The translations under genes were made by a program, and so were the position numbers. Source: Gracilariopsis chorda (Eukaryota > Rhodophyta > Florideophyceae > Gracilariales > Gracilariaceae). From it: DNA of 64,000 nucleotides. This document shows positions 1-64,000 of the stretch, piece by piece. How positions within the stretch are numbered: position 1 is the stretch's first letter; every line of letters starts with the position of its first letter. The stretch lies in assembly GCA_003194525.1 (NCBI GenBank), contig NBIV01000003.1, positions 62,001 to 126,000 on the forward strand, given 5' to 3'. The notes under the pieces are model-generated. The model was given only the letters and a program-made list of their open reading frames with translations. It was not told the origin of the DNA and searched no databases.

Positions 1-54
1 CATCCTGGACTAGTGTAGGCTTTCCTGAACAAACTCGTGCCTTGCGCTTTCTTT

Positions 55-745
55 TCATCTTTTCTCGACATTCATCACGGTGTCGATACCAGTGTCCAAG
101 TTCGCCACATGCTCTACATTGGCTCTCCTTTTTAGATGCTTGATAAAATGTGATCGGCCTGGCTGAGGAGTTGTGCTGCGTTTGCCGAGCAAAGATGCAT
201 GCAAATTATCCGGATTACAGTTCAATGTGCTCTGCTGCGTGTGATCTACATGCGAAAGATATTCTGCAGCTTTTTCCATCATGAACATGGGGACATTACA
301 GGAGCGTTGGTCATCAATCAAGTTCATAGAATCGCTGAGTTTGGACTTGAGGGCTGGAATGCCGGAAAGGCTTTCGTCTCCGTATTCTTTCAAAAGATCT
401 GAAAGTAAATTCAACTCAGACTCTTTCAATGTAACTTGAACAGATCTTATAAGAGACGGAGCGTTCGATGCAGATGTAAGTTGGCAAACGAGGGCGTTCA
501 TCGTGTCCGGCGTCAAGTGTGCGTTTCGTAGCATCATCATGGCCAACTGCCGGCTAGTACCATCACTTAGCCCAGCAGTGTGGTTTGAGTACTGAGCAAC
601 TGCGCCACTAAATCTGCTGGCGTACGCGGCGACAGACTCGTTAGAACTTCGCTGACATTTCTCGATTGCGGTCGACAGGCCAACTTCTCTCTTGATCATT
701 CGGTCGGACTGTCTTTGGCAATGATCATAAGAATTGACTAAACCA
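55..745 (-). pseudogene. Retrotransposon gag-like fragment, C-terminal part
   Basis: An open frame on the minus strand gives about 214 residues from the first Met (base 699) and stays open upstream to about base 745. A segment near its start (KCQRSSNESVAAYASRFSGA) has the look of the gag capsid region of LTR retrotransposons, where a helix with a spaced F/Y-x-x-x-F pattern is usual; the end is basic (KHLKRR). No zinc knuckle is seen before the stop at base 55. Just upstream the frame is broken and a solo LTR sits at 764-1588; a matching gag-like stretch resumes beyond it on the same strand (1589-1884). I infer one old gag gene cut by the LTR. A host gene of unknown function cannot be excluded. 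Confidence 0.4.
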
Positions 746-763
746 GCTTTTCATTACGTTTGT

Positions 764-1588
764 TGAGGTGCAATGCCCCAAAGGGGAGAAACACCGAAAG
801 ACGTTCGAGATCTTCCTCTCACGAGGTGAACCCAATTGGGTAGAGCCCTCCCAGAGGTGTCACGGTGAAGCCGGTTTGTAAGACCAGGGACACCTGTCGC
901 GACTTGCGCAGGGAGGTGAAGGCGAAGAATTGGTATCCGCGTGAGCGGGGTGTGATCCTCAGTAGAGGTATGTTTCCACGTAAGTGGGGGTGTGTGAGCG
1001 GATGCGCACACGAGGAGCGCGGATAGCGGGAGGTGCTACCCTAAAAAGGGGAAAAAGGAAGGGCAAAGAGGAGGAAGAGAGGACGAAGTGAGTCGCGAGA
1101 GCGACGGGGACGAACGGCGATGCCGGTAACAATATCCCTATACAGGGCGAAACACCAATGCAATTGGGACCATTATACTCGCAAGGATGGGCCTCTTTAG
1201 ATGTGCAAGGGGGTTAGATGTCCCGTGGTTTACGGCCTTTCCCTCCAAGGAGAAGTACAGCACGCGCGCAAGCGGTAACAACTAGAGCCAATTCCCCAGG
1301 TTGGGGTCCCTTGTTGGGGAAGGTTTACTGGTGCGACGGCAGTGCGCCGTCGCACTAAGTACTAGCTTTCCAGAAATGGGTGTGAAAATAATAAATAAAA
1401 TTAACTAAAATACTCCACATTTCGTGGCAACATCCAATACTGTGGCCAACCGCCAATTGACCCAAAACCGTGTCCCACGTGTCCATACCCACCATTGTGG
1501 GGCGTAGTTCATATACACACTACACAACCGATAATATCGGGAAAACGATCAAGTACCAGGAATCCCTCTCTGAGGGCGTTGCACTTCA
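764..1588 (-). mobile_element. Solo LTR, family A, copy 1
   Basis: An 825-bp element with ends TGAGGTGCAATGCC and GGCGTTGCACTTCA, which are imperfect inverted repeats of each other and obey the TG...CA rule. It is flanked by a perfect 5-bp target-site duplication, TTTGT, at 759-763 and 1589-1593. Three other copies lie at 18447, 22096 and 32789. The strand is assigned from the resemblance of its ends and inner motifs to the LTR of the chromodomain array, whose genes are on the minus strand. No internal region of this family is in the window, so it is a solo LTR left by LTR-LTR recombination. Confidence 0.92.
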
Positions 1589-1884
1589 TTTGTTGTTCGC
1601 AAAGCCGTCCAGTGACAATTGTCTCAATGCTTCAGCTTCTTCAACAAATCATGTGCGGTGTCTTCGCATGACATATATATGATATGACCAGCGCCAGCAT
1701 GCAAAACTTCCCATTTGTTATCACTCTTTGCAAATTTGGTTATCATTCGCATCCAGCGTCGAAGAAAGTCGCGATAACGTACTTTCGACGTGACATTAGT
1801 GATGAACGTCGGTGCGCAGTTGAAATTGACGTGTGAATTGGCAGGGGCAAAGACCCTGCTGGGCCCATAATTGTGGATGTGCGA
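1589..1884 (-). pseudogene. Retrotransposon gag-like fragment, N-terminal part
   Basis: Reading the minus strand from about base 1884 gives an open stretch with RDFLRRWMRMITKFAKSDNK and then DLLKKLKH before an in-frame stop close to the LTR. The aromatic/basic amphipathic pattern resembles the capsid region of LTR-retrotransposon gag. It lies directly upstream, in transcription order, of the fragment at 55-745, and only the solo LTR with its TTTGT duplication separates the two. I read the pair as one old gag gene with stops and a frame change. The call rests on pattern only. Confidence 0.35.
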
Positions 1885-4111
1885 TCAGTTAGGTGGCTCA
1901 TTGTTGATGTATGGTTGTGCTACCGCGTCGGTGTTGGAAAATGAACATGAACAACACAATTCTGGAGTTCTGCTTCTCTCTTGCTCGCTTTTTGTTTACT
2001 TGGCCAGTTGCTCGGCCTTTATGGTCTTTTCGTTGGCTGTTCCCTTGAAAACTTGTTGAAAATAGCTAATTATCTCTTTAGGCCGTTTGGGCTGGCGCTA
2101 ATTTGCAATGCAGCTCTTTGTACGTTCAAAACAGTAGTGTTGGATGCAAAGAGGTGAAGAAAGTTCAAAAAAAGGTAAGTTTCGCAAAAAGGAGAAGTTT
2201 GCTGGCCCGATTTGGTTTGAAGGGCGCAGACATAAGCGTTTCGTAGAAAATTAGACTAGGCTCATAATATCTAGATATTCACACTAGGTCTAAGTAACAA
2301 CTCATAATATCCTGTCATTGGCCACATCCTCGCCATCAAAAGCCAGCTGGGCAAAGGTAATATCCTGCTTAAGGTATGTTTGTGTCTACATATTATCTAA
2401 TAATGGCTCAAGATGAGTTCAGCAGCTTTATGTCAACCAATTCGCCTAATCCAGGCCTGTGATTATCGCCATCATTCGCAACTTGACTGATGACTCCAGT
2501 TCTTATTTAATTCAAGTCCATGCTATCTATTTATCGATATAGATGCGGAGCAACACGATGAAACGACGCATTCCTTGGCGCCGGCGATTCCTGCACTGGA
2601 CACTACATATGTAAACTATGCCCTTCCCGCATCTAAGGCTTTGGTTGGTCTAAAGATTTAAAATTCGAATTGAGGGAGATATTACCTCGTATTTCTGAAA
2701 AGATAACGACGATGGAGGTAAAAAATACCTATTTAAATGCTATTATTGCTTAGACGATCACTTTGTATGTGCGCGGGTTATTGCATAGTATGGAATTCTC
2801 TTAAAACTGCTTGAAGTTGAACAATGCTGATCCAATTGATTCCCTCCTGTCCGGTATTGATCTTTGCTTAAACAAATAAACATCTTCTTCTTGCATTACG
2901 TTAGAATAGCAGTGTAAGTCGAGCGCGAGCCAGCAGCCGGTGGCGTGGGGCAAAGACGTGGATTTGTTCACAGGTTGCGGCGAGGTAGCTGTCGTAGAGG
3001 CTGCGGAGCGAGTGCGGTATATGCGAAGAAGAGAAAAGTCGATGTGCACAGGTTTTTGTTGTCGTTGACGTTTATGATGCTGATGACGCTGCTGTTTCAT
3101 ACCATCCTCAATTCATTTCAATTTGGCACTACGAGCATCCTTCTGCTTTTGGTTATCATCGTAGCCGCCTCTGTTGCCATTGATCACACGCGAGACAGCA
3201 AAGTGGCACGTTTTGCGAGCCTTTTTTGGTCGTGCAACCCAGTCCGTGCTGGCTCACGCTTGTACATGTAATGCTGCAGGCTGTACTGAGCCCGTTGAGA
3301 ACGCGCGTGCTCGCCACCGCTCTAGTAGGCGGTGCCGTTAGACGCGGGCGCCGCTGCTCCTCCGCCGCTTGCAGCAACGGTGGCAGCTGCCTTTGCGCGT
3401 ACTCGCCGCCGCTCCAGTAGGCGCTGCCGTTGGAGGCGTGCTGCACGGCGGGGACGCTGGTCGAAGCGGCGAGAGGGGGTTGGGCCTTACATTGAGATCA
3501 AATCTCATATGGACTCCACCCCATCCCCTCCTTTTCCACCTAGGGCAACAGAAGGGGGGGATGCCTGTTAGCTTGCATTGTATATGTCACAACAAGGATC
3601 TGTAAGCCGCATCCTTTGTACACTCATCATCATCGTGATCGGGTTGTGACTGGACATGTTCAAAGAATTATAATCTTTTTTGTTCTTTCTTTCCTTGTTG
3701 GAATCCTGTGCTTTCATTTCATCAAACATTCTCAGAATTCGCATCTATGTTGCCTGTCTTCGAAAAGTGTTCAGCAATGCTAAGCTGTCCGGGGCACCAA
3801 GTCCTTATTGGAAGTCAAAGTTAACTTTCTGATAGAATAGCATTCTAGATCATACTGTCGGCTTACAAGCACATGTGAAGACATGATGACGGAAGAATTG
3901 CCACGACTCGACTTATGGCTCTTTGCGCTGTGCATACGAATCATGCTGACAGGTGATCCTCACCGTGCAGCCTTAAAAGAGCAAGGCCAGCAAAGTTACT
4001 GCCGGAACGTGTTTCGAAGCATCTCTGTTAAAACCCACCGTTGTACAACCGAACCCTCTTCACCCTTCCAACTCATAATTACTTCAAGAGAGAGCTTTTT
4101 GGTGTCTAGCT
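1885..4111. other. Intergenic stretch without a convincing gene
   Basis: About 2.2 kb, AT-rich apart from a GC-rich patch at roughly 2930-3480. Short open frames occur on both strands but none has a recognisable domain or convincing composition. The GC-rich patch carries a two-copy direct repeat (3305-3438). A TTAAAAG stretch near 3970 is a weak TATA-like candidate for the secreted-protein gene starting at 4112. Confidence 0.5.
3305..3438. repeat. Two-copy 42-bp direct repeat, GC-rich
   Basis: Bases 3305-3346 and 3397-3438 share about 35 of 42 positions, for example CTCGCC[AG]CCGCTC[TC]AGTAGGCG followed by TGCCGTT. The offset is 92 bp. The repeat lies in a GC-rich island inside otherwise AT-rich intergenic DNA. 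Confidence 0.6.
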
Positions 4112-4705
4112 ATGAAGAGCATAGTCTCCTGTGTTGTTCTGGTTCTCCTGCTTTTCACAAGCGGTGAAGCAACAGATGGGTGCGAGCGCCCTTTGGTTCC
4201 CTTCGATCGCGAACTCATTGGCAAATCATATGGTCGCGCCGCCACTTGTGGTCCAGCTCGTTTCAATGCCTACTCGTCGGTGCGGATATATCAAAGCAAC
4301 ATAACCTTTTCCCCACTTGATGAAGACTTCAATCATGGAGGTGAGCCCAGAGGCTATGTGTGCGGAAAGCGTCTGACGTACTTCTATCAACGTGCAAGAC
4401 CGCCGCTTTTGCAGATCCTTCCTCGTGTCGTCATTCCTCCGGAACTTGGACGTGACCTTAGTTACTGTGGGCCGGCTCAGGCCAGAGGTGCTATTTGGGC
4501 CACTCCGATGGGTCGCAACCGAGAAGCGTTTATCAATGCCGTGAATGAAACCGTGAGGGAAGTAGCTCTTATCAGAGATTATGGATGCGAGGTTCCGCCT
4601 GGTTCGTTCTTACCTGTGCGAGTGAACAATTTCCGCAACGTCAAGGCCAATGCTGTAATCACATATCTTCTGGGAATCGCGTATCAGTACAACTTCTGCA
4701 TATGA
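4112..4705 (+). CDS. Secreted six-cysteine protein, paralog 1 (unknown family)
   Basis: A 197-residue protein with an N-terminal signal peptide (MKSIVSCVVLVLLLFTSGEA, cleavage near residue 21), so it is probably exported to the cell surface or wall. The mature part contains YGRAATCGPARFNAYSS, SPLDEDFNHGG, GYVCGK, IPPELG, SYCGPAQ and DYGCE, and ends with a Cys two residues from the C-terminus (NFCI). Six mature cysteines match those of the paralog at 8024-8602, which suggests three conserved disulfides. Asn-linked glycosylation sequons are present (SNIT, NET). I do not recognise the family or know the function. The two genes are in tandem on the same strand, 3.3 kb apart, each without introns. 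The start Met is chosen because it directly opens the hydrophobic signal peptide. Confidence 0.85.
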   Translation: MKSIVSCVVLVLLLFTSGEATDGCERPLVPFDRELIGKSYGRAATCGPARFNAYSSVRIYQSNITFSPLDEDFNHGGEPRGYVCGKRLTYFYQRARPPLLQILPRVVIPPELGRDLSYCGPAQARGAIWATPMGRNREAFINAVNETVREVALIRDYGCEVPPGSFLPVRVNNFRNVKANAVITYLLGIAYQYNFCI

Positions 4706-7700
4706 TGTGTTCAGAAGTTTTTCAGACGCCGTGAAGCTGCTTGAGGATATGCATTCGGCAAGATTTGTTCATGCGTTCGTTTCGAGACATGAAGGGTTTC
4801 ACTTAATTTGCTTGAACTAGAATCGAGGATTCGCACTCCTCGGGCCAACTGGCCCAATTATTATAAACTGATAGTCGTCGCGTACACGACAAGTGCCGCC
4901 GATCGTTTCAGAAATGCCAAGTGAGGTAGGTCTAGAGTGGATGGCTCTCTTCACGCCACTTAAATGATGACTGCCATCTTTACGTCAAATGCCGATTATT
5001 CACACAATTTCTTTTTGGCGTTGATCCAATACAGCTGTCACGAATTTCAAGTATGTTGGAGCGTGGGAAAACAAGACTAAGACTTTTTTGGTAGTGTCCA
5101 AAAGTAATAGGCAAACTTGGAACATGTGAAAATGACACCTGAAAAAAACTCAATACACAGGAGCACAACAAGTAGACAGTTGAAGAACACCACTGTGGTT
5201 AACTCAGATCGGATTGCATCTTAAGACTTTAGGCGAACCTCGAACCTGTGCAACCCAGGATTTTTGGTTGGCTCTTTCAAGTACCTGCCTGTTCTGCATG
5301 GAGAAAGAAAGTGCGGCAAACACCTAAAAGAACATGGATATCTCTCACGCCTCAACCTGTGTCTTACCCTTTTGTGATTTCGTCATGCTCCCGTTGTGCT
5401 TCATTGGAATTAATTACTATATTCGACTTGTCCATGACATGAATCGTTCGACCTGCGTGTATGTGCGTGTTGAGGTACACATAAACACAGGACAGCGATT
5501 TCCATTAGACTGAGAATACCACTAAAACCAGACAAGTCGTGTTCTTCCGGAAAAAGGACATAAACCCACAGATTTCGCCCGTGCTTCTGTCGCAACGTTT
5601 ACATGTTAATCCGAAAGCGCCGTCCTAACTTAGAAAAGCTTTTGTCCACTTGATGGAGCCTGATTTCCATTTCCCTTCGAACCAAGGCTCTATTATATCT
5701 CTTCTCATATTGCTCCAAATTATACAGCGCAGAAAAACTCCTTTTCGTCTCCGGCAACTTCAAGGAGATCCCTATTTGCAGATCTTAATATGGGCAGTGT
5801 AGGTATTGCAAACTCTGCCACTCGCAGCGGGAAAAAGGTTAATGAAGTTAGCAATTAGAACGATAAGAAAATGGAACGGAGCTCGAAGCCGATTTGCTTC
5901 TAGAACGCCTCTGGCTTAGGAAACTGTTCTTTAGATATCAGAGCTTGTACACATGTCGAAGAGCTGGGCTGGCCTTCCTTCGTTAAACGTGGTGGAAGCA
6001 ATGAAGGATAGTTGGAGATTGAGCAGTTCTCTGTGTGCATAGCCCTAATGTTACTAGCCCACACAAGTTCTGTATAATAGGATTTCATTGTCAGATGTCC
6101 AGAGTGTATGTAACGAGAAACTCGGCTTGAATCAATCTTCAGGGACATGTCGAAGTTCAGCAGAGCCAGCGAGACGTGACAGAAACGTGACATTCAAGAA
6201 CGAAATCACTCTGAATGAGAAGAAAGAAGGAGTCTTTAAGATAACCCTTTTGATATAAACCTTGATGAACTTTTATGCGACAAGGGCTTCTACAAGTCGC
6301 TGACTAAGAAAACGTGAGTTACGAAGGCACAAGCTAAAATAAATGTCTATAGAAACCGTGCGCCAAAAAAAATGTCACAAGTAGAACGATAGAGATTCGT
6401 GTTCACAAAATTTCGCTGCAAGTTTATAGAGCCCTATGGATGCTTCGAGCGAAGTTGTATATTGCTAAGAATAATGTTGAAAGAAAATGAGGGGAAGGTG
6501 TCTCCTTTTATTTAGCAGCGTATTTGTGACTGACTATTTTGCCAGAATGGGGAATGTGACGGACTACCTTGACAAAAAGAGCAGTCATCATCCTATTTTT
6601 GGATTATTATTGCACGCTTTGACTAGAAATTATGGAAAAGTATGGACTAAAGACTACTTTATGTGGCAAAATATCAGTCAAAATTATCCCTTTGCTATTT
6701 AGAGACACAATACCATATTACGGGCCAGTGGAACATCAAAAACTGGAAAGATATTTCGAGACAAAGATGACCAGTTTTGGGTTGGGGTGAGCGTTTTCTC
6801 CCCGTCATCAAGAGAAAAGCTTGGGTCGTCCACTGCAGAAGAAGCTAGGTTCATGAGCTCGCAGAGTAGTTCATGGTTGATCTTGAAACGAAGGGTGGAG
6901 AACCAAGACAGCTATCTGTATGTAAAGAGTGGATAGTTGTTTCAAGGCTAACGAAACATCCTGCAGTTCCATCAATTGCCGGATATCTCTACTACACCAC
7001 CAATCGTTTCTAAAATTCCTTTAGTGCAACACGATATACTTCATCGTCGATACGCCATCTTGATTTAGGTGTACGATGATGTTTATTTCGAAACATGAAC
7101 GTTAACATGGGATTTTCACGACTTAACATTTAAGACTTCTCCATATGTGACATTGCAAGTTCTGATGAGGACAAAATATGACCATATGAGTCTGGAATGG
7201 TTGAACCTATCAGAGATCTTAATAAGACACAATTATGTTCCATCAGATTCGATTTCGTGTCGTTGACAACGTTTTCTTGGATCGAAAGCAGAAACAATTA
7301 TCCGTGAGTTGGGAAGAGGAGACAAGAAAACTTCAAGTAATCCGTCTGGTTCTACATAGTTAAAACTCGAGCTTCTTCGAGAAACCGTTTGGTGAACTGT
7401 CATGCTCAACATTAGCACAATGAGAACGCAGTGGCTGAATGCAGAAACCATGCTGGCTATAAATCATTCCATATATGATACTTCTGTACCATGGGACTTC
7501 CTTGTCACCAACTCGTACATGAATTTCCACAAAGGTTTCTCAATTTAACATGCATGGAAGGTGTTTATTCGTTCCTACATTTATCTCACACTGAACTTGG
7601 CATGAAGCTATGACCATAGGCCTTTGCAAGCAGGTTGTTCACCCTAGTGTCTATTTGACCTAGGATACACAAGCCGAACAGTGAACGTATTATCGAGCAC

Positions 7701-7892
7701 AGCATGCGCCACGTGTTGATGAGTATGCTGATGACGATTGAAAACAGATTCTTTGTTGTAACAATTCGTAGACATGTCCCCATTGGACGACGCGGTTTCC
7801 AAAACCAATAGTTATTCTTCTCGTCAGGGCATGTGAACACGACATATGCGGATGTTCACAAAGATAGTTCATCCCCTTGGTTTCAAAATGGG
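4706..7892. other. Long intergenic stretch, no supported gene
   Basis: About 3.2 kb between two tandem paralogous secreted-protein genes. It is AT-rich with only short open frames lacking domain signatures (the longest about 97 codons, at 5900-6193 minus). No LTR copy, tRNA or large repeat was seen. It may hold untranslated or regulatory sequence of the two flanking genes. Confidence 0.5.
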
Positions 7893-7899
7893 TATATAA
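7893..7899 (+). promoter_or_regulatory. TATA-box candidate for secreted paralog 2
   Basis: TATATAA, 125 bp upstream of the chosen ATG at 8024. Similar boxes lie about 101 bp and 118 bp upstream of the secreted-protein genes at 16782 and 30204, so the spacing is repeated. Confidence 0.5.
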
Positions 7900-8023
7900 C
7901 CTTTGCTGATCCCTTCTTTCAGTGACTTGTGGTTAGTACCCAATTCATTTCAGTTCGGCCACCACAGAAACAAACCGAAGAAGGTAATCGAACAGCTTGA
8001 ACAACTCTCCCCCAAGATTCACA

Positions 8024-8602
8024 ATGTCCACTCTCTCATTCATCTTCATTGGGCTTTGCCTCTCAGCAGCGTCAGCATGCACCACGCAATCTACACCATT
8101 CGACAGCAGTCTGATCGGCCTTCGTTACGGCCGAGCTGCCACATGTGGCCCAGCAAGATTCAACGCCTACTCTTCCGTGATCTTCGGTGCCAGTAACATA
8201 ACACTATCCCCGCTCGACTCCAGTTTCAACCACGGAGGCACTCCCGCGGGATACGTGTGTGCTCGAAAGTTGATCTTCAAATTTGGCAATGTTCAACGAC
8301 CGGAGCTGGAAATTCTGCCGCGCGTTATTATCCCCCCGGAGCTGGGCAATGATCAAAGCTATTGCGGACCGGCGCAACAGAATGGGAAGAAGACGGCTAG
8401 ACCTATGGGACCTACAAGACAGACTTATCAGGACGCAGTTAGTGAAACTATTGCTGAAGTGAAGCTGATTCGGGACTACGGATGTGAAAGTGTGAATGGA
8501 TCTCCGTTTCCGGTGCAGATTAATAACTTCAAAAACGTAAAAGCTGATGCGGCTATCACGTATTTGTATGGAATTGCACACAGGTACCGCTTGTGCTTGT
8601 AA
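8024..8602 (+). CDS. Secreted six-cysteine protein, paralog 2 (unknown family)
   Basis: A paralog of the protein at 4112-4705. The frame is open from an earlier ATG at 7997, but the Met at 8024 starts a clean signal peptide (MSTLSFIFIGLCLSAASA), so I place the start there; the protein is then 192 residues. Shared blocks are PFDSSLIGLRYGRAATCGPA, RFNAYSSV, SNIT, SPLDSSFNHGG, GYVCARK, LEILPRVIIPPELG, SYCGPAQ, RDYGCE and a penultimate Cys (LCL). The region between the fourth and fifth conserved cysteines is more variable (ARGAIWATPMG against QNGKKTARPMG). The function is unknown. An extracellular, disulfide-bonded role is inferred from the signal peptide and the even number of conserved cysteines. 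Confidence 0.85.
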   Translation: MSTLSFIFIGLCLSAASACTTQSTPFDSSLIGLRYGRAATCGPARFNAYSSVIFGASNITLSPLDSSFNHGGTPAGYVCARKLIFKFGNVQRPELEILPRVIIPPELGNDQSYCGPAQQNGKKTARPMGPTRQTYQDAVSETIAEVKLIRDYGCESVNGSPFPVQINNFKNVKADAAITYLYGIAHRYRLCL

Positions 8603-8882
8603 GAATAGACAGTGCCTGGGCGAATTGTTGAATAATGGAAAGGATGAAAGGTTTGAGACCGGAGTTTTTGAGGTGTTTGCTACATGTTGAGCGCTCTTTG
8701 TTTTGCATTCTCATTGCGGCGAGTAAACGTAGATTAAGGAATGATAGCATTCCCTTGTTCTCTTACAGTATACATGCTTCGCGGATGTAAAAACTTTACC
8801 TACTCCGACTAGAAAAAGGAAGGCAGACGGAGGAAGGCCATCAATTCAAAAACCGCTACCAACGAAAAGTGAAAAAGACATA

Positions 8883-8954
8883 GCCACCACCGAGATTTGA
8901 ACTCGAGACCTCTTGATTACTAGTCAAGCGCTCTACCAACTGAGCTATAGCGGC
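8883..8954 (-). tRNA. tRNA-Thr (anticodon AGU)
   Basis: A 72-nt cloverleaf on the minus strand. The acceptor strand GCCGCTA pairs with TGGTGGC through G-T wobbles. The D arm is AGCTCAGTTGGTAGAGC. The anticodon stem CTTGA/TCAAG encloses loop CTAGTAA, giving anticodon AGT. The T arm contains GAGTTCAAATCTC. There is no intron and no encoded CCA, as expected for a eukaryotic nuclear gene. A near-identical gene lies in opposite orientation at 9971-10042. Confidence 0.95.
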
Positions 8955-9067
8955 CGTAAAGTCGTTGAAAGTCAGAAGGGACTGTTGTATATTATACCAA
9001 ATCTGCGAAACCGCTGTGATCTATGGGGCCAAAGGAGAACTTTGTGGGCGGTCGGTGCGCTACACTA

Positions 9068-9128
9068 CTCACCATCCTTAGGGATGGTGAGAAAGCTTCT
9101 GCTTCTTCACCATTCCTGAGGATGGTGA
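9068..9128. repeat. Two tandem hairpins
   Basis: CTCACCATCC-TTAG-GGATGGTGAG at 9068-9091 is a perfect 10-bp stem. TCACCATTCC-TGA-GGATGGTGA at 9107-9128 is a one-bulge variant of the same stem. They lie upstream (5') of the minus-strand tRNA-Thr. Confidence 0.6.
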
Positions 9129-9626
9129 CCTAGAAGAATTAGAAATTCCTTTCGGGATTGAGCTGTAGGATCTTGGAGAATACGATTAGTGTCTTTTCTG
9201 AATAGTATAAGAGGGAGAAGAGCGCTTGGCTTCTTCTAGCTCTCGGCTCTTCTCTTCAACAAGGGATGTAAGGTAATGGCAACTGAGTCGATGGCCCTTT
9301 TTACTGAGCCTCTACTGCTCTGCTGTGGGCTCTTAAATACGCCCCCATACCTATCCCTTCGCGCTCGTTCGCATATCGTCAACACAGTCCTAATTACGCG
9401 ACCGTTTTCATCACTGTGTCAGCGCCCCTTTGAAGGCATTCGAAAGTGCTCTGTTGCATTCTCCATCAGCAACTTCCTTTTCAACCCTTCCTTCACTTAC
9501 GTCTTCAAGTAAAACGCAGTGTTTTTTCGATACTGGCCGTTGTCACCGCCGTATGGCGTGTTTTTTATAATTGGAGTTCATAGACATTATGCAAACACGT
9601 CAACTCGAAGAAGACCGGTGGAGTAC

Positions 9627-9742
9627 CGTTGTACATGCAAATGGGGATGATGAAGTGATGTCTGCATGCGAGGACAGATGTACAACGATATCACGCTGTC
9701 CGCGTTGTACACCAAGTGTACATGACAAATGTGTACACGCGG
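9627..9742. repeat. Nested GTAC-core inverted repeats
   Basis: CGTTGTACAT near 9627 is inverted at about 9689-9698 (ATGTACAACG), and CCGCGTTGTACAC (9700-9712) is inverted as GTGTACACGCGG (9731-9742). Six GTAC cores fall within about 120 bp. Confidence 0.55.
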
Positions 9743-9970
9743 TCAACATGGCAATGCTGTAAGCCATGACCGTGGCTTACTCCATGGTTCTCCCACTACG
9801 TGAAACATACGCACTGCGCATTGCGCAGCCACCGCGTGTGCTTCCTCTTCGCTGTCGTTGATGACGGCAGGACCCGATGCCGGCCGGCGCGGGTATGTGC
9901 AACTGCTGCGGGACAAACGGTAGTCAGTTTTAATCCCATAAGGTCCACACGAAGACATAGTTACATTGAC

Positions 9971-10042
9971 GCCGCTGTAGCTCAGTTGGTAGAGCGCTTG
10001 ACTAGTAATCAAGAGGTCTCGAGTTCAAATCTCGGTGGTGGC
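9971..10042 (+). tRNA. tRNA-Thr (anticodon AGU), second copy
   Basis: The same 72-nt cloverleaf as the gene at 8883-8954 but on the plus strand; it differs at the seventh acceptor base (G for A, giving a G-T pair at the end of the stem). Anticodon loop CTAGTAA, anticodon AGT. No intron and no encoded CCA. Confidence 0.95.
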
Positions 10043-11451
10043 TTCTGCAATTCGCGTGTTCCTCACGCCGTCAAAATGGCTGTTCCTTTTTGGAGCTGGT
10101 TCTGGTGTCATAGCACGATTGCTGTTGCCAGTGTGCTGGTTTCCGAAATGAAAATAACACTGCTACTGGTAGCGTTGCGGAAAACGCTTGTTACTTTTTT
10201 GTTCATGGTAGACAACTCGTGTCAAGCGTCGTGTAGGTCGACGCGTTGAACGTGTATTGTGCGGAAACGGGTATCGACTGGAGGGAGAGAAGAGGTGCGA
10301 GTCTGGGATATTCGAGTGCAGAGGTGGTGAGCAGTGCTGCTGGACGAAATTGAGTGTGTGTGACAGGGGGTAATGGAGCAACGAAGGGGTGCTGTTATGG
10401 CACTATAGAATGTATGTGGATCTTGGCGCCGGTTTACACAGAATGAAAGCCCCTGCATATGCGATACGAATGCTGCTACGCTGGTTTCCGCAATGACGAT
10501 GAAGCTACAGAGTAGCTTCAGGCACTTCCTTTTGACGTACATGTTTGTGTCGGCGATTGTATACATATGTCCACATATATGTGGTGAGCGTGTGTCTCGT
10601 GTGTGGGAAAGGAATGAAAAGGTTCACCAAGTATCGAAACCTTTCTTGAGCAGTGTAGCAGAACAACATGAAAGTGTGACAGAGAGAGGGAACAGTGGAT
10701 GAGGTGCGAGGGGACCTGTAACCGATGTTCGCTTTCTGTAGGGCATGCATAGGCGTTTCTCCGTAACTCGGTTTTATATACTGTAATCCTGGACAGGCTG
10801 TAGTTTACAGTATACCGTCATACGGATGTAGTTTAGACTTAGGCGACGACGCTTCAGTAAACCGAGGCACCGAAAGTTCGGGGTCTGTTACAGGACCGCA
10901 GTTATGGCGGTAGCGAAGCTAGGTGCCACAGAGGAAACAACAGTACGTTGACAGTAGACGAGGGCAGGAACGACGAGCGTGACGGAACAGCTTGTTCCTT
11001 GAATGAACGTAAACTGTTTACGAGCAGGAGGTACAAAGGCCTGCAATTGCAACCACCAGGGTCTCGAGATCTGCGTGTGGGAGCTCACTACAAGTATCGC
11101 TGGACAAGCTCGCATCAGTGTCTGGCCGGACACTTTTGTAGCCCAGTCGTTTCACACTGCGCTGCGGAATACACGCGGACGGGACGACGACGTGTGGTCG
11201 TCCTCGCCCACGCATATTTAATATACGGGGACGAGGAAGACCACAGGGTGCTATTGTTGCAAGAAGCGACACGGGCGAAAACATGCAACGCAACTGGCAA
11301 GAACGAATGAGTGCCTTGCATTGTTGTAAATATGCAAAAGCAATAAGAACGGGCCAATGAAATGGGAACAGCTGACGTCGCCGCGATACAGCGACTAAAG
11401 TACGGGCGGAGAGTGCAGGCGCAGCAACGAGATTCAGATGCGGCACTCCTC
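10043..11451. other. Intergenic, no supported gene
   Basis: About 1.4 kb. Overlapping short frames occur on both strands, but none shows a domain, a signal peptide or a consistent composition. Confidence 0.5.
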
Positions 11452-11524
11452 GGCGTCTATGGTCTAGGGGTAAGATTCTTGCTTTGGGTGCAAGAGGTCC
11501 CGGGTTCGATCCCCGGTAGACGCC
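11452..11524 (+). tRNA. tRNA-Pro (anticodon UGG)
   Basis: A 73-nt cloverleaf. The acceptor GGCGTCT pairs perfectly with AGACGCC. The D arm is GGTCTAGGGGTAAGATT. The anticodon stem CTTGC/GCAAG encloses loop TTTGGGT, giving anticodon TGG. The T arm CCGGGTTCGATCCCCGG is canonical. There is no intron and no encoded CCA. It lies 290 bp upstream of the metacaspase start codon on the same strand. Confidence 0.96.
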
Positions 11525-11814
11525 CTTCACGGCAGCATCGCGTCACGAGATGCGGTCATGGGTACACTTTTTTGGGTTGTGTGGACTTACGATGAGTGGG
11601 CGCTTTGTGTTTGTGCTGTCGTTTGGCATTGCTGCGCGGCATGCGCAGGCGGTGGGAGAGATGGATAGCGTGACGTAATCCCTGTTGCTGTCGAGCTGCG
11701 TGGATGTGGTGCCTTTGAATGATGCGCTTATTTAAGACGCGGTGGGCGCCGAGGTCGCCGAGGACCTGGGTGCCAGCCAACTGGTGTTTGCATGAATCAG
11801 TTACCGTTTCAAGA

Positions 11815-12799
11815 ATGGGAAAGCACGCAGTTGTGGTCGGTATCAACTACAAGGGCTCCGGCAATGGCGAACGTAAGTAATGCATTTCTTTTTCGCTACT
11901 GTGAACGCAGCACGTTCTGACCCTTTTTCTCTCCACCAGTCAAGGGGTGTACAAATGACGCGGAGACAATGACCAGAATTCTGCTGGAGAAGGGATACAA
12001 CGTGGCTACGCTATCGGACGGGCATAGCAAGTGGTACAAGCCGACGTACGAAATCATCATGCTGGCGCTTGAGGACCTGATCAGCAACAAAAAGGCCGGA
12101 GACAACCTGGTGTTCTATTTCTCCGGGCACGGCACGCAGGAGAACGACGGCGGCCGCGACGAACGCGACGGACTTGACGAGTGCATTGTGAGCAGTGACT
12201 GGAGAGCCATCTCCGATAATACACTTCGCGATACGTTTGAACGCGTTCCAGACGGTGTGTCATGCACGGCCATCATGGACTGCTGTCATTCCGGCACGTT
12301 GTTTGACGGGCAGCATCGTCTCATTCACGGCGATAAGAACCTGGACAGGTCCTCGTCTTCGGCGCGCTTGCGCCCAGAGGTCAGTGCGCCGTTGAAAAAA
12401 CCCGCGACCACGAACACGCGTTTCATACCGTTGTCGCAAGTGGAGGAGCAGTACAACAAACTTCACGGCCATCGCGACACAATGGCGCGCTCAGCTGACA
12501 CGTGCGTGGCGCGATCAATGGCGCTGCCGCAGCGGCGCAAGGGGCGCAGGGCGGACACGACGCTGCTGCTGAGCGCGTGCGAAGAGGGGGAGAAGTGCTT
12601 GGACGTGGCGCCGCACGACGGTACCGCGCCGTTTGGCCTATTCACGAAGGCGCTGGAAGTGGCGTACCGTCAGCGACGGAGCGCGCGGTACGACGAACTG
12701 GTGTGGGAGGTGCGGCGCATGTTGCGGGTGGCCGGATTCTCGCAGAACCCCTGCCTGGAGGGCACGCGCGCCATGGCGTCCGTCGCGTTCCTGCAATGA
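11815..12799 (+). CDS. Metacaspase (peptidase family C14), two exons
   Basis: A Cys-dependent Arg/Lys-specific peptidase. Exon 1 is 11815-11872 and exon 2 is 11940-12799; the 67-bp intron begins GTAAGT and ends CAG. Splicing joins MGKHAVVVGINYKGSGNGE to LKGCTNDAETMTRILLEKGY, the classic start of the p20 domain; the product is about 305 residues. The catalytic His is in FYFSGHGTQ (about residue 83) and the catalytic Cys is the second Cys of DCCHSG (about residue 135). The acidic patch GGRDERDGLDE matches the calcium-binding/loop region. The p10-like part holds LLLSACEEGE and SQNPCLEG. There is no N-terminal zinc-finger or proline-rich prodomain, so it is a short type I-like form. Family knowledge links these enzymes to calcium-activated proteolysis, stress and cell death; the substrate here is unknown. 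Confidence 0.93.
11873..11939 (+). other. Metacaspase intron (67 bp, GT-AG)
   Basis: The donor is GTAAGT and the acceptor CCACCAG follows a pyrimidine-rich tract. Removing it restores the conserved metacaspase frame exactly through a split Leu codon (C/TC). It is the only intron I can support in the window. Confidence 0.9.
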
Positions 12800-13442
12800 A
12801 GTAACGAGTAGGTAGGGAGGAGGGAGCGTTGTAACTAACCAAGATTGTTGCGGTCAAGAGACAGAGGCGTCGACGGACGGCCAGGTCACAGTCCTTGCTA
12901 ACGGGCAACTAAAGACCCAAACCCTACTGGACCCCGTAACCTAGGTACAGCACACCCAGACACAAGCTTCTATTCTATTGCAGGGATCGGCATGCTTTTG
13001 CGGTATAGCGATGTGGTGCACGCTTCACTTTGGTTAGTTAATCACATTCGTAGACTCCTTTTGTCATATATAAAAACTACAGCTATGCTATCAATAAAAC
13101 ACCTTGCAAAACTTCTTTAAACCCACGAAATACTATATGACACATGTCACAAAAATGGCGGAACTTTCTGCCAATTCAAACCTCTTGCCTAGTGTCATAG
13201 TCAAAACGACTAGGTCACATGTCCGGTGTGAACTGATGATAGTCGCAGCTGGTACACGTATATCAACCACCACACCTAGCACTTAGTATTAGTGACAGCA
13301 AACACTGCGTTGCTTGTCTATCCCAACTAAGGCCCGGTACAGATCGGGTTCAGAAGGAACCCCTGAACACAGGTATGAAACTATGCCATTGTTGCTATTG
13401 AAATGATTCGTATACAACTGCACACGTTGTGCTACACGTTGC
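12800..13442. other. Convergent intergenic stretch, nothing found
   Basis: About 640 bp between the 3' ends of the metacaspase (plus) and the three-TM protein gene (minus). AATAAA occurs near 13093. No gene is seen. Confidence 0.5.
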
Positions 13443-14567
13443 CTACAGTTGCGGCGACGTTGTGTCCTCCTCATACTGCGCGTTGGCCGGCGGTGGGGTG
13501 CCGGCGGTGGCCATGACAGACACGAGCGGGCGGTCGCTGTCGTAACTGTCCAAGCGCACAAAGGCGGCGGCGCGGCCGCCTACCACGCCGGCCGCTGTGC
13601 TGTCACCGCCAGGTGGGTGGCAAGTGCGCGTTGCCCAATGCATTGCGTTGTTCATGTCGTACAGCACGCCGCGCTTCAACGCCGCCATGGCGACGAAAAA
13701 GAGCACGCAGCAAATCCAAAACAGCAGCGCCGTCACAAACGTCCACCCCTTTATCATGCTCACTTCGCGCCGCTCGACTTCAAACTCGCAGCGTGCCGTT
13801 TGCGATTGCAGAAGCGTCTGTCGTCGCAATTCCAGTTCCTCCAGTACCGATATTGAGTACAGCTGTTGTATGTTTCTGGCTATCCACCGCAGTCGTGCCG
13901 CGCGTAACGAAAAGTGCACGTGCGTAACGAAGAAACTTGCGTTGGCATTTCTCGATGATCGTCCGTCGTACGGCTCGGATATCAGCAGCGTGTTCTCGTC
14001 GGCCAGTAGAACGCTCACACAAAAGTTCTCCTTGCAGAACGACGTCATTCCTCTTTCAAACGGCGAGCGCAACTGCCTGGCATTCGGGCGGTAAGAATAC
14101 ACGGCCTTCTCCTCACACTGCACCGCCCCGTTGCGCGCGCTGTAGTTTCCCCCCCGAAATGAAAACGTCCCGTTTCGCACTTGCACGCAGGAGAGGCCGA
14201 TAGCTTCTGCGCCTCCATCAACGCTCAAATCAGCGTTTCCGCGCTGCACCGCGCTGTCAGAATCGAACCTTCTTCTCTCAATGAGCCGTACACACGGCTG
14301 CGATTGGTTCCGAGTGACAAAGTCGGTGTGAGTGTTAGCGGACGTGAATACCTCCACGCTGACGAAACACGCCGTTGCAAATACCGCTAACAGTCGGCTT
14401 CGTATCCGGTGTCGCCGCACGCTTATCAGCTTGCCTTGGCGTAGCGCGCGGCTTTCTAGGAGCGCGTTTAGAGTGAACAGACCGTGAAGGCACGCCAGTT
14501 CTACCACCACGCTCGTCAGTGTCACCACCAGGCTGAATATGCTTGCTCTCAGCGGTATCGTCACCAT
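13443..14567 (-). CDS. Three-TM membrane protein with Cys-containing ectodomain, paralog 1 (unknown family)
   Basis: A 374-residue protein. Predicted membrane segments lie at about residues 9-35 (FSLVVTLTSVVVELACL), 57-77 (LLAVFATACFVSVEVF) and 272-297 (FVTALLFWICCVLFFVAMAA). The loop between TM1 and TM2 is strongly basic (RRHRIRSR), which puts it in the cytosol. The roughly 190-residue region between TM2 and TM3 is then extracellular or lumenal and the C-terminal 77 residues cytosolic. The ectodomain holds six cysteines at positions matched in the paralog at 26017-27138 (PCVR, LSCVQV, VQCEE, two more, RCEF). After TM3 both have G-V-x-YDM-x-NA-x-HWA. No known receptor or enzyme domain is recognised. 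It is transcribed away from the secreted Cys-rich protein gene at 16782, and that two-gene arrangement is repeated at 26-30.7 kb. A receptor- or channel-like role is only an inference. Confidence 0.85.
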   Translation of the reverse strand: MVTIPLRASIFSLVVTLTSVVVELACLHGLFTLNALLESRALRQGKLISVRRHRIRSRLLAVFATACFVSVEVFTSANTHTDFVTRNQSQPCVRLIERRRFDSDSAVQRGNADLSVDGGAEAIGLSCVQVRNGTFSFRGGNYSARNGAVQCEEKAVYSYRPNARQLRSPFERGMTSFCKENFCVSVLLADENTLLISEPYDGRSSRNANASFFVTHVHFSLRAARLRWIARNIQQLYSISVLEELELRRQTLLQSQTARCEFEVERREVSMIKGWTFVTALLFWICCVLFFVAMAALKRGVLYDMNNAMHWATRTCHPPGGDSTAAGVVGGRAAAFVRLDSYDSDRPLVSVMATAGTPPPANAQYEEDTTSPQL

Positions 14568-16674
14568 TGATATCGGCCTGCCTTACGTTCAGCACCCCGG
14601 TGAACACAGTTGCGTGCTAGTCAGAGCACAGCTGTTTACAACTGATGCAGCTTTCTTCATCGCGCTCGCCTCGCCGAGACGCGCAGCTCATCTTTGACAG
14701 CGACTAAAGTAACCGACACACGCTGGCGAAAGCGAGCGTGTGCGGCAAGAGCAGGCAACAACGTGTGCACCACGCTCGCTTTTGCGAGCGTGGTGTAGAT
14801 GTCGTTGCTTGCTCTTGCCGGACGAGTATAAGTTTGCACTTTTTCACGCTTCCCACGTACGAAGGGATTGCTACCATACGGTAGCGCGTATGTGTTTCTA
14901 CACACAGTACGATGCACTTCGGGCGCTGCCGTCTCCTAGAACGCCTGACACCGCATTTGACGTCACCCTCGCTCCCCAAACAAACAAAACTGTCCAACCC
15001 GGTAGATCTCTCAGCGCCGCCGCCAAGATTTATATCCAAGTTGATATTCACCATCACACATTCTCCAACGGAAGGTTGGCGCCACGTGCGTATTCATAGC
15101 CGTATTATCTGGGGCCATATCGATACCAGCAGCACGACGCAACAATGCCCACCTCCAGCTAATCTTGTCCATGCGTGTATCTATTTAAACCCTTACCCAA
15201 AACGTTTACACCTTGCTGCCCTGGCTGCAAGAAAATGGGCTCGGAGGTCCCACTCCTGCACCGTTCCGCTGGTGCCGGTGGCCTGCCACCATCGTAACGC
15301 TCTAAGCTATTCTTCAGCGACGGCGCAAACGGCGGTGGTCAGCACTGTGGACCAAACCCAACTCCAGAAGGAGAGCGTACCTTTTGGAGATGATGAGCAC
15401 ATTCGGGTGGCGCGTTTGCCCCTTAAAACTCCTCGAGCCTTCATCAATAGACTTCGTCGCTCTCGCCGTTGGTGTTTGTACCAGCTCGGCGGAAAGCGAC
15501 ACCAGCAATTGTTGCTGCTTTCCACGCAATCGCAACACTACATACGTATAAATCTATGAACAGACGCTAATACTTGTGCTTCTGGCCGTACACAAGGAAC
15601 AGTGACCTTATGTGTAACCGGAACAAGGCATCACGTTCATTCTAACACCTCCTCTTGCCTGTTGGAAACATGGATATCCCTTACTCTACTCTAGAGAGGA
15701 ACGCTTTCCTTGCAAACCCGTTTCGCAGCTACAGGTTTAAAATGTAAAACCTTTCTAACCCCTTACCCCAGCCTCACAGCGTCGCAATCGTTCCTCGAGA
15801 TGGATGTATGGACAGAGGTAGCAATCACCCCCGTCATGCGTTTCACGTATTGAGAACCTGTTGCTTCTTGATGGGCGCACTTGCATGAATCTTGCTTCAT
15901 CGTATCGTTTCGGGCCATTTATGAAATCGGTTTTCGAGGTGTAATTTAGTGTACGACTTGCCCCGATTCACTTGCAACAGCGTTCTTTCTTGAACAGTGC
16001 TTGGAGAAGAAAAGAGGAGTATGCAACTTAATCTATTTCCTACAGCAATCATGTGACGGCTTCGTCGTCACCACTGCTCCGTCAATTCCTGGTGTTGAAC
16101 GCAAGAAAGGCAAGCCTCCTGCCAACTGCCGGTAGTCTTCTGTGTGAGTGACATTCAGAAAACACAGTATTGCCTTTTTCTCCTTTGAAATTCGTCTTCT
16201 TCATCCCTGTTCTTCAGCGGAAGACCGCAGAGCCTTACTATATGTCGCTATCATCATCCCTAAGTGTCACAGATGGACTGTACCTGTAGATAGCGACCGA
16301 GAGGACCTTATGAAGGATACTGGTGGTATAGTTGGTACCGGCCTCACTTCGAGCTGAGTCTCCAAATTCCGGTGCTGCCTCATCGAGACAACATGTAGGA
16401 TATTCTGTAACAAAATGCATCCCAAAGTATCTAATGGACCATGATGTAGGATTATAGGTTTGAAAAACTCCTCGCCCGCGCGTCTACGTGTACAAACCAA
16501 TTGCTGATTTACTCCGCAACTTTTCTTCGGTCCATGCTCCATGCGCAGAAGCAACATGACAGTAGAGGTGACTCACTGATTGATAATGTGTCACGCTAAG
16601 TGTTTTTCAGCATCGAAATCGCACTATTCTGCACACAAGCCGACTTCCATGCACATACAATGACCAACGTTCCT
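14568..16674. other. Divergent intergenic region of module 1
   Basis: About 2.1 kb between the starts of the three-TM gene and the secreted-protein gene. It contains a strong hairpin (14743-14820) and another stem just before it (ACACACGCT...AGCGTGTG, about 14716-14742). A 215-codon open frame at 14912-15559 (plus) runs over the hairpin-proximal DNA; it lacks any recognisable domain and I do not call it a gene. Confidence 0.5.
14743..14820. repeat. Long imperfect hairpin (about 37-nt arms, 4-nt loop)
   Basis: The left arm starts CGGCAAGAGCAGGCAACAAC and ends CACCACGCTCGC; after TTTT the right arm runs GCGAGCGTGGTG and ends TTGCTTGCTCTTGCCG. Only a few mismatches interrupt the pairing. It lies about 180 bp upstream of the three-TM gene start. 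Confidence 0.85.
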
Positions 16675-16681
16675 TATATAA
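16675..16681 (+). promoter_or_regulatory. TATA-box candidate for secreted Cys-rich protein 1
   Basis: TATATAA, 101 bp upstream of the ATG at 16782. Confidence 0.5.
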
Positions 16682-16781
16682 CTTGAAACAAATGACCGGG
16701 TTGACCATCACGTTCCTCCCCGGATGCGGATCTGGCTAGAAAGCCATCAGCTGCTAGTATTGTCTTCCAATCTCGGCTATC

Positions 16782-17390
16782 ATGTCTTCCGCCACAGTTC
16801 TATTCTTCCTTTCTGTGCTCTGCCTGGTCATTTCCTCCTCGGCGACCTCTGGTTCTCATCCACGCTTTCATGGCCGCCGCCGATCTCGCATTCGACAAAG
16901 TCTCATACTCTGTTCCGCTGAATGCGGATGCGTAACAGAATCTGGTCAAACGCTGATTTGCCCTTTCATCGAAGAAACTGAAGCTCTCACCGTATTTCGT
17001 GCAAATCAGGTATCAAGAAACAGATACCGCGTGCTTCGCCAACTAACCGTTGGTTCCTTTGTTACCAGCGAGGAGACGCAGTCCGCTGGTTCATGTCCAT
17101 CGTCAGCAGGTGCACCGCCTCCAGCGGGAACTCGTCCTCTTTGTTTCACTGCTCCGCCTCCACCACGTCCTGATGACGAAGCGCCGGTGAGTGACGTTAA
17201 TGAGACTTTGAGCGTGTGCAGTAATGGGGCGGCAGTTGATCTTAATATTGAACAAAGTGATGGACTTGGTTCGACGAGCTTGGTCTTCCGACAAGTTGTT
17301 CCTGCAGTAACATTTGACGCGAACGGACGTAGACAAGCCGCCCTCGGTGCAGTGGGCAGACTCATCGGGTGCAGACCGCGTTTCTTGTGA
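16782..17390 (+). CDS. Secreted Cys-rich protein with proline-rich segment, paralog 1
   Basis: A 202-residue protein. The signal peptide is about residues 1-22 (VLFFLSVLCLVISSSATS), followed by a basic stretch (RFHGRRRSRIRQ). The core C-S-A-E-CGC-x-TESGQ...CPFIEE, then VFRANQVSRNRYRVLRQLTV, matches the protein at 30204-30683 (C-x3-CGC-x-TE-x-G...CPFI, RAN, R-x-R-x2-RQ-x-T). A proline-rich part (APPPAGTRPL, APPPPRPDD) lies at about 112-140, and a C-terminal extension (about 60 residues longer than the paralog) ends IGCRPRFL. No known family is recognised. It is divergent from the three-TM gene at 13443-14567, as in the second module. It could act as an extracellular partner of that protein; this is inference from co-duplication only. 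Confidence 0.82.
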   Translation: MSSATVLFFLSVLCLVISSSATSGSHPRFHGRRRSRIRQSLILCSAECGCVTESGQTLICPFIEETEALTVFRANQVSRNRYRVLRQLTVGSFVTSEETQSAGSCPSSAGAPPPAGTRPLCFTAPPPPRPDDEAPVSDVNETLSVCSNGAAVDLNIEQSDGLGSTSLVFRQVVPAVTFDANGRRQAALGAVGRLIGCRPRFL

Positions 17391-18071
17391 AACATGTGTC
17401 GAGTAGATATGGCTACCGTTGCGTGACGGGCGCTGGTGATGGAGCTGGATGAATGGAGAGCAAACATGAATGAATGCTGCGCTTTACTCTCGCCGTTGTT
17501 CATTCGACGGCTCCTGTCTACAGCTGACAGTTTCCAGATCATGTGGCAGCTCCCTGTGCGTGCGTCAGGCTCCGCTCCGTAGGCAGGCCACACAAATACT
17601 CAAGCATCAAGCGCGCACGGAATGACCTTAGCTGTAGATAACTTCACACCTGCTGTAGTGTGCAGGTCAAGGCGCACATGTTTGGCTGGGACTTCAAAAC
17701 CAGTCGTTCGAATGAAGCTGTGAAATGAAAAGGGTCATTCTGGCATCAGGCGAGCGACAGGGTCTTTTCTTGAATGCCCGCGCTAGTGACACCAGAAATG
17801 TTGTTTGAACATGCTACTGACTCTGCGCGTATGGTGCAGTTCGGAGGTGAACAGTCACCTTGTTTGTCAGATCGGCATAGTGACTTATTGCTTGTCACCC
17901 TCCGTTTTCGCAAGGCATGTAAATGTACCCTTTTGCAATTTCAAGTCACTTCTGCACACTGAATGTTCCACTTGTGTGCCTAGACTCACACCCCTGACCC
18001 AAACTTTGTCTCGATCACACCTCTAGCCGCACCATTTCCATCTCTCAATTGGTGCGCAATACACCCAGAAA
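17391..18071. other. Intergenic, no supported gene
   Basis: About 680 bp between the secreted protein gene and the J-domain gene. No domain-bearing frame is seen; it probably holds the J-gene promoter. Confidence 0.45.
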
Positions 18072-18449
18072 ATGGCTTCAAGTGTTCTTCCATCAACAAC
18101 ATATACCACCTTTTCCCACATTGAAAACACAGATGACTGCACAACTCTTGCCGAGCTCTTCTGCCTACGAACACAATCGAGGCTGAGCATGTTTCGCAAG
18201 TCATTTCTCCGCCTATCGCTTCTCGTACACCCCGATCGCGGCGGTAACGTTGACCCAGAACGCCCAAAAGAGTGCATGCAGATCATCTCTAGAGGCTTCA
18301 AACAAGCAAAAAACGAAGCACTCATTACGGCCTGGAAAGAGAGTGAAGCGGTTTCTGGGGACTTTCTGTTCAAAAGGGAGGTTTACTTTTGTTTGCGCAC
18401 CAGCGAGCGTGAGAAACAGTACGACCGGAAAATGCACATTTCGGAATGA
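18072..18449 (+). pseudogene. J-domain (DnaJ-like) protein, 5' part, cut by LTR
   Basis: 125 codons. The central region (FRKSFLRLSLLVHPDRGGN...ISRGFKQAKNEAL) is a J domain with the HPD motif that stimulates Hsp70 ATPase, so a co-chaperone role is likely. The stop is not native: the last codons are ATT TCG GAA and the TGA is the first three bases of the inserted LTR (18447). The 5-bp flank CGGAA (18442-18446) reappears, inverted, at 22091-22095. From there an in-frame continuation of about 80 codons runs on the minus strand to a stop at 21857. The gene was therefore split by an LTR insertion and its tail carried away by an inversion. The truncated product keeps the whole J domain and may still be made. 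Confidence 0.75.
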
Positions 18450-19260
18450 AGTGCAACGCCCTCAGGGAGGGATTTCTGGTACTTGATTGTTTTCCCGATA
18501 TTATCGGTTGTGTAGTGTGAATATGAACTACGCCTCACTATGGTGGATATGGACACGTAAGACACGGTTTTGGGCCAATTGGCGGTTGGTCACAGTAGTG
18601 GGTGTTGCCACGAAATGTGGAGTATTTTAGTTGATTTTATTTATTATTTTCACACCCATTTCTGGGAAGCTAGTACTTAGTGCGACGGCGCACTGCCGTC
18701 GCACCAGTAAACCTTGCCCAACAAGGGACCCCAACCTGGGGAATTGGCTCTAGTTGTTACCGCTTGCGCGCGGGCTCTACTCCCCCTTGGAGGGAAACGC
18801 AGTAAACCACGGGACATCTAACCCGCTTGCACATCTTAAGAGGCCCACCCTTGGGAGTATAATTGTTCCAATCACATTGGTGTTTCGCCCTGTATAGGGA
18901 GTCCTGTCCACCGGCATTGCCGTATTTGTTCGTCGCTCTCGCGACTTACCCTCACCCAGTCTTCCTCCTATCCCCCTTTCAGGGTAGTACATCCCGCTAC
19001 CTGCGGCCCCTCCTGTGTGCACCCGCTCACACTTCCCCACTTACGTGGAAACATACCTCTACTGAGGATCACACCCCGCTCGCGCGGATACCGATTCTTC
19101 GCCTTCACCTCCCTGCGCAAGTCGCGACAGGTGTCCCTGGTCTTACAAACCGGCTTCGCAGTGACAACTATGGGAGGGCTCTACCCAGCTGGATTTACCC
19201 CGTGAGAGGAAGATCCCGAACGTCTTTCGGTGTTTTTCCCCTTTGGGGCATTGCACCACA
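18447..19260 (+). mobile_element. Solo LTR, family A, copy 2 (inversion junction)
   Basis: An 814-bp copy in the opposite orientation to the other three: it starts TGAAGTGCAACGCC and ends CATTGCACCACA. Its own flanks do not match (CGGAA left, AAAAG right), but they match the reverse complements of the flanks of copy 3 at 22096-22928 (TTCCG left, CTTTT right). Both copies are therefore recombinant junctions of an inversion. Confidence 0.92.
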
Positions 19261-20287
19261 AAAAGCAATGTCAAATGACTTCTCTTGGTTCACGATCGTG
19301 GTTCTGCGGGGCATATCGAACCCTTCCACGTCCGCCAGGGCTTTAAAAACCTTCACCGAGGCCTCGTTTCATTCAGGGCCAACAGAATGCGCAAACGCCA
19401 GAGGGACGAGGTGATTGTTGGTGTGATACCCGACAACCACAAAGATTGTGCCGTAAGATTGTGGTCCAATTTCCTCACAATGGGTCGTATCCGCCGCAGT
19501 TATCAAGCGCGCTTTCTGGCAAAAATGCTGCGCGGTACTAAGCAAGAAGACAAAGCCGCTATAGTACATTCCATCATCAGTTATATCGGACACGTCCACC
19601 ATACCGAGGTCGAACACTGATTCCTTCGGGAGAGCGCCACCCTTAACCGTCTGTTTGAAAATGTGTTTGGCTACTTTGACTCTCAGTGCCTTCATCTCTA
19701 CCCCATCACAGATATCTATCCAGGCCATGTGGCCTTGCTGACGTAGCAGAGCAGCATACCCGTCCAGCGCAGCCATGCCAACGGCGCGGGAGACGGTCAA
19801 GTGGCGCTGTAACTCGCGCCGTATGGCACGGTAATGGGTATACGGCGGCTGTCTTTGATAAATTCCTTTCGCCTTCACCAGAGACGCTATAGACTTCACA
19901 GAAATTTTGGGGTCTTCGGCTGCGTTTTCAAGAATCGTTCGGGCGACTTGATGTGCAGTGTACGCAGCAGTGCACTGCTTTGCATTCCGGGCGTGACTAA
20001 TTCCACTCGCGGCGGATGGCATGTCCTGCCCGAAGCACTTGATGCTGTGACCAGCGAACTTATTCAGCTTCCACATGTTGTTCCTAGGTTGCCAGTCGAA
20101 AGCAACCTTTGCGGAACACTCCTTCTCTGGAAATGTCATCGTGACCTTGGTAATCGTCAGATGAATATTGATTCTGGGCTGGATACCCATATATGCTGTT
20201 TACGCTCTCACGAATGGTTCGCACTTCCAACGGGCGTCGAACATCATGCTCACAACGGGCTGTATGGCACAGACTCTACGGGATTTC
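19261..20287 (-). pseudogene. MULE (Mutator-like) transposase, central part
   Basis: Minus-strand coding with two in-frame stops: one about base 20200, before TAYMGIQPR, and one about base 19370. It includes a zinc-binding/DNA-binding-like N-terminal region (FDARWKCEPF) and the start of the DDE core, AADTTHCEEIGPQSYGTIFV then LVPLAFAHSV, where the Asp is the first catalytic residue by family knowledge. After the second stop the frame reads VKVFKALADVEGFDMP and IVNQEKSFDIAF; the expected second catalytic Asp is replaced by Asn. The piece ends abruptly at the LTR at 19260. It is bounded upstream by the solo LTR at 20288-21190. The fragments at 21191-21785 (minus) and 22929-23910 (plus) complete it. 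Confidence 0.8.
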
Positions 20288-21190
20288 TGAAGTGCAATCC
20301 TCAAGGAGGAAGACTCAGCGATGCCCTGTGGACTTGGTGTTTTTGCCGCTTTCGCGTGTTTATGATTACTACCGCTATTAGCGGGTGTCTCAGCCCTCAG
20401 CGGATCCGCACTGTGCGCCAGGTGCACACCTGTGCATGCGCCGTGTGCCGTCCAAGGCGTGAGTGGACCACGTGTGACACGGATAGTCAAGAGGAGGTTG
20501 GCACCACGGTGTGGACATTTAGTTAACTTATACTTATTATTTATTATTTATCTACGCTACAGTAGGGAGATTACGACACTATATAGTGGCTCGGCGACCT
20601 CGCCCTGACACTGAGTAAACTTCCCCAACCAGGGTTCTTGGCTCTAAGTCTTTTCGGCTTTCGCGAGTCTTCTACGCTCCTCGGAGGTAAAGCCGCGTTA
20701 CTAACGGTAGATCTATCCACCCTGCGTCACCAGGAGTATCACCGCCTTGGGCATTCGTCACTTAATTCACCACCGCCGTGTTCTCGCCCCTGTTTAGGGT
20801 TCCTTTTGTACCTTTTTCCGTGGTCCCGTTGGCCCACACCCCTGTCGCGCCCAATCGGGCATCCCCCGTATTTCCCTTACCCCACTCTCGTGGTTCCTAC
20901 CCCTTTGTGTGGTTGCTCGTCACCGCTGACGCGTGTCTCTCGCGCCGGTATCCCGTGACGTCTTCCCCTACTTACGTGGACTCGTACTCCTTGGAAGGGC
21001 TGTTTTCCCATTCGTGGTGATCCTAATCCTACCGTTTCAACTCTCCCTGCTTGGCGTGAGGGTGAGCCTCGGCTTTACAACCCGACTTCGTCGTGCTCAT
21101 CCGGAGAGGATCCGTTCGCTGTGTTACCCTCCAGAGGGGAAGATTCCGAACGTCTTCGTGTGTTGTCCCGCTTGCGGGTATTGCACTACA
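20288..21190 (+). mobile_element. Solo LTR of the chromodomain retrotransposon (family B)
   Basis: 903 bp, the reverse complement of the LTRs of the array at 34-61.6 kb: it starts TGAAGTGCAATCC and ends GTATTGCACTACA. It is flanked by a perfect 5-bp duplication, ATTTC (20283-20287 and 21191-21195). It lies inside the MULE gene. LTR plus one duplication is 908 bp, and subtracting that brings the upstream and downstream MULE frames into phase. Confidence 0.95.
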
Positions 21191-21785
21191 ATTTCCAACG
21201 CAAAGCGGCACAGCGCTCGGCCCGGAGGGCATCTTTTGCCCGCTGTCTGGCTTTCAGGTTGGAGAAACGTTTTTGCTCTTTGCGCCTCTCTTCCTGAGCA
21301 GTGCCAGGAATCCCGGATGTGCCACAAGACCTTCGTGCGGATGCGCGGTTGGCTTCATTGAAATCATGGTCGAGGCTGGACAGGCCTTCTTCAGCAATGT
21401 AGTTCAAAGGGTCGAAGTCTTCGTCATCGATGTCTTCGTGTTCCTTACCTCCTTCTTCCTCATCACTGCTGCTTTCCTGCGCATCCTCTTCGAACCATTC
21501 TGTGAATTCCTTTTCTCCAACATCTTCGTCGAATTCAAAAGACTCCTCCGCCTGCGCGCTGCCACGAAAAGTTCGCCGTCGCCTCGTCGTAGTCGAGGCC
21601 CGAGGAGCAGATGAGGCGAAGCATCCCCGTCTGTTCCAGCCTACCGTTCTATACGCCTTGAAGACGACCGAGACGCTCGGCAGCGACTGCGGCTTGTTGC
21701 ACTTTCCTGTGATATGTTCTCTGAGCGACATCGACGCGCCTGTGCAGGTTGCGGCTGTGGCGCATGTGGCTGTTCTTTCGGACAT
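21191..21785 (-). pseudogene. MULE transposase, N-terminal part
   Basis: A minus-strand frame starting at Met 21785 gives about 199 residues. It has a possible zinc-binding segment near the start (C-x5-C then HITGKC), a strongly acidic region (SFEFDEDVGEKEFTEWFEED, then SSSDEEEGG and DIDDEDFDPL) and a basic region (RRKEQKRFSNLKARQR) that runs into the solo LTR. The frame is continuous with the central part at 19261-20287 once the LTR and one duplication are discounted. The true start could lie further upstream in another frame. Confidence 0.6.
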
Positions 21786-21856
21786 GGTGGATCTGCATCC
21801 ACGGGCGGCTGGTTCCGGCGGACGGTATCATCACTGGACGGTGGGCGTGGGTTGTA

Positions 21857-22095
21857 TCAGCCCGAATTTGCAGGCTCATCGGAACTTGGTCGAGGTGGAG
21901 AACAAGGCCCAGGCGGAGATTGTTGGCTTGGCGGTGTTCTCTGGTGGTCACGTGGCGCGGTCTGGGTGCGAGGCGGTGTAAATGGCTCTCTCTGTGGCGG
22001 CGAGGGAGATCTACTCCGTGGTGATTGCGTTTGTTGAGCTGGTGCAGGGGTGGATTTTCGCTTCATGACTGCTCGTCGCTGTTGGCGCTCTTCCG
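21857..22095 (-). pseudogene. Displaced 3' part of the J-domain gene (inverted)
   Basis: Read on the minus strand from the LTR edge at 22095, this is about 80 codons beginning with the duplicated CGGAA and continuing EERQQRRAVMKRKSTPAPAQ. It is Ser/Pro/Arg-rich (SPRSRSPSPPQ, PSQQSPPGPCSPPRP) and stops at 21857. It is exactly in frame with codon GAA at 18444-18446 of the J-domain gene, so the original protein had a J domain plus a basic proline/serine-rich tail, about 205 residues. An alternative is that this tail, or the whole J gene, belonged to the MULE transcription unit that begins 70 bp downstream. Confidence 0.65.
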
Positions 22096-22928
22096 TGTGG
22101 TGCAATGCCCCAAAGGGGAAAAGCACCGAAAGACGTTCGGGATCTTCCTCTCACGAGGTGAATCCAGTTGGGTACAGCCCTCCCAGGGGTGTCACGGCGA
22201 AGCCGGTTTGTAAGACCAGGGACACCTTTCGCGATTTGTGCAGAGAGGTGAAGGCGAACAATCGGTATCCGCGTGAGCGGAGTGTTATCCTCAGTAGAGG
22301 TATGTTTCCATGTAAATGGGGAATTGTGAGCAGGTGCGCACAAGAGGGGCCGCAGGTAGCGGGATGTACTACCCTGAAAGGGGGAAAGGAGGAAGACTGG
22401 GTGAGGGTGAGTCGCGAGAGCGACGAACAAATACGGCAATGCCGGTGGACAGGACTCCCTATACAGGGCGAAACACCAATGTGATTGGAACAATTATACT
22501 CCCAAGGGTGGGCCTCTTAAGATGTACCAGGGGGTTAGATGTCCCGTGGTTTACTGCGTTTCCCTCCAAGGGGGAGTAGAGCACGCGCGCAAGCGGTAAC
22601 AACTAGAGCCAATTCCCCAGGTTGGGGTCCCTTATCGGGGAAGGTTTACTGGTGCGACGGCAGTGCGCCGTCGCACCAAGTACTAGCTTCCCAGAAATGG
22701 GTGTGAAAATAATAAATAAAATCAACTAAAATACTCCACATTTCGTGGCAACACCCACTACTGTGGCCAACTGCCAATTGGCCCGAAACCGTGTCCCACG
22801 TGTCCATACCCACCATTGTGGGGCGTAGTTCATATACACACTACACAACCGATAATATCGGGAAAACGATCAAGTACCGGGAAAACGATCAAGTACCAGG
22901 AATCCCTCCCTGAGGGCGTTGCACTTCA
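22096..22928 (-). mobile_element. Solo LTR, family A, copy 3 (inversion junction)
   Basis: 833 bp, same orientation as copies 1 and 4. The flanks are TTCCG (22091-22095) and CTTTT (22929-22933), which pair with the reverse complements of the flanks of copy 2. It carries a private 19-bp tandem duplication near its end (GGGAAAACGATCAAGTACC twice, about 22860-22897). Confidence 0.92.
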
Positions 22929-23910
22929 CTTTTCAGCAGTGCTGCAAGAATGCGAAACTCACCCCTTGCATGTGAAGAAGAACATGATGAAAAAGGTTGG
23001 CGCGCAAAGAAACATGGCCGCTGGGCTGTACAACAAGGCGGTACACGCCCCTACTAGGGAGATGGTGGATGGAATTGTAGCGCTGTGCGAGCCTAATCAG
23101 CTGGATTATTTGTCAAAGTTCCCCAAGAGCCAACTTTACCGAGCGTACTCGAGTCTCGAGGACTGGACGACTACCTCTCAAGGCGCGGAAATCCAAATGG
23201 CAGCTGCACTGCCCAACCTCATTAGAGCAGTTGAGCCGCAGAAAATGCTCGAGAAAGTCTTGATGACGCATCGCAAAACATTTCTATCAAGACAGACTGC
23301 GGCACTGGCATGTTGGGGACCCGTGCCTCCCTTCGTGGAGAGACAGTTGGCTTCGATAATTAACCGCAGCCGTGGTTACTTGTCTTCAGTTACCTTTATT
23401 GATGGAACGAGACAAATGGAAGCTCCCGTTACGAGCCAGACTGATGCTTCGGTGTCACGACGAATAACGCTAAGCACGGAGCACTAGACTCCGCCAATGT
23501 GCTGCTCACTTTCGCTCTCTTCCTCTGGATACCCATGCTATCATTCCGCTGCTGTTCTGTGTGAGAAGTATGGCTCGACCAATTTGCACCGCTTCATCGC
23601 TCCCTGACATCTCACAACTGCATGGAAAGAGCAGTATGAGAATATTAACTTCGGCATCCCGCCGCAGTTTGAAGTCGACGAAGTCATGATCGGCGCACGG
23701 CAATTAGTCGCCTTAGGGAAGAATTTGCAGGCACCGAGGGCCATACCCCCTCCAAAGGGGTGGCCGGTGAAAAACGCTGGCAAAAGAAAGAAGGGATGGT
23801 TCGAAAGAAGTCCGGAGAGCAAAAGAAGAAGATCATACTCGTGTTCGTTATGTCATATGTCTGGTCACGATGCTAGTAGTTGCCAGTTAAGGCAACTTTT
23901 TGATGAATAA
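22929..23910 (+). pseudogene. MULE transposase, C-terminal part with SWIM and zinc knuckle
   Basis: Plus-strand coding that continues the MULE beyond the inversion. ETHPLHVKKNMMKKVG and LYNKAVHAPTREMVDGIVAL fit the region after the second catalytic Asp; TTTSQGAEIQMAAALPN fits the typical SN-x-AE motif. After a frame change (about 23486), GYPCYHSAAVL with upstream Cys residues is a SWIM zinc finger. The C-terminal CSLCHMSGHDASSC is a CCHC knuckle. A one-base frame change near 22960 and a stop in the SWIM region make it inactive. Its first bases, CTTTT, join the end of the central part (19261-19265, inverted), which supports one ancestral gene. Confidence 0.8.
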
Positions 23911-24195
23911 GTAGATCGAACGGTTTCTCAAAGAAGTACTTTGCAAGGACGATGAGTATACACGGTGAGTATATTGCGGTGAAAGGCACGCTGCTTTTTA
24001 TTCTATTGTGTTTGCTTACTTGGGTGATCTGTCCTGGTTCTAGCCGTATTCCATGGCGTAGCGCGTGACGGAGTTCACCTGGAGAAGCATGTTTTTCGAT
24101 GGCGAAGAGCGCAGTGAAGTTGACTTGCAGAGGTGCGTTATTGAGATTGTGCGGGTTTGTTTCTGGGGTCTGTGTGGCGGATTTTAACTTACAAG

Positions 24196-24521
24196 TCTTG
24201 CATGCAACACCTCAGTTGTCCATCTTTGTAACGAAAAGTCACCTCCAGATAGTGATTGCCACCTTTGGATATATCGGAGCACCCTCTCAAGTAAACACGG
24301 CATGTTCTTTTCGAGCGTCTCGTATAACACTTGCTTCATGTGACGGATTGTAACTTAGGAAATGGTTGAAAACGGTCTTGTATAAAACACCTCAGTTGTC
24401 CATCTTTGTAAACAAAAGTCACCTTCAGATAGTGATTGTCACCTTTGGATATACCGGAGCACCCCCTCAACTGAACACGGCGTGTTCTTTTCGAGCCCCT
24501 CATAAAACACTTGCTCCATGT
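24196..24521. repeat. Two-copy direct repeat, about 146 bp, 180-bp period
   Basis: Units 24196-24341 and 24376-24521 share ACACCTCAGTTGTCCATC, AGATAGTGATTG, CACCTTTGGATATA, GGAGCACC and TGTTCTTTTCGAGC, with scattered substitutions and no indel that changes the 180-bp offset. It probably arose by local tandem duplication. Confidence 0.8.
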
Positions 24522-25219
24522 TACTATCCCATTTCCGCATTGCGGCCGTTGTCGCTACCCTGTACTGTCATAAATTGAGAAGTCACAGGTCTTGGTATTC
24601 AAAAAGGAACCGTGTCACTACCCTAATGTCGTCTTTAACCCAAGGATAATGTACCCTAATCATGAATCATTTATGTTTCCACGGATGCAACCTGTACCAG
24701 GTTGTTCTGTGGAATTTCCAATTTGGAATGCAGTCTGATGGAGAGATTGCCGTTTGTACTGCCATCAGATTGCAATCGCGCAAAGAGATCGCAATCTCTG
24801 ATTGCAATCTCTCGATTGCAATTAATTGGAACGCATCCCTGGTCGTTTAGTATCCCTATTAAAGTAAACCCAGATCTGGCTGGAGCCTCAGACGGACTCC
24901 AGGCAGATTCTTCTGCCGATTATATGTGCTTGTGAAAGAGGCCCCCTATACTGCGCTATCATGAGCTTCTCACATCTGACAGAAGCCCATGCCACAACTG
25001 TACTACAATAAAAAGCCAACTATGTTCTAATTGATTACGCTGGGTTAGCGGCAAAAACGTGGTACATGCAATCTGCTCTGTCATTGTGTGCCATCAGCTG
25101 ACCTCCTCCCTAGTCGGGGAAGGAATAAGCAGTCAAAAAGCGTGATGAAAGCCAGACGTGCTAGAACGAAATGGACACGAATTGGTCTTCCCGCAGATGT
25201 TTGTCGCTGATCTATTGTG

Positions 25220-25272
25220 TTACTGGATATTTGCTATTGAGCGGGTTAGGCTCACTAGCAGATATCCAGTAA
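25220..25272. repeat. Hairpin with 17-bp arms
   Basis: TTACTGGATATTTGCTA at 25220-25236 pairs with TAGCAGATATCCAGTAA at 25256-25272 (one mismatch). The 19-nt loop itself contains GAGC...GCTC and can extend the stem. Confidence 0.75.
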
Positions 25273-26016
25273 CCTGGTAGTTCGGTCACACTGCTGCTGC
25301 ACGGTGAGAGACAGCAGTAGTCATCCGCTATCTTCAGGTGACAGAGACTTACACCAGTGCTACGGAACGGAGCGTGTCTTTCTTGGTCAAGAGCGGCCAA
25401 GGTGTTCGTGGCTATCATGCGACAAAGTAGTTCGTTTTTCTTCCAAGACTGTCTTTGGGTCTTTGGCTAGAGAACGCTCCTTTGCAGGGTTAGAATCAAC
25501 CACGCTTTCGGAATTAGTACATGCGGCCTGAGCACTTAAACAAACATATGTGTGTGTGTGGTTACGGGCATGTGCCCCTAATTCCAAGGCAACAGTATTC
25601 GCTTTCTACATGTAGAATGCTAATTATCTATTCGACGGCTAAATTCCCCTAATAGAACCAATGGCATCTCCATCTGGCTTCCTCATCCGGCGTAACTTTA
25701 GTGTTTTATAGCCTTTTCGGAAGGTCGGCACACCTCGACGGGCGGAACTGCATGTGCCCTGAGCGGGACTCGCTAGTACCTTGCAGTGGTCCTTCACCAC
25801 AACGGTATCCAGCGCAAAGCGATTTAGCATCGTGATTCCAGATGGGCTACGACAACTTTGACCCCCCAAACAAACATATATACATACATCACGGTTCTTT
25901 GAACTCCTGGCTTCCTCAGAGGCTTTGTCTCAGAACAGGCTAAATCGGGAAACCGTTTGCTAGGACTAGAAAGGAAAATTTGGCCGTAGGCGATAGGCCA
26001 AGTAATGTGATATGCT

Positions 26017-27138
26017 CTAAACTTGAAAACTGTGATTTTCTGGACCATCCTGGTTCTTGCTTCTAACCTGTTCATGCACGACTGCCACAAGGGTTCTCCC
26101 ATCGGTTTTGCCTTTCAATTCCACGAACATTCTAACTTGACCCTTCTCCGTTCCAGTATCGTCCTCCAGCTGGCGATATACCGTCTTTTCGGCCCAGTGT
26201 AAGGCATTGCTCATGTCGTAGAAGACGCCTCGTCTGACAAACAACATAACGAGAAAGAAAGTGATGCACATTGCCCAAATTATTACCGTCAGGATGAAAG
26301 CCCACAACTTTATCTCAGTGAACTCGTGAGTCTCCGCATCGAACGAACATTGAGACCTTATTCCATCAGTTAGAATTCGGCGACGAACTTCCGCTTCATC
26401 AGAGACCCCAATAGTGTACAAGGTAAGGAGCTGTTTGGCTATTGATTCCAGTTGATCCTCTCCAATGGTCATGAAGAGTTGGGTCGGACGGAACTCAGCA
26501 TCGATCTCGAAGTTCGACTCTTCACTGAATCGTTCGGATATGAGAAGCCGTGTCTTGTTTTGTAGTGAGACGGATGCGCAGGTCCCCATGTTCAAAAATT
26601 CATCCTGTTCGCAATGTGTTATAACACCCGGCGATGCCGGTGGAAGAAATTCTTTCTCCGCACTCACATACGAGAAGATTGGTTTAGCACCACACTGCAC
26701 ATCTAAAGTGTCCAAACTGTAGTTGCCGTTTTTAACAAAAACTTCCCCTCCACCCACGTTTACGCACGAGATACCAATATTGTCTCTGCCATTTGTGACG
26801 GTTTGATCATCGAAGGATGAATTGATGTTATCGAAATTTTGTTTAGTTACTGAGCGAATGCAGGGTGAGAGGGTTGACTCTGTGACCGGTTTTGTATGAC
26901 TGTTGGCGGAAGTAATGACTTCCAAGCCAACGAACGTAAGTGTAGCCAGGATGGTGAGAATTTTTATGCGAAGGCGATGGCGGGCAACACTGACCCTGTT
27001 TCCGTTCCGGAGCGAACGGCATTCGCAAACCGCGTTAAAGATGAACAGCGCAGACAGGCACGCTAGCTCAACAACCAAACTGGTAATCGTGATAACCAGA
27101 CTTGTGACGCTGGGGCGTAAGGGGATTGTGAGGGTCAT
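26017..27138 (-). CDS. Three-TM membrane protein with Cys-containing ectodomain, paralog 2
   Basis: A 373-residue paralog of the protein at 13443-14567. Shared are IPLRPS, VVELACLSALFIFNA, SVARHRLRIKILTILATL, EVITSANSHT, SPCIR, IGISCVNV, VQCGA and, after the last TM, GVFYDMSNALHWAEKT. Membrane segments are at about 10-35, 57-78 and 268-293 (WAFILTVIIWAMCITFFLVM). The ectodomain keeps six matched cysteines, although the spacing of the fourth and fifth differs (THCEQDEFLNMGTCASV). The C-terminal tail shares an FVEL-x(6)-R-x-LVAV pattern. Overall identity by eye is moderate (roughly a third to two fifths), so the duplication is not recent. It is divergent from the secreted protein gene at 30204, as in module 1. 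The function is unknown. Confidence 0.85.
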   Translation of the reverse strand: MTLTIPLRPSVTSLVITITSLVVELACLSALFIFNAVCECRSLRNGNRVSVARHRLRIKILTILATLTFVGLEVITSANSHTKPVTESTLSPCIRSVTKQNFDNINSSFDDQTVTNGRDNIGISCVNVGGGEVFVKNGNYSLDTLDVQCGAKPIFSYVSAEKEFLPPASPGVITHCEQDEFLNMGTCASVSLQNKTRLLISERFSEESNFEIDAEFRPTQLFMTIGEDQLESIAKQLLTLYTIGVSDEAEVRRRILTDGIRSQCSFDAETHEFTEIKLWAFILTVIIWAMCITFFLVMLFVRRGVFYDMSNALHWAEKTVYRQLEDDTGTEKGQVRMFVELKGKTDGRTLVAVVHEQVRSKNQDGPENHSFQV

Positions 27139-30079
27139 CGGGAGATGGGGTCTCGTTGCGGAGAGGAAAGAGGATAAGCGTTGCGAGATCTGTGGAGGAA
27201 TAGAATCCCGTCGAAATGACCCGGGCGGAGTGCGAGTGTGACGGGAATGGCTGCAAAGTCCAAGATATTCAAGAGGAGTAGAAGTCTAGTGGATTTTCCA
27301 AGCTTCTGTTACCGACGGTGATGTACGTCTACCAAAGGTACCTTTTTGCAGTAGCTACAGAAGAACGTGAAGTTAGCTGAAGCATCCCAAACGATAACAG
27401 ATGCGTCAATGGCACATGTTTAGGTTGCCCTTGGGTAGGTGTGAGCTAATCATCATTGACATTAATCCTATGCAATTGATTATGTCTGTTATTGAGCGCC
27501 TCATTTTCAAGTCGGGCAGGATAATCAGTTTATAAACTTCGATACCCTGGTGTAGTAGTGGCGTAGATTAATCGTTTAATGTTTCTACTATCATAGTAAG
27601 GCTACACCGGCAAAGTGTTTAGAAAAGACACCATTTGTGGACGGGACTGAATTACCATTTCCATTGTGGTGTATATGTGCGCTGTCATAGGGGTCACTGC
27701 CATGGTTCACAGTGTGAACCATGGCAGTGACCCCTATGAACTTCACACGGGACTTGTGGCCTAGTGGTTTTGGTCATCACACCCATCAAGGAACCGAGCG
27801 CAATTGTCCTGTTCTTATTGGCGTATCGTATGTCTCGCGCATTACACATAATTAAATTAAATTCTTTCTAAGCGGTTCTTCTTTATTAGACGTTGTGACT
27901 TGCGCCTGAGCGAAAGTAACAAGTGTGCCAATCAAATACGGGTGGCATCAAAAAATAGTGCTGATTTGCGTATGGAGGTAATGTCCAATCATTCAGTGCC
28001 CAATCAACCACATCCACGAAAGGTTCCATGCATTGTTGCCCTTGTTCGTATCCAAATTAGCTTATAAACCGTATTTCGTTGCCCACAACAATGAGCGTCA
28101 TGCTACGGGGTATTTAGAACCCTGGAATCCTCAACGCCGCTATCTACTTGATATTCTGCGCTCTTTCACTAATTGTGCAACTTTTGCTCCTGCCAGACCT
28201 AGACTATAATCTGAACAAGGAGCTCCCAAACCACGTGAATGTGTATGACACCCTCTTTGTAAACCACTGGTGTTTGAAGGCATGTTCCAAGAACAATATT
28301 CTACAATTGGGAGCACGCAATAGCTCGCCTTGTAGACCAGATCATCGCTGTCCCGTCACCGCTGCCTTCTCAAGCCAGACGGCTCGTGAGATTCGAACCT
28401 CGAACGAGACTATGGGAGACGGTTGCGAGGATTGCTGCTCATCCTGCGTGCAAAACTTTTTAGCATACGCTGCGCTTCCGCTACACCCGCCAGTGTCGCT
28501 ACCTTTTCCGGCCGTCCGCTACACACACCCAGATCGTTTGGTCGAAATAGGCTGCAGAGAAGAAAACAGGAATGGAAAACTGGCTTCAGAGTATTGACAT
28601 CCCTCCCATCCTTTCCTACAGCATCTTCCCCATGGAAAGAGCTGGGCGCGCTTCAGATGTCGATGTCTTTCTGTCCAGCCTTCCTCCGAAACCGGCGTAA
28701 ATCCTCGCTCACGTGACCCCAGCGATGGACACAAGTTGCGATGTATCAGGCGCTACCCTTCGGTAGAGAGTTGTAGGATAGAGAATTAAACGTGTCACCA
28801 TGAACAGTTATTGAAACATGTGTCTCCAGTACACTAAACTGTTCTGTTCAGAACTAGGGTTAAGGCTACGAATGCTGACGTGCACGGATCCTCCTGCTCG
28901 ATTATCCAGAAAGGGTCGAAGCAGATGATGACCCACGCAACTCACTTCATCGATATCATTAAGCTCACCCGGAGACATGAAGAATCCTAAACGATGAGCA
29001 GTAAAGTCAATCAAACTTGTTGGCTGGGAGGTATGCAAACGACAGTTGTCAACCCTGTGGCATTCATAAATCGCCTCTGTTCAAGAACATGTTGCCCCAA
29101 ACAGAGATGTAACTTAGTGACCACTAAATTAATTAAAGGGTTTACCACTTAGCTTTACCAATGGGTTAAAGATTTATTCTGTATAATCCTTGACAATTCC
29201 TACGGCCAGAGCAATTCCTCCCAGAAAAGCTAATACGGAACTTGGTCCGCTCTGTGGCTTCACTCTGTGAGCTTTCATAGCCTCTGGTGCGCAACAGGTC
29301 AGACTATCCACGTCTCAGGTTAAACAGGAGATGGTTGTCCATCCGCTCCTCCTCCGTTTATCATATCATACATACGTAGAAACAGCACTCGTTTAGCAAA
29401 CGGCAATCCGACCCAGCAAAAGCTGTTCAGAATAACATACAATGGTAGCTGACATTACATATCAATCAAACAGGGAGCAACCTGATTTGTGTAGCGCAAA
29501 GAACCGAAGCAGAGTCATCCACCATGTGTCAGGCCTGGTAAGTTACACATGACAGTAACCTTTTTCTTGTTTGATTGTAAGTAATCACAGTTTCAAAGTT
29601 TCGGATCAAGGACCTGTGAGTTACAAGATAGTTCTACAACAACTGGGAAGCTGTGGCGAGCAGGTCCAAGGTCGCAGTTCCACTCTTCCCGGAAGCAAAG
29701 CGAGCGTTTCTCGACTTCTTACTTCGCCCCCTGTTTGTGAAAGTGTGGACTGCGAAATTTCGGATGGTCCCACTATGAAACCAAATAGTATTTGAAAGTA
29801 CCCTTCGTATTATTGTAAGTCTTGTTCCGTGTTTCGCAGTACAACTTCTTCGCTTTACTGTATTGCTACAGCTGTTAAGGATGTCAGTACTAATGGTACT
29901 CCTGTTGACAACAATGAGCATGAAATAAACCCCAGGAATCTTCAGTTCTACTCTCCATATTCTGCTCTAGTCGAACCATTACAGAAATAGTTTCACCCCT
30001 AGCCAGCTCCTACTCCTCTCACCAGGGCCCCCAAATCTCCACTCACACCTCAGCTTTCCCAACGTAGGTTGCGGCTCTG
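27139..30079. other. Divergent intergenic region of module 2
   Basis: About 2.9 kb between the starts of the three-TM gene and the secreted-protein gene. It holds a 53-bp near-perfect palindrome (27686-27738). Open stretches at about 28148-28716 (plus), 28808-29038 (minus) and 29571-29990 (plus) show no domain I recognise; they may be decayed transposon DNA or chance. Confidence 0.45.
27686..27738. repeat. 53-bp perfect palindrome with 1-nt centre
   Basis: The arm begins CATAGGGGTCACTGCC and runs to TTCACA; after a single G (27712) the exact reverse complement follows, ending in CCCCTATG. Both arms are 26 bp with no mismatch. Confidence 0.95.
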
Positions 30080-30086
30080 TTTAAAA
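30080..30086 (+). promoter_or_regulatory. TATA-like box for secreted Cys-rich protein 2
   Basis: TTTAAAA, 118 bp upstream of the ATG at 30204; a similar spacing is seen at 16675 and 7893. Confidence 0.4.
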
Positions 30087-30203
30087 GAGGACAGGTTGCA
30101 CTCGCTACGTCAATATGCTTGTCTCCACATCTCGCTCTAGCACCACACCAGCTCCGCATTCTCGCATGTTAATTGCCTCTATCTCTAGACCACTTTAACC
30201 ATC

Positions 30204-30683
30204 ATGAAGTCGACTCCCCTGTTCGTATTCCTGGCCGTCTTCTACACTTTATCCCTTGCTGCGAAGCAAAATAGGCTGAAGAATACCTCTGTCCGACAAA
30301 CCACATTTACGCCGAGGTTGATTGTATGCCTACCTGGCTGCGGTTGCCAAACGGAGAGAGGTGTCTCAGTTGATTGCCCTTTCATTGACGTTGGGAGTGA
30401 CGTAATCGTTCTTCGAGCAAACCGCATTGCACCAGGAAGATTCAGAGCAATTCGACAAGTAACTTTTGGGGGAGAGTCAGCATCTTTTTTCCAGGAGGGT
30501 CCGCCAACATGCCCAGTCGTGGAGACCAGAAGACCCATTCAAGATCTCACTAATGCCATATGCACGAAAATACCACGCCCATCACCTCTTCCTGAAGCTC
30601 CGGTCCCACCCGAACCGGAAGAAGGTATCAACCCTTCTCCAATTGGTGCTTTCAATAGTTGTCGTATCCGTGTTCTTAGTTGA
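30204..30683 (+). CDS. Secreted Cys-rich protein, paralog 2
   Basis: A 159-residue protein with a signal peptide at about residues 1-20 (LFVFLAVFYTLSLAA). The mature core VCLPGCGCQTERG...DCPFID, then VLRANRIAPGRFRAIRQVTF, aligns with the protein at 16782-17390, keeping the pattern C-x3-CGC-x-TE-x-G-x(4)-CPFI and RAN...R-x-R-x2-RQ-x-T. A PTCP block, then a Cys (AICTK) and a proline-rich part (RPSPLPEAPVPPEPEE), follow. It ends NSCRIRVLS, shorter than the paralog but with a similar terminal Cys-Arg motif. It is divergent from the three-TM gene at 26017-27138. No family is recognised. Partnership with that membrane protein is a hypothesis. Confidence 0.8.
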   Translation: MKSTPLFVFLAVFYTLSLAAKQNRLKNTSVRQTTFTPRLIVCLPGCGCQTERGVSVDCPFIDVGSDVIVLRANRIAPGRFRAIRQVTFGGESASFFQEGPPTCPVVETRRPIQDLTNAICTKIPRPSPLPEAPVPPEPEEGINPSPIGAFNSCRIRVLS

Positions 30684-32728
30684 TTTGTGAGTTGTGTGCT
30701 TGGAAAGAACACGCAGGAGCACTTCTTCCACTTGGAACCCTTGCATCTCCCTCTGCTCTCCGCGCCCGCAGTGTGTTTCCCTTTCCTGTACAGGGGCTAG
30801 CAAGATCTCTTATTGCACGCGGAGTTCAGTCCTAAGAAATAAAGATGAAAGTCCATACAAAATGTGGAGAACCGGTTCTGAGCTAGACAGGTAGACTTCA
30901 ATCTAAACCTTGCTTTCACTTGTTCAAATGCAAAAGTTGGAAAAGATGTACGGCAATGGAAGTTGCACAGAAGTCCACACCACCCGTACTGAATTATGGG
31001 CATGAACTACTCATCTGTCGGGACCTCTCCCTAATTCAGGAGTTCTCTCCTCTTTCTTCTCTTCTGAGCAGCTGATGTTCCTCTAAACTTTACTACGTAT
31101 GATCTTTGCGGACAAATACCATTTGGCATACTCAGCCTGTACTGCTTCTGATCCATATCACCATACTGGCCAGTTGACGGCTTCGTCAAATACTCCTAAA
31201 CCTCATAGTTGTCAACGTTTCCCATCATCCTGAGACGTGAAAAAGGGTAGCAATTGCTAACCCCTCGGCCTTGCTGTTGGTACAGTTCGTAGATGTTGAG
31301 TACTTGGATTGCAGGTCGGCAACCACCAGCGATTTTGCTGCAAAAAGTTGTTCAGGGTTCCTTTCTGTGGCTAGTTAAGTCTGACTGCTGGCGTCCTCAT
31401 AGCGATCAGATGTACATACATGCCTCTTTTTTTTCTTGTGCTAGGGCTTCTTCCGAAAATGCAAATACACAGATTTGAAGGGCAAATATGTAGAATTTAT
31501 TGGATTCATTTCCTTATAAACGCTTATTTATGCCCTGTTTTTGATGTAGAGAATGTAGGAAAAGATCTCAAAAACGAGAAAACGAAGAAACGAATATGCG
31601 TTTTGTGTTTCCCGGTGATAACATCTGGACTGCAGGATAAAACCAAAGCTAAATGTTGCATTCAGGGGGCTTCAAAAGCCGACCTTCAAATTTGGCTCCC
31701 TATCTTGGACTTAGTTTTGCACTCGTCACCCCCTCATCTCAACAATCTCTGTTGAACAAAACCACAAGGGGGTGATCCATTTTGTTCACCTTCAGCACTA
31801 GAATTTGTAAGCCACACAAAAGGACCTATTTATGGAAAGAAAATTAAGAAGAAAACATGGCTTACGTTCTGTCGACGTAAAAAGAAAAATTTACGTTTCA
31901 TAGCTGTCGTAGAACCCTTTCTTATCCCAACGCCCCACGCACTGTAATGATTTCCATGAACACAAGGAGAGGCGGCCTTCGGCCACGGCAGGCGCTGCGC
32001 GCCGCTGAATAAATGTAGCTTTGGGGGATCTGCAGGCCGCATTTATTGCTCGCAAACGGCTTGCAGATCAATGAGGGCCGCGGTGCCAAGAGTGTTTATG
32101 GAATAGAGCTTTCAACTAACCGCAAAAGCCTTAGTGGCTGGTCTTGCAGTCGTTTCTGTAGTGCCATCCACTCACAGGCAAGCAACAAATTTGCTAATTT
32201 ATCTAAACAATAATTGGTAAACTTTTAGTGCCACTAATAATTTTTGTTACAGGTGCTGACATGTACCAGTTTAAGTGTGCAATGAGTGCATTAAGAAATT
32301 TCCAGATGATTGTCCTCGCCAAATGTGGGCAAATAAAAGAAAGCCAAGTTACTTAACATTTGGCCTGTGCTCAGCCAATATGGCGAACAAAATCGACTCT
32401 CGGAGGGTTCGTTCAAACCGTCAAACGTTTCGCAAAAACTCTTTTGAGTCAGACATATGCTACTATGATCATTAAACTTTGAAAAGCCCTTGTAGCTACT
32501 TGCACAGCCAGTTAAACAGCTAAACTAAGCATATTATTTACAATCAAGCGCCACAATCATAAAAGGATCTATCGCCGTACTCATCTTGCAGCTCTGTACA
32601 CAAAAAAAGCGCTTCTACATCCAACGCAAACAACTGAACATAAACCTTGGCAACGCCTTCTTTAGTGGGTATCCGACAAGGATGTAATCATGTCCACAAA
32701 CTTCATAAAGTCGATTTTTATGAAGTAG
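30684..32728. other. Intergenic, AT-rich, no supported gene
   Basis: About 2 kb. A GC-rich spike at about 31968-32015 contains GCGGCCTTCGGCCACGG and GGCGCTGCGCGCC; a related palindromic word (CGGCCGAAGGCCG) occurs at about 62713. Short frames have no domain. Confidence 0.45.
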
Positions 32729-33900
32729 CTTTTACCTCTTTTCATAAGCACACAAGGCCAACATAACCATGGTAGTCCATTCCGTCGCTGTGGTGCAATG
32801 CCCAGAGGGGGAAAACACCGAAAAACGTCCGGCATCTTCCTCTCACGAAGTGAACCCAGTTGGGTAGAGCCCTCCCAGAGATTTCACGGCGAAGCCGGTT
32901 TGTAAGACCAGGGACACCTTTCGCGACTTGCGCAGGGAGGTGAAGGCGAAGAATCGGTATCCACGTGAGCGGGGTGTGATCCTCAGTAGAGGTATGTTTC
33001 CACGTAAGTGGGGATGTGTGAGCGGGTGCACACAGGAGGGCTGCGGGTAGCGGGATGTACTAACCTGAAAGGGGGAAAGGAGGAAGAGTGGGCGAGGGTG
33101 AGTGGCGAGAGCAACGAACAAATACGGCAATGCCGGTGGACAGGACTCCCTATACAGGGCGAAACACCAATGTGATTGGAACAATTATACTCCCAAGGGT
33201 GGGCCTCTTAAGATGTGCAAGGGGGTTAGATGCAAGCGGTAACAACTAGAGCCAATTCCCCAGGTTGGGGTCCCTTGTTGGGGAAGGTTTACTGGTGCGA
33301 CGGCAGTGCGCCGTCGCACTAAGTACTAGCTTCCCAGAAATGGGTGTGAAAATAAGAAATAAAATTAACTAAAATACTCCACATTCCGTGGCAACATCCA
33401 CTACTGTGGCCAACCGCCAATTGACCCAAAACCGTGTCCCACGTGTCCATATCCACTGTTGTGGGGCATAGTTCATATACACACTACACAACCGATAATA
33501 TCGGGAAAACGATCAAGTACCAGGAATCCCTCCCTGAAGGCGTTGCACTTCAGTCGCACAGCTTTTAAGCGTGTTAGAAAGCCACTTTTGTGCTCAATTG
33601 ACCTTATAGGTCTAGTTCTGAACTATTTGAAGACAAAAGGCAAAGATTATCAAGTTTTTCCAATCTTTGGAATTGTTTCAACTACGCTCTCTGTTTGGTT
33701 GGATATTGCTCTCTTTGTTCTTCTGAAGGCAATAACTGGCACACACGCAGAGAATTCTTATGTCAGCTGGCTATCAGTAGGAGATTAAAAGACTCTGCTG
33801 CACTGTTAGAGAGAAATCGTAGGCTAGGTACGAAAGCTACCGCAATTTAAATAGCCTGCATGGACTGTGTGTACCTGATAAGGTCAGCAAAAGCAGCCCT
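32729..33900 (+). pseudogene. Harbinger-like DDE transposase remnant (interrupted by solo LTR)
   Basis: Taking out the solo LTR (32789-33552) and one GTCGC duplication leaves a continuous plus-strand frame that enters SPFRRTAFKRVRKP, then IDLIGLVLNYLKTKGKDYQV and FGIVSTTLSVWLDIALFVLL. This helix-turn-helix-like stretch is typical of PIF/Harbinger-type (DDE_Tnp_4) transposases. Further on, with stops, ALLERNRRLGT and ACMD resemble the lead-in to the first catalytic Asp. The end is not clear; by about 33970 the sequence looks like a helicase instead. The call rests on pattern. Confidence 0.45.
32789..33552 (-). mobile_element. Solo LTR, family A, copy 4
   Basis: 764 bp, TGTGGTGCAATGCC...GTTGCACTTCA, flanked by a perfect 5-bp duplication GTCGC (32784-32788 and 33553-33557). 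It lacks about 55 bp present in the other copies, after GGGGTTAGATG near 33230. Confidence 0.95.
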
Positions 33901-33969
33901 ACAGCCATTTTGTCCAGATAGGGTCTCCAATCTCAACGTGCGCACCTTCTATGCAAAATAAAACTGCTA

Positions 33970-34093
33970 GTATTGCATGAAGCTTCAATGATCTCATTGA
34001 AGCTTTTTCAGCTCATGGATGCGTCTTTCAAAGATCTTTGGTGCAGTGGAATGGAGAACAAGCCTCCGTTTGGGGGCTTTATGATCTTTTTAT
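33970..34093 (+). pseudogene. Helitron/Pif1-type helicase remnant, left part
   Basis: The plus strand reads VLHEASMISLKLFQLMDASF and then KPPFGGFMIFL up to the array. This fits the Walker-B region of Helitron RepHel and Pif1 helicases (DEAxM, a conserved Asp, then PFGG); the first Asp is His here. The frame resumes after the 27.5-kb array at 61568 with SGDYSRMLPVLPQ, the GD-x-x-Q-x-LPV motif. No Rep domain or Walker A is seen in this fragment. Confidence 0.7.
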
Positions 34094-34997
34094 TGTAGTG
34101 CAATACCCGCAAGCGGGACAACACACGAAGACGTTCGGAATCTTCCCCTCTGGAGGGTAACACAGCGAACGGAGCCTCTCCGGATGAGCACGACGAAGTC
34201 GGGTTGTAAAGCCGAGGCTCACCCTCACGCCAAGCGGGGAGAGTTGAAACGGTAGGATTAGGATCACCACGAATGGGAAAGCAGCCCTTCCAAGGAGTAC
34301 GAGTCCACGTAAGTGGGGGAAGACGTCACGGGATACCGGCACGAGAGACACGCGTCAGCGGTGACGAGCAGCCACACAAAGGGGTAGGAACCACGAGAGT
34401 GGGGTAAGGGAAATACGGGGGATGCCCGACTGGGGGCGACAGGGGTGTGGGCCAACGGGACCACGGAAAAAAGTACAAAAGAAACCCTATACAGGGGCGA
34501 GAACACGGCGGTGGTGAATTAAGTGACAAGTGCCCAAGGCGGTGATACTCCTAGTGACGCAGGGTGGATAGGTCTACCGTTAGTAACGTGGCTTTACCTC
34601 CGAAGAGTGTAGAAGACTCGCGAAAGCCGAAAAGACTTAGACCGAAGAACCCCTGGTTGGGGAAGTTTACTCATTGTCAGGGCGAGGTCGCCGAGCCACT
34701 ATATAGTGTAGTAATCTCCCTACTGTAGCGTAGATAAATAAAAAATAATAAATATAAGTTAACTAAATGTCCACACCGTGGTGCCAACCTCCTCTTGACT
34801 ATCCGTGTCACACGTGGTCCATTCACGCCTTGGGCGGCACACGGCGCATGCACAGGTGTGCACCTGGCGCACAGCGCGGATCCGCTGAGGGCTGAGACAC
34901 CCGCTAATAGCGGTAGTAATCATAAACACGCGAAAGCGGCAAAAACACCAAGTCCACAGGGCATCGCTGAGTCTTCCTCCTTGAGGATTGCACTTCA
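34094..34997 (-). repeat. LTR1 of array (3' end of array)
   Basis: 904 bp, TGTAGTGCAATACC...GGATTGCACTTCA. It has variants GGATCCGCTGAGG and GGGCATCGC in common with LTR4 and the solo copy at 20288, but not with LTR2 and LTR3. Confidence 0.95.
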
Positions 34998-35009
34998 TAT
35001 CCCCCTCCT
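34998..35009 (-). other. Polypurine tract, unit 1
   Basis: On the minus strand AGGAGGGGGATA directly precedes the LTR; this is the plus-strand priming site in reverse transcription and confirms the minus orientation. Confidence 0.8.
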
Positions 35010-35257
35010 GAGGTGCGAATACGACATCCACGATGGCGACGGAAGCACCGGGCAAGGTCCTTAAATGTAAGTCCGGTTCGCCGGTTCTCCATCCCACTCT
35101 GGGTAACGAGCACCTAGCTGCGAACAGCGAATCTGCGACCAACTCTTCCGAGGTTCTTCCAACAACACATACGCTTTCGCGGCCTTCTTCTTTCCTTTCC
35201 TTTCCACACTGCAACTCGATCCTTCATTTCCTTCCTTCCACCGCAGTGGCTTGCTTA

Positions 35258-38200
35258 TCACACTTGGGCGTTTATCACCCATGCCGGGATTCCCGTTTGC
35301 GTTCTGCGATGATATGACACCACTTTCGAACGTGGGAGGTGCTCTATTGGCTCATCCGAATCATATTCGGGCCCGAAACCGTACCAGCGTACGCGGTACT
35401 GGATGTAACCCTCTGAATGGTAAGAATGTTCCACAATGTGGTCAACAACAAACTCCTGTTTGTAGACTTCCCGGCCTCGCCGTGTTCGCATTATCGCGTC
35501 CTGCACGGCGGGCTCTACCACCACTGGTGGGTGTTGGACAGTCTTCCCCGGAAGGGGCATGGCTTGGTACTGCCTGTCCATGCCCATAGAAAGGTCATTA
35601 ACCGGTTTCCGGGTAGGTTCATCCGCTTCGCGGGCCTGGAGGTCCTCGGCACGGCCGGTTGCGTCGACCACTTGATGGTGCGTATCGGGACCCTTGCTGT
35701 GGGTTAAAGTATCCCGCTTCGCAGTTTCTTCACTCCTTGAGGGGGCGTCTATTGAAGACACTTTTTGAGGGGCTTCTAACGCATCTGAAAGATGAGCATC
35801 TGGGTCGCGAACCACAGGTTTGTGTGTAGATATCCGTCTTGACGGGGGTGCTTCAGACGACGAAGTCAGTTGCGCCACGGTGCGTCGTACAGTACTCGTG
35901 GACTCGCCTCGGGCGGTAATTGGTGCCTTTGCCGTCCGTACGGTGTCCGGGTCACGTGCCGTTTGCAACGGATGGTCGAGGGTTGTCCGCGCCGTGTTGC
36001 GTTCCGCCTCCTCACGTGAAGGCGGTCGTAACGGTGCTGTCGGTGTGTTGTCTCACTTCGGCGACGAAATATTTCCGTCTTTGACGTGCTTTCCTTCCGG
36101 AGTGACCGGTGCGACTTCAGCGACACTGTCGGGATCAACCGAGACACTCGGAGTGAGTTCGCGACTGCGCGATGGTCCTAAACCAGAATCCAGCTTGCTG
36201 GTCGTTTTCTTTCCGTCCTGTACGGTGTGCTTGCCCGGCCTGGCCGGTGTGTTCTGCCGTGCAGTAGGAGTTACCACGTCCGGTGTAGTCGGCTCAGAGG
36301 ATCCCGCGAGGGCCTGCTCTGGATTATCCAGCGTAGCTGTTGTTGACGAACCGTGACCCACGGAATGCGGATCAACGCTCTACGGCACAGCCGGTTCAGT
36401 ATCGCGAACGCGAATAGTTGCCTGCAACGATTTCACTTTGGCGAGAGACTTCCCACTGCGTGGTGCATTTTGACGACTAGAATCCCGGTGGGGAGTGCGA
36501 TCTGGCGCAGATGCAGTAGAAATTCCTCGAGAGGGTTCAGCGGGAGCTGTAGCGCGCAAATGCGAAGATGGCACGTCAGTAGACGGAATTCTCGGTCCAC
36601 TATTGTCCTTTTCGATGTGTCCAGAGGTCCGTGCACCACGGTTGTCATGACGCGACGAATCGGTTTCAGTCTCTCGACGAGAGTTAGGGTTCTCCTCCCC
36701 CTCCTTAGACGGAGCGGCATGGGGAGTGGTAGAAGCGCCCAAACTGCGGGGATAGACACCGCGCGGTGGCGTTAGAGAAGAAAGGCCATTCGGGCCTGCG
36801 TCCGATAAGGACGGTATATCTGAGAGTCCCCTTGAAGGGTGTGGCAACACAGAAGGCCTGTTAACCACAGATGTGGGTTGTTCCACTGGGGTGTGTTGGT
36901 TCTCATCTTGGTAAGCAACCTCTACGGAAGGTGGCGGTGCCATAACAACGCGATCGCGGGAAATCCGCTCGTGAGCGTCGTTCATTTCCACCACTAAGGT
37001 GTCGTTATCCACTGATATGACCTTGTAGGGACCGTCCGCGACGGGTGAGAGCTTATGCCGTTTCTTCTTATCAGGGTTCCAGTGCTCCTTACGGACGTAG
37101 ACGTAGTCACCCTCCGTAATTGGCGGTGCTGTACCTCGTACGCGAGAGTCAAAATCACGCTTGTACGCGGCCTGTGCTCGTGCCATGGAGCTCCGGGCGA
37201 CCGGGATTAACTTCGTAAGCCACGCTTTCCATCGTTGGCGATAATCCTTCACGGAAGGGAAGTTTGCCAGCGTAGGCTGGGGTTCCAACGCTACGGCGGG
37301 CGGATGACGCGAAAGTACCAATTCAAATGGAGTCAAACCCGTTGTACGGTGTACCTATGTATTATACGCAAACGTCAAGGCGTCAGTGTACAAGTCCCAT
37401 GTTTTGGGGTGATCAGCAACGTAAGAACGGAGAGAGGCCAACAGCGTTCGGTTAAACCGCTCGACTTGCCCATTACACTGGGGGTGGTAGGTCGTTGTGA
37501 ACAGATTCTTGATATCGAGGATCCAACACACGTCCTCAAAGAATCGCGATGCGAATTGCTTTCCGTTATCGGATAGAATGTTAACCGGTGGTCTGTAGAC
37601 AAATACCCAATGGGTGACGAAGGCTTGCGCCACCGCGAAAGCGGATATCTTCCGTAAAGGTACGGTGCGAACCAACTTGGAGAAACGATCCGTGATAACG
37701 AGTAAAAACTTATGTCCACGCTTTGTGGTGAGCAGCGGTCCCAAGAGGTCAATTGCGACAAACTCGAGAGGGGCCCGTGCTGGGAATAACCTCAACTTCG
37801 TTGAGTGCTTCCGGAGTTTGACCCGGTTTTTGGCACACTCCGTGCATGACCGCACAGTCGCGTAGCAGTCCACAGCCATGGCCGGCCAATAGTAACTCCG
37901 TCGCAACGTGAGGTAAAGTTTCCGTCCACCGGCGTGTCCACCAAGTTTCGCATAGTGCGACAAGTGCAACACTCTAGATTGTAGAGTATGTGATACCACT
38001 ACCTGTGGGGTTGTTTGAACCGTCCTGACGAGGTATCCAACATCATTCACCTCGAAAGGGAGTTGCGCACCGCCATTAAGTCGGGCGCGAATCTGAGTAC
38101 AGAAGGGATCACCTTGTTGTTCTCTGACGATCTCCTCCGGGGGTATTGGCACGAAATTACCCGGTGGGGGTTTCTGAGCATCGTCCGAGACGAGTAGTGC

Positions 38201-40673
38201 GTCCAGTTCATCATCCGATTCCGGTTCTTCATCCTTGTTATCGGGTTCACGGTCCGGTTTCTCCGGTTCTCGACCGTTGACGACGAAGCAAGGAATGTCC
38301 TCGTCCCCAGCGGGTAGAGTTTCACGATCCGTGGGTAAACGCGACAGCGCGTCCGCCTGAGCGTTCTTTGTGCCCTTCTTGTAGATCACCTCGAAGTCGA
38401 ATTCCGCAAGGCGGAGCCTCCAACGCATTAAGTGGCCTGACGGTTCAGAGACTGTAATGAGCCATCGTAATGACGATTGATCCGTGTAAACGGTGAAGTG
38501 CACACCCATAAGATAGGGGCGAAGAGTGGAGAGTGCCCACACAACTGCAAGACACTCTTTCTCCGAGACGGAGTAATTCCGCTCGTGAACATTCAGTGAG
38601 CGTGACCAGTACCCAATAGGGGTTCGTTCTCCTTCGGGAGTTGTCTGAAAGAGAGCGCAACCTACTTGGTAGTCACTAGCATCCGTTTCTACGGTAAACG
38701 GTAGTCCGGGTTTCGGTAACGATAAGATCGGTGCTGATGTTACAGCCTCCTTGAGGGAGTTAAACGCCTTCGTCTCGACGGACGTAAAGGGTTCCAATTT
38801 TGGTGGTTGGCCTTTCCGCAAGAGCGCGTTCAAGGGTGCTGAGATATCCGCACAATTCGGTATAAACCGTCGATAGACGTTGACTAATCCTAGAAAGGAG
38901 CGTAGTTCCGTTTGAGTGGCGGGTTCCTTCGCTTGACGGAGCGACTTAACTCGAGCTTCCTCGATCATCACACGCCCAGGGCGGATTATGTGGCCCAGAT
39001 ACTTCACTGTATCTGTAAAGAACTCACATTTCCTCAACTTGAGAGTAACTCCAGCCTCACGTAGCGTGGTCATGGTATCTCTCACGTGTGTGAGGTGGTC
39101 ATCCAGATTATCTGAGAATACTATGATATCGTCCAGGTAGACGAGGCATGTACGCCATTTGAACCGAGCCAGTAGTATGTCGATAGCACGCTGGAAAGTA
39201 GCGGGAGCATTGGTCACACCAAAAGGCATCCGTTTGAAACGGTAGAGTCCGGAGTGACAGAAAAAAGCAGTCTTGTCGCGGTCCTGTTCCCTGACGGGCA
39301 CCTGCCAGTATCCCCAATTGGCGTCTAGGGCCGTGAAAACGGTAGCATTTCCGAGTGAATCGATGTACTCATCCATTCGTGGGATCGGGTACACATCCTT
39401 GATGGTTACGGCGTTCAGTCGACGGTAGTCGATGCAAAAGCGCCAGGATCCATCCGGTTTCGGAGCCAGTACCACTGGGGATGCCCACGGTGACTGAGCC
39501 GGTTCTATTACTCCAGCTCGGAGCATGTTTTCCACTTGGAATTCTTCCTCTTCTCGAGCTTTAGGGCCTGCCCTATAGGGATGCTGAGCGATCGGCCTGG
39601 TATCAGGTAGCAAGTCAATCCGGTGCTCCGTTGTAGTAATCTCTCCTAGGTAGCCATCCCACATCGTGGTGAAATTCCGTAGCATCTCACGGAGACGTTC
39701 ACGGTGCGATTCCGGCACATGACCGAGGTCAAGTTCCTCGAGTTCTTTCACGGGATCAATCCGGTCGTAACTCGTTGGAACCGGCTTAGCATCCGAGCAT
39801 TTCGGCATTTGGACGGCAGTGTCCTCCCCCTCCTTAGAGTGAACGAGACCGAGGACATCGGCGGCGGTCATTCTCGTGGGAACCATCGCGGTGGGGTGGG
39901 GCATTACCGAACCAATGACTTGGTTTTTCACCAGTGACTGGGGCGTAGAGCCTAGATTGGCGACCAGCACGTTGAACGGTTTATCGGGCTCAATTTTGAG
40001 CTACTCCATTCGCCACGGCGAGTTGATACCTATCATATAAGGATGAAAGGGGTTGAATTACTCGTAAAACGTGTTGACGGGAAGTGACTCGTACCCAAAA
40101 TTAGGATTCCGGTGGAAGTTGGACAGACGCGGCAACGCGGAGCTTTGTAGAGTCCCGGGAAGCCGGTGGGGGTTCCTGCGCAGCAGGTAATGGAACGTGC
40201 TTCTTCGAGGCACGTCGTAGAGGACGACGTACGATCGAAACGGAGGAGCCGTCTTCCATTTCCACACGTCTTAGACGGGGCCTGATGGCATCGACGAATC
40301 TGTCACAGAAGTCGCATCCCAAGATCAAAGGGGCGGCAAGTTTCCGACAAACAATAAAGTTGAGTTTCACAAGAAAGGAGCCAAGGCACACGACCAGGTC
40401 GATTGTCCCAACCGTTGATAACGGGTTATCATTCGCATCCGCGACATCCGGTATCACGCCATGGCGGATCTGAGACTGCAATGACAGTGGCAGGAGCGAC
40501 TCAACGATGAAGTTCGGGCCTGCACCTGTGTCCAAAACAGTGAGAACTCGCACCATAAACTGGGTGGAAAGGCCAAGGTCAGCATATACCTTGTAGTTTC
40601 TCTTGGCTATTACCAAAACTCTGTCCGGAAACCAGGTGGTTTCGAACACGTTTCCACGGTCGACGCAGAACAC
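35258..40673 (-). pseudogene. Pol of unit 1 (protease-RT-RNase H-integrase-chromodomain), broken
   Basis: The protease keeps DTGAG (LTVLDTGAGPNFIVES). A one-base T insertion near 40000 (CAATTTTGAG against CAATTTGAG in the other units) splits the protease from RT. RT, RNase H and most of the integrase are open from about 39970 to 37355: CIDYRRLNAVTIKDVYPIPR, YLDDIIVFSD, TDASDYQVG, GHAGGRKLYLTLRRSYYWPA, DNGKQFAS, TTYHPQCNGQVERFNR. There is a TAG after LTFAYNT shared by all units, a private TAG near 36380 and a stop near 36053 in a 129-bp segment found only in this unit. The chromodomain (EFVVDHIVEH...QYRVRWYGFG) lies at about 35300-35450 after a long Ser/Pro/Thr-rich linker. Confidence 0.93.
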
Positions 40674-40808
40674 TAAAGTTTTCAGAGTTCAAGTCTGAGA
40701 CGGCCTGTTTCCTAGTAAGGATTTTAACCGGGGAGCGAGGCAGTGACGCCTCGGGCGCCTTCGAACTCAACTCTGAGGGCGCCTCTCCCGTAGGGGAGAC
40801 TCTCGAAA

Positions 40809-42431
40809 TCAGTTTTCCTGAGCCCGTTCCGCCTGAGGCGGGGTCTCAGAATCCTTAACCACTAGCAGTGGAGCGCTAGCGGGGGTGTCTTGTCGAACAA
40901 GACGGGGGTTAGTGACCTGCTCAGCAGGGGAAAGCAACGCGTGTCGCGGGTTCGTATCCGGGATATTCCGGGGGAAGTCCGTCTTCGCTCGTAAGTACGA
41001 TGCAATCGGAACGGTCTGCTTCTCCGCTGGAGTAAGGGCTTCATAGTTACCGATCACTCGGGTTACTTCTCTCAAAGTGAGGATGCAGTCCGGTGAAATG
41101 TGACCGTGTTCGTAACATATGTGGCATATGACTCCAGAGCGTGGGGGCGGCTGACCGGAACGAGCATCCGTGTGTCTCACTGCTGGGCGGGTATCCTTCC
41201 ATCCGGGACGACTCTGCCGGAGGGCATCATTCGAATAGGAGATGCGAGGTCCGTGAACATGGGGTCCGTCAACATACAGCAGGGAATTCTCCTGAGCTGT
41301 GTCGTAGGACGCATCCGTCGTGGACAGCAGTTCCGTTGTTGGAATAGACTGAGCACCGGCCTGAGCGAGGTACACGTTATCGTAGTCCCTTGAAGGGCGT
41401 TCACTCGCTGCTAGCGATAAAGATGGTGAACTGGCTTCCATCATCAACGCCTTGGCGGGACGAGACTTCGATGCAGGGATACGAGCTCGAAGTGCATCAC
41501 CTTCCGCTTGCGCGTGTTGAATCAACTCCAGGTAGGTGGTGTTACGACGATCCTCCGATATCGGGCCACCAGCGTACGGATTGCCGGATCTAATCCATCG
41601 ATATACATGGTGCAGCGCTCTCCAGAGGAGTAAACATTGCCACACCTGTGGAAAGCCTTATTAAGGCGTACCGAGAATTTGGTTTCCGTCTCTCTAGATT
41701 TCTGGCGGGTATCGCGTAAAGCGAGAATAGCCGCTTGAATAGCGTTGTTCGTCGCGTAGGATCGCAAGAGGTACTGAACTGCTTCCGGCCAGCACATTAC
41801 ACGTCCTTCGGAGGCTCGGGAAGAACCTCTTACAGAGTTGTATTGATCCTCGGCGAGTCCACGTAGAAAATACGGTAGGGCAATAAACGCCTGTCCTTCG
41901 TTCATACCAAGTATGTCCGCTTCGGAAACGAACGTTCCGAGGAAGTCTAACACCAATATGGGATCCTCTCTAGAAAAGAACTGGTTACGAAGGGAAAGCT
42001 GCATACGCTTTATGCAGTCCTTCACCTTACCCGTACCACGGGGTGTACGATCCAATGAGGAGTCCTCAAGCCGATAATATCGGTACGATACCAACCTCTT
42101 GTAGAGGGGATTAGTACATTTGAGTTCCCTCAATCCTAAGTGTTTCCTCCCCTTCCTCCGGGGGCGAATCACACCTTGGGTGGACGAAGACCGTTTAGAA
42201 TGGGACGGGCGTCGGCGACGATCATCGTCCGACGAAGAATCCGACGACACCGAACCATCAGAATGGCGAGAATCCTGTGAAGACAGGGAGGAATCCCACG
42301 AGTCGGGATCGTGCTTGGGCTGCTTCTTACGAGTGCGGCGGGTAGAATCTTTCTTCTCGCGCTTCGCTTTTTTTCGAGACAGCAGCGGCCTCACCCGGGA
42401 CGTTGTCATCCATCAAGATAGTTTGCTCCAA
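40809..42431 (-). pseudogene. Gag of unit 1, frameshifted
   Basis: The same Gag as in units 2 and 3 but with two single-base changes: an extra T near 42370 (a run of seven T against six), which disconnects the MEQTILMDD start, and a missing C near 41550 (CCTCCGATATC against CCTCCCGATATC). The zinc knuckle CHICYEHGHISPDC is present. Unlike units 2 and 3, its C-terminus runs on for about 23 residues (ASAPLLVVKDSETPPQ), so it keeps the longer end. Confidence 0.9.
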
Positions 42432-42436
42432 CGTCC

Positions 42437-42959
42437 TCAGACGGCACTGACACGATCAAATCTGGTTTCCACATTCTCAACATAGTTGGAAGGGCCACCA
42501 AAACATTCCAACACAGTGTTGACATCTGCCCTTAAAAGGCGAATGTCCTCAGCCAAATCCTTCATAGAAGAGGTATCAAACCTGACACGCAGGACGTCAA
42601 ACTCTTCCACGAGGGTATTGTGTGCTTCACGCACCTCATCAAGCTGCGCTTGGACACTAGGGGGGCGTCGGTATCGGGTTCTCCCCTCCGGGGTGCAGCT
42701 ACATCGGCAGAAGCCGGTCGACACCAGAGTTGGGAGCGTCCTTCAACGCCTTAGGCGGGGGTTTCTGGGCTCTCGACGAGTCTTGGCCCTTCGACTTGCC
42801 TTTCAAAGTGGCACGTCGAGGGTGGCCAGCGGGGACCTTCGAGATCTCTGCCTGTTCCACGTCACTGACGGAACGACTCCGCGTGACAACGGGTTCGGCG
42901 GAGGATGGTCGCCAAGACATGTGTAGGCCAAAAACTCCCACGAAGTGGTAAGAAACCAA
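42437..42959 (-). pseudogene. Gag N-terminal/leader region of unit 1
   Basis: Two overlapping minus-strand frames: a basic one (RPSSAEPVVTRSRSVSDVEQ, KGKSKGQDSSRAQKPPPK) and a coiled-coil-like one (AQLDEVREAHNTLVEEFDVL, DLAEDIRLLRADVNTVLE) that stops just before the Gag start. In unit 3 the second part is in frame with Gag, so they are probably pieces of a longer Gag N-terminus separated by single-base indels. Confidence 0.6.
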
Positions 42960-43014
42960 AAGTTTGGACAGTGAATCTCCGAGGAGAGGTAATACAAAAC
43001 CTAACCGTTTCCGA

Positions 43015-43032
43015 TTCTAGGTCGGGAGACCA
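43015..43032 (-). other. Primer binding site, unit 1
   Basis: On the minus strand TGGTCTCCCGACCTAGAA starts 3 nt after the LTR end, as expected for a tRNA-primed PBS (TGG pairs with CCA). The priming tRNA was not identified; neither tRNA in the window fits. Confidence 0.7.
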
Positions 43033-43035
43033 CTT

Positions 43036-43939
43036 TGTAGTGCAATAACCGCAAGCGGGACAACACACGAAGACGTTCGGAATCTTCCCCTCTGGAGGGT
43101 AACACAGCGAACGGAGCCTCTCCGGATGAGCACGACGAAGTCGGATTGTAAAGCCGAGGCTCACCCTCACGCCAAGCGGGGAGAGTTGAAACGGTAGGAT
43201 TAGGATCACCACGAATGGGAAAACAGCCCTTGCAAGGAGTACGAGTCCACGTAAGTGGGGGAAGACGTCACGGGATACCGGCACGAGAGACACGCGTCAG
43301 CGGTGACGAGCAGCCACACAAAGGGGTGGGAACCACGAGAGTGGGGTAAGGGAAATACGGGGGATGCCCGACTGGGGGCGACAGGGGTGTGGGCCAACGG
43401 GACCACGGAAAAAAGTACAAAAGAAACCCTATACAGGGGCGAGAACACGGCGGTGGTGAATTAAGTGACAAGTGCCCAAGGCGGTGATACTCCTAGTGAC
43501 GCAGGGTGGATAGGTCTACCGTTAGTAACGCGGCTTTACCTCCGAGGTGTGTAGAAGACTCGCGAAAGCCGAAAAGACTTAGAGCCAAGAACCCCTGGTT
43601 GGGGAAGTTTACTCAGTGTCAGGGCGAGGTCGCCGAGCCACTATATAGTGTAGTAATCTCCCTACTGTAGCGTAGATAAATAATAAATAATAAATATAAG
43701 TTAACTAAATGTCCAAACCGTGGTGCCAACCTCCTCTTGACTATCCGTGTCACACGTGGTCCACTCACGCCTTGGGCGGCACACGGCGCATACACAGGTG
43801 TGCACCTGGCGCACAGCGCGGATCTGCTGAGGGCTGAGACACCCGCTAATAGCGGTAGTAATCATAAACACGCGAAAGCGGCAAAAACACCAAGTCCACA
43901 GGTCATCGCTGAGTCTTCCTCCTTGAGGATTGCACTTCA
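43036..43939 (-). repeat. LTR2 of array
   Basis: 904 bp, shared between units 1 and 2. No difference from LTR3 was found in the parts compared. Both carry GGATCTGCTGAGG, GGTCATCGC and ATACACAGGTG, absent from LTR1 and LTR4. Confidence 0.95.
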
Positions 43940-43951
43940 TATCCCCCTCCT
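43940..43951 (-). other. Polypurine tract, unit 2
   Basis: AGGAGGGGGATA on the minus strand, next to LTR2. Confidence 0.8.
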
Positions 43952-44199
43952 GAGGTGTGAATACGACATCCACGATGGCGACGGAAGCACCGGGCAAGGT
44001 CCTTAAATGTAAGTCCGGTTCGCCGGTTCTCCATCCCACTCTGGGTAACGAGCACCTAGCTGCGAACAGCGAATCTGTGACCAACTCTTCCGAGGTTCTT
44101 CCAACAACACATACGCTTTCGCGGCCTTCTTCTTTCCTTTCCTTTCCACACCACAACTCGATCCTTCATTTCCTTCCTTCCACCGCAGTGGCTTGCTTA

Positions 44200-47100
44200 T
44201 CACACTTGGGCGTTTATCACCCATGCCGGGATTCCCGTTTGCGTTCTGCGATGATATGACACCACTTTCGAACGTGGGAGGTGCTCTATTGGCTCATCCG
44301 AATCATATTCGGGCCCGAAACCGTACCAGCGTACGCGGTACTGGATGTAACCCTCTGAATGGTAAGAATGTTCCACAATGTGGTCAACAACAAACTCCTG
44401 TTTGTAGACTTCCCGGCCTCGCCGTGTTCGCATTATCGCGTTCTGCACGGCAGGCTCTACCACCACTGGTGGGTGTTGGACAGTCTTCCCCGGAAGGGGC
44501 ATGGCTTGGTACTGCCTGTCCATGCCCATAGAAAGGTCATTAACCGGTTTCCGGGTAGGTTCATCCGCTTCGCGGGCCTGGAGGTCCTCGGCACGGCCGG
44601 TTGCGTCGACCACTTGATGGTGCGTATCGGGACCCTTGCTGTGGGTTAAAGTATCCCGCTTCGCAGTTTCTTCACTCCTTGAGGGGGCGTCTATTGAAGA
44701 CACTTTTTGAGGGGCTTCTAACGCATCTGAAAGATGAGCATCTGGGTCGCGAACCACAGGTTTGTGTGTAGATATCCGTCTTGACGGGGGTGCTTCAGAC
44801 GACGAAGTCGGTTGCGCCACGGTGCGTCGTACAGTACGCGTCGACTCGCCTCGGGCGGTAATTGGTGCCTTTGCCGTCCGTACGGTGTCCGGGTCACGTG
44901 CCGTTTGCAACGGATGGTCGAGGGTTGTCCGCGCCGTGTTGTCGGGATCAACCGAGACACTCGGAGTGAGTTCGCGACTGCGCGATGGTCCTAAACCAGA
45001 ATCCAGCTTGCTGGTCGTTTTCCTTCCGTCCTGTACGGTGTGCTTGCCCGGCCTGGCCGGTGTGTTCTGCCGTGCAGTAGGAGTTACCACGTCCGGTGTA
45101 GTCGGCTCAGAGGATGCCGTGAGGGCCTGCTCTGGATTATCCAGCGTAGCTGTTGTTGACGAACCGTGACCCACGGAATGCGGATCAACGCTCGACGGCA
45201 CAGCCGGTTCAGTATCGCGAACGCGAATAGTTGCCTGCAACGATTTCACTTTGGCGAGAGACTTCCCACTGCGTGGTGCATTTTGACGACTAGAATCCCG
45301 GTGGGGAGTGCGATCTGGCGCAGATGCGGTAGAAATTCCTCGAGAGGGTTCAGCGGGAGCTGTAGCGCGCAAATGCGAAGATGGCACGTCAGTAGACGGA
45401 ATTCTCGGTCCACTATTGTCCTTTTCGATGTGTCCGGAGGTCCGTGCACCACGGTTTTCATGACGCGACGAAGCGGTTTCAGTCTCTCGACGAGAGTTAG
45501 GGTTCTCCTCCCCCTCCTTAGACGGAGCGGCATGGGGAGTGGTAGAAGCGCCCAAACTGCGGGGATAGACACCGCGCGGTGGCGTTAGAGAAGAAAGGCC
45601 ATTCGGGCCTGCGTCCGATAAGGACGGTATATCTGAGAGTCCCCTTGAAGGGTGTGGCAACACAGAAGGCCTGTTAACCACAGATGTGGGTTGTTCCACT
45701 GGGGTGTGTTGGTTCTCATCTTGGTAAGCAACCTCTACGGAAGGTGGCGGTGCCATAAAAACGCGATCGCGGGAAATCCGCTCGTGAGCGTCGTTCATTT
45801 CCACCACTAAGGTGTCGTTATCCACTGATATGACCTTGTAGGGACCGTCCGCGACGGGTGAGAGCTTATGCCGTTTCTTCTTATCAGGGTTCCAGTGCTC
45901 CTTACGGACGTAGACGTAGTCACCCTCCGTAATTGGCGGTGCTGTACCTCGTACGCGAGAGTCAAAATCACGCTTGTACGCGGCCTGTGCTCGTGCCATG
46001 GAGCTCCGGGCGACCGGGATTAACTTCGTAAGCCACGCTTTCCATCGTTGGCGATAATCCTTCACGGAAGGGAAGTTTGCCAGCGTAGGCTGGGGTTCCA
46101 ACGCTACGGCGGGCGGATGACGCGAAAGTACCAATTCAAATGGAGTCAAACCCGTTGTACGGTGTACCTATGTATTATACGCAAACGTCAAGGCGTCAGT
46201 GTACAAGTCCCATGTTTTGGGGTGATCAGCAACGTAAGAACGGAGAGAGGCCAACAGCGTTCGGTTAAACCGCTCGACTTGCCCATTACACTGGGGGTGG
46301 TAGGTCGTTGTGAACAGATTCTTGATATCGAGGATCCAACACACGTCCTCAAAGAATCGCGATGCGAATTGCTTTCCGTTATCGGATAGAATGTTAACCG
46401 GTGGTCTGTAGACAAATACCCAATGGGTGACGAAGGCTTGCGCCACCGCGAAAGCGGATATCTTCCGTAAAGGTACGGTGCGAACCAACTTGGAGAAACG
46501 ATCCGTGATAACGAGTAAAAACTTATGTCCACGCTTTGTGGTGAGCAGCGGTCCCAAGAGGTCAATTGCGACAAACTCGAGAGGGGCCCGTGCTGGGAAT
46601 AACCTCAACTTCGTTGAGTGCTTCCGGAGTTTGACCCGGTTTTTGGCACACTCCGTGCATGACCGCACAGTCGCGTAGCAGTCCACAGCCATGGCCGGCC
46701 AATAGTAACTCCGTCGCAACGTGAGGTAAAGTTTCCGTCCACCGGCGTGTCCACCAAGTTTCGCATAGTGCGACAAGTGCAACAATCTAGATTGTAGAGT
46801 ATGTGATACCACTACCTGTGGGGTTGTTTGAACCGTCCTGACGAGGTATCCAACATCATTCACCTCGAAAGGGAGTTGCGCACCGCCATTAAGTCGGGCG
46901 CGAATCTGAGTACAGAAGGGATCACCTTGTTGTTCTCTGACGATCTCCTCCGGGGGTATTGGCACGAAAGTACCCGGTGGGGGTTTCTGAGCATCGTCCG
47001 AGACGAGTAGTGCGTCCAGTTCATCATCCGATTCCGGTTCTTCATACTTGTTATCGGGTTCACGGTCCGGGTTCTCCGGTTCTCGACCGTTGACGACGAA

Positions 47101-49485
47101 GCAAGGAATGTCCTCGTCCCCAGCGGGTAGAGTTTCACGATCCGTGGGTAAACGCGACAGCGCGTCCGCCTGAGCGTTCTTTGTGCCCTTCTTGTAGATC
47201 ACCTCGAAGTCGAATTCCGCAAGGCAGAGCCTCCAACGCATTAAGCGGCCTGACGGTTCAGAGACTGTAATGAGCCATCGTAATGACGATTGATCCGTGT
47301 AAACGGTGAAGTGCACACCCATAAGATAGGGGCGAAGAGTGGAGAGTGCCCACACAACTGCAAGACACTATTTCTCCGAGACGGAGTAATTCCGCTCGTG
47401 AACATTCAGTGAGCGTGACCAGTACCCAATAGGGGTTCGTTCTCCTTCGGGAGTTGTCTGAAAGAGAGCGCAACCTACTTGGTAGTCACTAGCATCCGTT
47501 TCTACGGTAAACGGTAGTCCGGGTTTCGGTAACGATAAGATCGGTGCTGATGTTACAGCCTCCTTGAGGGAGTTAAACGCCTTCGTCTCGACGGACGTAA
47601 AGGGTTCCAATTTTGGTGGTTGGCCTTTCCGCAAGAGCGCGTTCAAGGGTGCTGAGATATCCGCACAATTCGGTATAAACCGTCGATAGACGTTGACTAA
47701 TCCTAGAAAGGAGCGTAGTTCCGTTTGAGTGGCGGGTTCCTTCGCTTGACGGAGCGACTTAACTCGAGCTTCCTCGATCATCACACGCCCAGGGCGGATT
47801 ATGTGGCCCAGATACTTCACTTTATCTGTAAAGAACTCACATTTCCTCAACTTGAGAGTAACTCCAGCCTCACGTAGCGTGGTCATGATATCTCTCACGT
47901 GTGTGAGGTGGTCATCCAGATTATCTGAGAATACTATGATATCGTCCAGGTAGACGAGGCATGTACGCCATTTGAACCGAGCCAGTAGTATGTCGATAGC
48001 ACGCTGGAAAGTAGCGGGAGCATTGGTCAAACCAAAAGGCATCCGTTTGAAACGGTAGAGTCCTGAGTGACAGAAAAAAGCAGTCTTGTCGCGGTCCTGT
48101 TCCCTGACGGGCACCTGCCAGTATCCCCAATTGGCGTCTAGGGCCGTGAAAACGGTAGCATTTCCGAGTGAATCGATGTACTCATCCATTCGTGGGATCG
48201 GGTACACATCCTTGATGGTTACGGCGTTCAGTCGACGGTAGTCGATGCAAAAGCGCCAGGATCCATCCGGTTTCGGAGCCAGTACCACTGGGGATGCCCA
48301 CGGTGACTGAGCCGGTTCTATTACTCCAGCTCGGAGCATCTTTTCCACTTGGAATTCTTCCTCTTCTCGAGCTTTAGGGCCTGCCCTATAGGGATGCTGA
48401 GCGATCGGCCTGGTATCAGGTAGCAAGTCAATCCGGTGCTCCGTTGTAGTAATCTCCCTTAGGTAGCCATCCCACATCGTGGTGAAATTCCGTAGCATCT
48501 CATGGAGACGTTCACGGTGCGATTCCGGCACATGACCGAGGTCAAGTTCCTCGAGTTCTTTCACGGGATCAATCCGGTCGTAACTCGTTGGAACCGGCTT
48601 ACCATCCGAGCATTTCGGCATTTGGACGGCAGTGTCCTCCCCCTCCTTAGAGTGAACGAGACCGAGGACATCTGCGGCGGTCATTCTCGTGGGAACCATC
48701 GCGGTGGGGTGGGGCATTACCGAACCAATGTCTTGGTTTTTCACCAGTGACTGGGGCGTAGAGCCTAGATTGGCGACCAGCACGTTGAACGGTTTATCGG
48801 GCTCAATTTGAGCTACTCCATTCGCCACGGCGAGTTGATACCTATCATATAAGGATGAAAGGGGTTGAATTACTCGTAAAACGTGTTGACGGGAAGTGAT
48901 TCGTACCCAAAATTGGGATTCCGGTGGAAGTTGGACAGACGCGGCAACGCGGAGCTTTGTAGAGTCCCGGGAAGCCGGTGGGGATTCCTGCGCAGCAGGT
49001 AATGGAACGTGCTTCTTCGAGGCACGTCGTAGAGGACGACGTACGATCGAAACGGAGGAGCCGTCTTCCATTTCCACACGTCTTAGACGAGACCTGATGG
49101 CATCGACGAATCTGTCACAGAAGTCGCATCCCAAGATCAAAGGGGTGGCAAGTTTCCGACAAACAATAAAGTTGAGTTTCACAAGAAAAGAGCCAAGGCA
49201 CACGACCAGGTCGATTGTCCCAACCGTTGATAACGGGTTATCATTCGCATCCGCGACATCCGGTATCACGCCATGGCGGATCTGAGACTGCAACGACGGT
49301 GGCAGGAGCGACTCAACGATGAAGTTCGGGCCTGCAACTGTGTCCAAAACAGTGATAACTCGCACCATAAACTGGGTGGAAAGGCCAAGGTCAGCATATA
49401 CCTTGTAGTTTCTCTTGGCTATTACCAAAACTCTGTCCGGAAACCAGGTGGTTTCGAACACGTTTCCACGGTCGACGCAGAACAC
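44200..49485 (-). pseudogene. Pol of unit 2, three inactivating changes
   Basis: The protease motif reads DTVAG instead of DTGAG. RT is intact through YLDDIIVFSD up to SLNVHERNYSVSEK, where the next Glu codon is TAG (47368-47370), a private nonsense change in front of the RNase H core. The frame continues to the TAG after LTFAYNT (46168) shared by all units, and then to 44200 through the integrase C-terminus (TPFELVLSRHPP), a Ser/Pro/Thr-rich linker of some 400 residues and the chromodomain. The frame opens with GTG and no ATG; a preceding short frame (49391-49582) overlaps it in another phase, so expression by frameshift is possible. Confidence 0.93.
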
Positions 49486-49673
49486 TAAAGTTTTCAGAGT
49501 TCAAGTCTGAGACGGCCTGTTTCCTAGTAAGGATTTTAACCGGGGAGCGAGGCAGTGACGCCTCGGGCGCCTTCGAACTCAACTCTGAGGGCGCCTCTCC
49601 CGTAGGGGAGACTCCCGAAATCAGTTTTCCTGAGCCCGTTCCGCCTGGGGCGGGGTCTCAGAATCCTGAACCA

Positions 49674-51242
49674 CTAGCAGTGGAGCTCTGGGGGGGTGTC
49701 TTGTCGAACAAGACGGGGGTTAGTGATCTGCTCAGCAGGGGAAAGCAACGCGTGTCGCGGGTTCGTATCCGGGATATTCCGGGGGAAGTCCGTCTTCGCT
49801 CGTAAGTACGATGCAATCGGAACGGTCTGCTTCTCCGCTGGAGTAAGGGCTTCATAGTTACCGATCACTCGGGTTACTTCTCTCAAAGTGAGGATGCAGT
49901 CCGGTGAAATGTGACCGTGTTCGTAACATATGTGGCATATGACTCCAGAGCGTGGGGGCGGCTGACCGGAACGAGCATCCGTGTGTCTCACCGCTGGGCG
50001 GGTATCCTTCCATCCGGGACGACTCTGCCGGAGGGCACCATTCGAATAGGTGATGCGAGGTCCGTGAACACGGGGTCCGTCAACATACAGCAGGCAATTC
50101 TCCTGAGCTGTGTCGTAGGACGCATCCGTCGTGTACGGCAGTTCCGTTGTTGGAATAGACTGAGCACCGGCCTGAGCGAGGTACACGTTATCGTAGTACT
50201 TTGAAGGGCGTCCACTCGCTGCTAGCGATAAAGATGGTGAACTGGCTTCCATCATCAACGCCTTGGCGGGACGAGACTTCGATGCAGGGATACGAGCTCG
50301 AAGTGCATCACCATCCGCTTGCGCGTGTTGAATCAACTCCAGGTAGGTGGTGTTACGACGATCCTCCCGATATCGGGCCACCAGCGTACGGATTGCCGGA
50401 TCTAATCCATCGATATACATGGTGCAGCGCTCTCCAGAGGAGTAAACATTGCCACACCTGTGGAAAGCCTTATTAAGGCGTACCGAGAATTTGGTTTCCG
50501 TCTCTCTAGATTTCTGGCGGGTATCGCGTAAAGCGAGAATAGCCGCTTGAATAGCGTTGTTCGTCGCGTAGGATCGCAAGAGGTACTGAACTGCTTCCGG
50601 CCAGCACATTACACGTCCTTCGGAGGCTCGGGAAGAACCTCTTACAGAGTTGTATTGATCCTCGGCGAGTCCACGTAGAAAATACGGTAGGGCAATAAAC
50701 GCCTGTCCTTCGTTCATACCAAGTATGTCCGCTTCGGAAACGAACGTTCCGAGGAAGTCTAACACCAATATGGGATCCTCTCTAGAAAAGAACTGGTTAC
50801 GAAGGGAAAGCTGCATACGCTTTATGCAGTCCTTCACCTTACCCGTACCACGGGGTGTACGATCCAATGAGGAGTCCTCAAGCCGATAATATCGGTACGA
50901 TACCAACCTCTTGTAGAGGGGATTAGTACATTTGAGTTCCCTCAATCCTAAGTGTTTCCTCCCCTTCCTCCGGGGGCGAATCACACCTTGGGTGGACGAA
51001 GACCGTTTAGAATGGGACGGGCGTCGGCGACGATCATCGTCCGACGAAGAATCCGACGACACCGAACCATCAGAATGGCGAGAATCCTGTGAAGACAGGG
51101 AGGAATCCCACGAGTCGGGATCGTGCTTGGGCTGCTTCTTACGAGTGCGGCGGGTAGAATCTTTCTTCTCGCGCTTCGCTTTTTTCGAGACAGCAGCGGC
51201 CTCACCCGGGACGTTGTCATCCATCAAGATAGTTTGCTCCAA
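49674..51242 (-). pseudogene. Gag of unit 2 (522 residues, altered C-terminus)
   Basis: Starts MEQTILMDDNVPGE, then a Lys/Arg-rich and Ser/Asp-rich segment (SDGSVSSDSSSDDDRRRRP), a capsid-like region (FFSREDPILVLDFLGTF, YFLRGLAEDQY, LLRSYATNNAIQAAILALRD) and a CCHC zinc knuckle CHICYEHGHISPDC at residues 436-449. It stops at PPELHC because of a one-base loss near 49692 shared with unit 3; unit 1 reads further. Otherwise it is an open frame, so a Gag product is conceivable. Confidence 0.88.
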
Positions 51243-51247
51243 CGTCC

Positions 51248-51770
51248 TCAGACGGCACTGACACGATCAAATCTGGTTTCCACATTCTCAACATAGTTGG
51301 AAGGGCCACCAAAACATTCCAACACAGTGTTGACATCTGCCCTTAAAAGGCGAATGTCCTCAGCCAAATCCTTCATAGAAGAGGTATCAAACCTGACACG
51401 CAGGACGTCAAACTCTTCCACGAGGGTATTGTGTGCTTCACGCACCTCATCAAGCTGCGCTTGGACACTAGGGGGGCGTCGGTATCGGGTTCTCCCCTCC
51501 GGGGTGCAGCTACATCGGCAGAAGCCGGTCGACACCAGAGTTGGGAGCGTCCTTCAACGCCTTAGGCGGGGGTTTCTGGGCTCTCGACGAGTCTTGGCCC
51601 TTCGACTTGCCTTTCAAAGTGGCACGTCGAGGGTGGCCAGCGGGGACCTTCGAGATCTCTGCCTGTTCCACGTCACTGACGGAACGACTCCGCGTGACAA
51701 CGGGTTCGGCGGAGGATGGTCGCCAAGACATGTGTAGGCCAAAAACTCCCACGAAGTGGTAAGAAACCAA
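51248..51770 (-). pseudogene. Gag N-terminal/leader region of unit 2
   Basis: The same two pieces as in unit 1 (basic segment; coiled-coil segment), separated by a one-base difference at about 51529 and stopped before Gag by another near 51256. Confidence 0.6.
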
Positions 51771-51825
51771 AAGTTTGGACAGTGAATCTCCGAGGAGAGG
51801 TAATACAAAACCTAACCGTTTCCGA

Positions 51826-51843
51826 TTCTAGGTCGGGAGACCA
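51826..51843 (-). other. Primer binding site, unit 2
   Basis: TGGTCTCCCGACCTAGAA on the minus strand, 3 nt from LTR3. Confidence 0.7.
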
Positions 51844-51846
51844 CTT

Positions 51847-52750
51847 TGTAGTGCAATAACCGCAAGCGGGACAACACACGAAGACGTTCGGAATCTTCCC
51901 CTCTGGAGGGTAACACAGCGAACGGAGCCTCTCCGGATGAGCACGACGAAGTCGGATTGTAAAGCCGAGGCTCACCCTCACGCCAAGCGGGGAGAGTTGA
52001 AACGGTAGGATTAGGATCACCACGAATGGGAAAACAGCCCTTGCAAGGAGTACGAGTCCACGTAAGTGGGGGAAGACGTCACGGGATACCGGCACGAGAG
52101 ACACGCGTCAGCGGTGACGAGCAGCCACACAAAGGGGTGGGAACCACGAGAGTGGGGTAAGGGAAATACGGGGGATGCCCGACTGGGGGCGACAGGGGTG
52201 TGGGCCAACGGGACCACGGAAAAAAGTACAAAAGAAACCCTATACAGGGGCGAGAACACGGCGGTGGTGAATTAAGTGACAAGTGCCCAAGGCGGTGATA
52301 CTCCTAGTGACGCAGGGTGGATAGGTCTACCGTTAGTAACGCGGCTTTACCTCCGAGGTGTGTAGAAGACTCGCGAAAGCCGAAAAGACTTAGAGCCAAG
52401 AACCCCTGGTTGGGGAAGTTTACTCAGTGTCAGGGCGAGGTCGCCGAGCCACTATATAGTGTAGTAATCTCCCTACTGTAGCGTAGATAAATAATAAATA
52501 ATAAATATAAGTTAACTAAATGTCCAAACCGTGGTGCCAACCTCCTCTTGACTATCCGTGTCACACGTGGTCCACTCACGCCTTGGGCGGCACACGGCGC
52601 ATACACAGGTGTGCACCTGGCGCACAGCGCGGATCTGCTGAGGGCTGAGACACCCGCTAATAGCGGTAGTAATCATAAACACGCGAAAGCGGCAAAAACA
52701 CCAAGTCCACAGGTCATCGCTGAGTCTTCCTCCTTGAGGATTGCACTTCA
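51847..52750 (-). repeat. LTR3 of array
   Basis: 904 bp, lying exactly 8,811 bp from LTR2 and without differences from it in the parts compared. Confidence 0.95.
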
Positions 52751-52762
52751 TATCCCCCTCCT
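52751..52762 (-). other. Polypurine tract, unit 3
   Basis: AGGAGGGGGATA on the minus strand, next to LTR3. Confidence 0.8.
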
Positions 52763-53010
52763 GAGGTGTGAATACGACATCCACGATGGCGACGGAAGCA
52801 CCGGGCAAGGTCCTTAAATGTAAGTCCGGTTCGCCGGTTCTCCATCCCACTCTGGGTAACGAGCACCTAGCTGCGAACAGCGAATCTGTGACCAACTCTT
52901 CCGAGGTTCTTCCAACAACACATACGCTTTCGCGGCCTTCTTCTTTCCTTTCCTTTCCACACCACAACTCGATCCTTCATTTCCTTCCTTCCACCGCAGT
53001 GGCTTGCTTA

Positions 53011-56000
53011 TCACACTTGGGCGTTTATCACCCATGCCGGGATTCCCGTTTGCGTTCTGCGATGATATGACACCACTTTCGAACGTGGGAGGTGCTCTAT
53101 TGGCTCATCCGAATCATATTCGGGCCCGAAACCGTACCAGCGTACGCGGTACTGGATGTAACCCTCTGAATGGTAAGAATGTTCCACAATGTGGTCAACA
53201 ACAAACTCCTGTTTGTAGACTTCCCGGCCTCGCCGTGTTCGCATTATCGCGTTCTGCACGGCAGGCTCTACCACCACTGGTGGGTGTTGGACAGTCTTCC
53301 CCGGAAGGGGCATGGCTTGGTACTGCCTGTCCATGCCCATAGAAAGGTCATTAACCGGTTTCCGGGTAGGTTCATCCGCTTCGCGGGCCTGGAGGTCCTC
53401 GGCACGGCCGGTTGCGTCGACCACTTGATGGTGCGTATCGGGACCCTTGCTGTGGGTTAAAGTATCCCGCTTCGCAGTTTCTTCACTCCTTGAGGGGGCG
53501 TCTATTGAAGACACTTTTTGAGGGGCTTCTAACGCATCTGAAAGATGAGCATCTGGGTCGCGAACCACAGGTTTGTGTGTAGATATCCGTCTTGACGGGG
53601 GTGCTTCAGACGACGAAGTCGGTTGCGCCACGGTGCGTCGTACAGTACGCGTCGACTCGCCTCGGGCGGTAATTGGTGCCTTTGCCGTCCGTACGGTGTC
53701 CGGGTCACGTGCCGTTTGCAACGGATGGTCGAGGGTTGTCCGCGCCGTGTTGTCGGGATCAACCGAGACACTCGGAGTGAGTTCGCGACTGCGCGATGGT
53801 CCTAAAACAGAATCCAGCTTGCTGGTCTTTTTCCTTCCGTCCTGTACGGTGTGCTTGCCCGGCCTGGCCGGTGTGTTCTGCCGTGCAGTAGGAGTTACCA
53901 CGTCCGGTGTAGTCGGCTCAGAGGATGCCGTGAGGGCCTGCTCTGGATTATCCAGCGTAGCTGTTGTTGACGAACCGTGACCCACGGAATGCGGATCAAC
54001 GCTCGACGGCACAGCCGGTTCAGTATCGCGAACGCGAATAGTTGCCTGCAACGATTTCACTTTGGTGAGAGACTTCCCACTGCGTGGTGCATTTTGACGA
54101 CTAGAATCCCGGTGGGGAGTGCGATCTGGCGCAGATGCGGTAGAAATTCCTCGAGAGGGTTCAGCGGGAGCTGTAGCGCGCAAATGCGAAGATGGCACGT
54201 CAGTAGACGGAATTCTCGGTCCACTATTGTCCTTTTCGATGTGTCCGGAGGTCCGTGCACCACGGTTTTCATGACGCGACGAAGCGGTTTCAGTCTCTCG
54301 ACGAGAGTTAGGGTTCTCCTCCCCCTCCTTAGACGGAGCGGCATGGGGAGTGGTAGAAGCGCCCAAACTGCGGGGATAGACACCGCGCGGTGGCGTTAGA
54401 GAAGAAAGGCCATTCGGGCCTGCGTCCGATAAGGACGGTATATCTGAGAGTCCCCTTGAAGGGTGTGGCAACACAGAAGGCCTGTTAACCACAGATGTAG
54501 GTTGTTCCACTGGGGTGTGTTGGTTCTCATCTTGGTAAGCAACCTCTACGGAAGGTGGCGGTGCCATAAAAACGCGATCGCGGGAAATCCGCTCGTGAGC
54601 GTCGTTCATTTCCACCACTAAGGTGTCGTTATCCACTGATATGACCTTGTAGGGACCGTCCGCGACGGGTGAGAGCTTATGCCGTTTCTTCTTATCAGGG
54701 TTCCAGTGCTCCTTACGGACGTAGACGTAGTCACCCTCCGTAATTGGCGGTGCTGTACCTCGTACGCGAGAGTCAAAATCACGCTTGTACGCGGCCTGTG
54801 CTCGTGCCATGGAGCTCCGGGCGACCGGGATTAACTTCGTAAGCCACGCTTTCCATCGTTGGCGATAATCCTTCACGGAAGGGAAGTTTGCCAGCGTAGG
54901 CTGGGGTTCCAACGCTACGGCGGGCGGATGACGCGAAAGTACCAATTCAAATGGAGTCAAACCCGTTGTACGGTGTACCTATGTATTATACGCAAACGTC
55001 AAGGCGTCAGTGTACAAGTCCCATGTTTTGGGGTGATCAGCAACGTAAGAACGGAGAGAGGCCAACAGCGTTCGGTTAAACCGCTCGACTTGCCCATTAC
55101 ACTGGGGGTGGTAGGTTGTTGTGAACAGATTCTTGATATCGAGGATCCAACACACGTCCTCAAAGAATCGCGATGCGAATTGCTTTCCGTTATCGGATAG
55201 AATGTTAACCGGTGGTCTGTAGACAAATACCCAATGGGTGACGAAGGCTTGCGCCACCGCGAAAGCGGATATCTTCCGTAAAGGTACGGTGCGAACCAAC
55301 TTGGAGAAACGATCCGTGATAACGAGTAAAAACTTATGTCCACGCTTTGTGGTGAGCAGCGGTCCCAAGAGGTCAATTGCGACAAACTCGAGAGGGGCCC
55401 GTGCTGGGAATAACCTCAACTTCGTTGAGTGCTTCCGGAGTTTGACCCGGTTTTTGGCACACTCCGTGCATGACCGCACAGTCGCGTAGCAGTCCACAGC
55501 CATGGCCGGCCAATAGTAACTCCGTCGCAACGTGAGGTAAAGTTTCCGTCCACCGGCGTGTCCACCAAGTTTCGCATAGTGCGACAAGTGCAACAATCTA
55601 GATTGTAGAGTATGTGATACCACTACCTGTGGGGTTGTTTGAACCGTCCTGACGAGGTATCCAACATCATTCACCTCGAAAGGGAGTTGCGCACCGCCAT
55701 TAAGTCGGGCGCGAATCTGAGTACAGAAGGGATCACCTTGTTGTTCTCTGACGATCTCCTCCGGGGGTATTGGCACGAAAGTACCCGGTGGGGGTTTCTG
55801 AGCATCGTCCGAGACGAGTAGTGCGTCCAGTTCATCATCCGATTCCGGTTCTTCATACTTGTTATCGGGTTCACGGTCCGGGTTCTCCGGTTCTCGACCG
55901 TTGACGACGAAGCAAGGAATGTCCTCGTCCCCAGCGGGTAGAGTTTCACGATCCGTGGGTAAACGCGACAGCGCGTCCGCCTGAGCGTTCTTTGTGCCCT

Positions 56001-58296
56001 TCTTGTAGATCACCTCGAAGTCGAATTCCGCAAGGCAGAGCCTCCAACGCATTAAGCGGCCTGACGGTTCAGAGACTGTAATGAGCCATCGTAATGACGA
56101 TTGATCCGTGTAAACGGTGAAGTGCACACCCATAAGATAGGGGCGAAGAGTGGAGAGTGCCCACACAACTGCAAGACACTCTTTCTCCGAGACGGAGTAA
56201 TTCCGCTCGTGAACATTCAGTGAGCGTGACCAGTACCCAATAGGGGTTCGTTCTCCTTCGGGAGTTGTCTGAAAGAGAGCGCAACCTACTTGGTAGTCAC
56301 TAGCATCCGTTTCTACGGTAAACGGTAGTCCGGGTTTCGGTAACGATAAGATCGGTGCTGATGTTACAGCCTCCTTGAGGGAGTTAAACGCCTTCGTCTC
56401 GACGGACGTAAAGGGTTCCAATTTTGGTGGTTGGCCTTTCCGCAAGAGCGCGTTCAAGGGTGCTGAGATATCCGCACAATTCGGTATAAACCGTCGATAG
56501 ACGTTGACTAATCCTAGAAAGGAGCGTAGTTCCGTTTGAGTGGCGGGTTCCTTCGCTTGACGGAGCGACTTAACTCGAGCTTCCTCGATCATCACACGCC
56601 CAGGGCGGATTATGTGGCCCAGATACTTCACTTTATCTGTAAAGAACTCACATTTCCTCAACTTGAGAGTAACTCCAGCCTCACGTAGCGTGGTCATGAT
56701 ATCTCTCACGTGTGTGAGGTGGTCATCCAGATTATCTGAGAATACTATGATATCGTCCAGGTAGACGAGGCATGTACGCCATTTGAACCGAGCCAGTAGT
56801 ATGTCGATAGCACGCTGGAAAGTAGCGGGAGCATTGGTCAAACCAAAAGGCATCCGTTTGAAACGGTAGAGTCCTGAGTGACAGAAAAAAGCAGTCTTGT
56901 CGCGGTCCTGTTCCCTGACGGGCACCTGCCAGTATCCCCAATTGGCGTCTAGGGCCGTGAAAACGGTAGCATTTCCGAGTGAATCGATGTACTCATCCAT
57001 TCGTGGGATCGGGTACACATCCTTGATGGTTACGGCGTTCAGTCGACGGTAGTCGATGCAAAAGCGCCAGGATCCATCCGGTTTCGGAGCCAGTACCACT
57101 GGGGATGCCCACGGTGACTGAGCCGGTTCTATTACTCCAGCTCGGAGCATCTTTTCCACTTGGAATTCTTCCTCTTCTCGAGCTTTAGGGCCTGCCCTAT
57201 AGGGATGCTGAGCGATCGGCCTGGTATCAGGTAGCAAGTCAATCCGGTGCTCCGTTGTAGTAATCTCCCTTAGGTAGCCATCCCACATCGTGGTGAAATT
57301 CCGTAGCATCTCATGGAGACGTTCACGGTGCGATTCCGGCACATGACCGAGGTCAAGTTCCTCGAGTTCTTTCACGGGATCAATCCGGTCGTAACTCGTT
57401 GGAACCGGCTTACCATCCGAGCATTTCGGCATTTGGACGGCAGTGTCCTCCCCCTCCTTAGAGTGAACGAGACCGAGGACATCTGCGGCGGTCATTCTCG
57501 TGGGAACCATCGCGGTGGGGTGGGGCATTACCGAACCAATGTCTTGGTTTTTCACCAGTGACTGGGGCGTAGAGCCTAGATTGGCGACCAGCACGTTGAA
57601 CGGTTTATCGGGCTCAATTTGAGCTACTCCATTCGCCACGGCGAGTTGATACCTATCATATAAGGATGAAAGGGGTTGAATTACTCGTAAAACGTGTTGA
57701 CGGGAAGTGATTCGTACCCAAAATTGGGATTCCGGTGGAAGTTGGACAGAGGCGGCAACGCGGAGCTTTGTAGAGTCCCGGGAAGCCGGTGGGGATTCCT
57801 GCGCAGCAGGTAATGGAACGTGCTTCTTCGAGGCACGTCGTAGAGGACGACGTACGATCGAAACGGAGGAGCCGTCTTCCATTTCCACACGTCTTAGACG
57901 AGACCTGATGGCATCGACGAATCTGTCACAGAAGTCGCATCCCAAGATCAAAGGGGCGGCAAGTTTCCGACAAACAATAAAGTTGAGTTTCACAAGAAAA
58001 GAGCCAAGGCACACGACCAGGTCGATTGTCCCAACCGTTGATAACGGGTTATCATTCGCATCCGCGACATCCGGTATCACGCCATGGCGGATCTGAGACT
58101 GCAACGACGGTGGCAGGAGCGACTCAACGATGAAGTTCGGGCCTGCAACTGTGTCCAAAACAGTGAGAACTCGCACCATAAACTGGGTGGAAAGGCCAAG
58201 GTCAGCATATACCTTGTAGTTTCTCTTGGCTATTACCAAAACTCTGTCCGGAAACCAGGTGGTTTCGAACACGTTTCCACGGTCGACGCAGAACAC
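53011..58296 (-). pseudogene. Pol of unit 3, longest frame (TAG in integrase, DTV protease)
   Basis: This unit has the best-preserved pol. 1,105 codons run from a GTG at 58296 to the TAG at 54979-54981, then 649 codons follow in the same frame to 53011. The protease carries DTVAG at residues 48-50 (Gly to Val). The RT YLDD starts at residue 512; RNase H (TDASDYQVG), the HHCC zinc-binding region (GHAGGRKLYL...CTECAKNRV) and the integrase core (FVAIDLLGPL, DNGKQFAS, HPQCNGQVERFNR) follow. The TAG stands where related integrases have Gln in AYNTQVH. After it come TPFELVLSRHPP, a Ser/Pro/Thr-rich linker and a chromodomain at about residues 585-634 of the second part. Chromodomains of this class steer integration to modified histones (family knowledge). 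Confidence 0.94.
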
Positions 58297-58484
58297 TAAA
58301 GTTTTCAGAGTTCAAGTCTGAGACGGCCTGTTTCCTAGTAAGGATTTTAACCGGGGAGCGAGGCAGTGACGCCTCGGGCGCCTTCGAACTCAACTCTGAG
58401 GGCGCCTCTCCCGTAGGGGAGACTCCCGAAATCAGTTTTCCTGAGCCCGTTCCGCCTGGGGCGGGGTCTCAGAATCCTGAACCA

Positions 58485-60053
58485 CTAGCAGTGGAGCTCT
58501 GGGGGGGTGTCTTGTCGAACAAGACGGGGGTTAGTGATCTGCTCAGCAGGGGAAAGCAACGCGTGTCGCGGGTTCGTATCCGGGATATTCCGGGGGAAGT
58601 CCGTCTTCGCTCGTAAGTACGATGCAATCGGAACGGTCTGCTTCTCCGCTGGAGTAAGGGCTTCATAGTTACCGATCACTCGGGTTACTTCTCTCAAAGT
58701 GAGGATGCAGTCCGGTGAAATGTGACCGTGTTCGTAACATATGTGGCATATGACTCCAGAGCGTGGGGGCGGCTGACCGGAACGAGCATCCGTGTGTCTC
58801 ACCGCTGGGCGGGTATCCTTCCATCCGGGACGACTCTGCCGGAGGGCACCATTCGAATAGGTGATGCGAGGTCCGTGAACACGGGGTCCGTCAACATACA
58901 GCAGGCAATTCTCCTGAGCTGTGTCGTAGGACGCATCCGTCGTGTACGGCAGTTCCGTTGTTGGAATAGACTGAGCACCGGCCTGAGCGAGGTACACGTT
59001 ATCGTAGTACTTTGAAGGGCGTCCACTCGCTGCTAGCGATAAAGATGGTGAACTGGCTTCCATCATCAACGCCTTGGCGGGACGAGACTTCGATGCAGGG
59101 ATACGAGCTCGAAGTGCATCACCATCCGCTTGCGCGTGTTGAATCAACTCCAGGTAGGTGGTGTTACGACGATCCTCCCGATATCGGGCCACCAGCGTAC
59201 GGATTGCCGGATCTAATCCATCGATATACATGGTGCAGCGCTCTCCAGAGGAGTAAACATTGCCACACCTGTGGAAAGCCTTATTAAGGCGTACCGAGAA
59301 TTCGGTTTCCGTCTCTCCAGATTTCTGGCGGGTATCGCGTAAAGCGAGAATAGCCGCTTGAATAGCGTTGTTCGTCGCGTAGGATCGCAAGAGGTACTGA
59401 ACCGCTTCCGGCCAGCACGTTACACGTCCTTCGGAGGCTCGGGAAGAACCTCTTACAGAGTTGTATTGATCCTCGGCGAGTCCACGTAGAAAATACGGTA
59501 GGGCAATAAACGCCTGTCCTTCGTTCATACCAAGTATGTCCGCTTCGGAAACGAACGTTCCGAGGACGTCTAACACCAATATGGGATCCTCTCTAGAAAA
59601 GAACTGGTTACGAAGGGAAAGCTGCATACGCTTTATGCAGTCCTTCACCTTACCCGTACCACGGGGTGTACGATCCAATGAGGAGTCCTCAAGCCGATAA
59701 TATCGGTACGATACCAACCTCTTGTAGAGGGGATTAGTACATTGGAGTTCCCTCAATCCTAAGTGTTTCCTCCCCTTCCTCCGGGGGCGAATCACACCTT
59801 GGGTGGACGAAGACCGTGTAGAATGGGACGGGCGTCGGCGACGATCATCGTCCGACGAAGAATCCGACGACACCGAACCATCAGAATGGCGAGAATTCTG
59901 TGAAGACAGGGAGGAATCCCACGAGTCGGGATCGTGCTTGGGCTGCTTCTTACGAGTGCGGCGGGTAGAATCTTTCTTCTCGCGCTTCGCTTTTTTCGAG
60001 ACAGCAGCGGCCTCACCCGGGACGTTGTCATCCATCAAGATAGTTTGCTCCAA
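58485..60053 (-). pseudogene. Gag of unit 3 (522 residues, altered C-terminus)
   Basis: Nearly identical to the Gag of unit 2, with a few substitutions (for example VLDVLGTF for VLDFLGTF and GETETEFS for RETETKFS). It has the CCHC knuckle at 436-449 and the same early stop PPELHC. Upstream, the frame is continuous through RVSARLRTLEQTILMDD, unlike units 1 and 2, until a TGA at about 60125. Confidence 0.88.
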
Positions 60054-60119
60054 CGTCCTCAGACGGGCACTGACACGATCAAATCGGGTTTCAACAATCT
60101 CAACATATTTGGCAGGGCC

Positions 60120-60583
60120 ACCAAATCATTCCAACACAGTGTTGACATCCGCCCTTAAAAGGCGAATGTCTTCAGCCAAATCCTTCATAGAAGAGGTATC
60201 AAACCTGAAACGCAGGACTTCCAACCCCTCCACGAGGGTATTGTGTGCTTCACGCACCTCATCAAGCTGCGCTTGGACACTAGGGGGGCGTCGGTATCGG
60301 GTTCTCCCCTCCGGGGTGCAGCTACATCGGCAGAAGCCGGGTCGACACCAGAGTTGGGAGCGTCCTTCAACGCCTTAGGCGGGGGTTTCTGGGCTCTCGA
60401 CGAGTCTTGGCCCTTCGACTTGCCTTTCAAAGTGGCACGTCGAGGGTGGCCAGCGGGGACCTTCGAGATCTCTGCCTGTTCCACGTCACTGACGGAACGA
60501 CTCCGCGTGACAACGGGTTCGGCAGAGGATGGTCGCCGAGACATGTGTAGGCCAAAAACTCCCACGAAGTGGTAAGAAACCAA
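60120..60583 (-). pseudogene. Gag N-terminal/leader region of unit 3
   Basis: The basic segment (RPSSAEPVVTRSRSVSDVEQ) continues here through GVDPASADVAAPRRGEPDTD because of one extra G near 60342 compared with unit 2. The coiled-coil segment follows in another frame and carries a TGA where units 1 and 2 have a Cys codon (LECFGG). Confidence 0.6.
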
Positions 60584-60638
60584 AAGTTTGGACAGTGAAT
60601 GTCCGAGGAGAGGTAATACAAAACCTAACCGTTTCCGA

Positions 60639-60656
60639 TTCTAGGTCGGGAGACCA
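60639..60656 (-). other. Primer binding site, unit 3
   Basis: TGGTCTCCCGACCTAGAA on the minus strand, 3 nt from LTR4. Confidence 0.7.
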
Positions 60657-60659
60657 CTT

Positions 60660-61562
60660 TGTATTGCAATACCCGCAAGCGGGGTAACACACGAAGACGT
60701 TCGGAATCTTCCCCTCTGGAGGGTAACACAGCGAACGGAGCCTCTCCGGATGAGCACGACGAAGTTGGGTTGTAAAGCCGAGGCTCACCCTCACGCCAAG
60801 CGGGGAGAGTTGAAACGGTAGGATTAGGATCACCACGAATGGGAAAACAGCCCTTGCAAGGAGTACGAGTCCACGTAAGTGGGGGAAGACGTCACGGGAT
60901 ACCGGCACGAGAGACACGCGTCAGCGGTGACGAGCAGCCACACAAAGGGATAGGAACCACGAGAGTGGGGTAAGAGAAATACGGGGGATGCCTGACTGGG
61001 GGCGACAGGGGTGTGGGCCAACGGGACCACGGAAAAAGGTACAAAGGAACCCTATACAGGGGCGAGAACACGGCGGTGGTGAATTAAGTGACAAGTGCCC
61101 AAGGCGGTGATACTCCTAGTGACGCAGGGTGGATAGGTCTACCGTTAGTAACGCGGCTGTACCTCCGAGGAGTGTAGAAGACTCGCGAAAGCCGAAAAGA
61201 CTTAGAGCCAAGAACCCCTGGTTCGGGAACTTTACTCAGTGTCAGGGCGAGGTCGCCGAGCCACTCTATAGTGTAGTAATCTCCGTACTGTAGCGTAGAT
61301 AAATAATAAATAATAAACATAAGTTAACTAAATGTCCACACCGTGGTGCCAACCTCCTCTTGACTATCCGTGTCACACGTGGTCCACTCACGCCTTGGGC
61401 GGCACACGGCGTATGCAAAGGTGTGCACCTGGCGCGCAGCGCGGATCCGCTGAGGGCTGAGACACCCGCTAATAGCGGTAGTAATCATAAACACGCGAAA
61501 GCGGCAAAAACACCAAGTCCACAGGGCATCGCTGAGTCTTCCTCCTTGAGGATTGCACTTAA
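60660..61562 (-). repeat. LTR4 of array (5' end of array)
   Basis: 903 bp. It starts TGTATTGCAATACC (one change from LTR1) and ends TTGCACTTAA, so the terminal CA is changed to AA. The next bases, TTTAT, complete the target-site duplication. Confidence 0.93.
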
Positions 61563-61567
61563 TTTAT

Positions 61568-62450
61568 CTGGCGACTACTCCCGGATGCTCCCAGTTCTGC
61601 CGCAGGTACACATGGAGTCTAAGCCTAGTGGAACTTTGCGACGATTGTACATGAACTTTCTCAAAAATTTGAAATAGAAGAATTCCCTGAAGACATGTTG
61701 CTCGTTCTAGGTGGTACCTCACCCAATTAATACGCCGAGCCGATGATTTGGCATTTGCGTCGCTCTTAAGTTCTATTAAACCCAACAAAAATCTAAAAAC
61801 GCTCCACCACCACGCAGATTCACTATCAGGATGCACATTGCTTACAAAGTTCTGTGAAATAGGGTAAAAACAGAAGTCAAAGAAGATGCGGATGTCAGCA
61901 AAATGCTATGTTTGTCTTGAAACCAGTTCCTTGACGAAAATAATACGACAGAGCTCTATTTGTATCCTAAGGAGCGCGTCCCTTTTCCGTTACTGAACAA
62001 TTTACAGCATGATCGTTGACAAAACTTAGAGTCGGACATCGCCTGTTATATCGTTCCAGAGTTTGCATATCAGTTTGCCACTACCGCAGTACCGCCTCAT
62101 TACTTAGACTTGAACAGTTGGGTGCCAGTTGTGGTAATTAGGGAAGTGCTGCGTCCTGCAGTAGTCAAAAAAAAGCTGTTCATAGTCATGCCTCTTGATC
62201 ATCATACAATGCAGGTAGCTCCATTTAATTTTAACGGACAGGTGCTGGAACCAAAAGTTTTGCATCGTATAAATTTTCAGCTTTCATCCGCGCACAATCG
62301 CAGGATTTAAAGGCGGTTTCCTAATCGTCTCGCGTTTGCATCATACTGCCGCAGACGACAGTAAAATACCTTGGATGGCTTGTTCGTGGATGTGTGATCC
62401 AATTTATTCGGCGCCGGTCACTTTAACGTGGCATTTTTACGCGTTTGAGG
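61568..62450 (+). pseudogene. Helitron/Pif1-type helicase remnant, right part
   Basis: A plus-strand decayed helicase in changing frames. It starts with SGDYSRMLPVLPQ, which completes the Walker-B/motif III region from 34093. Further on come DDLAFASLLSSIKPN, LYLYPKERVPFPLLNN, VPPHYLDL, SWVPVVVIREVLRPAVV and, near the end, RRFPNRLAFASYC with TLDGLFVDV and NVAFLRV. The last blocks match the C-terminal helicase motifs of Helitrons (QFPVRLAFAMTI-like, then a LYVALSR-like motif). Stops and frame changes show it is old. No Helitron 3' hairpin with CTRR end was located. Confidence 0.72.
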
Positions 62451-62864
62451 AAATGATTATGTACTGCTGCATGATGACCCACAACTCACAACCAAGAATG
62501 CGCAAACAGTTTACCTTATCCCATTTATTATCGCAAATTCGGTGCTTCCTGAAGCCATTCATTCCAGCATCCTCCCACAACCGTTATAATATTTCTTGCG
62601 TTCTTTATTCACTGAATTAAATTACTTGCTTTTCCGCTTTTGCTTTCATCATCCTTTCTATTCCTCCCATCGCTTTTTCTCACCCCTCCGCTGCGGCGTA
62701 CAGCCCCGCCCGCGGCCGAAGGCCGCTTCCTCTTGTCAACAATATAATAATAATTACATGTGGTATTGGTTCCGAGGGGTGCCCGTGTGCGCCGAAAACG
62801 TATGTCTACAGTACTCTTGCACGCAACTAATCAAGGATCTGTGTTGAAAGTTGACGCCAAGTTC
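62451..62864. other. AT-rich spacer with GC-rich palindromic word
   Basis: No gene is seen. GCGGCCGAAGGCCGC-type sequence at about 62712-62727 interrupts AT-rich DNA and resembles the GC-rich spike at about 31972. Confidence 0.4.
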
Positions 62865-64000
62865 TTAATTTTTCAGCAGGGCTTTGAAGTTTGTCCTAGG
62901 TATGGCACGGACTAAAGAACATGCTGCCGCATTTTTCGTGCCAGATATGTGTGGAACCTCAGTATAGAAGCTCTTTAGCTCATCCAGCCATCTCTTCTGT
63001 CTTCCGAATAGTTTTGCTTTATACTGTAGTATCTGATGGGCTCGTGGTCTGTACGCAAGAAAAGTTGTCTTTTGCGAAGCTACAGAGCCTATTCCCGTGT
63101 CCCAATCATGACGGCGAGACGTTCCTGGTCCCCCGTGTCCCAACGATTTGCAGTACCTAATAAGCGATGCGAGAGAAACGCTACTGGGTGCCCTTCGTGC
63201 TCAAGAATAGCTCCAACCGCGTGCTTAGAAGCATTCGTAGTTAACACGAATTACTGCGAAGAAGGATGACGTAAGTGGTGCCGCTGTCATCTTGTTTTTG
63301 AGTTCGGAAAATGCAGTATCATCCTGTTCTTTGCTCCATGTGAAAGCTTAAGTCGCACGATGTCTGAAATGGGGCGTTCTATTGCATCCTAGTTGCGTAT
63401 GAAACGTCTATAGAAGTTTGTAAGTCCCAAGTAGCGTTGCACATCTTTAAATTACCTTGGCGTTAGCCATTCAGTTATGGCGTTTACCAACCTTTCCTCT
63501 GTGCTGATACCTTCTGTGCTCACTTTTTATCCAAAGTAGTCCACCTTAGTAGCTCCAAACCTACACTTGCTTGGTCTGGGGTAACCCCTGTTTTTTTCAA
63601 AGAATAGTAAATAGCTTGCGAAGTTGGTTCATGTGTTTCTGTTTGGAATTGCTGTATATCAGTATCTGGTAGAAATAGAGAACCATGCATTCGCCGTATA
63701 GCTCATGTAGTAGACTTGAAATAATTCTCGTTAAAGCAGCTCGTGCGTCACGGAGGCCAAAACACATTACCTTCCATTTAAAAGACGCAAATCGTGTGCG
63801 TATTGCGGTCTTATGGCAATTTTCATCCTTAATTCTCATCTGATGATATCCTCGTATTAATTCGATCTGTGAGAATATCTTAGCGCTGGAGATTTAATTG
63901 AGCGTGTCATTTATGAGCGGAATTGGGTTGGCGTAAGGTACAGTTGTGAAAACACGTACAAAAAGCACACGACGCAAGCCGATGACGTACAACTGACAAG
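62865..64000 (-). pseudogene. Old Ty3/gypsy pol remnant (RT to RNase H)
   Basis: Minus-strand decayed pol unrelated at base level to the array. RT lies at 63597-63839 (TRFASFKWKVMCFGLRDARA, then VLYFYQILIYS, where the YxDD active site has become YFYQ). It continues at about 63420-63560 with a thumb/connection part and ends in RNase H at 62865-63143 (KRWLDELKSF, VPHISGTKNAAACSLVRA). Many stops and frame changes are present. It is truncated by the window end. Confidence 0.75.

Follow-up and report, generated by a model that had tools for sequence, protein, structure and literature searches.

A three-unit chromovirus array in the red alga Gracilariopsis chorda, most likely built by two unequal crossovers after a single insertion

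In the window, i.e., the whole 64,000-nucleotide stretch of Gracilariopsis chorda DNA that was analysed, three retrotransposon units, grown from a single old insertion, form a tandem array. The two unequal crossovers by which it most likely arose are recorded in its sequence, making it informative as to the formation of such arrays. From sequence comparison, the whole history—a single insertion, an LTR-LTR crossover and, finally, a crossover within the internal region—appears highly probable.

A preliminary description of this DNA had proposed an LTR-I-LTR-I-LTR-I-LTR array at 34089..61567, and both layout and coordinates are borne out in the assembly by self-comparison and LTR alignment. Four LTRs of ~904 bp alternate with three internal regions (I) of ~8 kb, with LTR start-to-start spacings of 8942, 8811 and 8813 bp. 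All components are co-oriented, the element sense being the minus strand according to the position of the primer-binding site (PBS) and the polypurine tract (PPT). The inner LTRs are common to adjoining units, each with a PBS on one side and a PPT on the other. The components are as follows:

34094–34997, minus strand: LTR1, left outer, 3' LTR in element sense, PPT on its right (self-comparison, LTR alignment)
34998–35013, minus strand: PPT of unit 1, flanking the LTR; repeats at 43940–43955 and 52751–52766
34998–43035, minus strand: internal region of unit 1 (U1), type A throughout, open frames broken at several points
43017–43032, minus strand: PBS of unit 1; repeats at 51828–51843 and 60641–60656
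43036–43939, minus strand: LTR2, inner, same sequence as LTR3, flanked by PBS and PPT, one per side
43940–51846, minus strand: internal region of unit 2 (U2), a chimera that changes at a switch from type B (left) to type A (right)
51847–52750, minus strand: LTR3, inner, identical to LTR2 (LTR alignment)
52751–60659, minus strand: internal region of unit 3 (U3), type B
60660–61562, minus strand: LTR4, right outer, 5' LTR in element sense, PBS on its left (self-comparison, LTR alignment)
20288–21190, plus strand (opposite to the array): solo LTR of the same family, with target-site duplication ATTTC at 20283–20287 and 21191–21195

In unit 3, an ORF at 54979–58296 matches, in this order, the Pfam families RVT_1 (3.2e-38), RT_RNaseH (1e-36), Integrase_H2C2 (3.8e-13) and rve (3.5e-09), and a gag-like ORF (58485–60053) is also present. 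A chromodomain (PF00385) sits in the ORF next after the integrase ORF (53011–54960 in unit 3); it scores 26.4 bits in unit 1, with a cut-off of 25.1, and 24.5 bits, slightly below the cut-off, in units 2 and 3. Assigned by domain content and order, the element would, hence, be a Ty3/gypsy chromovirus; the earlier chromovirus label agrees with this succession of RT, RNase H, integrase and then chromodomain, and the assignment is borne out. The nearest protein, 75% identical, is from Agarophyton chilense. The hallmarks of LTR-retrotransposons are present, comprising TG...CA LTRs, a PPT and a 5-bp target duplication, with the exception of LTR4, which ends in AA instead of CA. A 20-base PBS pattern has two matches, on contigs C117 and C119, the PBS complement corresponding to the 3' end of a tRNA-like sequence; the C117 match is tRNA-like by eye only, with none reported by ARAGORN and an Rfam tRNA score of 15.3 bits (cut-off 29; E 0.82).

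The target-site duplication is confined to the outer edges of the array, as had been described before; at the inner LTRs there is none, their flanks being PBS and PPT. The insertion site comprises:

34089–34093, no strand: TTTAT target-site duplication, left copy, adjoining LTR1
61563–61567, no strand: TTTAT target-site duplication, right copy, adjoining LTR4
33828–34093, plus strand: target, relic of a repeated PIF1-helicase-like sequence, left part, continuing at 61568–62737

Unoccupied relatives of this target are found on C99 and C381 (three distinct sites, three loci), in which the alignment crosses the join without a gap and no sequence is missing at the insertion site. Because these three relatives run uninterrupted through the join, the array represents one insertion site, and it stems from a single insertion. 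That one integration came first and tandem growth later, as proposed previously, is, thus, well supported by the single duplication, the unoccupied relatives and the finding that the units are mutually closest. In trees against other copies of the family, U1–U3 form one clade in 6/7 pieces with support of 0.994–1.0; a copy was left out of a piece if it matched <60% of it, so that 12–14 of 14 were kept. In addition, A and B have 54 derived sites in common that the 12–14 other copies all lack. Units A and B descend from one parent element.

Two deletions are of relevance in this context:

35183–35191, no strand: junction of the ~1.8-kb deletion characteristic of the short form, likewise present in units 2 and 3
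35999–36127, no strand: ~129 bp kept in unit 1 and deleted from units 2 and 3

All three units are without ~1.8 kb that is present in nine longer family copies. The view that this deletion is private to the array was considered and rejected, since five other loci of the genome turned out to have the same junction; it marks a short-form subfamily, and the one-parent case is, therefore, based on the tree and the shared derived sites instead. The ~129-bp stretch is kept in 12/14 other copies, with L032 and L039 carrying their own deletions there. An origin from two independent elements, nested or adjacent, through recombination would be compatible with units ~1.2% apart and with a short form occurring at five other loci; however, A and B are sisters in 6/7 pieces with 54 derived sites in common, there is one target-site duplication, and the unoccupied relatives show nothing lost at the site, making this origin exceedingly improbable.

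A and B differ at 91/7906 internal sites (about 1.2%), and a single switch accounts for 102 of the 108 substitutions that group U2 with either U1 or U3, which is reached in 0/20000 shuffles. Left of the switch, U2 and U3 differ at 9/7329 bases, and on its right side U1 and U2 show no difference in 1355. The switch lies here:

50313–50492, no strand: second-crossover interval, single switch (unit 1 coordinates 41502–41680)

There is strong support that the switch marks a crossover between misaligned units within the internal region, not within an LTR. LTR2 and LTR3 show 0/904 differences, which this second crossover explains as a copying of the inner LTR, and have eight substitutions in common which are missing from LTR1, LTR4 and the solo LTR of the window, in line with the variants noted previously for this pair. 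The duplication of an inner LTR-internal unit, suggested at the same time, also fits, considering that the second crossover does copy such a unit. An LTR-LTR crossover as the second step was rejected; no switch occurs within an LTR, and LTR2 equals LTR3.

Six of the 108 substitutions, all left of the switch, are contrary in that U1 is grouped with U2; compared with nine other copies, four reflect changes in U3, and two are polymorphic. Some gene conversion is, therefore, possible. Right of the switch, a single-base indel at 42368 is likewise contrary and puts U2 with U3. Conceivably, the third unit could stem from a plain duplication of B, the right end of the middle unit having afterwards been replaced with A-type sequence by gene conversion. 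Such conversion is reported for LTR elements in PMC4921805, and the six contrary substitutions might be small conversion tracts. Such a course is nevertheless rather unlikely, requiring two events, while one crossover yields both the extra unit and a chimera with a single sharp switch. A chimera would likewise result from a wrong join of similar reads, in which case the true array would have two units (or its alleles would differ); moreover, some sites are seemingly present twice in the assembly, where the elements of C194 and C362 agree fully in their LTR and have a flank in common. Against such an artefact, which we regard as improbable, the two-unit state is secure by the 91/7906 internal sites and the 129 bp. 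No unit is a plain copy either, since U3 has six substitutions of its own left of the switch and U2 has three found in neither neighbour, and two-unit arrays exist at two other loci, albeit in the same assembly.

These two further arrays of the genome, C73 and C98, consist of two units each and are compared in the following with the present array, labelled C3. In 3/3 arrays, the inner LTR follows the order right-outer-type and then left-outer-type. Sites derived in the inner and one outer LTR number one right-type (R) and one left-type (L) in C3, 6 R and 3 L in C73, and 12 R and 1 L in C98, counting only columns in which the other outer LTR agrees with ≥90% of 35 family LTRs; the joint chance of the observed orders, if random, is 1 in 2184 (2 × 84 × 13). 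Two dropped polymorphic columns inspected by eye (34482 in C3, 512 in C73) fit the same order. In C3, the order rests on one site per side, 34290 and 34472, with the third, 34482, being consistent but polymorphic (10/35); the left-type portion of C98 rests on one site (899). A genome query with the inner LTR, of which 40/978 candidates were scored, recovered both C3 inner LTRs and not those of C73 or C98. For C3, the sites delimit the following interval:

43232–43414, no strand: first-crossover interval within LTR2 (LTR1 34290–34472); site 197 is common to LTR4, site 379 to LTR1

Differences between the outer LTRs of C98 amount to 28/903 sites and those between its two units to 7/4901; the outer LTRs being far more diverged than the units, duplication occurred long after insertion. 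Outer-LTR divergence is 3.10–3.26% in the three arrays versus 0.78–1.99% in eight single elements (exact Mann-Whitney p 0.006), with a possible bias in this age comparison as 5/8 single elements had been taken from entries ordered by how closely they resemble LTR1. Private changes are uneven among the LTRs of C3 (LTR4 ~20, LTR1 8, LTR2/3 8); hence, a strict clock fails. Because the inner LTR recombines already-diverged outer LTRs in the predicted order, the step from one unit to two looks like an LTR-LTR crossover, which these sequences favour over a concatemer, weakly in C3 and strongly in C73 and C98.

A ready-made concatemer, formed by read-through RNA, template switching or cDNA recombination, would have been inserted as such, the units diverging later. 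The single outer duplication is compatible with this, the difference between LTR1 and LTR2 in C3 (17/903 sites) is close to the unit-to-unit divergence, and passages of PMC11899658 leave this origin open. However, LTRs identical at insertion would have no derived states common to one outer LTR only, yet there are nine such sites in C73, 13 in C98 and two in C3, in crossover order; the C98 units are near-identical while their outer LTRs differ by 3.1%; and the chimeric middle unit is left unexplained. Since the outer LTRs diverged before duplication, a concatemer is disfavoured and very unlikely. Of the two routes offered in the preliminary description, LTR-LTR crossing-over is, thus, favoured for the first step and does not apply to the second, which falls into the internal region, and integration of a concatemer recedes.

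Recombination after insertion would have proceeded as follows. A short-form Ty3/gypsy chromovirus inserted once, on the minus strand, in the PIF1-like relic, generating the TTTAT duplication, after which its two LTRs diverged. In the first step, which we infer from few sites in C3, LTRs of two chromatids or homologues may have paired out of register, with a crossover within the LTR giving LTR1-A-LTRm-B-LTR4, in which LTRm would be partly of LTR4-type and partly of LTR1-type. Between the steps, A and B would have diverged by ~1.2% and B would have lost the 129 bp. In the strongly supported second step, B of one chromatid presumably paired with A of another, and a crossover within the internal region would have produced the present array, LTR1-A-LTRm-(B/A chimera)-LTRm-B-LTR4, in which LTR2 and LTR3 would both derive by copying from the sole inner LTR. 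Few changes appear to have followed; sister chromatids and homologues are indistinguishable here.

Tandem LTR-retrotransposon structures are described in passages of PMC11899658 (Mob DNA 2025) for rice, Arabidopsis, almond and cotton, and are reported as common in plant genomes; this rice study could not decide between post-insertion recombination and complex insertion. Like the present array, these structures show alternating LTRs and internal regions, inner LTRs in common, one 5-bp target-site duplication, mostly gypsy affiliation and a variable unit number; the present array differs in having three units, in its algal genome, and in that inner-LTR polarity and a chimeric unit decide the route. 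LTR and internal domain also alternate in the long tandem arrays of the Cassandra TRIM, for which, according to parts of PMC7215508, recombination or template switching is proposed for the initial three-LTR array and unequal exchange for the unit number; Cassandra is small and non-coding, unlike the present 8.8-kb coding-type units. The tandem arrangement of the maize TRIM Wukong, a miniature element in contrast to the present one, is taken to indicate unequal crossing over in parts of PMC4528315. For tandem retroelements of the kangaroo centromere, LTR-to-LTR recombination between chromatids or homologues has been proposed, as discussed in PMC11899658. In literature titles and abstracts, we recognised no tandem LTR arrays in Gracilaria or other red algae, by which absence is not proven.

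What is new here is a sequence test telling array-forming routes apart, which works well for C73 and C98 and weakly for the present array. Relying on inner-LTR polarity and chimeric inner units, it needs one assembled genome and is applicable to any long-read assembly; it favours recombination in 3/3 arrays and also orders the steps relative to one another. Tentatively, and with considerable doubt, arrays of this family may arise only post-insertion by LTR-LTR crossover, the long internal regions serving as the substrate instead once there are two units; the locus might then be an early stage in the conversion of a coding retrotransposon into an 8.8-kb satellite-like repeat, with the unit number varying in the population. 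As a side observation, the solo LTR at 20288–21190 is the reciprocal kind of product, though at another site.

Self-comparison of the window recovered, independently of the preliminary description, the chromovirus (Ty3/gypsy) array that had been claimed at 34089..61567, in which four LTRs (903-904 bp) alternate with three internal regions, all in a single orientation (LTR1-U1-LTR2-U2-LTR3-U3-LTR4, units numbered from left to right; start-to-start LTR spacings 8942, 8811 and 8813). In the LTR alignment, the edges read TG...CA, except in LTR4, which ends in AA. A PBS flank on the left is common to LTR2, LTR3 and LTR4 and a PPT flank on the right to LTR1, LTR2 and LTR3, which places the element on the minus strand. 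Its Pfam domains follow the order RT, RNase H, integrase, chromodomain; the gag-like ORF has a sub-threshold zinc knuckle (E 0.59) as sole Pfam match, and the best protein match of an RT-bearing ORF is from Agarophyton chilense (75% identity over 80%), which makes a red alga the probable host. Reading frames are interrupted in all three units. The AA for CA at the outermost end of LTR4 (61561-61562) recurs in the outer 5' LTR of an element on contig C257, near 110170, either by coincidence or through an end-joining habit.

TTTAT occurs at the two outer edges of the array only, in agreement with the duplication reported there. The flanks are part of a repeated sequence with relatives that encode a PIF1-like helicase (E 2.9e-19 for one of them); for the window's own small flank ORFs, a Pfam match was not found. 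Searches with the left and right flanks match adjoining places, for example C78:272909-273174 and C78:273177-274345, or C287:88539-88804 and 87368-88536. When both flanks were joined with one TTTAT and compared with three fetched loci, they aligned at about 74.5% identity, without a gap at the join, at three different sites, of which C99 has one and C381 two; the entire 27.5-kb array is thus a single insertion into an intact target, and the proposed single integration site is upheld. The PIF1-helicase-like target sequence recurs as tandem copies in C99:8961-21472, C1:224880-242050, C381, C121, C167 and C163, spaced about 1.8-2.2 kb in C99, C381, C121 and C167.

The three units share one parent: against 12-14 other copies, they form one clade in six of seven pieces (support 0.994-1.0), the odd piece being 193 bp with too few changes, and 54 sites are derived in both type A (U1) and type B (U3) and absent from other copies. 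The four LTRs likewise form a clade (support 0.855) against 35 other LTRs. In the 91.3-Mb assembly (1081 contigs; window, C3:62001-126000), the LTR search (best 40 of 334 candidates) gave at least nine more pairs of LTRs at distances of 10.0-10.8 kb, and the array units are without about 1.8 kb that these nine longer copies have. The same deletion junction is found at five other loci, including three complete single elements (C5, C177, C57), so the array's founder was such a short-form element. A tRNA-like gene at C117:81310-81387 (L059, 41-118) has a 3' end complementary to the element's primer-binding site and, by eye, extra stretches resembling intron-bearing tRNAs, with no ARAGORN call and a sub-threshold Rfam match. 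At C75:10735-11771, a family LTR runs straight into a 131-bp segment with 73% identity whose start resembles that of another LTR. Two contigs carry identical LTRs next to the same flanking sequence (C194:113497-114400 and C362:1003-1910), so some sites are probably present twice in the assembly, as uncollapsed haplotypes.

In a first step, a single element with diverged LTRs would double through an LTR-LTR crossover, and the inner LTR would therefore be of right-outer type on its left and of left-outer type on its right (window orientation). Pairing of PBS and PPT junctions located two further arrays of the family:

C73:224800-245000 (L045-L047), two-unit array; units differ at 107 of 4901 compared sites; duplication unreadable because the right LTR is truncated
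C98:38400-61150 (L048-L050), two-unit array; units differ at 7 of 4901 compared sites; ATGTT duplication at both ends

Sites derived in the inner and only one outer LTR, judged against 35 family LTRs, run R,L in the C3 array (LTR positions 197 and 379), RRRRRRLLL in C73, with the switch at 629-781, and R twelve times followed by a single L in C98, with the switch at 886-899. All three arrays agree with the predicted order, with none contrary, the evidence being strong for C73, good for C98, where the left-type side is one site, and slight for C3.

In a second step, unit B of one chromatid most likely crossed over with unit A of another. Compared column by column, U2 groups with U3 in the LTR and the internal region up to 41502 (U1 numbering) by 17 LTR and 61 internal substitutions, and from 41680 on (interval 50313-50492 in U2) with U1 by 24 substitutions and none opposite. 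A single switch accounts for 102 of 108 sites, with 0 of 20000 shuffles as good. Between U2 and U3, 9 of 7329 bases differ on the left side of the switch; U1 and U2 are identical over the 1355 bases to its right, and 108 of 8810 separate U1 from U3 overall. Against the pattern, six substitutions left of the switch put U1 with U2 (four are U3 changes, two are polymorphic among nine other copies) and a single-base indel at 42368 puts U2 with U3; three substitutions are private to U2. So sharp a switch points to a crossover between B and A units, of which the pattern in U2 is the expected trace. At 60086-60228, 13 substitutions, mostly U3 changes, separate U3 from U1 and U2 within about 140 bp.

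The array is real and well-formed in the assembly, and its origin is explained by two-step unequal crossing-over, the main remaining alternative being that the third unit is an assembly error. According to passages in PMC11899658, tandem LTR-retrotransposon structures are known from rice and other plants, for which its authors were unable to decide between complex insertion and recombination; Cassandra arrays are described in passages of PMC7215508, and, judged by these, the C3 locus belongs to the same known kind. Its contribution is a record, in three units, of two events that can be told apart, together with a polarity test that could be repeated at two other loci; no description of the inner-LTR order test was found in the literature at title/abstract level.

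LTR1 and LTR4 are separated by 28 differences in 903 sites, A and B by 91 in 7906 internal sites, and the copies made by the second event by 9 in 8684, summed over both sides of the switch; insertion, doubling and tripling thus lie at roughly 3.1%, 1.2% and 0.1% divergence, with caution over a strict clock because LTR4 carries excess private changes. Outer-LTR divergence is higher in the three arrays (3.10, 3.26 and 3.10%) than in eight single elements (0.78-1.99%; p 0.006), which fits array formation in old insertions; five of the eight, though, were taken from a ranking by similarity to LTR1, a choice that favours LTRs with few changes.

Allowing up to two mismatches, the genome has 83 PPT-LTR junctions (a complete listing at that level), of which seven fall in the three arrays; by hand count, 3 of 79 loci are tandem. 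For a related family, the 28 exact junctions all lie on different contigs. Among the matches listed, five of 27 family LTR loci outside the C3 array are without PBS and PPT, and four of these, with an exact 5-bp duplication, are solo LTRs, a product reciprocal in kind to array growth.

The window further contains:

760-1590, 18445-19264, 22096-22931 and 32789-33555, the four copies of a dispersed repeat (about 830 bp), 84-92% identical
8882-8954 and 9971-10043, pair of oppositely oriented tRNA-Thr genes with 98.6% identity
11453-11525, tRNA-Pro, near the tRNA-Thr pair
11969-12799, ORF with a caspase domain (Peptidase_C14, 1.5e-18), probably a metacaspase gene
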